This document shows, piece by piece, positions 1 to 64,000 of a stretch of 64,000 nt of DNA; the stretch's first letter is position 1; every line of letters starts with the position of its first letter. A program made the translations under genes and the position numbers. Below the pieces are notes generated by a model that saw nothing but the letters and a program-made list of their open reading frames with translations, was not told the origin of the DNA and ran no database searches. Source of the stretch: Asterochloris sp. CNOR1 (taxonomy: Eukaryota; Chlorophyta; Trebouxiophyceae; Trebouxiales; Trebouxiaceae); NCBI GenBank assembly GCA_963969365.1, contig OZ017756.1:2542001-2606000 (forward strand), read 5' to 3'.

Positions 1-3000
1 TGATCCCATGCCCAGCATGCAAAGCTGCTGTCAGGGGTGTCTGACACCAGCGGACACCAGCAGTGCTGATGCCCATTGGGGCCCACGCAGCTGTGGCTGT
101 CAGGAGAGAACGAAGCCTGGCCTCACCCGTACATCGAACATGACCTTGACGTTGTGTGCAAAGTTGCCCACATGCTGGCAGGCAGGATCGATGTAGTCCC
201 TCGGTGGGAAGGCGTAGGCGTGGGCCAGAGCAGCCAGGAACATCTCCACACAGATGAGCCAGCTCTGAAGCCAGGCTGCGCGGTCGCCGTCGCCCCACTG
301 CACCAGCGCCAGCCACAATGTGAGTGATGGAGATGGAGAACATGCCTGCACGGTTGGACCAGCTCTGGAGCCAGTCTGCGCGGCCCTAGGTGCTTGAGAT
401 AGAGCAGCGGGGGCTAGAACTGCTCTGAGCCCACTGGTCACAAATCATGTCAGCACTCAGTAGTCCAGAAAAACAGCAAGCACTGCGAACCCATCAACAT
501 CACATTGCAAGAGCCAGCCCAACTATTGGGGTAGGCATCCCAAAGGGTAGGTCCACGTGCCCTAGCCTCTGACTGTCAGACGAAGTGCCCGCCCAGGGCC
601 AAGAAGCCATGCCCACCTCTTTTGGCGCTGCGTTCCACAGCAGCCTTTAGCACAGCGTGATGGCCAGCAGGTACTCTCCCTAGAGAATAGGCAGCTGAGG
701 CAGCTGCATGATGGCTGGCCACAGCATTCAGGCCTGTGACTGCGAGGGCAGCTGGCCTCACCTCTATGGGTCTCACACTGCAGCCCACAGCCTCTGCAGG
801 ATGCAAGAAACAGCTGCACAGGTAACTGAGGCAGCCACGCAACTTGATGGCCACAGCAACAAGGCCTGTGCCTGTCACAGCAGCCGGAGTCACCTCCTTG
901 GGCTTCACTGCAGGCAGCAGCCTCTCCAGGACATCAAAGCCCAACACCTTGGGCGAGAGGTAGGTCACCAGGGCCAGCGCGACTGACTGCCAGAAGGTCG
1001 CAAAGATGACGGCCTTGACTATCAGGAACTTGCTCAGGGGCCGGATGGGCTTCAGCTCATTGTGAGTGCCCTGCAGGTGGCCACTCCCTTTGCATGCTGT
1101 ACAATTTATTGCGTGCCTCCGGCAATGGCCTTGTGGTGTAGCACCGTCAGGAGTCAAGCTGAAGCAGAACAAGCAGGACTGCTACCTCAATGGCAGGTGG
1201 ACAGCCTCCAGCAGGAGCAGGCGCCAGCTCACAAGCACTCCACCAGATGCCTTCACGGCAGACAGCCACACAGCAGGCAGCTGGGACTAGAAGGGGGTCC
1301 CCGCCTCACCTTGAACATGAGGACCAAGCAGTAGAGAGCCCAGGAGGCAGAGATCATGTTGATGGTGACTAAGTAGGGGTATGCCGCCCTGCAGACATGT
1401 CAGAAGTTACACGGACAGCTTTGTCATCATCTCAAAGCAGCATTGTGGCTGTGTCCTACGAGCATATCAAGCACAGTGGCCATGATCTGGCAGATAACTG
1501 TTGCTTTCAGCAAAGTTCTTCCAAACAGGGTGCAAGGAATATAGCATGCACATGTGGACGCAGCAAAAGCCTGGCCGGACACCGGTGCAGGTCAAGCACA
1601 CAAGCAGACATAGCTTGCCACACCCCCCAACCCCTCACTCAAGGTGTGAGGTTGTGCAGAAGACAGACTGCAGCGGTGCAGCTCACATAGTGTTAATTGG
1701 AACAGCCTGTAAAATGGCGAAGTGCAGACCAGCAAGCTGCAAGCTGCAGGCTAAGAGGGGCATATCACGCGATCAGCGCAGGCTTCTGCACACAGAAAGC
1801 TGCATTACTCCCTGGGCCCGCCACGGCCAGTCAGGGGAGCAAGTCTGCAATGTGGGCAAGAACCTGCCTGCTGTCATCGTGGTGAGTCCTTTGGTCGCAC
1901 AAGTAGATGACAAAGCGGATGAATGTGATGAGGGGCTGCAAGATGACGTAGTTCAGAATGCCCTTCTTGCACTGCCAGAAAAAGTCGATGCCCATGTGCC
2001 ACTGCCTGCAGCACAAGAGTGCAATGGTGCAGCTTGCTGTCTGGGAATTAAAGCAGCTTGATGACTGGGGTCCTCCTACGCAACGAGATTGTGTCTGGCT
2101 CACATTGGCAAACTGGCAACAGCCCAAGGCACTCCTGCAGGGCATGCGTTTCTGGTGGCAAGGCTTCAATACCAGCCTGCAGTCAAGCTGCTAGGCCCAG
2201 CGTGCAGTATGCAGAGTCAACAACAAATTGCCCTTGACCTGACAGTCTGCAACATCCTGTTGACTGCTGCAGTAGGTCTCAGTGGCCCTTCACAAGTGCC
2301 AGCTTCTGACAGATTCTTGCCTGCCACACGTCACAGCTTGGCGCAGGACACAGCACCCTCTACCTGGAGGTTTGCCTGGATGAGTGGCTCCCAGGCCTCA
2401 TAAGCGGCCCGTCCTGCTTGCTGCAGCAGGACTTGCTTGCTGCTGAAGCAGGCATTAGTAGCCAATGCCCTGTCATTGGCTACTGCTGGGGCAAGGCACA
2501 AACCAAAAACCCCATGAACATGTGAGTCTTCCCCAGACATGGCACTGTGGGCGAGAGGTGAGTCACTTCCTGTATGCTGCTGAACCACACCTCAAAATCC
2601 CTGCCCTGCCAGCTGCTGCCTGCTGCTGCTGGAGCAAGTCAATCCCCAACCTGAAGAGACCCAAGTCTTCCTTACCTGCAGACATAGTTCATGGGCCACA
2701 GGTGGGAGACGTCTTGCTTGCTGCTGAAGTAGGCATCGATGTCTCCGTACTCATCCTCCAGGTAGGCCAGCAGGAACATGAAGAAGTTGTAAATGACAAA
2801 GGCCTCATAGCACTCGCGGATAGCATCAAAGTAGTCGTGCTGACCCTGCAGGCACAGGGAAGATAGCAGGATTTGGCATTCCTATAGAGCGCAGATGCTT
2901 GTAGAGAGTCCCCCTAACAACACAGAAGCATGGGGGCTGCAATGTGCGGCACGCGGACAGGGAGCAGAAGCTGGCCTGAACAGCAGCAGCAACAACAACA

Positions 3001-4207
3001 ACAACAAAAGCAATAAGCTGACCCCATCCTCAGCTGCACCCTCCACCTCACTCTGGAACAAAAGCAGGAACCAGCCGAGTTAGCTGGGGCCGGACCGCTC
3101 ATCAGAACTCCCACACCTTGCAAAGTCAGTGCAGTCTGCTGCCAACCCACATGAAACTGGGGTGTGAGGGAGAGGAAACAGTCGATGGCGTAGATGGGCA
3201 CCATCCACAGGATGCGGATGACCCGGATCTGCAGCTTGGGGCGCGTGAAGTACTCCAGGTGCATGGCCACCTCATAGATGGACACGGGGAGGGCCAAAAG
3301 CGTGAAAAGGCCCGCCACAAACCACATCTGCAGGTCAAGGGGGAGGTGAATTCTGACATCGGCTGTGAGGAGCAGGTTCAAGACTGCAATTGCTGAGGGG
3401 CAAGGCCAGCCACACACCACAGGTGTACAGCTTTGTCAAAGCAGGGCTGCGATGTGGGCCATGCAGTGCTGGTGGGCACAAGGCGGGGCTGGCAGCATGA
3501 TGAGGCCAGGTTGTGGAGACGATCTGCAAAATAGGCAGGCAGGTGTATGGCAGTGAGTGACTTTCTTCACAGGAACTGCTGCCAGGGCAGACAGGCTGGC
3601 TGTGGCCACCTCTGCAGCGCACAACAGGTGCAAGTTGGCTTGGAGGATGCTGACCAGCAGTGTCAGCAGAACGAATAGGCTTGTCACGAACCACATGGTA
3701 GGCAGGAAAGCAGTAATGAGAGCCTTCATACGCATGGCTGCTAGAGCAAATAAGGTGGCTGAAGAAGTGGGCTCACCTCTACAGGGCACAAGAGGTGCAG
3801 TGTCAGTGAAGAGGCCAGGCCAGTGCACGGCATGGCAGGCCAGCCAAGCACCTTATGGCAGGCCAGCGAAGAGAAGTGTTGCACATCATTTAGGCAGGAA
3901 CAACGCAGACAGCACAGGCAGCAACACTGCTGTGACAGCGATGTAACGCTGCTGCTGGCAGCAACCGACAGGCCCTGCCTGCAGTCTGCTTTGCCAAAGC
4001 TGCACCCCAAAAAGAAACCATGTGCGTCATCTGCTGCAACCCAGCATACTGGCACCCCACAGGGCGGTGTCTTACCTGGTCCTGCACTGACCAGCCATGC
4101 TTGCTGGCCTGTATGATCAGCACGGGCAGGGAGGCCAGCAGCCCAATGGCTACCAGCACCCACAGGATGCGGAACCAGCGCCGCGCTGGCCAGTCAAAGC
4201 ACCCCAT
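1..4207 (-). CDS. LAZ1/TMEM184-family (DUF300, Ost-alpha-like) membrane protein, 3' part outside window
   Basis: This is a multi-pass membrane protein of the organic solute transporter alpha/TMEM184/LAZ1 family. Plant LAZ1 proteins act at the tonoplast in brassinosteroid signalling and cell death; the role here is inferred from family only. Minus-strand exons, 5' to 3': 4207-4076, 3327-3151, 2845-2676, 2005-1901, 1388-1310, 1070-948 and 297-127, giving 319 codons before the window edge, all in phase. Family motifs seen in order: [51 protein letters not shown] with [25 protein letters not shown] with FWQSV, and [17 protein letters not shown]. The ATG at 4207 opens a tryptophan-rich first membrane segment. 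The donor of exon 4 (GTGCGA at 1900) is the least certain junction, because the loop before YPYL is shorter than usual. Introns hold decayed copies of exons 2, 3 and 7. OLA1 is divergent, 932 bases away. Confidence 0.88.
334..388. repeat. Exon echo of LAZ1-like exon 7
   Basis: Positions 341-388 align base by base with 241-287 inside exon 7 (shared blocks ACCAGCTCT/GCCAGCTCT, GGAGCCAG/GAAGCCAG, CTGCGCGG). The copy lies in the intron just upstream of the exon in gene sense and has lost the reading frame. Confidence 0.7.
717..948. repeat. About 132-base tandem duplication inside LAZ1-like intron 6
   Basis: Two diverged units start with GGCCACAGCA at 717 and 849 and share blocks such as AGGCCTGTG, CACTGCAG, CAGCCTCT and CCAGGA/GCAGGA. 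The second unit runs up to the donor of exon 6 at 947/948. Confidence 0.65.
2390..2462. repeat. Partial echoes of LAZ1-like exon 3
   Basis: Positions 2431-2459 repeat exon 3 positions 2710-2736 (shared CTTGCTTGCTGCTGAAG); on the minus strand both read ACFSSKQ/AYFSSKQ. A second fragment at 2394-2411 resembles the exon stretch encoding CYEAF. The order differs from the exon, so more than one copying event is implied. Confidence 0.55.
2983..3009. repeat. CAG/CAA microsatellite in intron
   Basis: A short run of CAG units passes into about seven AAC/CAA units, inside the intron between exons 2 and 3 of the LAZ1-like gene. Confidence 0.8.
3620..3696. repeat. Decayed tandem copy of LAZ1-like exon 2
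   Basis: On the minus strand this intron segment reads [18 protein letters not shown], against [18 protein letters not shown] in real exon 2 (3327-3240). The ATGTGGTT start and most leucine codons agree. The copy has no AG just before its ATG (CTACC instead of TGCAG), so it should be skipped by splicing. It is still open for about 40 codons. Confidence 0.8.
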
Positions 4208-5139
4208 CTAGCTCCGCGCCCGCCTGCTGATGCGGCTGTCTGTGCTTGCGGCCGAGGGTTGAGCGGTGCGTCTGCCGCAGCTGTCCAGCTGAGGGTGTGT
4301 TCGCACTCAGCGGCAATCGGGAGGTGCCACGGTCTGGCTGCTGTCTGGCTGCCTGTGTTGGTGTGAGCAAGCTGGTGCCCTGCCAAGTTCAGGCCCTCTG
4401 TGAGCCTTTCTGGCCAGGTGGCCTCCCGCTGGGAGAGAGGCTTTGATACTGCTGAAGCCTCTCTCTCCTAGAAAATTTCCTGTTGACTTGCCGACAATTC
4501 AATCGCCTGATAGTTGAGCTGCGTGTTGTGCTTGCGGCTGTGCCACGTGCCAAGGTATGACCCAGGCTAAGTCTCAGCTCCAACACGTGAGCTTGTGTTC
4601 TGCAGCAGGCAACTGCTGTGCCGCTTCTCACTGCCCTGCAAAGGCACCAGTACTGTTTCGAGGCACATGCGCAGAGGCTACAGCATAGGCAAGCAGATTG
4701 CTGGAGATTGTGCCAGCTGCTGCTGGCTTCCCACATAACATGATGCAGATGTTGTCAAGTCTAAGTGGCAGATGATAGAGTGATGCAGAAGCAGTCCTGT
4801 TTTAAATATACGCTGGCAACACTGCCGAAAGTGTCACAGCAACTTCTCACCTCTGCGAAGGTTTTGGCACCAGACCTATGCTGAGGACAGCGTGACATGC
4901 AGGCGGAACTGCACTGACAAGCACCAAGCGCGAAGACAGGAAATAGCAGCGACGATGGAGGCTTTCACTTTCCTTCCATAGCAGCCCTTGAAGGGTGACT
5001 TAACCAGCTGAGCGATCTGCTGCCTGACCACCAGCACAAACCACTTCCTCCCTGCAGTGATCATCCAGCCTGTCTCTGGCCTTGCCCACAGATCTCCTGC
5101 AGCAGGCTTGGGCTCCACCAGACAGAAGCCCACTCACAG
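4208..5139. promoter_or_regulatory. Divergent intergenic region, LAZ1-like / OLA1
   Basis: A gap of 932 bases between two start codons pointing away from each other. It must hold the promoters and 5' UTRs of both genes. I see no coding sequence and no clear TATA box in it. Confidence 0.6.
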
Positions 5140-8100
5140 ATGGCCCCCAAGAAAAAGGCTGAGGAGCCAAAGCAGAAGCCCATACTGGGGCGCTTCAGAT
5201 CCAACCTGAAGGCAAGCCTGCTTGCAAACAAGTGCTCTGTCTCAGCAAGCACCTTTGCCATGCAATGTCAAGCTGCACATGACCTAGTTTGGGTCCCTGC
5301 TTGTGTGAGTCTGTGCCCATGCCAGGTCTGTGCACCAAAACCTGCAGCATGTGCCAAATGCCTGTGCTGCTGTCCCTGCAGATGGGCATTGTTGGGCTGC
5401 CCAATGTGGGCAAGAGCACACTGTTCAACGTGTTGGCCAAGGTCTCCATTCCTGCAGAGAACTTTCCTTTCTGCACAATTGAGCCCAACAATGTGAGTCT
5501 CCACCACCCCTGCCTTGTTGGGTTTGTGGGAAGCTAGCATGTCGCCCATTGAGGCCTCCAGCTTTGCTGCATGCTCTCATGATGCACCATGCACATTAAG
5601 CATGCAAACCACTCACACACTGGACGACTGTGATGAACAACTCTCAACTTGCTCTCCAATACTGAGCTCAACCTGTGATGATCACAATATACGTACTCTT
5701 CTGAGTTGTCCACTTGCTGCAAGCACTTCTGCATTGCAACAACTGCACTACATGCGCAGCTGAGTCCACCTGAGCCCAGGCTGTGTTGGTCATTGCACTC
5801 TTGCCATGCAGGCACGGTAGCAGTGCGACTTGCCGCTGAATGCTGCATAGCCCGCTGGCAGACTCAGGCTTCTCTGTTCATGCTGTGCACCAGCCGCGCT
5901 GCCCACCCCCAGCCTGCAACTGACTGCTTCGCACGCGCTTAACCCTGCAGGCTCGTGTAAACGTGCCAGATGATCGATTCAAGTGGCTGTGTGAAACGTA
6001 CGCGCCCAAAAGCCAGGTGCCAGCCTTCCTGGACATCGTGGACATCGCTGGACTAGTGAAGTGAGAAGAAGCATGTGCTGTTTTGGATGTGCTGGAGGCA
6101 ACGTAGGTCTGAGGCATGCGCACTGTTCAGGACTCACCATGTCCAACGGAAGGTCCCTGCTTGCTGCACTGTCAGGACTTTGTGTGAGCACTGCTAAGGC
6201 CTGGGGCTGTATGTGGGCCGAGTCCAGCAGCAAACGCCTGGTGCCGCCAATTCCCTTGCCTGGCGCCACACTTCAGAACAGCGGGTTGCAGCCGCCAGCA
6301 CTGCTATCCTCTGCTGTAGTAGTGCCCACATAACCTGTGCTGTCACTGCCTTGAGGCAGCAGCAGAAGACCTGGTCAACCTCAAGGGGCTAGGCAGGGCG
6401 TCCATGTCCCACATCAGCACCACCAATGGCCTGCCAACCTCCCATGCACTGTCTGCAAGGGCGCAGCAACGGGCACAAGCCTGGGGGAGTGCATCGCTCT
6501 TCTGCATGCCATGAGATGCTGCACTACCACAAACTGCCAGCCTCTCATATGCCGCCTGCAGGGGCGCAGCGGAGGGTGAGGGCCTTGGGAATGCCTTCTT
6601 GAGTCACATTGCAGCGGTTGACGGCATCTTCCACGTGTGCCGCGGGTTTGAGGACCCTGATGTGACGCACGTGGAGGACCGGGTGGACCCTGTGGAGGAT
6701 CTGGATATCATCCACAAGTGAGGCTGCGGAGATGTTTCAGCAGGGAGGGTGGTTTGGGGGCTGACAGTCTGTGAAGGGCCTGGTGGACGATCTTCATAGG
6801 GGGCGAGCTGTCAAGCTGAATGCAGGACCCACCATGTTTAGATAAACAATTCCCACAAGTAAGGCTGATGCGGCGTTAGTTCTTCTCTAGGGTTGCTTGG
6901 GGTACAACATGGGCATGCAGAGGCGTGCAAGCAGTCCCCAAGTGTGCATTGTAGAGGCACAGTGTAGGACCCAGCAAGGCTCGACCTTGGTGAAGGACAG
7001 GTAGACATGTGACCTGGCCACTATACACACATGAGGCTGTTGACGTGATGATTTTTGCTGGTGCGTGCTGAAGTTCAAAAGTCATGGGAACTGTAACAGT
7101 GAACATCCCAACATTTACTTGTCTGGAGCGAAGCCCTGCTGTGCTTGCAGTGAGTTGCGGCTAAAGGACATTGAGCGTGTCAGCAAGCACTTTGAGGGTG
7201 TCAAGGCTCTGGAGAAGCGAGGTTTCACCAAGGAGCAGAAGGAGGAGCTTGTCATCTGCGAGAAGGTGCTCAACTGGCTGCAGGATGGCAAGGACGTCAG
7301 GTGGGCTGCAATGGGTTCATCTTTTGGCTGGAGGGCTGCAATCAAGACGTGACTTGGGCGTTTTGCTTCAGTCAAGTATGCTCACTAGGCTGCCCCAGGC
7401 ACACAATTTGTGTCTGGGCCAGCCATGGATTGCTGAAGGACCGCATGTGCTTCACATCCAGGCGTATTGCAAGACCTGGCTGCATCATTGCCCGGTGAAC
7501 TGCTAGGAGCAGCAAGCGGAAGCTTACTCAAGATATGAGAGGTGATTGCTAGCTGGATGTCTGCAGCATGATAACAGTTGCAGGTGTCTTTGGCTTCATC
7601 TGAGCCCTGGTGTGACCAACGTGTGGGGCAGCGGGCGTACACCTCATCTCTAGAGTAGCCAGCTTGATCCCACTGCTAACCACATCAGACAAGCACTGCT
7701 CTGCTTGAGGCACACCCCGGCACATTGCAGGTTTGGCGATTGGAATGTGAAGGAGACGGACTGGCTGAACAGCAACCCCCTGATCACCTCCAAGCCTGTA
7801 GTGTACCTTATAAACCTGAACGAGGACAAGTTCATCAAAAAGAAGAGCAAGTGGCTGCCCAAGGTGGGAACGCTGTCAGTGCATGATGCTGGGCTTGCCA
7901 AGGTTGCTGTTGAGCAGCTGCTTCGAACATTGGGGTATCTGTCTGCATGTCCTCCCTGGTCCTGTTGTCCAGCTTAGGTTTGTGATTGTGGGCCCCTGTT
8001 TATCAACAAAAGGGGCTACCTAATAACCAAGGACGAGGTGCAGGCTGAGCAGCCCAAGTAGACATTGCAGACCTGCACTCTGACCCTTCTTTGTGCCCCA

Positions 8101-9490
8101 TAGGTGCTGGAGGCACTGTTCAGCATGCTGGCCTGCTCAAGCTTTCACCCAAACCCTTCCATTCTGCAGGTTTTGCAAGAATGGGCAAAAAGTGCTGGTC
8201 GGTGCTCCTGAATGCTGCCCCTCAAGCACATGTCTACAAAGACATGATAGCAGATGCAAGCACTTCTGCTGCAGGCACCATGCAGTGCAGGCCGCATGCA
8301 GGATGCGATGGTGTCCAACCCCCCACGTTACAGACTCGCCCAGCAAGGATACCAGCACCCTTGACTTGGCTTTGTGCGGCTGCAGGTGTTTGACTGGGTG
8401 AAAAACCATGGGGGCGAGCCTATCATCCCCTTCAGCGGCTCTTTTGAAAACAAATTGGTGGAGATGCCGCAGGATGAGCAGGAGGTTTTCTGCAAGGAGG
8501 TGAGACACCTGAGTGTCACCACTTCCCCGCTTGGGGACTGGCCAGCGGCAACCCATTGTCTGCTGTTCTGCGCTCTCCTCAATGTGATCAGCATTCCTTG
8601 CTGCTTTTTATGCGCCTTGCTGCAGCAGTTGATGCACACTGTGCTCACAATGCATGGCCGTCGTGCTGCCGTTTCTTTGGGGATATGTATTCAACTAAAT
8701 TCAAAAAACAGGCCGCCTGCTGGGTTCATGGTTTTTTGATGTGATGCTGGCTGTGAAGGGGCGTCTGTTCAAGCAATCATTCTTTGAGAGCGCAGTTTGG
8801 TCGTCAGCAAGTTACATAGGCATGTACCTGCTGACCTGCTGCCCATTGTGGGCCGACCGGTCATGCTGTCTGCTACCTGCCGACCACTCTCTGCCACAGC
8901 CTGCTGCACCACTGTGTCCCCGCAGTCCATGCAGCTGCGTCTCATCAGGCTGCCATGATGTAGCTCGCCCAGGAAGGCCTGGTGGGATCCCATCTCTTCA
9001 TCTGTCTGGTGTAGGCCGGGGTGCAGAGCGTGCTGCCAAAGATTGTGACCACAGGCTTCCGGGCCATTCAGCTCATCTACTTCTTCACAGCAGGCGCCGA
9101 TGAGGTCAAGTGCTGGCAGATTCGGAAAGGCAGCAAGGCGCCACAGGCAAGCCGTCATCACTCGGTGCAGGCAGACTGGCCCTGGCCATGTGCCAACACC
9201 TGTGCCAGGCAGCAGGAGGCACATGGAAACCACGTGGAGACCCTTGATTGCCAAACTTTGCTGACAGTTTCCCCCTGGCTGCTGTGCAGGCGGCTGGTAC
9301 CATTCACACAGACTTTGAGCGCGGCTTCATCTGTGCAGAGGTCATGTCCTATGATGTATTACATGAGCTCAAAACGGAAGTAGAGGTCAAGGCAGCTGGC
9401 AAGTTTAGACAAGAAGGCAAGAACTATGTAGTGCAGGACGGCGACATTATCAACTTCAAGTTCAATGTCACCAGTTCTGCCAAAAAGTGA
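5140..9490 (+). CDS. OLA1: Obg-like ATPase 1 (OLA1/YchF family)
   Basis: A cytosolic P-loop ATPase/GTPase of the YchF subfamily that binds ribosomes and is linked to stress and translation control. Nine exons: 5140-5211, 5382-5492, 5951-6060, 6562-6717, 7151-7300, 7731-7863, 8386-8499, 9015-9146 and 9290-9490, giving 392 aa, close to the usual 393-396. G1 is GLPNVGKS (residues 29-36), G3 is DIAGLVKG (from 92), and G4 is NLNE (228-231), the form that replaces NKxD and explains the relaxed ATP preference of the family. The C-terminal TGS domain (about 300-385) includes [10 protein letters not shown]. The start matches the family's short lysine-rich N-terminus (MAPKKK). Introns 1 and 8 are GC-AG introns, both with donor GCAAGC. 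Exon 8 could start at 9015 or 9027; 9015 fits the family better. Confidence 0.96.
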
Positions 9491-10091
9491 TGAAATGCAA
9501 ATGAATGCTTGCTGCTGCCCGGCTTCTGACAATGTCCATGTATACAATGAGCGAAGCACTTGCTGACTGTCACTCAGGCAGTCTCTGCACATAAACAGGA
9601 CATGCAGACTGCCTGAATGCAGAGCTCCAGCTAACTCTGGCTTGCTCTTGTTCAGGTCTTTGCTTGCCACAGTGCACCAGATGGCTGCCATCATTGCAGT
9701 TTGGAAGCCCTGCTCAAGGGCCTATCTGCAATGTGGACACTCGTCCTCAAGTGTTGACAACCTGTCTTCAAAGCTTCCCAATGACAGCAATTCACCTGGA
9801 TCTCAAACAACAAGCTACCAGCCCAGCATGTGCCAAGCCCTGCACGGTCCGCCTCATAAAAGCATGCATCAGCTTGCATGAGCCACTGAAGGCTCATGAT
9901 ATTGCCAAGAAAGGTTGCCACTCCTGTTCAGAGACCTGCCATGGCCTGGCCCCTGTCCTAGCACAAGAGCTGGCAAAATTGACAGCAGGCAGGCTTATGC
10001 ACAGAGGGGAGAGAAAGAAGGCAACAAGCGGATCCACCTCAGCTACCCCATCTTCGCTCTGGCATGGTCCTCTGACAGCCTGACAGAAGCA
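9491..10091. other. Intergenic, OLA1 3' end to hydrolase start
   Basis: Contains the OLA1 3' UTR and the hydrolase promoter. I see no coding sequence and no TGTAA polyadenylation motif after the OLA1 stop. Confidence 0.5.
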
Positions 10092-13000
10092 ATGATGGTG
10101 CCAAAGCATAGTGGCAAGCCCATGCTTGTCATCGTTTCGGTTATGGCAATGGCCAGCCTGTGCCTATCAGGCAGGCTGAGATGGGCAGTCCTGGGCTGGT
10201 CTGCAGTAGAGTTTTTCTGGTTCCTGATTCAGCTGTTGCGGTAAGCCTCACATCAAGCTGTGAACTAGAGTGCTGCAGAGCTGTGCAGCACCTGTGCGGA
10301 GCAAGGCAGCTGAAGTGCCGCCCGGATATTCATCACATGCACAGGCTCTGCTGCAAGTCCTGCCAGCACAACAGCCCGCAGCCTGGTGTGGTGCCTGCAG
10401 ATACAGTATATGCAACCAGCCAGTTGAGCCTCAGGATCCCTCCCCTGGCCATGTGCGCAAGGTGCAGGCACGGTTTCTTGAGCTGCACAAGGTGTTGGAC
10501 ATCAAGGTTAGAGCCCAGCTGCTCTGCTTCACGACCACCATGGTCATGCCAGGCTGGCCATGCATGCAAAGGAAAGACACCGTGCTGCAGGAGTTTCTGT
10601 CAGGCTGGTTCCTGGGAGCGCCGTTTGAGAGCATTCGGAGGGGCAATGTGCTCGCCTTCACGGCCTATGCCTTCTACGGGCGCTCCCTGCAGCAGCTGCC
10701 GCTGCAGGTGGGGCCACCATTTCTGCATGTCTGTCACAACGCTCCTCCAAGACAGAGTGCATGCTGCATGCTCAGCTCTTCAGTTTGCACTGTGCCTTCA
10801 TTCGTCCGCTCGGCTGGTGCTGCGCCAGCAGCTCACTTTGTTCTGCAGGAAGTCCAGCATCTGCAGGAGGGTATGGCTCGTGCGGAGCAGCTGTGGGGCA
10901 CCAAGCTGTTGCCTGGATTCAACCCTGATGTTAAGGTGTGCAGCTGGCACATGTGACCGATCCTCTGTGTGCATTCGAGCCATGCTCGGCACTGTATCAG
11001 CCTGGGTATTGTGAGGAGCCAGCGTTGCAGACCACTGTGAGTTTCCAGATGCTTGGCACACAGAGAGCATCCAGGCTCCTGCTCTCAGCATTGTGCAATC
11101 GCTGCTTCCAGGACAACAGGCTTCTCTGGAAGCTGCAGCCTGGCAGCATGGGCAGAGCGATGATAATTTATTGCTGCCATGTGCACAACTGCCATCCTGC
11201 GAGTGTTGCTGTCTGCAGAGATGCCTGCATTGCTGCCTGTACTCTATTGGGCACCTGCGGGAGCCCCTGCAGCTCATTGTGTGTGCTGTCACCATCAGAG
11301 CCAGCGTCATTGCCGGTGTTGTCACCATCAGAGCTGCCTGTGTGGCCCCCTGCGGTTCATGGCGCACCTGTGGGAGCCCCTGTGTTGCTGCCTGTAGATC
11401 ATTGGGCACCTTTGGAAGCCCCTGCAGGTGGTGCTGCCAGCGTCGTCGCCGATGTTGCCACCAGCAAAGCTGCCTGTGTCTCTGCATGCAGGCCATGTGC
11501 CATTTATGGCGCACCTGTGGAAGCCCCTTTTAGAGCTGCCTGCATCTGTGCCTGCACTGCTCGCCGCACCTGTGAGAGGCCCTACGAAGCTGCCTGTGTC
11601 TCTGCCTGCAGTTCATGGCACACCTGTGGGAGCCCCTGCGGGTGGTGCACAAGCCCCTGGCAGTCCACCTGGTCAGCGAGGCATGGGGGTTGGTGACCCA
11701 CGGCATCCTTCTTTGGATGGGCTTCTCCCATGGCTCTCATAAAGTGAGGTGGCAGGCCTGCTGCACCTGATAGGCTTTTCTTGAGGGGTTCATCCCATGT
11801 GCAGGCTTGCACTGCATTTGACAGGCACGACATCTAAATCACTGAAATGCATCAGTAAACCTGTGGATGGCGGCTACCAAAGCAGGTGTGCCTCAGCACC
11901 AGCTTGACTAAGACACAGGTGAGCAGTGCAGCGTGCTGAGCATTGACCTCAAGACACTGCCTGCGTTGTGTCCCGACTGCTTCTGTAGTGTGAGAATGCT
12001 CGCTGCAGAGCATCTCGTGTTGAAAACGGCCCTCCCAGCACTGCTTTCCTTTTCAGTTTGCGCTGGTGCTCTGCTTGCAGGGCATCTCGTATTGGATACG
12101 CTCCCCCAGCTCTGGGTTCCTGGATGTGTGGCCCAGTGGAGGTGCTAATCCGGGACCCCAGCTGCGTCCCATTGTTTTTGCGCATGGCGTTGGCCTTGGC
12201 CTGGTGGGTGAAGCGCTCCTCACTCTGGACCCACCAATGGCACACTGCTCATGCAGCGTGCACATGCTCTGCAGGGGTGCGTGCTTGAAGCCCCTGCTGA
12301 CTGCACACAGACCGTGCTGCTGCCAGCCAGACAGCTGCTACCTGACCCCCTGCCCTTCTCAGGTTTCCCAAGCTGCATTGCTGACCAGCAGCCTCGATGA
12401 TCGCGCATCGTAGCACGCTTCCATATTGATCCGTTCTGGCTCCGCTGGAAACTCATGCAGGCTAGCCACAGCCTCAACCATCTGCTGCCGCCAGCTCGGC
12501 ATCTTCTGCATGCCAGCACTGGCTGAGACCAGCACCCCATGCTGATCACCCAACCCCTCTCCTTCCTGCCCCCAAACCGGCACAGCCTGTTCCCTGCACT
12601 TCGGTGCTGTGGCATCTGGTCTATGCGCTGTTGCGGTTACCATGTGATCAAAACGCTTTGACCTAGGCAGCTCTGCCTCGGTCGGCCCCCTCTGTCAACC
12701 AGTACTGTGCTGCCGCTCTGCACTGAGCTGACCATGTCCAAGCCCATCAGCCAGCGCTTCGCTGCCACGTGCACAGCTCTGCACTGAGCTGGCCCAGCCT
12801 TTCACCCCGGCAGCCGGTGCTATGTTGTTGTTTCTGCAGTTCTTTCTGCAGCTTTGTCCTCAGCTGATCACGCCCCAGCCTGCCACGCAGTCTCAAGGTG
12901 GCAACTCTGCCCTGAGCTGAATGCCCCCCCAGCCTTCCAGCCAATGCCCTGCTGCCACGTGTGCAGTCCCCCTACATCCACTTCATCGCCCTCCTGGTGC

Positions 13001-14142
13001 ACTCCCACTTCTCCCGACCCATCGTCCTCCTGGAGTTCCGCGACATCTCCATGCGCTTCTGTCTGCGGGCCCAGGACGTCGACAGTGTGGCCACTGCCAC
13101 TGCTGAGGTATGCTGCTCCACCTCTTGTCACGCATGCGCACAAGAACATCTTTGCACTGCATCGACCGTTACATGTGGAACGAAGGAGGTGATTCTCAAT
13201 GTGAAGATTCCCAAAGCTGGCCGTGCCTCTTCTGGTCTCCTGACAGGCATGCCTTGTCTGCCAGGATGTAGTCCCGCTGGAGGCATGGACATGGGTGCTT
13301 GCCATGGCCTCCACCAGCACCATAGCCTGCCTGACATGTATGTGCGCCTGCAGATCGTGCAGCTGCTGGGATTCAAGGATGCCCACGTCGTCGGGCACAG
13401 CTTCGGTAGCTTTGTGGCTAGCATGCTCTGCCAAGTGTACCCTGAGATGGTGAAGAGTCTGGTGAGACGTGACCTTGGTCGCTGCACCTGAAATGAGACA
13501 GACTGCATGCGCTGTGCTGCCAGCAGACACTGCTTGGCACAGGCTGCTTGTCCCCTTGCCTCGCCCATTATGCTGTCTGTCTGCAGCTCCTCGTTGACCC
13601 AGCTTGCATGATGGTGTGCTGCCCCAATCTGCTGTACAACTTCATCTACCGGCTGCCAAACGTGGCAGAGGCGCTGACCCCGCTAGGTAAGACGCACCTT
13701 GATTGGTTGAAGCTCTGATTGACCAATAAGTCGTTCCTTCTGTCCTAGGATTCATGGACCTCATACGATACTTCTGTGCCCGGGACCTAATCATCTCGGA
13801 GGTGCGGCAGCTTTGTGCAATCCCTTCAAGCTCCAGCTGTGGTCAAAAGGGCCTTTACATGGTGACAGGGTGCTACTGTTGCAGGTGTTCTGCAGAAAAT
13901 TCTGCTGGCACCGCGTCATGCTCTGGCCTCAGGACCTGCCGGCAAACACCGCGGTGGTCATGTCCCAGCAAGACTTTTTACTTCCCAATGCCCTCATTCA
14001 TGCTCAGCTATCAGCCTCTGGACTGCAAATTCCTGTCAGGACTTACTCAGGCTCAGGACATGGTGGATTTCTGCTGGACTTCAGATACCAGTCTTATCTG
14101 ATAGAAATGATAGATGTGCTTGCTAGAAGGACAGTCAGTTGA
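10092..14142 (+). CDS. Alpha/beta-hydrolase with N-terminal membrane segments
   Basis: A serine hydrolase of unknown substrate. Exons: 10092-10240, 10401-10506, 10591-10707, 10849-10935, 11612-11743, 12081-12203, 12967-13107, 13354-13461, 13587-13686, 13749-13801 and 13885-14142, 457 aa with consistent phases. Residues 10-48 form two likely membrane helices. The core has the oxyanion-type FAHGVG near 230, nucleophile elbow GHSFGS (Ser301), an acid in MSQQD (Asp402) and His431 in GSGHGG. The middle part (FLSGWFLGAPF, RRGNVLAF, FMDLIRYFCARDL) resembles a family of uncharacterised membrane-anchored hydrolases in plants and fungi; that placement is from memory of the family, so the substrate is left open. 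The start could be either ATG at 10092 or 10095. Intron 9 is only 62 bases. Introns 4 and 5 hold exon echoes. Confidence 0.85.
11240..11606. repeat. Array of about five echoes of hydrolase exon 5
   Basis: The real exon 5 starts at 11612 with TTCATGGCACACCTGTGG. Upstream, decayed copies of the same core (GCACCTGTGGGAGCCCCTG) start near 11251, 11364, 11406, 11511 and 11564, each usually preceded by GCTGCCTG plus TAG, CAG or GCA. Two copies keep the GGTGGTG or CATTGTG continuation. The spacing is uneven (about 40-115 bases), which suggests repeated local duplication followed by loss. Confidence 0.85.
12000..12046. repeat. Echo of hydrolase exon 6 with its acceptor
   Basis: CTGCAG then AGCATCTCGTGTTG at 12004-12023 mirrors TTGCAG then GGCATCTCGTATTG at 12075-12094, the real acceptor and exon 6 start. 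The CCTCCCAGC/CCCCCCAGC-type tail also agrees. Spacing is 71 bases. Confidence 0.8.
12690..12966. repeat. Diverged repeats before hydrolase exon 7
   Basis: GCTGCCACGTG plus C/T plus (G/A)CAG occurs at about 12769 and 12951, the second being the real acceptor of exon 7. CACTGAGCTG and CCTGAGCTGA repeats lie between. This is an echo of the polypyrimidine tract and acceptor rather than of coding sequence. Confidence 0.5.
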
Positions 14143-14714
14143 AGTGAGTGCCTGTCCCTTTTGAGGCTGGCATCATTCGAACTTGTCAGAACTGCACTTG
14201 ACAGAACTGAGCCTGACTTGATTTGAGTTTTGCTGCACAAACTGACTCTTTATCAAAAGCAGTGTATCGCAATGATAGCCAAGCCCAGTTGGCATCATGC
14301 CTGAACTAGTGTAAGGGATGCATCATCATCCATAAGTAGTCAAGGAAGCAGCCTTCTTCGTACAAGTACACCTGCCAGCTGTGTGCGGTGTTGGCAATTT
14401 CCCTGGGAAGGCAAGCTGCTTGCCTAAGCGCATACTGGGCTGCTACATGGAGGAGGCACCTGAAGGCTGGGCGTGATTACCCTGCATCCAGTGCATGTCA
14501 GCCATGGCAGACCCTTGACGCTTGTCACAAGCTCAAACGTCAGAGATGCTGTTGGTGGCACAATTTGCAAAGGAGATCATGGACTTCGTGAAGTGCTTCC
14601 AGCTTGCCCACATAGGCTTTGCCTGCACCTGCTTTGGGTTAGGCCTCAGGCTGACTAGCTTGCGGTCCTCCTACTGCCGCATACACACAGAGTCGTACGA
14701 CCTTAGCAAGATGG
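14143..14714. other. Intergenic, hydrolase to ankyrin block
   Basis: Apart from the TGTAA motif I see no supported gene. Open frames around 14522-14749 lack domain signal. Confidence 0.4.
14310..14314 (+). terminator. TGTAA polyadenylation motif of the hydrolase gene
   Basis: TGTAA stands 168 bases after the hydrolase stop codon. This pentamer is the usual poly(A) signal of chlorophyte nuclear genes. Confidence 0.55.
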
Positions 14715-15023
14715 GTGGCTCCAGCAAGCATCTTGCCCAAAGTGACTAGCTTGAGCATTACTATCAAGCAGGCTTCTGCTCACACAGCCAGAGGATGCCA
14801 CCTGGAAATCCTGCAGTGGTCACGCCAGCAGGTTATTGCTCTAAGCCGCAAGATGTGCACAGAGGCGGCAGCAGGAGGCCACTTGGTTGTGCTCCAGTGG
14901 CTACGCGAGCAGGGCTGCTGGGATGAGGACACCTGTGCAGCTGCCGCACGCAATGGACAGTTGGCGGCACTGGATGGGCCTGGCACCAAGGCTGTGCATG
15001 GGACTCAGGCATGTGCGAGCTAA
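14715..15023 (+). pseudogene. Ankyrin-repeat fragment with frame break
   Basis: About three ankyrin units are readable: ARGCHLEILQWSRQQV, AAAGGHLVVLQWLREQGC and AAARNGQLAAL. After LAAL (near 14970) the frame shifts: the expected continuation (WAWHQGCAWDSGMC) is found in another frame and ends at a TAG near 15036. The block resembles the first repeats of the larger ankyrin block at 15847 and may be a decayed duplicate of its beginning or a lost 5' exon. Confidence 0.6.
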
Positions 15024-15034
15024 TGAGGACTGCA

Positions 15035-15190
15035 TAGCGTGCCAAGCAAAATGTGACCCCATGCTCCCAGCAAAAGGCAGACAACAGGCTTCAGGGTAGC
15101 TGTCAGAGCAGCTAATCAAGGGCTGCGCAGTAAGCTGTGCAAAGATGTGGCCCCACGCTCCCAGCAAAAGGCAGACAGCAGGCTCCTGGG
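15035..15190. repeat. Tandem repeat with about 90-base period
   Basis: GTGACCCCATGCTCCCAGC at 15053 and GTGGCCCCACGCTCCCAGC at 15144 each continue with AAAAGGCAGACA(A/G)CAGGCT. The two units lie between the ankyrin blocks. Confidence 0.75.
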
Positions 15191-15846
15191 CCCCACAATG
15201 TTGCATTTCAAAAGCGGGTGCAGTTCAGGGGGTGGCTGCCAACACTGCCCAGCCTGACGCTCGCACATGTGAGGCTCTCACTGCCAGATTGGCCAGGCAC
15301 ATATGCTGCACACGAACCCTCGCTTCGCACCTTCAGCTGTGCCTGTTTCACTGATGTGCCCCGGCCTGTCCTCAACAGCAATGGGCAGCTGAGCCCTGTT
15401 CTCCTACGGCTGCACTGATCCCCTTGGGCTTCCTTATCGTATTCTGAGGTGTATCAGGCAGTGCCTACGCTGCAATCAGACAGTCTGATTGACCAATCAG
15501 CAAGTAGTGAGCAGCGGCGGCAGACCAGAGCAAGGGGCACCCTGACTGATTCCCAATCAGAAGTTTGCTGTCTGATGACGCTTTTCCAGCGGTCCTTCAT
15601 TTACCTGTGGTGGGGAGCCCAGGGCTGCCATCCCCGCCTCACTCTTACTGCTGGACCAGCTATCTGACACCGTACCTTCGAGCCGAATGAAAGCTACTAG
15701 TTTCCCTGATCCCTGTTGCTGGTCCATGGAACAGTCATGTCATTGGACGAGTGAGTGCTGGTCAAAGCATTGCATGCATGTATGGCCTCGTCGATGGCTC
15801 AAAGATGGCACCACAGTCTCATATGCTTCATGAGTGCTCTTGCAGG
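15191..15846. other. Spacer or intron between ankyrin blocks
   Basis: No gene is supported. It contains two palindromic CTGATTG...CCAATCAG-type motifs (15487-15502 and 15541-15559). It could be an intron if the two ankyrin blocks are one gene. Confidence 0.4.
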
Positions 15847-17071
15847 TGTGTGAACGCCGCCAAAGCAGGGGCTCTGCAGTTCCTGTATTCTGCCCCCCTA
15901 ACAAATAGGTTTCTGCGTGAGGCATCCAGAAAAGCAGCAGCAGGAGGTTACCTGGCTGTCTTCCAGTGGCTGCTGGATCAGGGCCGCCACTTGCACTTTT
16001 TGAACGCCTGTGTAGCTGCCGCACGCAATGGACACTTGGCAGTGCTGCAGTATGCGCACCAGCAGGACCGGAGCCTTGCAGGTTATTGGGGCCTAAGCAT
16101 CTGCAATGCAGCTGCCCAAGAGGGCCACTTGGCAGTGCTCCAGTGGGCATGGGAGCAGGGCTGCCACTGGAATGAGGACACCTGTGCAGCTGCAGCATGC
16201 AATAGACACCTGGCGATGCTGAGATGGGCGCGGCACCAAGGCTGTGCCTGGGACTCAAGCACGTGCTCGGCTGCAGCCTGCGAAGGCCACCTGGCAGTGC
16301 TGCAGTTTGCTCACCAGAATGGTTGTGCCTGGAGCCCAAGGATGTGCTCGGCTGCAGCGAGCGGAGGCCACCTGGCAGTGCTGCAGTATGCCCACCAGAA
16401 CGGCTGTGCCTGGAGCTCAAGCACTTGTGAGGCTGCAGGCAGCAAAAGGCGGCCACCTGGAAGTGCTGCAGTATGCCCACCAGAACGGCTGTGCCTGGAG
16501 CTCATGCACATGCGAGGCTGCAGCCAGAGGAGGCCACCTAGCAGTGCTGCAATATGCCCGCCAGAACGGCTGTGCCTGGGACTCAAGCACGTGCGTGGCT
16601 GCAGCGAGTGGAGGCCACCTGGCAGTGCTGCAGTATGCCCGCCAGAACGGGTGTGCCTGGGGTCCAGAGGTCTGCAGTGGAGCCGCTCTATTTGGCCATC
16701 TCAGCATTCTGAAGTGGCTGCGCCAAAGTGGCTGCCAGTGGGATTGCTGCACAAGTACCAAGGCGGCATTCAACAACCACTTTGACGTTTTCGCATGGGC
16801 ACGTCAACAGCGGCCTCCCTGCCCTTTGTGGGATTGGACATTGCAATACTTCCGTCATTCCTTCTGCCGAATCAACCCCTGTATGCTTGTGTACCTTGCA
16901 CAGCAGCAATTGCCCTTGCATGTCAGTCACCTTGCTCGGGCTCGTGTCTCTGCAACAGAGATGACATGGGCATTTCTTTCACTTAAAGCAGCTTTGCCTG
17001 ACAGGACTCCCCATAAGGTTGGGCTTAGTGTTGTGAGCTTAGCGTCTTCAGGGTGTGGGATTTTGGCCTGA
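15847..17071 (+). pseudogene. Ankyrin-repeat protein with a 4-base insertion (frameshifted or polymorphic)
   Basis: About twelve 27-residue ankyrin units of the protist/algal type (pattern xTCxAAAxGGHLAVLQxAxxxGCxW) follow an acceptor TTGCAG at 15841-15846. Units 1-7 read in one frame to about 16440. Units 8-12 and the unrelated tail read in a second frame to the TGA at 17069-17071. The GGCCAC core of successive units stands at 16285, 16366, 16451, 16532 and 16613: spacings 81, 85, 81 and 81. The extra four bases lie in GCTGCAGGCAGCAAAAGG, where one GGCA looks duplicated. The downstream frame is still open for about 210 codons, so the break is young, polymorphic or an assembly error. Such proteins mediate protein-protein contacts; no partner can be inferred. 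The first exon is not identified. Confidence 0.75.
16204..16693. repeat. 81-base ankyrin-coding minisatellite
   Basis: Five to six near-identical 81-base units encode repeats 6-10. Neighbouring units differ at only a few positions, much less than the outer repeats, which indicates recent expansion by unequal exchange or slippage. Confidence 0.9.
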
Positions 17072-19102
17072 CATTGCATGCTTGAGCAACCTTGCACAGA
17101 TCTAGCCAATCTTGTGCTGTATCAGCAGAGCTCAGGAACTGTTTGAAGTCATATGAATGGCCATATGACCTCTATGAGCTCATTTGAGCAATGTAGGAGT
17201 CCAGGGACCTAAGCAGCAAAGTGAGGCGTATGGTGCTACACTGACAGGTTTGGCAACTTGTACAGCAAGTGGGGCAGTGACCATGAAGTCTACCGCTATG
17301 GCTGAACTGGGTTGATGGTTTTAGTATTTGTCTGTCATGCTCTGAAAGAGTTGTGGCCTCAGTTGCTGCATTGAAGGCAGGCTGCAAGACAGACAAGGAT
17401 GCGCCGAAGGCTGCCAGTTGTTTGCGTGTCATGACTTTGAGGGTGCAGCTGGTGCACGGCTGCTGCCACGGCATCACCCTAACATGCAGACTCTGCCGGC
17501 GAGGACCTGCCCATTGTTTGCTCAACTGTTGAGGTCACGCAAAGCATATGTTTTGGCACACCTTACCAAGCAGAGCTCCCCAGCACTGTGTCCATCTCCC
17601 CAATCATGATCCACTGATGCGCATGTGATTTTAAACACCATGCCCTCCGTGATGTGCCCAGGGCCGTTATTGGATTTTTGTCAGTGTCCATGGCAAAGGT
17701 ATAACGGCTCAAACAAGCAGGCAAAGTATCGTCACGTATGATGAGACATGCCAATCAGCAGAGCTGACCGAGGAGGCTGCACACTCCTGCACAGCAGCTG
17801 CTGTCAGCACTGCCTGAAAGCAAGCACCACCGATAGCTGCGCCAAGCCTCAAGGTGGCAACCCATGATGTCTTGCATGTACTTGCCTCAGAGAATGTGCC
17901 GCAGCCCTACTCTGATTCGAGACAAGCAAGACGTGCCCCCCCAATAGCTCAGGGGACATAAAAAGCTGGTACACATGACCCGTGTCGCCATGCTGATGGC
18001 AAGCTTGCTCCACTGCAGCCATCTTCGATCCTCCATAGTCGCAGAGAGGTACCGCTGCTTGGTCCCGCTCACAGCCAATACAAGAAGTTGTGCTGAGACC
18101 CTGCCCGACCCCACCGGGATGCAAAGGCAGCACTGCCCCAGCATGCCGATGTGCTGCCAACCCAAGAGCAAGGTTCTGATGTGCATGATAATTAATACCA
18201 GAGTTGCCTGTACTAGTATCTGCATGTTAGTATGCATGTCTGCCGTTCATGAGCTACAGACCGCACATTCGAATCTATGATTCAAGCAATCCGGATCTAG
18301 GCCACAAGTCGCATATTTTGTTGGCGTGCCAAGCTGCTTGCCAACCTCGTTGCCCGGAGCATTTGACAAGAAGAAGGAGGCTACTAGGCCTGAACATCAC
18401 CATGTCCTCCCTATGGGGAGGCCTCCAGCGGAAAGCAGCTTGGTTGGGAAGCATAGTTGCCAGGGGGGACCAGGTACAGCGGCAATCTGGATTGCTGGCC
18501 ATGCAAAAGGAGCCTTTGTCCTTGAATGACAGCTTCGTTCAAGCAGCTTGGACAGCAGCATGAGCCCCAAGCTTGCCGCTGCCACAGTTTGCTGAGTCAA
18601 CATTCCGGGTGCTATCACAGGCGCATGCCGGCACCAGTGAGGACAGGGGGTTGGATGTCAGGTATGCTTTTTGACTCCTTGTTACCCCTGCCAGCCATAC
18701 CCAGCCATTGCACCACCTGCGGAAACCACATTGCGCCCTTTCCAGAAGAGTTAGTGCACGCCATCCAGAAGCAACCACAGCAGTTTTAGCCATGCTGCCA
18801 CGCAGCCATGGCAATCTTCAGCACTTGTCGCTGCCTCCATGTGGGCAACTCTGTAACAGCAGTAACAGCCTGTCCCCTGGCAGCATCGATGTGCCTGCCG
18901 CACGTGCCAGTCGCTGTTGCAGCTGCAGTCAGCTCCATGTTGCTGTGCTGCCGATGTGCCGGCCATCACAGAGCTGCGCACATCAAAACATGCTTCTGAG
19001 TTGCCACATCATGGATGCCTGTGTGCTTGTCCACTCTGTTGCTCCAACGGCCAAGTGCTCCCTTCCTGCAGCGGCTTTGCAGCAGCTGCAGACTTTGGCG
19101 GC
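17072..19102. other. Gene-poor 2-kb stretch
   Basis: I see no exon with domain signal or consistent splice phase. Open frames here (for example on the minus strand at 17887-18237) have biased composition and no recognisable motif. It should contain the promoter and possibly an upstream exon of the coiled-coil kinase gene. Confidence 0.45.
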
Positions 19103-22100
19103 ATGTTCCTGCCCGGCCCCATCGTGCTCTACCTGGCCCCCAGCAAGGCACCGGCTGTGCGTGCCCCTGCCCCCAGCAAGGCACTGAGTGTGCATGCCCC
19201 TGCCCCCAGCAAGGCACCAGCTGCTGTGCCCGCTCCTGGCTCCAGCAAGGCGCCAGCAGTGGGACCCAAGCCTGCTCCCAGCAAGGCCCCAGCAGCGCCT
19301 GAGCTTGTACCCCGGCCTGCCCCTAGCGAGACGGCCAGCCCAGTGGTCGGCAGCACAGCGCCTGTCACGACGGTGCAGGCAGCCCAGGAGGAGACACGGT
19401 GAGCATGAATCCTGAATGACCCTGGTCTTCTTTTGGTCAAAGGCATACATGTCTGCCAGCACTCTGCAGGTGGATATCTCCCATGCTGTCAAGTACAACT
19501 GCATTGCCCTGCAACTGGTCACTGCAGCTGCTGCAGCACGCGTCCACTGCTCATCATAACCCTTACTTGCTGCAATTTTTGACTGCACACATCTTAGCAG
19601 CACCCTCTGCAAACTGGTCAGAGATGCTAGGCAGATCGCTCAATGCCACATCCTGTGCCATGCAGGGCTGTGACGGACCCTAGGAAGGGGCTGCTCGAGA
19701 ACATCAAAGCCAACCTGGCACTCATTGCAGCCCAGCGAGAGCAGGCTAGCGGACAGCCACTGGCACAGAACCTCATTGATGTGTAGGTCCTCACTTGTTT
19801 TGATGTGATGTTCAAACGTCTTGTGGGGGGTGCACATGCATGCCCATCCATCTGGCAACTTGCCCGCCATGCTGTGGGTTGACACTCTGCATGAGCTCAA
19901 TGCAAACCTGGCCAATGTTCAAGCCACCGGTCCAACATGCCACCAACAAGCGTGGGTCTGCCCGAGGAATGCCGTACAGTGCCACCAACGCATGCGGAGG
20001 ACGCCGTCCTCCACTCAACTGGCAGTGCAGCATTCCACAAGACGCGCCAAGTGCCAGGGGGGACCTTGCTGAGCCCACTTCTGGATGCTGCAGGATGCTG
20101 GAGGTGGCAGAGGCCAAGACGGCTCTCCAACATCTGAAGCGCGTGGCAAAGCACCGCCGAGCCCAAGTTGAGAAGCAGGCTGCACACATCGACGAAGTCA
20201 AGCGGGACCTGCAAGCGTCCAGGTGGGCTCCTTTTTATTTTGCATGGCTGTGCATTGACACATGAGGGGGCTGCTTGTGCACAGACAGCAGGGGGAGTGG
20301 ACTTCTCACATATCAGAGGCTGGCGCAGAACCTGCAAACAAGCGGGCGGGTATGCATGGCTGCGCTTGTGCACATACGGGGGCTGACTGCGCATGCACAG
20401 AAACAGTGGTGTCACTCTGCATCATACTAAGGCAGGAGCAAGACCTGCACAATCAGGTAGGCAATTGCAGGTAGACATGCCTGGCTGTGCTTATGCATGA
20501 CAGGGGGTTGTTTTATGTCTGTGTCTATGTCTATGCTGGCCTCACAGACACAAGGGCAGTGAAATGGGGCATGATGCTGAGGGCAGAGCAGGACCTGCTG
20601 ACAGCCAGGCCAGCATGCACGGCTGCCTGTGCTGCGCACACGGGCAAATGGCTGTCTGCATGGTGCCCCAGCATTCGAGGCAACAGAGCATTGCGGCTCA
20701 TGTGGCTGCATGTGCTGGAGACAACAGGTGGCTGCCCGCAGGCTGCACAGAGTGGGGCCAGGGCATACCCTGCGCAAAGTGCTGGGGGACATTGGTACTG
20801 TCTCAGCTGTGGAACCGAGTCAGAACGCACTGCAGCTGTGACAGCGTCATCTTCCTAACATGGACGATATGCCCTGCGTGATCGCCGGGTGCTGACACAC
20901 CATGTTGCTGCCATACCAGGCACCAGCTCCAGGCATGCTGTGCATCAGGATAAGTTGAACTTTGATGTGGTTCCGTGCCTGACTGTGTCCAAATTTGTTG
21001 CCTGTGGGGATAACAGACGGATGCCTGTGACCATTTTGCTGCAGGGCTGAGGCCAAGCGTCTGCAGAAGGTCAACTCAGCTCTGCAGGCCACCCTGGCTG
21101 ACGTGACCGCCCTGCGGGAGCTGGAGGAGCTGCCCTCGAGGTGAGAGGCAAGGCACGCATCATGCCCTGCACCATGTGTGTGCCCGGTGCTCATTGACAC
21201 TCGCCAACGCTGCAGCATCCCTGCTCCCGCTGGTCGCCTCCCTGCTCACCACAAGCTGCACGCCTTGAAGCCATGTGACTTGTGTTTGGTTGGAGATCGC
21301 CTATCAACCAGCGGGGTTCTGCCACTCTTATTATGTGCACTACCCATGGACCAGGCGGGTACACGTCCTGACGCTTCAAGTTCCTGCACCTGCAGCGTGC
21401 TGGGAGAGGCAGCCGCCTTCAGTGGAGTGTTCATGATGCCCTCCATCGATGCTGTAAGGGCCGAGCGGGAGCGTGAGGCTGCCAGGTGGGCCTGTTGGCA
21501 TGACACTGGCGTGTCATGGCGGCCTGTGGTGCCACCATCTTTGTGCTTCAGTTGAGATGCTGGTCTGCAGAACCCTGACGCCACAGGCTGATCCTTGCAC
21601 TGCAGCCCCTCATGTAAAAGCATGCTCTGGGTGGATTTCCAGAGGTGCAAAGCCCTGACTCCAGAGGCCTCTTACAGGCACTGCAGACTGGCACAACCGA
21701 GAGGAAGCATGCTGTGGCCTCATGCAGGGCCCAGAGGGTGCGAGGTGCTGCTGCAGCCAAGGACGGGGACCAGCACCAGCTGAAGGGCCGCCAGAGAGCC
21801 ATCTCCATTCAGGTTGTGGCTTCAGGCAGCGTTCCAGCAGACGGGTGAGACTGCCAGTACCAGACTGTGTAGACACCATGGTCCATCATGGGTCTGAGGT
21901 GGGTGGATGTTGAATGTGGCCTTTGTGGCTGCATGGCCGTGGCACAAAGTTGGGTAACCTGTCTTGACTTGTGGAACACAGCCAATGGGTGCAGGGCAGG
22001 CAAGTTGTTGCCGACATTGATGATGACCAGCTGCAGCTGTGAGCTGCTTGCAGCAAACTCAACCGTTATTGTTGACTGCTCGGCAGGTCGCAGGTGCTAC

Positions 22101-25100
22101 TAGCAGCATCATGTATTGAGCTGGGATGAATTCAATGTCTGCATTGCTGGGCCCCTTGCAAAGTGGGACTCTGCTGCACAGATAGGCCCAGGGCGTTGTC
22201 AAATGCAGCTGTCAAGGTTTGCCAGCAATGCAGATCACTCCTCTCAGCTGGGGTGTTGGGCCTTTGTAGGGCCGATGCACTGGAGGTGGAGCATCTGAAG
22301 GAACGGCTGGACAGGCTGTCAGGCCTGGTGTGGTCAGTGGCAACTGTTGCTGGTCGTGCCGAGACAGTCGAGAAGGAGGAGGTTAATGAAAAGTGAGTCA
22401 CTGTGATCCCTTTGCTGCAGTCTTGCTCAGACACCTGAGGGCTGCGTGACTGATCAAGTTGCTGTGATGGCGCCTTGCAGGGCTGCACTGGGTGGGAATC
22501 TCTCCCTTGTGTCTCTGCTGCTGCACAAAACCCCTACAGGATATGCTGCTGCATGAAGACCTTATACAGCTATTCCCTGCTGCGCTGCGCCATTGGTGCT
22601 ACCTCCAATCAAAGGGCTAGCTGTGCTTTGAGCTTCAACCCCGGGAATAGTATAAGCATCCGTGACTACTGTGTGCTGGGGCAACAGAGCTGCAGCACAG
22701 GGACACGTGCTGCACATCAGCCAAAATTGGTGTTGAGAGGCATCCTCATCAATGCAGGGTAGCAGGGAGAGGTGGCAAGGGCCAGGTCCAATGCACCACT
22801 GCTGTTGAGCCTGATGTGTTTTGACTGCAGACACTTGACCTTTGGGCTAAAGCCCATCAAGGGTCTGCAGTGCTGCTTACATCACTTGCCTGATCTCTGC
22901 TTCGTAGCCTGTTTCTGCAACAGAACAACCCCTGCCAGGCTCCGCAGATCCCGTAGCTGAATGAGCCCCTGAAGAGCTGCAGGGCAGTGCTGCCAGCCTC
23001 GTACCAACCTGCAGACCTTCATGGCATTGAATCACTTACTGCAGGGTGGAGGAGCTTTCAGTGTGGCACGCCGAGCACAAGAAGGTTGTGGACTGTGTCC
23101 AAGAGCAGGGCTGGGATTCGACACTGCAGCAGCAGGCGGTGGAGAGCTTTGAGCTGCGTCGCGACCTGGAGGCGGCCAGGTGGGGCCCTGTGCCTTCTCT
23201 CTCGCAGGCTTGAACGCTGCAGCTACATGGCCAGGGCCTCCAGCAACTGATGTGCTCTCTTTTCAGGCTTCCCATATGCGCTTTGAGCAGGACCCTGTCA
23301 GGCACCAGCCTTAAGAATGGGGATGCTTGCAGAGCCCCTCCTTTGCAAGCGACCACATTCCGTTAGCATCAGCATGGCACCCGATAGTGGCTGCTTCTGG
23401 CACCAGCATGCCAACTCTTGACGCTGCGACGCTGACGTGAAAGGTCTATGTGTGCCTCTGACTCTGAGCTGCGCTGCAGAGACATGCCTGTGTGGAGGTG
23501 CTTTGGCTTGGCTGCCTCTTGGCTGCTGGCAACTCTATGTGTACAGTGGTGAGGGTGCACCAGCGCTGTGGAGCACCAGCTGCCCTGAATGTCTGCAAGC
23601 TGACTGCTTGTGGCTGCACCACCTGCCCCTTTTAGCAAGGCGGGGCAACGTTCGCCATCCACCTCGCTGCAGGGCTGCTGTGACAAGGCTGCGGCACCCA
23701 TCTCTTCTGACAGGCTGACAACGTCTGCCATGCATCTGGCTGCAGGACTGCTGTGGTCGTGGCGGCAGCACCTCTCTTTCTTTGCAGGCGGGGCCATGTC
23801 TGCTTTTCACCTGGCTGCAGGACTGCTGTGACGATGCTGCGGTGGGAACATGCCCAGCTGCGAGCAGCCCTGGGCAAGCAGGGGTTCTGGGGTGCTGTGG
23901 CAGAGCTGGACGCACCAGCAGAGGGGGACGACGCTGGCAGGCAGTCGGTATCGGCGGCAACGTCACAGGAGGAACTGATTGGCTCAGAAGGCATTGCCAA
24001 GCAGACCAATCAGAGCGCGCTGTCCTCCAGGTGCATTGCATGTATGTGGCTGCCTGAGCAGACTGCGGCAACACAGTGTTGTCACATCTCTCCGTCAGAT
24101 AGGCGGTCAGCTCGTACTGGGACCGCCTTTCCCTCCCATGTGCTGCCTCTTTGGGAACCCTAGAGCAAGCAGTAATGTGTGAGTGTCCTTCTGACTGCAA
24201 TGAGATAATGTTGGGGCCGCCTACCATCTGCAACCGTGGCCTGTTGGGGACGTCCTTGAGCATGCAGACAGCCTGTGACTGGCAAGCTTGCTGGCCGTGC
24301 TCGTGCCAGTCCAGCAGTGTGCTGTGGGCTTCCTTGCCCATTGCACAGCAGCACGTCGACGGTCACCCGCACCTCTCAGCCCAGGCCAGTCTGATGTTTG
24401 CCCAGCTACAGTGCTTGCTGGGGTAGGACTCCTGCAAGGCGCTGCACCCCTGCACATTCATCGATGAATTCATCCTTGGGTGGATGATACCCATCAGTCC
24501 ATCAGCAGCGCCAGGCACAACTGTCTTGCGAGATCACCGCTGCCCGAGTCGCTGGGGCTGTTCTGCCGTGCAGGGGTCCCACTGTTCAGCCCGGCTGGGC
24601 AGAGCGCATCTCGCGGTTGCTGGAGAGCATCGTGGGGTGGCCGGGCCCCGTGCACCTGAATCTTGGGGATGAGCTGCTGCCTGGGGGGCTGGCACGCGCT
24701 GCTGGCGATGTGGGGGTACAGGTGGGTAGAGCAGAGGGCACAGCTTTGCAGGACAGAGTCTGGGTGTGGTGACTGGGCCTGTCCCACCTGCTCAGTGCAG
24801 GCAGCAGGATATGTCACTGCAGGACAGCTGTATCTTTAGACTCCCACACCAAAAAATGGGGTGCTGTGGGCATAGTGGGCTCAGCAGGAGTTGCCACAGC
24901 TAGATCAAGCAGCCTCCTCTGCTTTCACTGCTTTCACTGCAAACACATCATCCTCCCCCACAATATAAGGACTCTGTGCAGCGCCACATGTGTAATGTTG
25001 GCAGCGGCACGCAGCGCCTCCAAGGCGTCCCGGACCTGGCTCAGCCCTGCTTGAAGAGAAGATGCCAGCCCTGTGCTGCTGCCTCAGCAAGCATTCTACT

Positions 25101-28100
25101 GCAGCCTCTCAGCGGTATCTGCAGCCCACAGCAGATCGTGCGCAGACTCTCTGTTACCAGCCATATTTCAGCTCGTCTCTAATTGCAGTGCCCTACATTT
25201 GTCAGCACAGCTCAGGGGCACTCCGCTGGCAGCAGCAGGTAGCCAGCACATCTGTTTACAGCAGGGCCCTCTCTGGCCATCTGCTGACTTTCAGTCTGCT
25301 GCGTGCAGCAAATTCGGGCCTGAACCTGTTCCATCTGCAGCCCATTGTGTCATTTCCAAAGGCCTGCCACTCCCTGTGACCATTGACCCTGCTGAGCTGG
25401 CAGTGTGATGGCTGCCTGCAGGACTTGATTCACATTGATGGCTCGTTCTACGAGGTGGCTGGCTGCCAACAGGAGCTGGGCGCAGGGATGACCGGGCGGG
25501 TCTCTGTTGCCTACAAGTGGGACAGCGAAGCCAAGACGCTGCACAAGGTGAGTCGTCCTGCACAGCTTGCAGAGCCCAATACATCCCCTGTTGGTCCTGC
25601 TCCCTGCCGGGGCTTGATGGATGGCCCAAGGACTGGCTTGCACTGTGGCACCCAGTTTGCTCCTGCTTGAGTTGCCTGCTTGTCTGCTGGTAGGCTGTGG
25701 CAGTGGAAGGCACCAGTCCTGCGCCGCACCTCGTGCTTGGGCTTCCCTGCTTGTCTGTGGCAAAGCAAAGCACCAGGCCTGCCCTGCACCTCCTGTTGGC
25801 AGCCCAGCATGGGTGTGGCACTGAAGGGCACCAGAGCTGCACCTCCTGCTTGAGCCACCCTGCTTGTCTGCTGACCAGCTGTGGCACTGGCAGGCACCAA
25901 GGCTGCCTCGTGCGTCCTGCTTTAGGCAGCCTGCTTGGTTGTGGTACATGGTGCTGTCCTGCTGCCCTCCAGGGATGGCACCCTGAAAGGTGCAGGGCCC
26001 ATAGTCTGCCCGCCATTACTCATTGTCCTGCTCCAGTTTGATGCAATTCATGGCAGCCCGCCTGGCCCCGCAGGTGGCTCAGAAGCGTATGGTGGTGCCG
26101 GCCACCCAGGAGGCCAACAAGTTCTTTGTGCGAGTGCGCCGCGAGTTCAGCTCGCAGGAGGTGGCCCACCGCGTGGTGGTGAAGGGCGTCAAGGGGGGCC
26201 ACGTGCCTGCCTGCCTGGGCCTGGTGGAGCAGCCTGACGAGCACTGCGCTCGGCTCTTCATGCAGTGAGCCGATAGTGTACTGAGAGCAGCCTGCCTGGG
26301 GTGCACAGGGTGGCACTTGCTGCTCCAATGGTATGTTGGAAGGCATCAACAGCAAACCTGATGAAGGTGTTGGCAAGACCCCATGATGTGGGCAAGGGGC
26401 CTGGCACTCCAGTGCACTGCTAGCGTGTCTGCCTGGTTCTGACTGGATGATCTGCAGGCGCTTCCTGGGGGTTGCAGACAGGCTGGAACCTCAGCTCGTC
26501 TGTGAGGCCTGTGCCTGGTACTGGCTGACCTCTACCCTTTCCTGCAGGGTGGTGCCTGGTCAGGACCTGCAGGCTGCCCTGGACGAGAGATTCGGCAGCG
26601 ACCGCACCTGCCAGGAGTACAGGGATGTGGCGATGGCCATCACCGACACGACATGCAGGGTGGGTCTGCTTTTTACTTCTGTTGTGGTGGGAGCTGCCAA
26701 AAGCTTTGCTGGGCATGTCAGAAGACAGGGTTAGGGTACAACATACACCCGTAGCAGCCAAGAAGGAAACAAAATTCTCTTGCACTGCGTCTTGTCATGC
26801 CTGGCAGGACGGAGCATGGGCAGCCTCTTGCTCCCAAGCGCTAGCAGAGCATTGTGCCTCCGGGGTTGCGCCTGCTTCACTGTGCGTCTGCACAGAGCTG
26901 CTTGCACAGAGGTACTGCTGCCGAAACAAGAGGCTCCCGCCGGCAATAAACAGATGCACTGCCAGCACCAGATTTAAGCAACTCTTGCATCACCACTGAG
27001 ACAACCCCAGCTGCCCCTGGCCCCATCCCTCCCCCGAGTCTGTGTAGGTCAACCACGCTGAGAAGCCTCCGAGTGCTTTTCCAGGCAGCAGCGACTGGGC
27101 CACCAGCCTCAGCATGCTTGAGCGCCAATGCCTTGCTGGCACCTGGCCTTGGAGCCAATTTGAGCAGATGGAACATGACTGCAGGAGACGCCTTGAAATT
27201 CAGAGTATCGGCCCCGGTGACTGTGAGTAAGACAGCCCTCCCTTGGCTGCAGTTCATGGCTGGCATCCACGCCGAGGGCGTGGCGTGGACCGACTGCAAA
27301 GCCGCCAACATGATGGTCAGGTCGCTGGAGCTGACGGAGGACAAGACCTGCCTGAAACATGGCGTCACCTTCCTGGACTTTGGGGGCGCCACCAGCACGC
27401 AGGACGGTGAGCTCATCTGTTGGCCGAGGCTTGCTGCAAGCAGCTGGCTGCATGTGCCTGCCTAGCAGCAGGACTGATGATCTGCTGAGCTTGAACAAGC
27501 AAGCCCTGAATTGTCACGCATCCAGGAAGGAGCGCCCCTTTGCTGCTTTTAGAGGAGTCAGCAGCATGTTTGATGGTTAGGCACACTCGGCCAGAACTTT
27601 CAAGCCAGCATGACACCTTCATGACTCTTGTCCGGGGCCACCAGCAGCCAAACTTTAGACCACTAATGCATGCACCAATCCAAGTGGTGCAAGTTCTGTT
27701 GACTTGCTTGCTTTGGAAAAAGATGGATAGGTACCTTTTGATCACAGACGTGTCCAAGGCCAACTGCATAAACAAGCGCTGGGAGCGCTCAGCTCTCTGC
27801 ATGCTCCGAATCGACGAGGGCAGGCACCACACTGAGCACAAGTTGTGCCTGCCTGCAAATGTGGCAGCTGAACAGCTGTGAGCCATCTCAGCTGTTCTCT
27901 CAGAGGCCGGAGCCTCTCCAGCCTGCTGATGATTCAGCCATGGTTATACTGAGCTGAGACCAGCAGCAGCAGCGCCTGTCATTGAAAGGGGTCTGACATT
28001 GAGCAATTTTAACTCTGTGCGCAGGCGCCTCAGCCTTGGACACCGCGCTCACTGTGGCCTACTCCTCCCCCATGGTGGTGATTGAGATGCTTTTTGATGC

Positions 28101-28756
28101 CAACCCGTTGGCTGAACCCTCAAAGTATGCGTGGGCTCGCTATGACCCGATCACCCAGGACCTGTGGACGCTGGGGGAGCTGCTGTTCAGCCTGCTGTTT
28201 GGGCGCCCAGCCTGCTTCAGCCTGGAGGGCGTGACCAGCCAGCACAAGTGCCTGGCTAAGCAGCTCAACAAGCAGCTTGAGTGGGTGAGTGGTGCTGGGC
28301 AATCCACTGACGACCATCACTGCACCGCATGCAAGCTTGCATCACTTCAGAAGGCAACGCTTGTGATTGAGCCTTGCTGTATGGGCACTCGTGCCTGGAG
28401 CTGGTTGGCTTGACATCAGCACCGGATATTTGAGCAGTCAGGAGGCAGCAAGCATGGGCAAGCCTTCACTGCCAAGGACTCAGAGCAGCCATATTTGCCA
28501 GTGATGGTTGATATGCTGCGTTTCTTGACATGTTGGGAGACTGGCCATGTACCTGCAGGTGACCCAGCTGGACGCTGGACGTTCGCCGCCTCAGCTCCTG
28601 CAAGAAGTGGCTGGCAAGGCCTGTCAGCAGTGGACATCGAGAGTGGCTGACAGGCTGCGGGAGTGCTGGCACCTCCCAGATCGCAACAAGCAGATTCTTG
28701 CCGCCTTTGTCAAGCGCACCAATGAGATAGACGCGAGACACCCCCACGTGACCTGA
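19103..28756 (+). CDS. Coiled-coil protein fused to a protein kinase domain
   Basis: Sixteen exons join in phase to 863 aa: 19103-19398, 19666-19782, 20094-20222, 21045-21140, 21396-21485, 21728-21844, 22270-22392, 23045-23179, 23821-24030, 24574-24721, 25422-25547, 26074-26264, 26458-26659, 27253-27406, 28025-28284 and 28559-28756. Residues 15-95 are a Pro/Ala-rich APSKAP repeat. Residues 100-440 are charged and probably coiled coil. Residues about 490-800 are a divergent kinase domain: glycine loop GAGMTGRV (507-514), VAQK with Lys533, catalytic loop WTDCKAAN (Asp674, Lys676, Asn679), LDFGG (Asp702), and DLWTLGELLFSLLFGRPA in subdomain IX. The catalytic residues are kept, although His of HRD is replaced by Trp, so activity is likely but unproven. 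The start is uncertain: the frame is open upstream to 18917. I do not recognise the orthologue. Confidence 0.72.
19128..19320. repeat. APSKAP-coding short tandem repeat
   Basis: CCCAGCAAGGCAC and CCCCTGCC units recur about every 30-36 bases, encoding five or six PAPSKAP motifs. The region is low complexity and probably disordered. Confidence 0.8.
23667..23840. repeat. Triplicated acceptor and start of kinase-gene exon 9
   Basis: CTGCAG followed by G(G/A)CTGCTGTG occurs at 23667, 23740 and 23815, spacings 73 and 75. The last is the acceptor that continues the long open exon (23821). The first two are followed by shorter open frames (RAAVTRLRH, RTAVVVAAA) and look like decayed copies or minor alternative acceptors. 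Confidence 0.85.
25640..25955. repeat. Tandem repeat, about five units, in kinase-gene intron 11
   Basis: Units containing CTGCTTGTCTG, GTGGCA(G/A)/GTGGCACTG and AGGCACCAG or AGCACCAG repeat about every 60-75 bases between exons 11 and 12. All are diverged and non-coding. Confidence 0.7.
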
Positions 28757-29478
28757 TGGAATTGCTGGCAGTGTAGCAGACATCAAGTAACCTTCAAGCC
28801 TGGCTAGGAACTTTTGTTGGGACTACAGCCTGTGATTAAAAGATGTCTGCTGTGATGTCCCCCCACTGACATTACACAGGCAAAAGATATGTGACAGTCT
28901 GCCTCATGCAGGGTGATCAGCTCATCAAGCATGGGCTCTCTGCAAGATATCAACCTTGCCTGTGTGACAAGCATGTTCGCAGCAGGTGACTGAACATCTT
29001 GCCTGTATGTATGAGCCCCAGCAAGACATATGCCAGACTGGCGTAATTGCACACAACCCCACGCATGACAGATTTTGGGTGCAATGAAAGAGCAGGATGG
29101 CAGCACTGCGCACCTCAGGTGTCATGCCTCCAGCAATCCCATGAGCTAGCAAGCCTTGCTGTTCCATGACAGGTGATGTTGAAGGACGCTACAGGTGCAG
29201 TAGCTTGAAATCACATCAAGCACATAGTCCTCCTGGGAGCTGGTAGACAAGCTGGTGGAAGTTGCTGGCTTACTAGTCTAGAGGCTGGATGCTGTGGATT
29301 TGAAGACATAACAATGTGCCTTATCTGTCAGAATGAGCTCATCTGCAGTACTGTTGGGTCAGCAGTGACTAGACTACACCAAACATGTACTCCTGCTCAA
29401 AAACGAAGCAGCGGCCACCAGCTGTCACAAGCAGTGGAGAAACAACATACTCTCATACAGTAGTGTTCAGAAAAGAGC
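28757..29478. other. Convergent intergenic region
   Basis: Lies between two gene 3' ends (kinase and membrane protein). I see no coding sequence and no clear poly(A) motif. Confidence 0.45.
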
Positions 29479-31589
29479 TCAGCATGAGCAGCTGCCGTTA
29501 TCAGGCTTGGGGGGTTCCTTGCTGGGGCCGGCGTCTGCGTGTGTGCTGGGTTTGGTGCCCCCATTGTTGTCAGTGCTGGAGGTGGAGGGGGCACCATGCT
29601 GGGGGCTGACACTGACGGGGATGCCCGGCTGAGGCGTTCCCAGCAGGCTCTGAATGTCGGAAGTGCTGGCACTCTCCAAGTTATGCGCAAACTGGGCCAG
29701 TGCAGCGTGTCGCTCCCCCTCGGTCATGTCCCTTGTAGTCTCAATGGAGGGGGCCTTGAGCAAGGCAGTAGTAGTTGACAGGTAGTGACGCATATCCTGC
29801 ATGCAAGAACATGTAGGCTCAGTGCCAAACAAATGTGTTGATGTGCTGTATTGTGTTGTGCTGGGCAGCTCCCAGACAGTTCACAATCTGCAGTCTGTGA
29901 CTGAAGGGCTTCACGGTGCCAGCAAGTCTGCGCCGCATCACTCCCTGTGTTAACATGACAGCACGCAGAGCATTAGCAGCAGTGAACATGGGTACCTTGT
30001 TGTCTGAAGGGTTCCATCACAGCTGGAGCACAGCAGTGGCTCATGCATGTGCTACACATGTCAATGAAACTGTGTGGCGGCAGCTGGACGCCAGAGCATG
30101 ACCTGGCTTGCATGACACCAGCTGAGAGCAAGGCAAGAGAGCTTGTGGCAATCAAGGTGAGACTGCAGATGACAGTGCAAGTAGGCACAACCCTACCAGG
30201 CCGCGACTGAGTGTAGTGTCCATGATTCTGCTCGTGACTTGGCGTCGCACAGCCTCGAATGCCGGGTCATCAGGCGAGGGTTCACCAGTACTGCTGAAGG
30301 CCCCCGCTGCTGTGAGTGGCTGGACTGAGGCTGCACTGCCAGGCGCAGCAATTGCTGAATCGATAGCAGCAGTATGTTTGGCGCCTGTGATGGAAGCAGC
30401 AGGCCCTGCAGCTGTGTGGGTGGTGGCACCCTGCGCTGCACCTGCTGCTGAGCCTGCAACAGTGGCTGTCTCTCCACCTGAGCAGCTGGCACCAGCAGCT
30501 GTGGAGGCAGCGGTGGCTGGCAAGCTAGCCTGGTGTGGCGCTGCTCCAGTGTCTGAGGGGCCAAAGGTGGCTGCAGCAGCGGCGGGGTTCTCAGAGGCCA
30601 TGCACTCCTCGGCAGCTGTTGAGGTGGAGGCTGTCACAGCCATCTGTTGGACGGCTGCCACCAGGTCATTGATAGGAGGGAGAGGGGCGTCACTCAGCGA
30701 AGGCTGGAGCTGCTGCAAAATGGTGTGAAAGTCCGCGGGTGTGGTGGCATCGGCCTGCATCAGAGCAGCGCAAGAGCTCAGGTCGGCCAAAAGACAACCT
30801 GCTATCATGCACACAGGAGAGTCAAAAAGAGGGCTGGAGCGTGATCTAGCACAGGGTCTCAAGCCGCAGGCAAAGAGTTGCGCGGTGCATCAACAGCAGG
30901 TGCAGGATCAGGAACAAAGAGTTGATGCTGCACGCATTTTGATCAGCTGACAGAATGCAGCCGCTGATATAACATTTACAGCAGCACAGCACCTCAGGGC
31001 TGACTTGTGTCACAGGCAGCTGGTTGGCCGCCGCATCAATATTGAACACAAAGGGACTGACAGCACCATCGGTGCTGGTGCTGGTCTTCCTGCAGCACAT
31101 TTGCCAGGCTTATTAAGGTGCATGAACAATGACCCTGACAATGCGTGGCGTTCTGCCCCAGCTCTGACCAGCAAGTGCTTCCTGAGCTGGAGGAAGCAGC
31201 TGCATGGATGCAAAACCGCACAGAATAAGCAGGGATGCGGCTGAGTGCACACTGACTGACGCATCAGCCAGGACACCAAATGATGTTGCGCTCCACTGCA
31301 GCTGCAAATGGATAAGAGCTGCCACCACTAGAACAGCAGCAACATATGTGCCAATGACTGCACGAGCCAGGTGTCGCACTGTTACTCTTGCTGGTGACAA
31401 TGCACCTTGCAGAAAACCTCTTCTTTGGTCGTCTTGCCCGCCGTTGCCAAATTGAGTGCGGTACGCTGCCACAAGCAGCAGCAGGAGAATGAGGCCCACG
31501 GGCATGTTGCTGCCTTGCCACAAAAGATCTGCAGGGTTGTGGAGGCGGTCATAAGTCACTAGATGTGGCTGGATCTGCCCCTGACTCAT
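29479..31589 (-). CDS. Unrecognised membrane protein with Ala-rich middle region
   Basis: I do not recognise this gene. Proposed minus-strand exons are 31589-31261, 31089-30993, 30754-30197, 29944-29885 and 29796-29479, in phase for 453 aa. Residues 30-45 (MPVGLILLLLLVAAY) and about 76-95 (IGTYVAAVLVVAALIHL) are hydrophobic enough to span a membrane. Exon 3 encodes a long Ala/Thr/Ser/Gly-rich, probably disordered stretch that ends in FEAVRRQVTSRIMDTTLSRG, perhaps a helix. The C-terminal exon has TEGERHAALAQFAHNLESA and a Pro/Ser-rich end. Exon 1 uses a GTCAGT donor and the small exon 4 is the weakest; between exons 3 and 4 another exon may be missing. Membrane segments and open exons support a real gene; function unknown. 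Confidence 0.55.
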
Positions 31590-32132
31590 GGGGTCCCATT
31601 GCAGAATGCAGGTGCAGAGGGATCAACAGGTCACCAAAGGCCTCTCTGACTGCCAGCGCCTGCAAAGGCAGCTGTCTAGAGGCTTGGAGAGGCAGCCTGA
31701 ATGACAACCTGCTTTCCAGATCTCAGGCTGTGTCACGTGCAGCGACCTGATGTGTGCCAGATGCTGCAGGCACTGCACATGCATATTTGCTGGCTGTCTG
31801 ATAAGCTTGCAGTGTTCTGAGGCAGAAGCCTCAGGCTGAGATCTTGTGCAGGACTCCGACAATGGCAGGGCATCGACGACAGGGAGCCTTATGTGTGCCT
31901 GATCGCAGGCAGGCATGATCAGCCCTGGCTCAGGAGGTCAGGCATCTGATGTCACCTTGCTTGCCGCCCGGCTGTGCTGTGAACAGGCTGATACAACTCT
32001 TCCTTCCTCTTCCTCTGGATCACCTGGTGGTGGGGAAAGCTGAGGACTGGACTGCACAGATGGTCTCAGGGTTGCGATTGTATCAGATGAGGCTAGGTTA
32101 CGGGGTGACAAGTGACGACAGGAACCAGTACG
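31590..32132. promoter_or_regulatory. Divergent intergenic region, membrane protein / small protein
   Basis: 543 bases between two oppositely directed starts. No coding sequence is supported. It should hold both promoters. Confidence 0.45.
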
Positions 32133-33613
32133 ATGTCCTTTCTGCCTGACAGAGGCTCACCAAAGCCGGAGGGAAGGAGGCGGGTTGAACTTCCAGCAAG
32201 GAAGGACAGCTGGGATTTTCTCAAAGGCAGCGGCCCCTCCTCTCCAGAGGTATGTGCAGAACGGTGGCAGCAGTCTCCGTGCTTCTACCGCTCCTCACTG
32301 CACCACTTATGTCATGCAGGCCCATGTTGTTGAGAAGCACAGGTTCAAGCCTGGCTGGCATGAGATGCGCCACAGGGACCAGCCTGATGCAGAGCAGGTC
32401 AAGCATGCGATGCAACAGCAGCAATCGCGATTTGACGACCAGGTGCAGCCCTCGAGTGCCCTGCCATCCAGCAACTTGCAGCTTCCTGTGCGGCATGTGC
32501 TCGCTACAGCTGTTGGCAGGCGTGGTCTTCTTGTCAAAGCATGCCGTGGATTCTGCAGGACTCAGCAGGTTCACAGCTCTTGCTGCAGCAAACTGCAGAA
32601 CGTAGCACGCTCGCCACAGCTGTGAGGGACTGGTCCAGTATTGCAATCTGTGAGGCTCACCTGCCCCGTGTAGGATCCTAGCATGATCCAGGCACTTGGA
32701 GGGGACGTGCTGGCAGGGTATGACAGCCGCAACGGGAGCCCCAGCCCCTCCCCGTGGCTCAACAGGAGGCATGCGGCAGCCCTGGCTGCTCAACACAGGT
32801 GGGATTGGTCATGCGTACCATACCAAGGGATGACTCAGCACTGGTCCATCTCCGCACCATCTCATCACCATCTCTGGTTGTTCTGCTGCTATCACATGGT
32901 GCAAAACTTTCTTTTATGGTTGCTGACATCAGAGGAACAGGCCTGACAGTGCAGCACAAGCTGGGCATGCAGAGTGCTTGAACACTTATCCAGACGGTTG
33001 TCTGCACTCCTGCAGCTCTACTGCATTGCGTGACGCCATGCACCTCTGTCTGCGCCGCCATGTTGCAAAAGAGCTGCTGCTTCCAAAGTGCGCCAAATGA
33101 GAATCTCACCATGTAGGGGAGAGGATGCAGGCTCGCCTCCACCTCCGCCCTGGCTCAACAGGCGGCATGCTCCACAGTACCCCTCCTCTGAAGTTGTAAG
33201 CTCCCAGGGCAACAGGTGACACAGTCATTGCAGCTCAGTCAGGCACGAACTTGTCATGCCACTGGCTGCGTCAGGGCCTCTGCACTTGCCTTTGGCCTGG
33301 CTTGCAATCATGCTCAGGGAGCATTCTCTCCTTGAAATGAATGGTAGCACAGTGTCAGTCTGCCTGCGTATCTGCCTTGTAGACAGCTTGTGCTTGCCAA
33401 GATGGTGATCACAACAAGCTCAATTGCAGGGAGAAGCAGACGGAGCGCATTCATGAGATGCGGAAACAGCGAATCATGACGGAGGGCCTGGTTGTCACAA
33501 AGCGGCCAGACAATGTGGACAGCCTGCTGCACAGACCACCATCAGGGCCTGCATCTGCAGAGTATGCAGCTCACTCCCAGCATATGCCTAAGCGGCCAGC
33601 CATGCAGCGTTGA
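32133..33613 (+). CDS. Small basic protein of unknown function
   Basis: I do not recognise it. Four exons (32133-32249, 32320-32442, 32674-32798, 33430-33613) join in phase to 182 aa. The protein is rich in Arg, Lys, Gln and Pro and has no membrane segment. Readable parts are SWDFLKGSGPSSPE, KHRFKPGWHEMRHRDQP, DVLAGYDSRNGSPSPSPW and EKQTERIHEMRKQRIM, the last likely helical. The start was chosen as the first ATG with good composition; an ATG 21 bases upstream is also in frame. Intron 3 contains an echo of exon 3. It converges with the NARS gene, whose stop is 249 bases away. Confidence 0.6.
33140..33205. repeat. Echo of exon 3 (3' end with donor) of the small-protein gene
   Basis: CCCTGGCTCAACAGGCGGCA at 33149 mirrors CCGTGGCTCAACAGGAGGCA at 32752 in exon 3. 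Both continue through a CAACA(C)AGGT-type donor (32791-32800 and 33204-33215). It lies about 400 bases downstream, within the intron. Confidence 0.75.
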
Positions 33614-33720
33614 GGCAGCCAGGGGTGGCACTCTCCCAGTACAGGCACATCAATACAACCCTTATCGTCAGGCACTACAATTTAATTGGGTACTATGGGT
33701 ATAGTCGTGCTGATTGACGT

Positions 33721-33725
33721 TTACA
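33721..33725 (-). terminator. TGTAA polyadenylation motif of NARS
   Basis: Plus-strand TTACA, that is TGTAA on the gene strand, stands 137 bases after the NARS stop codon. Confidence 0.5.
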
Positions 33726-33861
33726 GAGACTGCTGTGTGAATGTGCTTCAACAGCCTGAGCAGACTGCCCATGGCTTCCAGGCCATGGGCAGGGCCTTTA
33801 TTGGCCAGGAGCAGTCCACTGTTGCACATGAACATCAAGAAGAATGCCAGCGCTGCAATTA

Positions 33862-36800
33862 TCAGAAATCGCAGTGGCCAGGGTATCGTGGAAAGGGGAT
33901 GACATCTCGGATGTTCTCAACGCTGGTGCAGAACTGCACCAGGCGCTCAAAGCCCAGGCCAAAGCCTGCATGGGGCACCGAGCCATATCTGCGCAAGTCC
34001 AGGTACCACCAGTAGTCCTCAGGGCTGAGGCCGCAGGACTCCAGCCGGGAAGTCAGCACCTGCAGCAGCAGAGTCCTGCTCAGAGACCACAACTTGCTGC
34101 CCTGCCAGGTGCTGATCATGTGTGCAAAGCTGTCCAGCCAGTCAGAGTTAGCTGCAGCCTATCCTGCGTATCTGTGCGCAGAGCCCAGAGATGGGCACGC
34201 ACAGCAGAGACAAGAGCAGCACCATGAAAGCCAGCACAAGCTGATGCAGGGCTGCCAGCTCACGTCTAGGCGCTCCTCCCTCTGGCTTCCGCCGATCAGC
34301 TCCCCCACGCGGGGCACCAGGAGGTCCATGGCAGCCACCGTCTTCTGGTCATCATTCAGGCGCATATAGAATGCCTGCAACATAGTGTGGCCACCATTGG
34401 CAGCTCCTTTGTGTACTCACAGGGCCTCCACAGCCAGGCCCACCGGGCCCTTGCTTGCGCAGAAGTGGGCTTGTGGCATTCAGGCTGACCAGGACAGGCA
34501 GCAAGAGCCTGCTTGTGGCCTTCAAGCTCATCAAAACAGAGACATGCACTGTGGAGACTGGTGGTTAGGGTGTCCCATGGCCAAGCCTGCGGCAGACAGA
34601 CTCGCGGGCGCCAAATTCGTCCTGTTCTTGCTGCTGTTATGATCTCTCTGCTTTGTTGAAATCACTGCCCACCTTGATGTCTCGTGGGTAGTCCATGACA
34701 AACAAGGGGGTCCCCCCAAACTCCTTCTCCACGAGGTAGCGCTCATGCTCACTCTGGAGGTCAGTGCCCCATCTGACAGGGAACTCGAATTTGACCGGCG
34801 CCTTCTGAAGGAGGGCCACTGCGTCTGTGTAGGACACGCGGGCAAAGGGGCGGTCCACCATGGCCTGCGCAACAAGGGCAGCAAACTTACAGTTGGCCAG
34901 CATTCATAATGGCTCAGTACCCCTTCCACTGAAGGGCCACGCTGCAGATGATGCTGCAGGAGGGCCACTGCAGCTGTCCACAACACACGTGCAAAAGGGG
35001 GTCCACCAAGTCTCACAGATCGCAGGGCAGTCCTGCACGTGTGACCTGATGCTGCAGGGCGGCGCTCTGCATGGTCAGACTGGTCTGGGGATTCTGCTTG
35101 ATGCAGTACATCTGCCAGTCTCATAGGAAGGTGCGTACCTGCAGGCGTTGTTGAAGGCCAGCCTCGTTCTGCTTCTGGAAGAAGTCCATGTCCTCTGCGC
35201 AGTGCTCCAGAATGTAGCGCACGCAGTGCTTGAGGTATGCCTGCACGGCAGTGCAGGCAGGGCTCACAGCTCACAACACTGCTTTAATCTTGTGCTGATC
35301 ACTGTCGGGTGCTGTGTAAACTCACCTGCAGCACCCTGCCTGGGTACAGCTCTACTGCCTGTCTGCAGTGCCAATCAGTGGCATCTCCAGCTGCAGGCAA
35401 CACTGCTGCATGAAGTCCCCAGCCAGCTGGGTGCCTCCTGCCCTGCTAGCTTCTGGTGTCACTGTGCCTGCAAGATACCGCACTCACCTCTGCACAGGCC
35501 ATGTTGTCTGCCAGGTCCGCAAAGGCCATCTCGGGCTCAATCATCCAGAACTCTGCCAGGTGGCGAGCTGTGTTGCTGTTCTCAGCCCGGAATGTGGGAC
35601 CTGCACACTGCAAGCTGTGCAGACTCAGCCAGAAGAAAAGGGAAAACAAGAAAGAAAAGAAAAAAGTGGAGCTGCAGAACCCGTGATGGCAAGGCAGCAC
35701 ACTTCAGCTCCACTGGGTGGCAATGATGACGTGCTGGCGGCTGTGCGATCGTGTACATGCTGAGCTGCCAGATGAGGGCTGTAAAGCCTGTCCTAGCCAC
35801 AACAATGGCAGGCACCACTTAACCACCACGCAACTACCAGACAACCACCCCACAACCACCAGCCACTAGCCACTGTCCATGACCAGCCACGGCAGGGACT
35901 GCAGCTATGCTGGCAGGCTGCTGCCAAGTATGCATGGCAGCCACATCAGCTCACCAAACGTGTACACATCCGACAGCGCAGTGGCGAAGATCTCGGCATT
36001 CAGCTGCCCAGAGACGGTCAGGAAGGCAGGCTTCTCAAAGAAGTCCTGGCTGTAGTCTGTGTGCCCCTGCTGTGTCTGGGGCAGGCCCTGGGCCAGGCGC
36101 GCCTGCTGCTGGGCTGCAGCCAGCCTGGCCTTGGCCTGCATGAGCTGGTGGAGCGCCTGCTGCTCCTGCAGCAACCAGCAAGGACGAACTCAGTCTGAGC
36201 TTTGCCTGGCACATGGCGCATCCACCCGCACTCTGGCCTGGAGGCAGTCTTTGGCCCAGGCGCGCCTGCTCTCAGGCTGCAGCCAGCCTGGCCTTGGCCT
36301 GCATGGGCTGGTGAATCGCCTGCTGCTCCTGCGAGGTGGACATCAGCCTAAGCAGCATCTGTCATGTGGCGCTGCAACATGCATGTCGTTTTAGGCAGTC
36401 CCTGGGCCAGGCACATCTGCTCCTGGGTCATGGCCGGCTTGGCAGTGGCCTGCATGAGCTCGTGCAACACCTGCTGCTCTTGCGCACGCAGCCATGCTTC
36501 CATCGGACGTCCCAGACTATCACGCATCTGAAACACCATTGTAGAGGGCAGAGGCCCCGATGTCAGCTTGACATTGTTACTGCTGCCACTGTCCTGGTGC
36601 ACAGCATAGCCTTTCTGCATGAAACAAACCTTTTGAAAGGCCCAATGTGCCATCTTAGTACAAAGAGTGCCCAGCTAACATAACACAGTTCCCCACCTTA
36701 TGCATGTCCTCCTCACTGCTGCTCTCCTTGGTGCGCTGCTTGGCCTCCTTCACAGCTGAGCCGCAGCTGCTAGCTTCACGCTCCAGGGCAGCCAAGTCCT

Positions 36801-39658
36801 CTGCAGAGGGGGCTCCCTGAGCCTGGGCCGTGCTCATGGGGGCCAGCATGGTGGTGACCTGCATGGCCAATCAGCTCATTTTTTGGAAAGGGCATGCACT
36901 GTATGTGCAGATCAGCAGAGCTGGGTGGAGAGCAGCTTGGGAGTGCATGAAGCCACAACCTAGCCGCCACCTCAGTTCGCAGGTTGGGAGGCATCACAAG
37001 TGTGGGTCAGCAGAGCTGGAAAGAGAGCAGTGAAAGTACATATGCAGACACATCCCAACCGCTCAGCTTGGTGTTCGGGTAGGCGAGCATGACAGGTGTG
37101 GGCTAGCAGAGCTAGGCAGAGCAACTGGGGAGAGTGCATGATGGCGGGTGAGCACATGGCACACTCCATCAGCCTTGGACCAGAAGCAGTCTGCACCACC
37201 ACAGAAAGCCAGGCGGGCCTGCTTCTGGGCTGAATGTGCTCACAGGATGCTCCTCCATTGCCATGCTGGTGCAGGCGCGGTGGACAGGTGCCTGCATGCT
37301 CTTCTGCATTGACTACTATGCCCAAAAACCTGGAAACCCTGGCACAGCCACACAGCATGGCTTGATGCATCTTGGAAACCTCTTCAGCACCCTTGCAGAG
37401 CAAGACGGAGCAAGACGGACAGCACAGGTGTGTAAACTCCCCTGCCCCCACTCCTTCACAAGCTGGTAGGACGGGTGGCTGGCGGAGACCAGGCTTCCTG
37501 AACACAGAGGGGGAGGAGCAACCCACCTGGAACATCTCACCCGCGCCCTCGCAGTCCGATGCGGAGAGCACGGGGGTGTGCACGCACTGGAACCCGCTCT
37601 CCCTGAAGAACTGGTGCGTGGCAAAGGCCAGAGCGCTGCGCACGCGGGTGACTGCGCCGATGGTGTTGGTCCGCGGTCGCAGGTGGGCAATTGTGCGCAG
37701 GAATTCTAGGGTGTGGCGCTTCTTCTGGAGGGGGTAGGTCTCGGGGTCGCAGGCGCCGATGACGCGCAGGGACTGGGCGCGCAGCTCCACCTGCGGCCAC
37801 AGCATGAGACGTCTTCTGAGTGGCTTGAGGTGGGGCTGCAGGAGGCTGGTGTGGGCCCTTGTGACAGCCCAGGATCACGCAAGGGAGCGGGCACTCCTGC
37901 AGCCACAGCATGAGGCGTGTCCTGAGTGGCCTGAGGTGGGCTGCAGCAGGTCCCGCTCCCTGACAAGACTTGAAGCTGTCTGAAGGAACTGGGCATACAG
38001 GGCCACCTGCAGCTACAGCATGAGTTGCCTGCTGAAAGCAATTGAGGCAGGATGCAGGACTTCCCACTCCCTTGCTGAACTGGAATCTAGGCTGTCACAA
38101 GGGCCCACACCTCTACCTGCAGCCGTTCCATGCAGTGTGGCCTCCTGGAGGCATGCTGGAGGCAGTCGGTTGCCTGGTTGGCAGCAAGGGCTGTTTGCAT
38201 GAGAGAGAGCAGCACGCATTGCCATTGCCAGCCCGCAAGCGTCGGGCAGTCGCACCTTCTGCTTGCCCCCCGGGGAGGTGACCAGCTCCCCTACAACTGC
38301 CACTGCTGCTCCAGTGCTGACAGAGCCCTCCTCCAGCAGGTTGGCGCCCTCCGCGTCCGGCTGCACGATGACTTGCAGCCCTGCCAGCGTGGAGCCATCA
38401 TTCAGCTGCAGCAGCAGAGAAGAGGTGCTTCACATTGCAAAATGCTCTCTGAAAGCCAGCCAGAGTGGGTTCAGCAGTCAGCTGCAGCAGCAAGGTGCAA
38501 GATTGAGTCCCACCAGCTGCTGTGTGCAGGCCCGCTGGTGTAAGTCCAGCACCCGGGTGCACGACCAGAGTGTGAGGCTATCAGGACTGTAGAAGACTTT
38601 GCAGGCCGACTAGTGGGCAGCTGACATCCAGCCTTGGGACCAGAGCAGGAGGGCTGCCAAATCTACCAGTGTAGAATTGTTGTCCAGCTGCAGCATCAGA
38701 GCAGGGCCGGGCAGACAAACTTAGTCTACAGCAGCTGCAGACCCAGCAGGCGTTTGCAGAGGCCAACCTAGATCTGTCACCCTTGTTCAATGGTCCGGGC
38801 TGGAACGCCAGTAAGATGCTGCATGCAGCTGGTGTGCAGATCAGGCAATGTGGCGCATTGCCTGGCAGGCGGGACTCTGGATGCTGCCTATGGTTCTTAG
38901 TGCCACAAAAGGTGCGAGACTGCAGCACTGTGCACTTACAGCTCACCTCCAAGAATGCAAACTTCTTCTGGTTCCTGACTGTCCTGACCCACCCCTGCAC
39001 CGAGAAGGTCTGCCCGACAAGGGACTCACCACCATCTGCCCTGCCCTGCAGCAGAGGGATTGAAGTTTGCTTGCCCGCCTCAGAGCTGTGCACGAGCGCA
39101 GTCAGGGAGCTGTCTGCCATGCAGGTCTGGGCAGCAACACAGACACAGCATGAAGCTATCTGCCGCATTGCTCGCGGACTGCTAATGGCTCCTGAGTCAG
39201 GGCACTTGCACCCCGCGCACCTTGACGTCCTGAATCCTAGTGCGGCGGTGCCAGCCCACTGCAGGCTCACTGCCATTGCTTGAGCCAGCCGGCGTCGCAG
39301 CTTCCGTTGCTGCATCTGTGGCAGCAGCTGCATATGATGAAGTCTGGGTGGCAATGAGGCACCTGCCTGAGGCTGCATGGCTTGGCTGACTGTACAAGCA
39401 GGGCTGGCAGCCCGTGCATTGAAGCAGCTGCTGTGTGGCAGCATGCCAGCTTGGGGGGAGAGGTCTGCCTAGTGAAGAACTCTGGTGAGGCAGACATCCA
39501 TGCAGGGCTTTCATGAGTGTGCCTGACTTTGGGACACCAGAGCTGGACCCCGCTCCCTGCAGCTGCAGCTGCAGCTGCCTGCCCTGCTGGAGGGCAGTCA
39601 ATCTGAAAGAGCCAAGAGCAGCTTGTTTGCAGATCCGCAGCCAAGGGGCTGCTGTCAT
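33862..39658 (-). CDS. NARS: Asparaginyl-tRNA synthetase, organelle-targeted type
   Basis: Class II aminoacyl-tRNA synthetase that charges tRNA-Asn. Eleven minus-strand exons: 39658-39221, 39045-38947, 38405-38256, 37790-37527, 36858-36697, 36165-35955, 35600-35488, 35240-35139, 34864-34673, 34374-34264 and 34059-33862, 679 aa in phase. The first about 130 residues are Ala/Ser/Gln/Arg-rich with few acids, typical of a plastid/mitochondrial targeting peptide. Then come the OB-fold ([18 protein letters not shown]), motif 1 region ([12 protein letters not shown]), motif 2 ([19 protein letters not shown]), the AsnRS/AspRS insert region ([10 protein letters not shown]), [10 protein letters not shown] and motif 3 (GFGLGFERL). 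It matches the bacterial-type AsnRS used by plant organelles. Between VTTM and DYSQDFF it carries a Gln/Ala-rich insertion longer than in plants, encoded by exons 5-6; exon 6 is the exon most echoed in the intron. Confidence 0.95.
34935..35010. repeat. Echo of NARS exon 9 start
   Basis: On the minus strand the intron reads [17 protein letters not shown], against [17 protein letters not shown] in exon 9 (34864-34790). The shared GAGGGCCACTGC and GTCCACCA blocks are obvious on the plus strand. Confidence 0.8.
36235..36500. repeat. Two echoes of NARS exon 6 start
   Basis: The real exon 6 (36165 downwards) begins [18 protein letters not shown]. Minus-strand copies at about 36335-36240 ([18 protein letters not shown], then a stop) and 36495-36400 ([18 protein letters not shown]) lie 5' of it in the intron. 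The spacing is about 160 bases and identity drops with distance. Confidence 0.88.
37790..38125. repeat. Tandem repeats around the NARS exon 4 acceptor
   Basis: CTGCGGCCACAGCATGAG at 37791, CTGCAGCCACAGCATGAG at 37897 and CTGCAGCTACAGCATGAG at 38008 repeat every 106-111 bases. Each carries a minus-strand CTG(C/T)GGC(C)GCAG-type acceptor tract, so the 3' splice signal of intron 3 has been copied at least twice. Confidence 0.82.
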
Positions 39659-40721
39659 GCACGTTGCCGTGAACGCATGGCGAAGGTTTGGTCTCTTTAC
39701 TTCTTGCTTTCATTCTTGCCAGCCTCTCATCGCTCTCTGCTCTCTGCTCCTAGTTACTGTGCTGCCAGATATAGAGCTCGTTGTGCTCAATGATAACATG
39801 AATGCAGATCTCACTGTGAAAGCCCAGACGTTCAGTCTCCGAGGGTCTTGCAGCATGATGCTTGCCAGCAGCAGCAACTCAGCCCTGACGTGCGTCTGAT
39901 GTACAGGCCATAGTTTAGGCTAACAGCAGCATTGCAGCATGTAGCAACAGTGCCTGCCGCCAACAGCTCAAGCCAGACTGCAATGTCCAGCAGCAGCACA
40001 AGTCATTGCAGTGATGCTAAGGCGCAGATGGCAAACCTGGCTGCCTGCTTTCCAGTACATCTGACGGCTCTTTGTTTGTGAAGCTCTTGACCACCCTCTC
40101 TCGAGTTCCCAGCAGCACAGCAACACGCCTGACCCATCTGCGCGTCGGGCCAGGGGAGGCAGAAGCCGCTTCTTCCCCATCATGTAGCGATGATGCTCAT
40201 GAGCCTTTGAGGTCTCCGCTGTGTGCGGGTGCCTCTCTGCAGCCTTTGATCTGCTGCCAGCAACCTTCAGGCGCATGTGATTCCATGATAGCCTGGACAA
40301 TCATGGTGACCCAGCCACCTCACAGCCATTACTGAGCGGTCATTGAGAAGCAATGCTCTCCACATGGCTTGCCTGCACTGCATAGCATGAGTGCAGCACA
40401 ACCCTTCCATTCCTCATTTCTGAGGCAAGACCCAGTCATGAGCTCCAGCTGCTTTATCCCTGATGCCTGCATTCTTTTAAACATTGGGCTTTCATCAAAG
40501 CCTTCCTGCCTGTTGCAGCATGGGGTAGCTGGGCATGTGTGGCCAGCAGGCTTGAGGCCCACGAAACTTGCAGAACAATGGCTGGAAAGACCTAACCTAG
40601 CTACAGAAATCCGGACTCAAGAGTGTGTTCATTGTCCTGCGCAAGCGTCATTTAGAAGGGCAAGTCGCTGCCTTCCAGCAGATAAGGCTAGCAGAGAGAG
40701 ATCTGTGGGCCACATCTGAGG
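39659..40721. promoter_or_regulatory. Divergent intergenic region, NARS / thioredoxin
   Basis: Holds the promoters of two divergent genes. Minus-strand open segments at 40054-40260 and 40405-40520 look somewhat protein-like but do not join in phase to a recognisable protein, so no gene is called. Confidence 0.4.
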
Positions 40722-42453
40722 ATGCCAGGAGCGCTCCTTATGTCCGGCTCCGTGAGGCCTCTGGCTCCCAGCCAGGTGTCACGCGCTGCTTCTTTCCGAG
40801 CTGGCAACGCCCTGGGGGCACAGAGAGCAGCACTTTATCCCAGGCAGCACAGGCGCCACAGCTGCAGGCACCTGGTGGCAGCACAACAAGCACAGACTGA
40901 GGCTGGTGAGCTGTGCACAACCTGCTGCGATATGCAGCAACTGCATGGGCTGTGTGCAGCATGGCATCGCGCTTTGGTGCTGCGGCCACGGGCCACACAG
41001 CAGGGGACAGAGCCCTGCTTTCATGCAGTTGTTGAGCTGCACATGCCAGATCTTGTGGGTGTGCAGACCTGCATCCAGGCCAAAGCAATATGCAAGCCAT
41101 TTCCCATGCGCAGACGACAATGGGCTGCTGAGGGTGGCCAGCGGAGCTTCTGTCTGCCTGGAAGTCCGATTGCTTGCGCTGCATGTGTGTGTGACGTTGC
41201 ATCTAAGCAGACGGTGTCCAGCGCACACTTCTCCGTACTGCCCTGCGTCACAGCATTGCCCCAGCACCCTGTTGGGACTCATAGCCAGCCGTCAGCACAG
41301 CAGCATGCCCCTGCCTGAACTCCTGGGGCCGCAGCACTATGAGTCAAGTTATGCATCACTACTGACATGCTTGCCGCCCTGTCCTGCAGCTGGCCCCGTG
41401 ACAGATAACAACTTCAAGGAGCTGGTGCTGGAGAGCAATGTGCCTGTCATCGTGGACTTCTGGGCGCCCTGGTGCGGCCCATGCCGCATGATCGCTCCCC
41501 TGGTCGACGAGCTGGCGATTGAGTACGAGGGAAAGATCAAGGCGGTGAGATCCAGTGCCTGAAGTGAGCGGCAAGGGGGACAGGCTGTTGGTGGGAAAGA
41601 GCAGCACTGACGCAGTGCTGGTGTCCAAGGGCTGGGCTTGTGGCCCGGCCTGGGCTGGCATCAGCTGCCGTGAAGCTGAGGCAGGGCTGGGGGAAGGGAG
41701 GATCCTGTAGCTGTCATAGCACAGGTGCTCATCTGCATGCACAAGTTGACGGAGGCTTGGCTCCTGGGTGTGCAAGGTGGGCTGTGTGGCAGTGCTCCTT
41801 GCTCTCAGGTGCAGGATGCAGTACTGCCATCCTGTGAACTGAGTGCAAAGGCAGAAGGTGAGGATCTTGGCTGTGCACATGAGAAGGGTGCTGTTTCTGT
41901 GAAGGGATGGTCTGCTCTCACAGAGATGGGAAGGTGGGCAGCCCAAACCCATGAATCAAGTGTACCCCTTGTGATGTGACGTGGTGGACTGCAGCCATCC
42001 TTGGCATTGGCCATTAGCAGATCTTGTGGTCAGCCAGCGGCGTGCCGGTAGGACTGGCAGCATGACAGGGACCTGCTTCATGCCCAGCTGCTGTGGGCGT
42101 CAGATCAGGCCGGGCAAGCAGAGACCTGTACCTGCTGCTGCTGCTGCTCGCTGGGCACCCAACAGCTGAACAAGAGGCTTGTGCAGAGCGCCATCTGCTC
42201 AGGCAGACCATGTTGCAGTGTGTAGGCCTCCGCTGACACATTGCAGCTCAACTCAGGCAGACAGCTGACATTGTGCTGCGCGGTGCACCTGCAGTACAAG
42301 CTCAACACAGATGAGAGCCCCGGTGTGGCCCTGGAGTATGGCATCAGGAGCATCCCCACAGTGATGCTGTTCAAGGATGGCTCCAAGCAGGAGACCATCA
42401 TTGGCGCAGTGCCCAAGAGCACTCTGTCAGCAACAATCGAGAAATTCATTTGA
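40722..42453 (+). CDS. TRX-M: Thioredoxin m, chloroplast type
   Basis: A plastid stromal thiol-disulfide oxidoreductase that reduces Calvin-cycle and redox target enzymes with electrons from ferredoxin-thioredoxin reductase. Three exons: 40722-40905, 41390-41544 and 42295-42453, 165 aa. The first about 55 residues (rich in Ser, Arg, Ala; no acid until the end) are a transit peptide. The thioredoxin fold has [10 protein letters not shown] (Cys90, Cys93), the cis-Pro stretch [11 protein letters not shown] and the m-type end [17 protein letters not shown] at 40722 or 40740 could be used; both keep the transit peptide. An organellar m-type, rather than the h-type, is indicated by [13 protein letters not shown]. 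Confidence 0.95.
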
Positions 42454-42563
42454 ACCACCATTCACATCTTCTTGGCCAGCAGCTCTTGCTCTGCTGTGTT
42501 TCAGCTTGAGATCCCTAGAGACGATGCTTTCAGAGATCATGGCAGCTTGTTCGGCCCACTTTT

Positions 42564-42568
42564 TGTAA
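42564..42568 (+). terminator. TGTAA polyadenylation motif of thioredoxin m
   Basis: TGTAA stands 111 bases after the thioredoxin stop, just short of the EMC8 3' end. The two genes converge with only 186 bases between their stop codons. Confidence 0.55.
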
Positions 42569-42639
42569 GCTTGCAATTCATCGGGCTGCGTTGCAGCACT
42601 AGTGCACGGCGTTCATTACGGGATTATTCTGGGACACAG

Positions 42640-43719
42640 TCAGCTTAGCAATGAGCCATTCAGCCAGTCCCTGCAGGTGACAGGACAACATGGCAACAAG
42701 AGATTAGCCAGAGCAAGCAGGTACAGCACAGGCTTACTTGCTGGGATCGTTTAGGTGGTCGTCAAAATCTGACAATCTTCGATGCCTGCCCTCGCTGTGA
42801 TACTGAAGGAACAGCTTTGCCAGCCCACCAGATGGACAATTGAGGACTGCATTCGAGTCTTTTTGAGCGCTGGCCCACCCTCTGACATCAGGTGTGAACA
42901 GCTGCAAACAAAGCCACTTAAAGGGTGTCGCGATAGGGAGACTTGTGCCAGCAGGCAGGGTCTAGCTGGGCACTGGCCGGGTCAGACTGCACACCTGCAA
43001 GGGAACATCACCCTGCTCCTTGAAGAAGCTCTGCAGTTTTGCATTGTTGACCTGCAGAATGACAGTTTGATGTAAGCTGCAGCAGGCCACCACAGTGGGA
43101 GCACAGCACCAGCAGCCCCGCAGACCCCGACACACTCACACACAGGCACTCACCAACAACATGCAGCTGTGCGGGTTGTTCAGAACCAGCTTGTCTGCTA
43201 GCTTCTTTGCAGTGCTGCCGAGCTCTGTGTCTGTGATGAGGGCGTTGGCATGGTAGAGGCCTAGGATCTGCAGGCCTGACTGTTTTGCATAGACGTCGAC
43301 CTGCAGGCCCCAAAAGAAGCTCACATCAAGAGCTAAAGGTGCAACTCTTCAGGAGCAAACACACCGCGGCCCTGATGGCACAGGCCTCAAGGAGCACTTA
43401 GGTCGCCCAGCATGACATAGCCACAATGCAGCAGGCATTTGATGGCACACTCATGGGGAGCCTGCCTCACCAGCGCCAAGGCTGTCTCCAGTGCTGGGGC
43501 CAACGTCAAGAAAGTGTGCAGCAGGGGCACTGCATCCACAATGTCAAGCTGCAGCCTCTCTGTTCTGGGGGATCCTGGGTCTGCTGCTACAACCTGCTGC
43601 TTTGTGGGCTTGACCTTGCCCAAGAGGACACCGTTGATTGCTGCTGCTGGGTACTTGGCAGAGTGCAGCAGGATTTTGAGGGCAGCGGATCTGTCAAGGC
43701 TGTACTCGATGTGGCTCAT
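42640..43719 (-). CDS. EMC8: ER membrane protein complex subunit 8/9
   Basis: Cytosolic subunit of the EMC, which inserts tail-anchored and multipass proteins into the ER membrane. Minus-strand exons 43719-43471, 43300-43154, 43051-42995, 42901-42738 and 42670-42640 give 215 aa, the normal size. The MPN-like fold without metal-binding JAMM residues is seen: LHSAKYPAAAINGVLLGK at the start, then VPLLHTFLTLAPALETAL, GLYHANA, LQLFTPDVRGW, and the family ending LSDFDDHLNDPSKDWLN. The last exon encodes only ten residues and the stop. It converges with thioredoxin and is divergent from the RING gene. A duplicated piece of the UBA2 5' region begins about 41 bases upstream of its ATG. Confidence 0.93.
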
Positions 43720-43759
43720 GAAGGCAGCTGGTCAGGCTCGGGGTGCAAAGGTGTTGACC

Positions 43760-44355
43760 GCTTCGGCTTTCTTGCCATGTGCCCATCAGGTTTGGCTTCG
43801 GATGTCCTGATTGTACACTCGGGATCGTTGCAAGAGCGACAACGAAGAGGGAGAAGTGTCACTGAGCGCCAGGCCTCCATCAAAGCACACCAAGGCCAAT
43901 CTCAGGCCACATGGCTGTGCAGAAGCCGTCCTGGCCTGCAGTTGCCTCGTCCCAGGCTCTAGCAGACAAGGCAGGCAGAATCATGCCATGTCAGGAGTCC
44001 TCTGCCCCTCATCTCATTATTTGAGGTGGTTCTCGATGTGCAACTCTCGGCGGCAGCAATCAAGCAGCACCTAATGCTTGCTGCAGGTCAAAGCTGCAAT
44101 GGTGCTGTGCGTGGGCTGGCAGCATTGGATGTGAGCTGCTGAAGACCCTGATCCTTACAGGCTCCCAGCACATCCAAGTGATGAGCCATGGGCACAACTT
44201 TCACAGAGCAGTAGGGCTGTAGCAATGGAGACAGGCCCACTGCTCAGGAGCCTTGCAGTCACGCTGGCTTGCCTCCAGCTAGCTCTCACTGCATACTCGC
44301 GATGACTGCCAGCCTCCACGCTACCAGAGAGTGCAACCTCAAGAGCAATTGGCGA
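43760..44355 (+). pseudogene. Truncated copy of UBA2 promoter, exon 1, intron 1 and exon 2
   Basis: The segment aligns with 50285-50900 over its full length (shared blocks GGCTTTCTTGCCATGTGCCC, GCAGAAGCCGTCCTGGCCTG, GATGTGAGCTGCTGAAGACC). The copy keeps the exon 1 ATG at 43911, 20 open codons and the GC-type donor. In the exon 2 copy the glycine-rich nucleotide-binding loop has lost two bases, so the frame breaks (CVGWQHWM instead of CVGAGGIG). The copy ends within the UBA2 intron 2 sequence. It is a non-processed segmental duplicate. Confidence 0.9.
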
Positions 44356-45149
44356 GCCCCATACCCTGCACCCTCGCTGCCTCTGGCCTGGCATGTGCGG
44401 CCAGGTACTTCAAAAAGGCCAGGCGCGGCCTGGCCATCAGCTAGAGTCCAGACAGCCAGCCAACTCTCTATGGCAGAAGCAACAGCCCTGCAGCAGCTGG
44501 GTCATATATTCAGCAGGAAGGCACAGCTAAAGCAGCAGGTGCCACGCATCCCGACTCATGCGCTGCGATGCGCAGTTCCCAGACTAGACCTGCCACGGTC
44601 AAGTTCCTTATTGGAAAGCACGCACTTAATGTAGTGGCCAGTTGACGGTGGGCCGAGCAGATGGCATGTCACTTGTGGTAATCCCGCACCCACTCCACTC
44701 ACACAGCCAGCGTTTCTGGTCTGTGTTCTCTTGCCGCAATCCTCTTGCCGCTTTGACCGCAGCTTCTGCGCCTTGCATCCTGCAACAGTTCATGGTATAA
44801 TCTCTGGTCCAGGACAGTCCATGTGTTTGGCAACCACAGCGGTTCAGAGCTTGAGCACCAGCAATTGCTTGATGTCACTGTGCCATGGCAAGGGTGCTTA
44901 CCTGTTGTCTGTCCACTTAGCTGTCTACCCTTTGTAGAGGCAGGCCAAGTTGACATTGACAATGCAAGCTAAGTGAGATGAAAAGAAAGCTAAAGCTTCC
45001 CCTTGCATTCTTGCGAGCAGCGAGCTTAGTAGCAGCGTAACGCTTCAGCCCAGACTCTCACTGACGCTCCAGTCTGGGCGCAAGTCGCCGGTAGACCTGC
45101 CCACGTTTCCCAGCAAGCAATTGGAAAGCATTACATCTGAGGACACAAC
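44356..45149. other. Intergenic, UBA2 copy to RING gene
   Basis: No gene is supported. It should hold the RING gene promoter. Confidence 0.45.
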
Positions 45150-48100
45150 ATGCGCCAGGGATTTTTAGGGCCCAAGAAGGCCAAGGGCAAGGGAAAGGTG
45201 AGCAGCAGCATGGACAGGAGCGAAGGGAGGGCAGCAGGGACAGGCAACAGTAAGCCCCAGGTCAGCAGAATCGGCCGCCGCAATCCTTTGCATCTACATA
45301 GATGAGGTGGCCACTGATGCCATCGTCTGGCTTTCTAAACCAGCTATGCTGCTGTTGCAGGCTGGGCCTGGGGAACCTCCATCAGCTGATGCCCGAGCGC
45401 GCATCGCCAGAATCCAGCCATTCTGGAAGACGCTCTCGGCACAGAGCCGCATGGACCTGCTCAGCATTCCTGTCGCGACAGTCAGGGAGCAGGCAGCAGA
45501 GCTCTCATACAAGCAGCAGGAAGCGCAGTAAACATCCAGGCAGCAGATACTAGAGTTCTCAACCAAGCAGCTGGCAGCAGAGCAGGGCAGGAGCCAAGGT
45601 GCGAAGCTCGGCTCTGCTTTCAGGCAAGGGGGAAAGCTTTGCTTCAGCTGCAACGTTGGACCGTCCAACATGTCGGAGCTTCAGCTCTCCGCTCCAAGGG
45701 CCCCCAGTAAGCTGACATGCAGTGCATTGCCCGGATATATATAGGTTGCCATGTTGCAACATGTGCCAATTGGCTTACTCCTGGGCAATTGTTTGCAGGT
45801 GCCCCGAGACCCAGCATCAGGTTTTCGGGGCCAGATTTTGAGGCCAAGGTCAGGGCTACTGGGCTCGCTCACAAAGGTGGGCATGCCAAAGGCAAACCCC
45901 TCTGTGCGCATATTGCCAGCTGGCCATCTACCTGCAGGCCATCGATGTGTGGTACCTCTGTCAAGGATGCCAAGGCTGTGCATGACCTCTTGCATGTCAT
46001 GCTGGCTGCTTTGCGTATGGCCCAAGTGGCCCCAGTGCAGTATGTGTCTCTGGCCTCAACCTCCTTGGAAGGTACTGCCCTCACAGACTACAGGTCTCTG
46101 ACTGCCCTGAGGCTTGCGATGACAATGCTGGCGTCAAAGTTTGCAGCTGGGCACAGGCAAGAGCAGATTGGTTGTCACTGCTGAACTTCAACTTGAGCCC
46201 TTGTTTGAGCTCTGCCTCTGTACAGCTGACCTGCACAAGGCAGCCAGATGCATCTGCAAGGTTGCAACCTTGCACCAATTGGTGCTCATGTTCCAAGACT
46301 CTGTGTGCAGCCCCTGAGCGTTCCTCTCTCTGTAAGTGCAGCCCCCCCTGTTGTCGCCCTGGGAGAGGCCACTAGCAACAGCATCTCAGTGCGCCATCAT
46401 GTGGCTACATGGCTCCCAGGATTGGACTTTGATTATCTCTCATATCAAAATCATCCAATGCTGAACGTTGATGCTGCCATGAGGCTTCAGCGAGACCACG
46501 GCACTTGGAAGGTCTGGACTTGGCATGGCAAGGACTTCCTGAGCGCACAGGCTTTTGGGTGAGGTTCTGCAGCTGATGTCTGGTGTGTCAGACTAAAGTG
46601 AAGATCTGCAGCAGTTCATGAACTGCTGCTGATCAGCACGCCGCATTCAATAGCAGCTGGGCTGAAGGGAATCGTACACAGCTGTCATGCCCTGGGACGG
46701 ACCACAAGCCGCGTGGAGCACCTTGGTTGGTGTGCCAGTCCTAACATCATACCTGTGTCTGCAGAGACTCGCTCTGGGAGCGTGATGTGGATCCGCACTT
46801 GAGGCACCTGCGGCCGCGCCATGACATTCCTGCGACGCCTGCTCAGCAAGCTCTCTGGCAGCGGATGTGAGCACCTGGCATTTGCAGGCCGCCCTGCCAA
46901 ATGCTTTCTGCAACTTAATACGGAGACCCCAGGCCGGCCGGCGGCAGCCCTGTCTAGGCACCAGTGTGTTGTCGCTCGAAATCGCAGGGCAGTGGCACAG
47001 TGCAGCCAAAAGCTGGCATGTGTGGCTGCTGCGGTCCAGGTGCAAGCTCAGCATGTGAAAGTGCAGCAGTCTGCCCAGCCTGGCCGCCGTGGCCAATCCG
47101 GCTCAGGGACAGAGCCTGTGAAGGTTGTTCAAATGATACCGGACGCGCTGAAGAGGGAGGAGCACTGCTTGTGAGCTGCAGCTGGCATGGGCTGCACATG
47201 ATAGGGAGGGCATTCACACTGGGGCACAGACTCACTCTTCATGCAAACTGCGCTGTGCTGCTTGTTGCAACATCTCCCAGCAGCTTGTGCTTGCACCCAC
47301 TTGTGTGCCTGTGTTGGGTTGTGCCTGGCAAGAGCTTGAAGCCGGCCATCAGCAATGGACTGCTGAACTGAACAGCGTCACGTCCTGATCTGTTCACATG
47401 CATATGCAGGGTGTTTCCCATCCAGAAGGTCGTCAGAACCTTTGCCTCTGAGCCTACGGCAGATAGCAAGGAAGATCCTTCATTCGAGAATCTCATAGCG
47501 CTGCCGTCTAGCGACATCAATATGATGGCAACATGGCTCACAGAGAAGGTCGAATTTCTTGGCTCAGACTCGCTGTCCAGCATGCCTGACAAGCTTGTGT
47601 AAGGTGAGGGTCCGCTGAGCGCTGTGGCATGCTGCATGGGGCGCAGCGGAGCGGGCATGCCAACACAGGCTTGTAGGGGGGCCTAGCAGTTGGTGGTCTC
47701 ACGAGCACTTATGCGTTTTGTGTTGGGGTGTCTGCCTGACTGCCGCATTGCTGAAGCAGCGTGCGTTGTGGCAATGGATGCAGGGTGCGGCGGTGGGCAT
47801 GGAGGACTTTGACCTGCTGGACATCTCTGAAGATGGTGAACATCTTCAGCTGAACAAAGTGTTGGTACAGCACCTGGAGGTGAGGTGATAATGATTTGTG
47901 CCCTGTTGTTCCCAACAGTGCCATGTTCCAGCCTCTGTGGCTTTGCAGGCCAGCTTGCCTTCCTACGTTCCACATGCCAAGCTCAGCTGACCTTGCAGGG
48001 CCAGGAGCAGGAAGGCTGCCTGCAAGAGTATCAAGGGCATGAAGACCCCCTGCTGCTCCAGCTTGTGTTTGGGCAGCACCACGTCAAAGCCCACTTGGCG

Positions 48101-49899
48101 CACTGTGTAGCCCAGTACCACATTGGTGAGAAGCATGCCATGCAAAAGCAACGATCGCTCTGGGGTCCACCAAGGCGCTGCTCACCACACAAAAATAGCT
48201 CCAACCTCTGATTTGCACCTTGTAGGCAGCTTATTCCATGGGATGCAGGTCTGGCATAAAGCTCTAGAAGATCTTGTGACAGCCCTCAAGACTCTAAAAG
48301 CATTGGAGGAGCTGCACAGCAACAGACACAGCCTGTTGACTGACAGGTGAGAGCTGTGGGGTGTGCCAGTCTGCCATGCCTGCCTGCACCTTGCGTCCCT
48401 GGGTGAGTGCTGGTTCAATGCAGCGCAGGCTTGCACCACAAGTGGAAAGACAGATAGCATCTGTGTATGCGAGTGAGCTGGCTTGGTCTGCAGGCAGCTA
48501 AACGCTGTGGCGCAGCGCATGGAGCAGGTGCATGCGGCTGTTGTCCACCTGGAGTCTCAACTGCACCTCGCGGCATGCATGGATGTTGGGTTCACCATTG
48601 GCACAGCAGTTGTGTTGCCAATGCTGCAGGTAAGGAGTGCTTGATGCTGCAAGCTGTGCCCTTGCTGCATTATCTCATGACAGTACATTACAATTTGGTG
48701 GGCGTGACCTGATGGTCACTGACCCTTTGGAAGCTTTGAGGCACCTGAGGATACATGGCCTTTCTCCGTTTGGCCAACTGCCGCCTATGAGCGGCCTCTT
48801 CTGACCTTCTTGACTGCTGATGATGCGTGCAGGACAAGCTGGATGCCAAGGCTGCAGAATTTGCGCTCGGCCAGGCACAGACATCACAAGACGAGGCCTT
48901 GATGGAGGTGAGGGCCATGATTGGCCCTTCTGAGCTTTGGCATGCTCCACAATGCCATTGATCTGGGAAGCTGCCTCCTGTAGCTGTCGACAATCAGGAG
49001 CATGCCTGAAGGAGCCTTTGAGCTAAATGTGCACAGTGTTTTGCTTCGCTCCTCGTTCCATGTACCAACAGCTTAGTGCACTGGCTCTCAGCTGAGGTCA
49101 GCTCGGGTCCCTGCTCATACAGGAGGAGCTTGCAGAGCGCAGACACTTTGAGCAAGATCAGCGCCAGAGGCTCAAGCAGAAGTCAAAGGGGAAAGATCAG
49201 GGTGCAGTGCCCGGCACTGTTGATGCCGCCGAGAAGCCCTCCGGTGAGGAGCCGTGCGGTGAGGAGCGCGCAGTGTTGTCTGCCCCAAGCCTGCGAGATC
49301 AAGATGCCCCATCTTCCAGCGGAAGGTGAGTTTTTATACGGTGCTGAGCCTTGCTGTACCAGGCAGCTGCAGCGAGGCATGAGCTAATCACTGTCCCTAA
49401 CAGGGATCCAGGACCTTGAGTGTGTGACTTGACTTGACAGGCAGTCACTGCAATTGCAAGTGTCCATCTGCTCCTAATCAGTCCTAAGGGCACTTCCCTC
49501 TCCTGCTGCAGGCCTCCGCAGCACCAGCCAGCCTCGCCACAGAGCCCCGCGCCTGAGCTCCTCCCCGCGGACGCTGCAGAGCTGCAGACTGGACAACAAC
49601 CTGTGGAGTCTTCAGCAAAACCAAAACCCAAGGCCAGGCCCAAATCAGTTAGTGGTCCCGTGGTGGCGCCAGTGCCACTGGTAGATCCTGCAGATGCAGC
49701 TGAACTGACAAGTCAGCAGGAGTGCCTGATCTGTATGGACCAGCCCGTGTCAGTACTCTTGGCACCCTGCGGACATGCTGTTGTGTGTTCAAGGTGTGCC
49801 AAAAAATACTATGGGGATAATGTTTGTCTTGCTGTAGAGGGCAACATGCATTGCCCGCTCTGCCGTGAGCTGATCACAGCAACAGTCAAGACAATCTGA
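45150..49899 (+). CDS. C-terminal RING-finger protein (probable E3 ubiquitin ligase)
   Basis: Fourteen exons: 45150-45197, 45361-45527, 45624-45706, 45799-46071, 46342-46558, 46765-46866, 47410-47596, 47760-47879, 47999-48125, 48226-48346, 48494-48629, 48833-48907, 49123-49325 and 49512-49899, in phase for 748 aa. The last exon holds a C3HC4-like RING: CLICMDQP (Cys691, Cys694), APCGHAVVCSRC and HCPLC, at the extreme C-terminus as in many single-subunit E3 ligases. The N-terminus has a basic start (MRQGFLGPKKAKGKGK) and a conserved-looking IQPFWKTLSAQSRMDLLSI helix. The middle is helical and charged (QLNAVAQRMEQVHAAVVHLE). E3 function is inferred from the RING only; the substrate is unknown. 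Junctions around 45877-46071 and 47596-47760 are the weakest: the donor at 47597 (GTGTAA) is non-ideal, while an alternative GTAAGG two bases later breaks the phase. Confidence 0.78.
45532..45588. repeat. Echo of RING-gene exon 2 end
   Basis: CAGGCAGCAGATACTAGAG...CAAGCAGCTGGCAGCAGAG mirrors the exon end CAGGCAGCAGAGCTC...CAAGCAGCAGGAAGCGCAG (45489-45527). The copy starts about 10 bases into the intron. Confidence 0.7.
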
Positions 49900-50439
49900 G
49901 AGAGGTCAACATACACTGGCCTGCACATCATTCCACGATCTGGAGTGCTGTGATATCTGAAGGAAGTCTCAGGATGCTGCGCTGTATAATATGTGTCCTT
50001 GCCTTGCCCCCCACAAGACATAGAACATTGTCAAAGTTTTGGTGCCAGCCTGATGACACCTGCTGCAGTGCGGGGGTCAGCCCTAGCTGGCATTCTGTAT
50101 GTTGCAGACACTAGAAATTCCAGTAGCGAAAGGCTTCTGATGAAGATGTCTGTGCTTTGCATTACTGGGTCACCTTAGCTGAGGGCCAGAGTACCACATT
50201 TGGGCCTGTACATACGCAAGTTCGGCTTATACACCCAAATGCAGTGCAAGTCTGTAATGCTAGCATGACGGAAAGTAATTATCAAGCTTTGGCTTTCTTG
50301 CCATGTGCCCCATCAGATTTGGCTTCAATGTCTTGGATTTGAACTCAAGGATCGTTGCAAGAGCAACGTTGAAGAGAGACAATAATCACTGAGCGCCCCA
50401 GGCTTCCATCAAAGCACAGCAAGGCAACATTCAGGCCAG
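49900..50439. promoter_or_regulatory. Intergenic region with UBA2 promoter
   Basis: The part from about 50285 to the UBA2 start is conserved in the duplicate at 43760-43910, so it was copied with the gene and likely includes the core promoter. I see no gene in 49900-50280. Confidence 0.5.
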
Positions 50440-53400
50440 ATGGCGGTGCAGAAGCCGTCCTGGCCTGCAGCTGCCTCTTCCCAGGGTTTGGCGGAAAAGG
50501 CAGGCACAATCATGCCTTTGTCTGGAGTCCTCTGCTCCTAACTTGGGGCATCAAACTTGATCTGGATTTCAATGTGCAGCTCCCATGCTTTATCAGAGGC
50601 AGCAGTAACACACCACCTCATACTTGCTGCAGGTCAAAGCTGCAAAGGTGCTGTGCGTGGGGGCTGGCGGCATTGGATGTGAGCTGCTGAAGACCCTGGT
50701 TCTCACGGGCTTTCAGCACATTCAAGTAGTGAGCCATGGGCCCAACTTGCACGGAGCAGTGGGGCTGCAGCACAAGGGACAGGCATGCTTTTCAGGAGCC
50801 TGGCAGTCAGGCTGGCTTGCCTCCAGCTACCCCTCACTGCTTCCTCCTGATGACTGCCAGAATCCAGGCCACCCAAGCGTGCAACCTCAAGCTGCCATTG
50901 TTCCACCACCCTTCAGCAATCTTACAGTGCCCTGTGCTGGCTCTGGGAGGTGCACAGCCAGCTCAGCTGCTTTTGTGGGTCCCTTGCATTCCCTTCCGCA
51001 CCTCACACCTCTGCCTGGCTGCCTGCAGTGGGCATGAATAGTGTCAAGACTATGTTATACAGCGTGAACATCAGTGACACCAGCGTGCTAAAGGGGACCA
51101 GCTTGTTTCTAACATCACCTGCAGCCCCCTCACACTCCTGCCTGCCTGCAGGTGAGCTTGGATCACAATTAAAGCCAGCAACTCAAGTAGCACTGCCCTT
51201 CACACTTCACACAGTGGCTGCCTACCTGCCTGCAGACGGGTAGGGACGATGTAGAGACCAGCGACCCTGCATGCCGCTGTCCCTCCAAGCCTGCTGCACC
51301 TCAGACTGCCTGCCTGCAGACTGACATGAGCACCATTGAGACCAGCGCCTGGACCGGGGTTGCCCTTTACATCACCGGTGGCTGCACATTGCCGCATATT
51401 GACATGGCCTCCACAGAGACCAGCGATCTTTCATGCCTCTATGCCTTCCAGCCTGCAGTACTCACACTGCCTGCCTGCAGATCGACATGGACACCATCGA
51501 GACCAGCAACCTGAACCGGCAGTTCCTGTTCCGCAAGCGCCATGTGGGCGAGAGCAAGGCCAAAGTGGCGGCCGAGGCAGTCAAGCGCTTCCGGCCCAAC
51601 GCCAGCATCATGGCGCATCAGGTCCGATGGTGCATCTGGAGAGGCGCATCTTCTGAGGCGGGCTTATGGTGTGGCTCTTCTGTGGTGACAGCCTAGTGAT
51701 CCCTGCGCGGCGCCAGCATCAAGGCGCATCAGGTTTGATGGCGCATCTGGAGAGGCACAGTCCTGAGGCAGACTTATGGTGTGGCTCTTTTGAGATGACG
51801 GTCTCATAATCCATGGGCGACACCAGCATCATGGCGCATGTCAGTCATCGCATCGAGGTTCTCAGGGAGCCAGCTGCTGTCTACAGCTGTTGGTGCTGGC
51901 GGTGGGCACTTCTGGCACAAAACCACCGTCATGGTGCACCGCAAATGGAGCTGGTGGAAGCTGCTTTCTCAGGCAGCCACGGGGACTCTGTGGTGGCACT
52001 GTGGAACAACATGCAGCATGCAAAGAGGTGTGGTTTTAGTCAAGTGCATCCGCTCTCTGATTGGAGACATGCCAGATCCTGGATTCAGCAGCAACACTGC
52101 CAGTTTACAAGCTATTTTTCTGCCGGCAGGGCACATGAAGGAGTTTGAAAAAGTGGTCTGCTTCAGGGTCCTCTGATGCTGGTGCCAATCCCCTGCCATG
52201 CAGCAGTGTACCCATGCGCCCTATGTATGTCTGCAGGGCAATGTGAAGGAGACGCAGTACGACGTGGACTTCTTCCGGGGCTTTGACCTGGTGCTGAACG
52301 GGCTGGACAACCTGGAGGCACGGCGCCATGTCAACAGGCTGTGCCTGGCAGCTGAGACCCCTCTGGTGGAATCCGGGACAACAGGGTACCTGGGGCAGGT
52401 GGGCTCCCAAGCCTCCACATGCCTGTGACATGTGATGGGTGTGGCAAGCGGCTGCCAGGCCGGGCAACATGAAGCCGGGCATGAGTCTGCATCAAAGCGG
52501 GTCTGCGGCAAAGCGGCGCCGCTGGTGGGCTGAGAGACAACAGGGTTCCTGGGGCGGGTGAGCTCTGCAGCAACTGAGCCTGGTGGAACCCTGCCCACCT
52601 TAGGCTGCTCTGGCTTGTTGGAGAAGATGACTCTTTGCCGGTGGGATCAGGCGCCCTGGAGCATGGCGGCCTTGCAGCCAGAAATGAGGAACACAAAGTG
52701 ATGTGCGCTCAGGACTGCCTTGTGCCTGGCAGGTGCAACACCTCCTACAAGAAAGAGACCAGACCTGTAGGTAGCCTGGGAGAATATAATGTTAACCTCC
52801 GCAGCAAACTTGGCTGGCATCTGGGCTGCCCTTTGAGAGCATCGCCAGTCGCTAGTGTCGCCGTCTTACCATCATGCCGGGGCTTGCTGCTGCCTCTGCG
52901 CCCGGTGGGCCTTTCTGACCACAGTGTGCCAGCAATGCTGCGTGCAGCAGGAATCTTGCCGTCCAGCAGTGCTGACCACAACCACTTTCTGCAGCCGCCT
53001 GTGTGTGGCTCTCTTGCATGTCTTCCAAGCCAAAGCGGGGCTGGTGTGTCTGAGGTCTGTCATATAGCCTGCTTCATGCCAGTGGCAAGGCCTGCTGCTT
53101 CAGGCAACCTCTGTGCTGCCTAGGGTGTGAAGCCATTCTCTCTTTCTGCCCGCAGGCCAGCGTGCACATCAAGGGCCAGACAGAGTGCTTTGAGTGCAAG
53201 CCAAAGCCGGTGCCTAAGAGCTTCCCCGTGTGCACCATCCGCAACACGCCGGACAAGCCCATCCACTGCATTGTCTGGGCCAAGGAGCTGCTCTTCCAGA
53301 GGCTTTTCGGCAGGTCTGCATGGCTGCTGGCTGCTGACTGCACCAGCTGCTTGAGAGTGCTGCTGGATGGCCGTGACAAGCCGCAGTGCTTTATTTGGCA

Positions 53401-56400
53401 AAGGAAATGCTACTGCAAACACAGAGGAACCAAGCTACTGCCCAGAAGGCAGCTGAGCCAGGTAAGCATTGTGCATTGTCTGGGCCAAGGAGCTGCTGTA
53501 GCGTAGGCAGGCCAGCCCAGCGTTAGCTGCTGCTCTGCATTGTGATTGGCAGGCCGTGGAATCTGCCTGCTGCATTGTCCAAGGCAGGGAGCTGCCTTTC
53601 CAGCGAGTAGGTGGGCAAACCTGCACTGCATGCTGATTGGTATGCATCAAAGGCTGCGTGCTGCATTGTGTGAGCTGAGGAGCTGCCATTGCAAAGGCAG
53701 ATGTGTCCAGCTGCAGGTGCTGCACAGCATGCTGGCTGGTAGGCAGCTGAGGTTGTGGTGCTGCACCTTATGGCAAAGGGTCGGCTGGTTGAAGGGTCAG
53801 AGGGTAGGGCTGTGGCCCTGCTGTGGCAGCTTGTTGTGCTGCCCTCAGCTGCTGTTCTGGCTGTTGTACAGACATGTCTCTGAAAGATATGTACTGCCCA
53901 TGATGGCCACAAAGGCCCCTGCTGGTGTCTCCCTCGGCGTGGGCTCGACACACTGCGCTGTGTGGGCTGGAAAAGCTGTTCCAGAGACACTGGCACTGCC
54001 ACGCCTTGCTAGACAGCATTGCGTGATGCTGACTTGAGTCATCTGCCCACTAGCGGACAGCCTTGCCAGGAATTTTCAGCCTATCCCGCAGGGCCGACAG
54101 CATCACAGACCTGGATGAGGGCGCAGCCCCTCAAGACCCCCTTGAGGGGCCTGCGGCTGCCAGTAGCAACCCCAGCACTGTAGAAGCGCAGAAGGCTGAG
54201 GCAGAGGACCCCTCCGTCTTCCTGAGGCAAGAAGGGGAGGAGCCAGAGACATACGCCCGGCGCATCTTCAGGCGCGTGTACCATGATGACATTCAGCGAG
54301 TGCTCAGCATGGAGGTGAGAAGCTGGAAGGATTTGGTCCAGTCTCCCTGAAATGGTGATGCCATCCAGGCTGTCAATGCTGTCTGGCTGTCTGACAGCCA
54401 TGTTTGCCAGCAGCTTTGGACGCAGCCGAGTGCTGCCTGCAGGAGTTATGGAAGACGCGCAGCCGGCCAAAAGCGCTGGACGTGGACGCAATCGTGCCAT
54501 GTACCAGCCAGCGGGCCAATGGTCTGGCGGGGGGTCACGTGCCTGAGGCTGGTGTGCAGCCCAGCGCCTGCCGCTCCCTGGGATTGTCAGACCAGCACAA
54601 GCAGTGGAGCCTGGAGGAGAACACCAAGGTGGGGGCGAGCCAGGGTGGTGGGTTGGGCAGGTGCAGGGACAGTGGCAGTAGTGTCTGGTTGCAGCAGAGT
54701 AACAGCCATGCTGCACAATGCTGCCCCTGCCGCTTGCCCGGCTTGTTGGACCAGCACAAGCCTAGAATGGTGGTGGTGCACTGTCTTCGAGTGAGGGTGG
54801 CAGGGCGTTGAACTCATGGCAGCCCCCTAGCAAGGTGAGGGCTGGCTCAACATCTGTGGGCAGCTGAGTGGGGATCATACCTCATCACAGCTGCAAAGCA
54901 GATGGCCAGAGCTGGCTTGGCAGTCCCTGTCTGAGAGCAAGGGTGGCATTGTCTGCCAGTGCATCACCTGGCTGGCTTACAGTGGAAGCACTGCGGCCGA
55001 GAGGACAGTGCATATCATCAGAGCATCTGCTGGCTTATTGAGCCTCCCAGCAGCAACATAGGCCTGGAGCACAGCCTGGCAAGGTTGATGATGTGCATGG
55101 CTGACTTTCTCCCCCTTCTGGGCCCCTGCAGGTGTTCATCGAGAGCATCCGCCTGTTTGTGGAGCAGCGCAGCAGCGACATAGGCGCAGCAGTGTTTGAC
55201 AAGGACGACGACCTGGCGGTGGAGTTTGTGGCAGCAGCCTCCAACCTGAGGTCACTGGCCTATGGAATCCCTACGCAGGCACTGTTTGATGCCAAGGTGG
55301 GCGCTTGCAGCTGCAGCAGTGACTGTTTGCAGAGCATGATGCATGATGCATGCTGATGCAGAGCATGTTGCATGCTGCAGCTGTGACTTTATTTGCAGCT
55401 GCAGCATGCAAAGTGCACAAACAGTGGTATGTTAACCCTCAGCTGTTTTGCAATGATCTGTGCAGCATGCTCCAACCTGGGGCCCATCTTTAGGTTCTGA
55501 GAGCAGCAAAATTTCATAGCTGCTACAACTGCATCAGCCTGGTTTGGCGCCAAAGCAAGCGGCTGCAGGGTGTGGCGTAGGCTCTGGGCTACAATCCGAG
55601 CACAATCTGTGCATGACTTAGCCCCTGACTGGTGAACACCATGCTGTCATGCTTGCAGGGCATGGCCGGCAACATCATCCACGCCATTGCGACCACCAAC
55701 GCCGTGATCTCTGGCTTCATCGTCATTGAGGCGCTGAAGCTGCTGGCGGGGGTGCCTGAGGCTTGCAAGGCGCGCCGCTCTGCAACCTAAGGGCTGCTGT
55801 GCCGCTCGCTGGCCTGGTGCTTGAGGGTGCAGCAGCTGTCGCGTCTGCAGGCCTTCCGCTGAAATGAAACCTTGCTCCCATTGCAGCAATGTCTGGCCCT
55901 GCAACCTCGTCAATTATTTCTTTCTCTTCCTGCTGCTCTGGAGGCCCCCGGTTCATACTCCTCCTGCTGCAGGGATGAGACTGGCCTGCAAGCCGTCTGT
56001 CGCGCCTGGCTTTGCCCTGGTACTGCCCTGCCTGCAGATCACCTTCCTGGTACCCTGCCTGCAGACCTTTGTCCTGATGCAGCATCTGAGCACAAGCGCT
56101 GCACCACCGGCCCAGCTTGACAACGCCCCAGCTGACAGCCTGGCGCCCCCTGCCCTGCCTGCAGACCACTGCTTGGGTGCAGCGCCCGGTGGGAGGCGCA
56201 AGGCATACCCTGCTCCCTTTCATGCACGCAGTCGTCTCTGGTGATGCCTGACAGCGGCCCAGCTGAAAACCTGCTGCTCTTTGCCCTGCCTGCAGACCAC
56301 CTTCCTTGTACAGCGCCCGGTGGGGATGCGGATGCTGGTCCAGGCTCTCGCAACAGAGAAGCCCAACCCCAGCTGCATGGTCTGCGGGACGGCCCAGCTG

Positions 56401-59194
56401 CAGCTGCAGATCAACACCACCAGCACGACCCTGGCGCAGTTCATTAACAAGGTGCGCAGTGCAGGCCAGCAGGCAGTCCTCAGGCTGTGCAAAAGCCTTT
56501 GGTGAGGCTCTTTCTCTGAAGCTCAAGGGCTGCCTGCCACAGTGTATTCAGACAGTATGTTGGTGTACTGTCGACCCCTGCGGCACTACTGAGACGCAAC
56601 AGTGGCAAGCAGGTGTGCAGACCCTGGCTCTGCACCTAAACACATACATGTTCCCATGAGGACTGCCAGACGTCACCTGCCAGATGTTGCGGCCATGCTG
56701 TGACAAGATGTCGTGCCTCTGCAGAGCGCAGTCCATGTCCTCCACACTCCACCCCAGTTTGTGTGCCACTCAAGCTTGTGCTCGGCGCAGCTTGTCGTTA
56801 CAGCATGCTAGCACTGAAGCAGCGCCAAGCCGTCCACAAACCTCTCCATCATGAGCCATACTGCCGCCTGGAATGTATCACAGCCCCATAACCTGTCCAG
56901 CATGTCCCTGCTCAGCAGTTCTGGTCCCAGCAGGTGTCGAAGCAGCGCTTGTCAGTGCGCGTGCCCTCCACCATGTGCAGCTCACCCTTACACCTCAACA
57001 TCTGGCATCTCTGCCGCCAACAACCTTGCTACTTTCCAGCTTGCTGTCCCACAGGTTCTCAAGCAGCTGTTGTCAGTGCATGTGCCCTCTTTCATGTGCA
57101 CCTGAATGCTGGCCCTCAAGAACCACCTTCCGGCATGTCTGCAGCCAGCGTCCTTGCTACTTTCCAACTTGCTGCCCTACAGGTGCTGAAGCAGCGGCTG
57201 TCAGTGCATGAGCCCTCCATCATGTGTGGAGAGTTCATGTATGAGGAAGGGGAGGGCTTGGAGGACGATGAGGTGGCAGAGAACACCGCCCACCTCAACA
57301 AGCGGCTGGAGGCGCTGCCAGGTATGGGGCAGGGCGTTTCAAGAGCAACGCCTGGCAGTTTCCACAGCTGTGGCTGCAGTAGTTTGCAGGGATTGCAGGG
57401 CGGACACATCAGCCATGCCAGGTCATGTGGTGTCGCTGTCAGTACTTAGGTGGTCTGGTGGTACATGCGAGCTCACTGTGGCAAGCCGCTGCAGGTGCTG
57501 CGGGGTGAGACAGTGGTGTGCTGCCAGTGTTTGAGTCCCTGGCAATGTGTGTGAGGCAGAACTGGGCAGAGCATGCAGTTCACCTCAGCAAGCCACTGCA
57601 GACAATCCAAAAGGCCTCCTGGGTGGCAGTGGGCACCGCAGCTACAGTGCTGTGGCAAGCTGTGGGATGTTGCGTGGCTTGTGCCAAGCCAGGGCTCCGT
57701 AGCAGTTGCCGCCCACACTGTGAGCCGCTGCAGGCGCTGCCAAGTGGAGCAGGTAGCGTACTGGGTTTCGTGTAGTGATGACACGCCAATAAAGGTGCAT
57801 GCTCATGTTGGACCCGAGGCATCCATCAGCGGTGGGCTGCACTGCAGCTCCCAGTAATGGCGGCATTTGGTGGCGGGCCAGGGTCTTGCACAGCAGGCTG
57901 CATGTGCAACAACGCCGAGCTGGCGTGCACCTTTCGAGGGTGCTGCTCAGACCTGCCACCTCAGTGATGACCTGCACACCAGGCATGCGATTGCTCCTGC
58001 TTCCATGGTCCAGTGCACTGCCAAGGCATGAGGTGCCTGGTATGCTGCTGCAGGCGGCGGCATCACCAACGGGTCCATCCTGCAGGTCGATGACCAGGCG
58101 CAGCACTTCAAGGTCCAGATAGTGGTGACGCACAAGGTGACCTCCCCGCAGCAATGGCTGCTTGTTGTGCGGCAATGGCACTGCTGCAGACTTTTAGAGG
58201 CACCCTGCCTGCCCTGTGGGGTTGCCTACAGTGCAACTTCTCCCTGCAGGGAGCATCTGGTCATGCTGTGTGACTCATTGGCAGGAACGCATTGCAGACA
58301 GCTTCGTGAGCAATGTGGGCAGCCATGGCTGCTCACATGATGGCTGGTCACATGAGGCACTGCTGGACGCTGATCTCTCCTGCAGGGCCCATTCCTGTGT
58401 CGTACTGCAGGGCTGCATGTGACGAGCCCCACTGCATTCTGCATTGTCTTGAGTGTGCTGCTGCAGATGCTGCGCACCGTCCTGCTGCTCTGCTCCCTGT
58501 CAGGACCTCACTGCATGAAGCCCGATCCGCATCGCCAGCGACCCTTGCTTGGGTTGGGCTTGCTACAAGCTGCCCCAGAAGCGCTGCAGAGGCCATGCCA
58601 GTCGCACGCAGCACCCAAACCAAATGTTGCAGGATGACTTTGAGGAGGAGCAGTGCCCTGAAGGGTTCACGCTGCAAGGCGCCGTCCCAGAGGCCACGCA
58701 GGCTGCACCAGAGGATCCCAGCAAGCCTGGGGCTTCCACTGGTGAGCTGTTGTAGTCATACACAGGAGCCCAATCCAATTCGCGCTCGCAGGCCCATCTA
58801 CAGTAACTGCAAGTTACTTTGGCCCTGTCATGCTGCTCTGCTCTGACATGAAACGCATGGGCAACCGCCTGCTAAGCCCCACGGCATGACAAGCTGCAAT
58901 TTGTGCATGTGTTGCGGTCAGTGTCATGCTGTTGTGGACTCATCATGGTAGCACTTGCACCTGGCCCTGAGATGCCATGACAATGGCCTGCCTGCTGCAG
59001 GCCAGCATCTCATGCCAAGGGCAGATAGTGGCGATTTAATGATTGTGGAGGATGGTGCTAAGCAACAGCATGTGATGGAGGCCGCAAACGCACACACTAA
59101 TGGGAAGGGAAAACGCAAGGCTGAGGCACCTGCAGAGGAGGTGTCTGGCAAGCGTCAGAAAGAGATGGAAGCAGCGCCAATTGAACTCGATTGA
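50440..59194 (+). CDS. UBA2: SUMO-activating enzyme subunit 2 (E1 catalytic subunit)
   Basis: Adenylates SUMO and carries it as a thioester before transfer to UBC9; works as a dimer with SAE1. Fourteen exons: 50440-50499, 50633-50728, 51481-51621, 52237-52398, 53156-53313, 54092-54314, 54443-54628, 55132-55296, 55659-55769, 56296-56451, 57183-57321, 58054-58136, 58633-58741 and 59001-59194, 660 aa, near the family norm. Seen in order: GAGGIG (30-35), [25 protein letters not shown], zinc pair CFEC (164/167), catalytic Cys179 in [38 protein letters not shown], zinc pair CMVC (461/464), the ubiquitin-like domain (GSILQVDD), an acidic DLMIVED and basic [10 protein letters not shown], a likely nuclear signal. 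Exon 1 is supported by the parallel copy at 43911. Introns 1 and 9 are GC-AG. Most introns carry exon echoes. Confidence 0.96.
51226..51437. repeat. Three upstream echoes of UBA2 exon 3
   Basis: The real exon 3 starts CTGCAG/ATCGACATGGACACC at 51475 and continues CATCGAGACCAGCAAC. Decayed copies of CTGCAG...GAGACCAGCG lie at 51230-51273, 51313-51354 and 51393-51430, spaced about 80 bases. Confidence 0.88.
51598..51850. repeat. Tandem repeat across the UBA2 exon 3 donor
   Basis: The unit GCCAGCATCATGGCGCATCA (exon 3 end, 51601) plus intron start is copied at about 51711 and, partly, at 51823. Units 1 and 2 also share TGGAGAGGC and CTTATGGTGTGGCTCTT. The period is about 110 bases. The donor in use, GTCCGA, is non-ideal. 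Confidence 0.9.
52528..52600. repeat. Echo of UBA2 exon 4 end and donor
   Basis: GACAACAGGGTTCCTGGGGC followed by GGGTGAGC at 52536-52563 mirrors GACAACAGGGTACCTGGGGC followed by AGGTGGGC at the exon 4 donor (52377-52404). Confidence 0.88.
53466..53708. repeat. Three downstream echoes of UBA2 exon 5
   Basis: The exon 5 end (GCATTGTCTGGGCCAAGGAG, CTGCTCTTCCAGAGG, CGGCAG) is mirrored at 53473-53507 (nearly exact), 53570-53612 (GCATTGTCCAAGGCAGGGAG, CTGCCTTTCCAGCGAGTAGG) and 53661-53703 (GCATTGTGTGAGCTGAGGAG, CTGCCATTGCAAAGGCAG). The period is about 95 bases and similarity falls with distance. Confidence 0.88.
54726..54772. repeat. Echo of UBA2 exon 7 end
   Basis: CTGCCGCTTGCCCGGCTTGT then TGGACCAGCACAAGC mirrors CTGCCGCTCCCTGGGATTGT then CAGACCAGCACAAGC in exon 7 (54568-54602). 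It lies about 160 bases downstream in the intron. Confidence 0.8.
55010..55086. repeat. Echo of UBA2 exon 8 start
   Basis: ATCATCAGAGCATCTGCTGG...CAGCAGCAACATAGGC...GGCAAGG mirrors the exon start TTCATCGAGAGCATCCGCCT...CGCAGCAGCGACATAGGC...GACAAGG (55135-55204), about 123 bases upstream of it. Confidence 0.85.
56020..56200. repeat. Three upstream echoes of UBA2 exon 10
   Basis: The acceptor and start CCCTGCCTGCAG/ACCACCTTCCTTGTACAG (56284-56313) have copies at 56026 (followed by ATCACCTTCCTGGTAC), 56052 (ACCTTTGTCCTGATGCAG) and 56153 (ACCACTGCTTGGGTGCAGCG, then CCCGGTGGGAGGCG). The last copy extends more than 40 bases into the exon. Confidence 0.85.
56925..57182. repeat. Two upstream echoes of UBA2 exon 11
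   Basis: The real acceptor and exon start ACAG/GTGCTGAAGCAGCGGCTGTC (57179) have copies GCAG/GTGTCGAAGCAGCGCTTGTC (56931) and ACAG/GTTCTCAAGCAGCTGTTGTC (57053), each continuing AGTGC(G/A)(C/T)GTGCCCTC. The spacings are 122 and 126 bases. CTTGCTACTTTCCA(G/A)CTTGCTG intron blocks are repeated too. Confidence 0.92.
57480..57760. repeat. Three downstream echoes of UBA2 exon 11
   Basis: The exon end (CACCTCAACAAGCGGCTGGA, GGCGCTGCCAGGTATGG) is mirrored at 57481-57510 (AAGCCGCTGCAGGTGCTGCG, GGGTGAG), 57580-57606 (CACCTCAGCAAGCCACTGCA) and 57720-57755 (GAGCCGCTGCAGGCGCTGCC, then AAGTGGAGCAGGTAG), about 120 bases apart. Confidence 0.82.
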
Positions 59195-60883
59195 TTGGCT
59201 GCTGGAGCAGCAGCATTTCCTGCTGTGCTGCCCCTGAGCTGCGCTGGTGCACCCCAGCAGCTGACCTTCATTGATATCATGCATGGTCATGAAGGCCAGC
59301 TTGCACCTCTTTAACCTGGACGTGACTTGTAAGCAGGTATCCATCAGTTGACTAACGCTTAGGCCTAAGGTTTGGGTCCATAGGGCAGCCAGGCTTGACA
59401 AGAGGACCAAAGGGGAATTGACTCTAGCATTATGCCAGGAGCCCTTGGGAGCATCTATCAGGTGGACCAGTTGGCTTGCTATATCTGCAATTCCTGCTTC
59501 CTCCTTTGTCTTCAGTATTTCTGCTTGTGCTGTTCACATGGAGAGTCGTTGCACTCTGCAGATCTGAGTGGGGATGAGCTGGCCCTCAAGGTGTCCTCAT
59601 GGTGTCAGCCAGGGATGTGGCACACCCCTGCACTGTGGGCACGCACTTCAGATGCTGCATGGCGCTGAGGAGCCCCTCACCTTGCACCTGAATCTGCTGA
59701 ATCACGCCAGACACTTTCAGGTGTAGCCGGCACAACCACTGCGTCCTGTTGCCAATTGATGATGCTGGCCCCAGCATCAGCAGCATCCACCAAATACTCA
59801 TCTGCACCCTCTCTGGTCGCTTCTCTGGCGCAACTATGCATGCCCTAGGGTGACCCTGGCAGTCTTGAGTATCTGCGGAGCTACATGTCACCATTGACAT
59901 GTCTGTCAGGCTGCTGCAGTACCTGCTCCAATCAGCGCAAGAGCAGGAGCATTGCTCTTGACAGGCCTTAAGTCGGCAATGAGGTGAGCCAATGTCCAAG
60001 AGCAGCATGAGTCTCTACTGTTCTGCTGCCATGAGACGCCTAGTGAGCACCTCTGAGGCTCAGCAAGCGCTGACAGCTGGAGGACATTTCGCAAGCAAAG
60101 GCTGCTAGGTGTTGGCCCGCTACCTGTAGAAGCAGTCCAGCGGCGTTGACTGCAATGTTGCCAGGCAGGCCATCAGACAAACTGGAAGCATGCGCCGAGG
60201 CCTCATGAGGGGGCCAGGCTGCTCATGGCGGCTATGCAGTCACTGGTGTCTTGTCACTGGATTGGCTGCCCAATATAGAGGCCGTGCCAGATGAATGGTG
60301 TTTGCATGCCCAAGCTGTCATGGGCAGCAGTGATTGCAGTTGCCAGGGCAGCCATCAGATTTGCTGGGCTCATGGGTTTCGGAGAATTCGTCACAAGAAG
60401 ACAGCGCTGGCGCATAGCAGGCTACATGCACGCTGTACTGAACGAAAGCTGGGCTCTGTGGGCAGATTCCATTTGCTTACTTGGGCAGAACTGCATGGAG
60501 CAGCAGGAAAGCACTCCACGGCCGATGCACTAGCTGATTGCATTCAAAGCGGACATGGCATCTCATGTCAGGGCCGGTGGGCAGATGCTTGGTCTACCTC
60601 AGCGAATCCCCCAAGCCAGCAGGAGACCCCAACACTCAGGCGGATGCCCTTTGAACCTGCACATCAATCAGCGCAGGGGTGGCCCAAGCAGGCAGAGCAG
60701 GCAACTTTGCTGTTGCGTAGCTTCATGAGCAGCTCATCTGCAAAACTCCTCTCACATGACAGGCGATGTGGCCAAGCAATGTGATGCACACCCGCCAATG
60801 CCCCTGCTGTGTGCAGGCAGGCCAGATGCACCATCGTATCAAGCTCTGCGGGAGGCTCATCCTCATTTTGCTCAACACACTCC
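59195..60883. other. Intergenic, UBA2 3' end to coiled-coil gene
   Basis: Contains the UBA2 3' UTR with its TGTAA motif. Open frames at 60251-60784 and 60291-60533 show no domain or splice support. I see no other gene. Confidence 0.45.
59328..59332 (+). terminator. TGTAA polyadenylation motif of UBA2
   Basis: TGTAA stands 134 bases after the UBA2 stop codon. Confidence 0.55.
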
Positions 60884-63800
60884 ATGGACAACGGCAACGG
60901 AAAGCCCCCTGAGGTCAGCACCTGCTCCACCTGGCCACACATTCCATGTGCACACACATTCCATGCAGGCTGGAGCAGAGTAGCTGACCCTTGTGGTGCC
61001 ATGGCACGTGTCCCTGCATCACGGCACCTGCTGCTTCGCATCCCCATCAGGCCACTCCTCGTGGCGCAGGAGAACCCCAGATGCACCCCGAAGGACCTCT
61101 GCTGCACCTCAACAGCCCTGCATTGCTGTGCAAGGGATGGGAGGGGCCCCAGTAGCTGTCCCAAGCGTGTGGACTGGCAGCAGGATCGCTGTGCTCAGCT
61201 CAGAAACCCACCGCGGCCTTCCACTGATCTCACTGCCCTCCCCTGTGTTTCCAGGGGGCCCACCCCTGCAGCTGCCCATAAGCACCTGGACACGCCGCGT
61301 CTGGCAGTGTGGCGCGCACAATGCCTGCTCACAGCTCAGACAGCTTTCACTACCGCCAGTGCCCTTCCCCTGCATCGGGGGACCTACCCCTGCAGCTGCC
61401 CAAGCGCTGGGAAACACCACATCTGGCAGTGTAGCTCGCATGATGCCCGCTCACAGCTCAGACGGCTGTTCACTGACGTCAGGCACTGTCCACCCCTGCA
61501 GCTGCCCAAGCACCTGGGCACCCCACATCTGGCAGTGTGGCGCACACGATGCCTGCTCAGACCTCAGGCAGCTTTGCACTGACATGGGTGTCCTTTCCTG
61601 TGCAGGGCGGCCTACCCCTGCAGCTGCCCAAGCACCTGGACACGCCTGAGGAGCTGGAGCCCCTGAAGGAGGCACTGCACCGTGCACATCGTCGGGTTCA
61701 GTCCTCGGCGCAGATCAGGGAGGACCTTGAAGGGGAGGTCAGTCGCCACCACCTGCATGCATGTCGGCATGGAGACTTGTGCCGCTGCCTGCACACCCTG
61801 CGGCGCTGCATTCTTGGGGCCTGGTATCACAGAGGCGCCAACAGGGAAGTAAGTAATGTGCAGGTGTGCCACAGCCTGTCTCTACAAACGAGGCGTTTGG
61901 GAAACGCTATGAACAGCGTCAAAGCCTCCAGAGACGACATTTGCACAGGGAGCCCACACTGCCTCCGCCGCCTTGCCACATGCACCACTGTAATGGCGTT
62001 TCGTGTAACTGCCTCCTTCAGCAGCAGCAGGAGCCTGTGGGGGCTGCTGCCACCCTAATGGTCATCTTGCCCCAGAGGCGCAGCCTGGCACCGGTGCTAC
62101 CCCTGCGGTGTCTGCTTGACCCACTGCTGCCTCCCCCTGCAGGCCCAGAAGGTGGCTCAGCTGGCCATCAACGCCCGCGAAGCTCATGTGAAGGCCCGGG
62201 CCCGAGTAGACCAGGCGGTCGCTGACATGGAGTCCGCTGAGATTGTGAAGCAGAAGCTGCTCAAGGACCTCCAGGAGCTGCGGGGACAGCAGGAGAAGCT
62301 GCTGCTGGAGGAGGCCAAGGTGCTGACCTGAGGAGATGTGTGGTGGGATGCTGGCCAGCACCTCAGCCTTGCAAAGCTGGGCAAACCGCTACCTGAATGA
62401 ATGAGGCAGCTTGCTGTTGGTGCAGCAGATGTATGTGTCTGTTGCTCTCAACTGCAGCCTTGTGGACATGATGGCTGCTGCCTACCAAATGGTGCTGCAG
62501 TCTGCTGGCGGTGTACGTGTGCACGTACACCTTCCACTCCCTTGCGCTACATTGCACCGCACGGAAGACGCTGTTAGGCTTGGCCATGATGCAGGTTTAG
62601 GCTGACAGCAAGATTTGAGGCGAAAGGGAGCAGGAGACAGGCCTTGCACAGGATGTGGTAGGCTCCGGACCTGGACAGCCATGCTGCACTGCAGGTGGAC
62701 GCCAGCAGCAAGAGGAGGCATTCATACAGGCCCCAGCTGAGATGCTGTACCTGCAGGACCTGGCTGTAGGCAGAGGTACAGGCCTCTACAGAGGAACTAC
62801 CTGAGACGCTGGACCTGAAAGGCCTGGCTGCGCTACAGGTGGAGGCCAGCAGCAGGGAGAAGGCATCTGCACAGGACTTGGCTCAGACTGTGGACCTGGC
62901 GGCCTCTGAGGGGGAGGACCTGGCTGCCATGCTGGCCAAGAAGGAGCAGGACCTGCAGAGGGTCATAGCAACCCTACAGGAGCTGAGCGTGAAGGTCAGC
63001 TTGGGGTCGCCATCTGCAGCAAGAGTGGCAGCATCAGGGCCACCTGCAGGCTATGACACTGCACAGAAACATTATACGTGCTGCATGCTCATGGCTTGTC
63101 TGCCCACCCTGAGCCTGTTTGCGCTGCGCCGTCCTGCGTGTGTTGTTTGCACCCCGCCTGTACTGCTGCTGGCAGTCTAAGCTGTCTGCTCCCAGCAAAC
63201 AATTTGTCTCCTCGTATTTCCTGCAGTGCGAGGCGCTGGAGGAGCGCGCCCAGGCCGCTGACAACTCGGCCGCTTCAGCAGAGGAGGTGGCATCGGCAGC
63301 CATGCGCTCGGCTGAGAGCGCTGTGCGTGAAGAGATGGAGGTGAGGCCTTGCTATGAAGGGAGCTGCTGGAGCAGTGCAGTAGTGGGGGGCCACCTGGAG
63401 AGCAGCTTGTTTTTATGCCTGATGGAAGCCATGCAGCCTCAAGTGTGCCGCAGGACGGTCATGGAGCTGCCTTGCACTCGACTGAGATCGCTGTTGGCAG
63501 GCATTGGTGCAGGACCTTGCCATGAAGGGAGATGCTGAAGCAGTGCAGCCTCTGCCATGGGTTGAGTGAAGCAGTGTGTCTTCTCGGGGCATCCTGCTGC
63601 TTCTAGTCAGGTGAAGCATGCCTGCTGTGGCAGTTTCCTGATCTGCTGACAGCATGCTTTATAGCATCTTGAGAGTCTGCAAGGTGGAATGTTGCTATCC
63701 TCACCAGCTTGGTTCAGCCCAGCCATCAGCGCAGGATCTGCTGGCCGTCTGTCCATGCTGGTAGCCTAGGAGGTGCAGGGGTTGTACCCACTCAGGAGGA

Positions 63801-64000
63801 AAACACCTGTCCCGCAGGCCTCTGCATGGCCAAGGAGAGCGGCCTCAGCTTGACAAAAGGTTCGGCTGTGCAATGTCACACATAAGCCCCAGCAGTCCTC
63901 TGCCAAGGCTATCGAACGGCAGTCGGGTCCACCGTGACAAAGTCCAGGCCACTGCACAACGTCAATCAACAGGCTCCTCCTGACCCCTGTGCAGGCCTCT
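60884..64000 (+). CDS. Coiled-coil protein, 3' part outside window
   Basis: I do not recognise the family. Exons supported by phase: 61606-61737, 62143-62319, 62839-62994 and 63227-63340, all phase 0; 63995 is a likely acceptor of a further exon cut by the window end. The encoded stretches (LEPLKEALHRAHRRVQSSAQ, KLLKDLQELRGQQEKLLLEE, KKEQDLQRVIATLQELSVK, ERAQAADNSAASAEEVASAA) are Ala/Glu/Lys/Leu-rich heptads, a long coiled coil. A possible first exon is 60884-60913 (MDNGNGKPPE); it ends in GAG/GTCAGC, the same unusual GTCAG(C/T) donor that exons at 61737 and 62994 use. That start is tentative. The role may be structural (filament, vesicle tether or cytoskeleton), but this is only what coiled coils often do. 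Confidence 0.6.
61255..61605. repeat. Three echoes of the first large coiled-coil exon
   Basis: The exon start CCCCTGCAGCTGCCCAAGCA (61615) has copies at 61263, 61387 and 61493 (spacings 124, 106, 122). Each continues with CACCTGG/CGCTGGGA, ACACC or GCACC, and then a shared intron block TCTGGCAGTGT(G/A)GC, GCCTGCTCA and CAGCT(C)CAG. This makes long but spurious open frames across 60809-61649. Confidence 0.92.
62690..62838. repeat. Echo of the coiled-coil exon at 62839
   Basis: CAG/GTGGACGCCAGCAGCAAGAG at 62692 mirrors CAG/GTGGAGGCCAGCAGCAGGGA at 62836, and GAGGCATTCATACAGGCC mirrors GAAGGCATCTGCACAGGAC. The spacing is about 144 bases. The copy is frame-broken. Confidence 0.85.

What the first reader, a model, noticed from the sequence alone, without database searches (positions are those of the whole stretch)
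1..64000. Exon echoes: splice-junction-spanning tandem duplications in nearly every gene
In eight of the intron-bearing genes here the introns hold decayed, same-strand copies of the neighbouring exon edge. Upstream copies include the acceptor and exon start; downstream copies include the exon end and donor. Spacing clusters at about 75-160 bases and similarity usually falls with distance. Established models of intron growth invoke transposons or introner elements; these copies are local, gene-specific and unrelated between genes, so the simplest reading is repeated small tandem duplication centred on splice junctions. The result is introns full of decoy splice sites and pseudo-exons. I do not know of a description of this as a genome-wide mode in algae.
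Basis: partly seen in the sequence, partly recalled or inferred. Interest (0 to 1): 0.92.

Follow-up and report, generated by a model that had tools for sequence, protein, structure and literature searches.

The report
Tandem-duplicated exon edges inside introns
In this alga about one intron in five carries a decayed copy of the neighbouring exon's edge, most likely left by ordinary small tandem duplications that are tolerated because splicing can still make the same message, so introns grow and gain spare splice sites.

Summary
In the window plus 190 kb sampled from the same genome (217 introns in self-trained gene models), 199 local same-strand repeat pairs were found against 1 at distant offsets and 4-5 in shuffles. 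Of these, 71 join an exon edge to its own intron, at 47 of 434 junctions in 45 of 217 introns. Polarity is strict: 43 upstream copies carry the exon's 5' half, 28 downstream copies its 3' half, none the reverse. That is tandem-duplication geometry, not introners or scattered capture.

Duplication is not shown to be centred on junctions: pairs also lie inside introns (58) and in intergenic DNA (36). Uniform placement can reproduce the junction excess if the copies are old, because coding constraint keeps one copy recognisable, though only 10 of 59 matched draws did so; fitted junction bias 1.4-fold (0.7-2.2). Echoes occur in 22 of 40 multi-exon models, not nearly all, and similarity does not fall with distance (11 v 10). 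Best reading: intron growth by ordinary tandem duplication plus survivorship.

The parts
338..383 (-). acceptor-side echo of exon 127-297 (real 238-283), LAZ1/TMEM184-like gene
   Evidence: offset 100, 78% identity
689..801 (-). donor echo of exon 894-1070 (real 820-931)
   Evidence: offset 131, 74%, score 69; GT kept
2432..2455 (-). short donor-side echo of exon 2676-2845 (real 2713-2736)
   Evidence: offset 281, 96% over 24 bases
11219..11586 (+). five acceptor echoes of exon 11612-11743 (offsets 55, 109, 214, 256, 369), alpha/beta-hydrolase-type gene
   Evidence: 75-88% identity; AG kept in 1 of the 5
23610..23755 (+). two acceptor echoes of exon 23821-24030 (offsets 73 and 149)
   Evidence: 76% and 78%; AG kept in both
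34954..35008 (-). acceptor-side echo of exon 34673-34864, asparaginyl-tRNA-synthetase-type gene
   Evidence: offset 149, 80%; AG not kept
36238..36492 (-). two acceptor echoes of exon 35955-36165 (offsets 162 and 314)
   Evidence: 74% (score 132) and 78% (score 87); AG kept in the nearer
37984..38035 (-). acceptor echo of exon 37527-37790
   Evidence: offset 216, 77%; AG kept
38456..38492 (-). acceptor echo of exon 38256-38405
   Evidence: offset 76, 81%; AG kept
51138..51424 (+). three acceptor echoes of UBA2 exon 51481-51621 (offsets 82, 162, 329)
   Evidence: offset 162 has 81% over 106 columns
51711..51839 (+). donor echoes of UBA2 exon 51481-51621 (offsets 111 and 221)
   Evidence: offset 111, 82%, score 142; donor GT kept in that copy, not in the other
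52519..52565 (+). donor echo of UBA2 exon 52237-52398
   Evidence: offset 159, 81%; GT kept
53472..53698 (+). three donor-side echoes of UBA2 exon 53156-53313 (offsets 205, 304, 395)
   Evidence: 26 of 26 identical in the nearest, 79% in the others
54723..54761 (+). donor-side echo of UBA2 exon 54443-54628
   Evidence: offset 159, 79%
55015..55063 (+). acceptor-side echo of UBA2 exon 55132-55296
   Evidence: offset 121, 78%; AG not kept
56024..56193 (+). two acceptor echoes of UBA2 exon 56296-56451 (offsets 131 and 258)
   Evidence: 80% and 93%; AG kept in both
56924..57098 (+). acceptor echoes of UBA2 exon 57183-57321 (offsets 122 and 249)
   Evidence: 77% (score 122) and 83%; AG kept in both
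61252..61418 (+). acceptor echoes of exon 61606-61737 (offsets 230 and 351)
   Evidence: 81% (score 149) and 91%; AG kept in the farther only
62667..62721 (+). acceptor echo of exon 62839-62994
   Evidence: offset 144, 80%; AG kept
63466..63548 (+). donor echo of exon 63227-63340; lies beyond the last predicted exon, so not among the 71 intronic pairs
   Evidence: offset 170, 78%

Best explanation
Small tandem duplications, of the order of 100 bases, fall all over this genome. Inside exons most are removed by selection. If the unit spans an acceptor, the gene becomes intron-[x y][x y]-exon: splicing at the exon-proximal acceptor still gives the old message, and the outer exon-edge copy is left in the intron. 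At a donor the mirror image holds. Such duplications are nearly neutral, lengthen the intron and leave a decoy site. The real copy stays under coding constraint while the echo drifts, so junction-spanning duplications remain recognisable longer than intron-intron ones; that survivorship makes them look centred on junctions. Shown: excess, polarity, intronic and intergenic counterparts, codon-position signature, and that uniform placement can suffice in simulation for old copies. Inferred: neutrality, exon-proximal splicing in the cell, purging inside exons, a decline of duplication in the recent past, and the enzymology (replication slippage or microhomology-type repair).
For: Polarity 71 of 71, while the wrong-edge search gives 0 at score 34 or more in 215 introns each way (1 and 0 at score 30). 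No inverted hits at score 34 or more. Comparable pairs inside introns (33 merged loci, 0.30 per kb) and in intergenic DNA (21 loci, 0.21 per kb, ankyrin-like array left out), and fewer inside exons (5 loci in 43 kb). Exon parts of the 79 exon/non-exon pairs are 84.5% identical at codon positions 1+2 but 77.8% at position 3, so one copy evolves as coding sequence. AG kept in 26 of 41 and GT/GC in 13 of 20, close to the square of about 0.80 expected for drift. One nearly complete junction unit is seen: L009 exon 7093, unit 119, 121 columns, 88%. Simulation: uniform placement with a quiet recent period and frequent indels gives junction:interior ratios of 1.34, 1.21 and 1.69 (observed 71:58 = 1.22) with identity quantiles within 0.02 of the observed. 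With junction bias free, the best of 291 runs has bias 0.89 and the best 25 have median 1.38, 10-90% 0.69-2.23. Introns with an echo are longer, median 587 against 348, p = 1.4e-6 (confounded, since long introns also have more room).
Against: Uniform placement does not reach the observed ratio easily. With few indels it gave 0.40-0.94 in 15 of 16 runs, quiet period or not, and 1.56 in one; over random settings with a matching number of intron pairs only 10 of 59 reached 1.2; and the three well-matching runs have fewer pairs than observed (18-36 interior, 30-44 junction, against 58 and 71). The second-best run has bias 1.86. Copies reach less deep into the exon than most simulations predict: median 34, 90th percentile 55, against 41-47 and 83-84 with units near 100 (KS p 0.05 and 0.002 on independent junctions); units near 75 fit depth (p = 0.69) but give too short offsets. 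Aligned length is often a small part of the offset (median 0.26), and in some cases, such as L018 exon 2112, no homology is seen in the intronic part of the unit beyond the acceptor motif, so abutting duplication is not visible in each case.
Confidence: 0.7

Rival explanations
1. Junction-targeted duplication: transcription or co-transcriptional splicing (R-loops, nucleosome-marked exon edges, CTGCAG-like microhomology) makes duplications start preferentially at exon edges.
For: Raw junction:interior ratio 71:58 is above the 0.27-0.93 (5th-95th percentile) of 55 simulations with a quiet time under 0.06, and only 10 of 59 matched uniform draws reach 1.2; shallow exon depth; fitted bias median 1.38, up to 2.2 at the 90th percentile.
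Against: Intergenic and intron-interior pairs are common. Simulations that also match identity and alignment length do not need a bias (best fit 0.89).
Confidence: 0.19
2. Repair-mediated capture of nearby DNA: patches of 20-60 bases are copied into breaks in the neighbouring intron (synthesis-dependent strand annealing or polymerase-theta-type templated insertion), without tandem geometry.
For: Short patches with non-homologous spacers in several cases; aligned length median 0.26 of the offset. In vertebrates, proximal duplications averaging 162 bases within 5 kb are described (PMC2671141, passages read).
Against: Capture should also put exon 5' edges into the downstream intron and 3' edges upstream, and give inverted copies: wrong-edge hits 0 of 215 in each direction and inverted hits 0 of 215 on each side at score 34.
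Confidence: 0.06
3. Echoes are functional alternative exons or regulatory decoys kept by selection.
For: 19 of 40 acceptor echoes keep AG with a score above the 10th percentile of real acceptors.
Against: AG and GT retention is what drift predicts. Such sites also occur elsewhere in introns at 0.32 per 100 bases; 27 of 40 echoes would meet a stop if used, 17 of 40 keep the frame and 6 of 40 keep it without a stop. Offsets leave remainders 0, 1, 2 on division by three in 30, 24 and 25 of 79 pairs (no formal test).
Confidence: 0.03
4. Chance similarity from the CTGCAG/GCTGC-rich composition, or assembly artefact.
For: The sequence is rich in such words.
Against: Controls are near zero; copies are diverged and codon-patterned.
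Confidence: 0.01

Closest known systems
Tandem genomic duplication and intron gain (Rogers 1989 and Hellsten 2011 as cited in PMC4974935; that paper and PMC2891723 read in passages only)
   Same: A short tandem duplication in or at an exon can leave the message unchanged because splicing removes the extra copy. In PMC4974935 the duplicated segment is itself an intron-exon piece, and the authors mention in passing a second, 83-base tandem duplication inside an intron that did not change the gene structure.
   Different: There a new intron is made. Here existing introns are lengthened: none of 208 introns tested shows its donor region matching its own acceptor region at score 24 or more.
Repair-mediated proximal duplication in vertebrates, and the 'doublets' of Thomas et al. 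cited there (PMC2671141, passages read)
   Same: Local duplications about 150 bases long within a few kb, occasionally copying splice sites (4 partial exon/intron donors in the table for its 824 cases).
   Different: Copies within 50 bases of their source were filtered out there to exclude tandem duplication, and an opposite-orientation exon copy is reported. Here inverted and wrong-edge copies are absent at score 34.
Introners / transposon-driven introns (PMC9860276; title and start of abstract seen in the listing only)
   Same: Another route by which intron DNA grows.
   Different: Introners are families spread over many genes. The echoes are gene-specific and none of the 11 cross-stretch repeats found involves the window.

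Membership tests
Small tandem duplication | Same-strand copies at short distance, far above chance | tested here: met
   199 pairs against 1 at distant offsets and 4-5 in shuffles
Small tandem duplication | Order of copies as in [x y][x y]: acceptor edge copied upstream only, donor edge downstream only | tested here: met
   71 of 71
Small tandem duplication | Copies abut, so homology length equals the offset | tested here: inconclusive
   True for a few (L009 exon 7093, L014, L020); median aligned length is 0.26 of the offset in exon-intron pairs, which simulations give only for old copies
[quoted passage not shown]
   0 of 208 at score 24 or more; shuffled partners 1.3 per set
Introner elements | Similar sequence in introns of unrelated genes | tested here: not met
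   Exon against other introns 0 at score 34 or more; no cross-stretch hit from the window at E 1e-10. Only 254 kb of 56 Mb was compared
Repair-mediated proximal capture | Either orientation and either side of the source | tested here: not met
   Inverted 0, wrong edge 0 at score 34 or more
Functional alternative splice sites | Use in RNA and conservation between species | not testable with these tools
   No RNA data or related genome to hand; the protein database was switched off

The most novel reading that the evidence does not exclude
The lineage went through a past episode of small tandem duplication with a real preference for exon edges (up to about twofold, mostly reaching only 20-60 bases into the exon), perhaps tied to transcription or to nucleosomes on exons. 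Junction-spanning duplication would then be a distinct, directional motor of intron growth that leaves decoy splice sites beside about a fifth of introns and forces the spliceosome to choose the exon-proximal site.
Probability: 0.19. Interest if true: 0.8.

Novelty: new variant of a known kind. Interest (0 to 1): 0.52.

Why it matters
Where intron DNA comes from is an old question, often answered with transposons. Here sequence from a single genome points to a second source at scale: ordinary duplications made near-neutral by splicing and kept legible by coding constraint. It supplies a natural experiment on splice-site choice: 19 of 40 acceptor echoes tested are intact, good-scoring acceptors some 55-590 bases from the one presumed to be used, so RNA data could directly measure how often the wrong one is taken and how selection silences it. 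It also warns that gene finders can be misled by pseudo-exon edges.

Tried and rejected
Rejected readings: introners or transposons, chance composition, assembly artefact (divergence and codon pattern), new-intron creation, scattered templated insertion (polarity). A steady-rate duplication model fits badly: 34% of exon-intron pairs at 90% identity or more, against 10% observed. Simulations with units of about 55-110 bases and few indels gave junction:interior ratios mostly of 0.4-0.94 and too long aligned parts, so indels and settings were varied. The fits are coarse approximate Bayesian searches (285 and 291 runs, one replicate each) with assumed substitution, indel and deletion rates. In one search the unit length and indel rate hardly moved from their priors; only the quiet time (0.09-0.20 substitutions per site in the best 25) and, more weakly, the bias were informed. 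The 'quiet period' is therefore an inference. I first read intron and intergenic pairs as equally dense; 14 of 50 intergenic pairs lie in an ankyrin-like open frame and were dropped. At checking I added the 10-of-59 result and the ratios, which speak against my reading, and for that lowered the best explanation from 0.75 to 0.70 and raised targeting and the novel case to 0.19. Literature: six searches bear on the echoes (three others, 26, 45 and 53, on the organism, GC-AG introns and mutation rates) in the open-licence PMC set. I saw listings, partly capped (25 of 58, 20 of 2198, 20 of 70, 15 of 118, 8 of 8, 5 of 5), and passages of three papers; none listed described junction-spanning echoes genome-wide. 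Subscription papers are not covered.

Full report
Material. The window is contig 11, bases 2542001-2606000, of a 56.4-Mb genome in 21 contigs. Contig 21 carries psbA/psbD-type genes, so the organism is photosynthetic. Counts below are for the window plus these 190 kb unless said otherwise.

Gene models. A semi-Markov gene finder was written, seeded with 12 exons of OLA1 and UBA2 and self-trained. It gives 261 exons (67 in the window); 217 introns follow, median length 422. Of 8 multi-exon window models, 6 were scanned against Pfam and all 6 match: Solute_trans_a, YchF/OLA1, alpha/beta hydrolase, class II tRNA synthetase with OB fold, thioredoxin, ThiF/UBA2. The UBA2 part of its model aligns with SUMO-activating enzyme subunit 2 chains over query residues 59-616; at the joins before exons 52237, 53156, 54443, 55132, 56296 and 57183 the printed alignment shows no insertion of echo length, while 18 extra residues before exon 51481 reflect a wrong donor call. 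The models are approximate: one fuses neighbouring genes.

The observation. Exons were compared with their own flanking introns with splice motifs trimmed: 16 of 215 on the acceptor side and 13 of 215 on the donor side reach score 34, against 0 for reverse complements and 0 for other introns; at score 30 it is 18 and 18 against 1 and 1 inverted. A search for local direct pairs at offsets 25-824 that does not use gene models gives 199 pairs at score 32, against 1 at offsets 4000-4799; shuffles give 4-5 and 100 kb of E. coli gives 4. Offsets peak between 60 and 160. By class the pairs are 58 within one intron, 50 intergenic, 79 exon-with-non-exon, 8 exon-exon and 4 mixed. 71 of the 79 have the copy in an intron, at 47 junctions, in 45 of 217 introns (27 acceptors, 20 donors). 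At score 40 there are still 50 pairs at 39 junctions.

Polarity. All 43 upstream copies carry the exon's 5' half and all 28 downstream copies its 3' half. A separate test of wrong edges finds 0 at score 34 in 215 introns each way, 1 and 0 at score 30, and, for exons of 150 bases or more at score 32, 1 of 99 and 0 of 89. Tandem duplication, [x y] to [x y][x y], predicts this, because the outer copy falls into the intron; local capture into breaks does not.

State of the copies. Exon parts of the 79 pairs are 84.5% identical at codon positions 1+2 and 77.8% at position 3 (2907 sites): one partner evolves as coding DNA. Echo acceptors keep AG in 26 of 41 and echo donors GT/GC in 13 of 20, about what drift gives at 80% identity. 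19 of 40 acceptor echoes score above the 10th percentile of real acceptors (such sites occur elsewhere in introns at 0.32 per 100 bases); using the echo would meet a stop in 27 of 40 and be frame-neutral without a stop in 6 of 40. Introns with echoes are longer (587 against 348, p = 1.4e-6), though long introns also offer more room. Only 3 of 199 pairs are near-complete and at least 90% identical. The best-preserved junction case is L009 exon 7093, unit 119, homologous from -56 to +64.

Is it centred on junctions? Merged loci are 0.30 per kb inside introns and 0.21 per kb in intergenic DNA after dropping 14 pairs in an ankyrin-like frame. I simulated genes under uniformly placed duplications, rejecting those inside exons and accepting junction-spanning ones. 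With a steady rate the junction:interior ratio is about 0.4-0.65 and identities are too high. A quiet recent period with few indels gives mostly 0.44-0.94, once 1.56. With a quiet period and frequent small indels three chosen settings give 1.34, 1.21 and 1.69 (observed 1.22), with identity quantiles within 0.02 of the observed but fewer pairs in total. Over random settings with 35-90 interior pairs, 10 of 59 uniform runs reach 1.2. With the junction bias free, the best 25 of 291 runs give a median of 1.38 (10-90%: 0.69-2.23) and a quiet time of 0.09-0.20 substitutions per site. So targeting is not needed if the copies are old; up to about twofold is not excluded. What remains unexplained is the shallow depth into the exon (median 34, 90th percentile 55) and cases such as L018 exon 2112 where the intronic part shows no homology beyond the acceptor motif.

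Comparison. Passages read in PMC4974935 and PMC2891723 describe tandem duplication that creates introns; none of 208 introns tested here shows that signature. Passages of PMC2671141 describe proximal repair-mediated duplications in vertebrates that sometimes copy splice sites. The process here is therefore a known kind of mutation; the strict edge polarity, its frequency (a fifth of introns) and its reading as a near-neutral, constraint-preserved record of intron growth are what seem new in the listings and passages I could see.

Verdict. Observation confirmed and extended beyond the window; mechanism partly as proposed (small tandem duplication), while the focus on junctions is best explained by selection and survivorship, with moderate targeting not excluded.

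Noticed in passing
window 43760-44343 and 50286-50891: A 607-column, 80% identical direct copy of the UBA2 5' region (first conserved exon and surroundings) lies 6.5 kb upstream, next to the thioredoxin gene; it looks like a decayed partial gene copy.
   Followed up: partly
window 5212, 9147; 31 of 217 predicted introns: GC-AG introns look unusually common (31 of 217 predicted); two in OLA1 fit conserved protein joins (comparison recalled, not run), at least one other is a likely mis-call.
   Followed up: partly
window 15840-17060: Ankyrin-like open frame (name recalled from its look, not searched) with an 81-base array of about five copies, missed by the gene finder and removed from intergenic counts.
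   Followed up: partly
L008 7057-8264 and 8793-10000; L002, L008, L014, L015: A perfect 1.2-kb inverted repeat in L008, which explains the inverted signal at long distance; the four stretches share long similar dispersed sequence, probably mobile elements.
   Followed up: partly
sample stretches L002-L020: At spacings under 60 bases inverted matches equal or exceed direct ones in the sample (lower threshold), suggesting many short hairpins.
   Followed up: no
whole window: CTGCAG is the commonest six-base word (243 in 64 kb); it also resembles the acceptor consensus.
   Followed up: no
L003, L019, window OLA1 gene: Some gene-rich stretches have no echoes (0 of 14 and 0 of 20 introns, and OLA1 none) while others have nearly half (L010, L020 5 of 11); heterogeneity p = 0.016, cause unknown.
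   Followed up: partly
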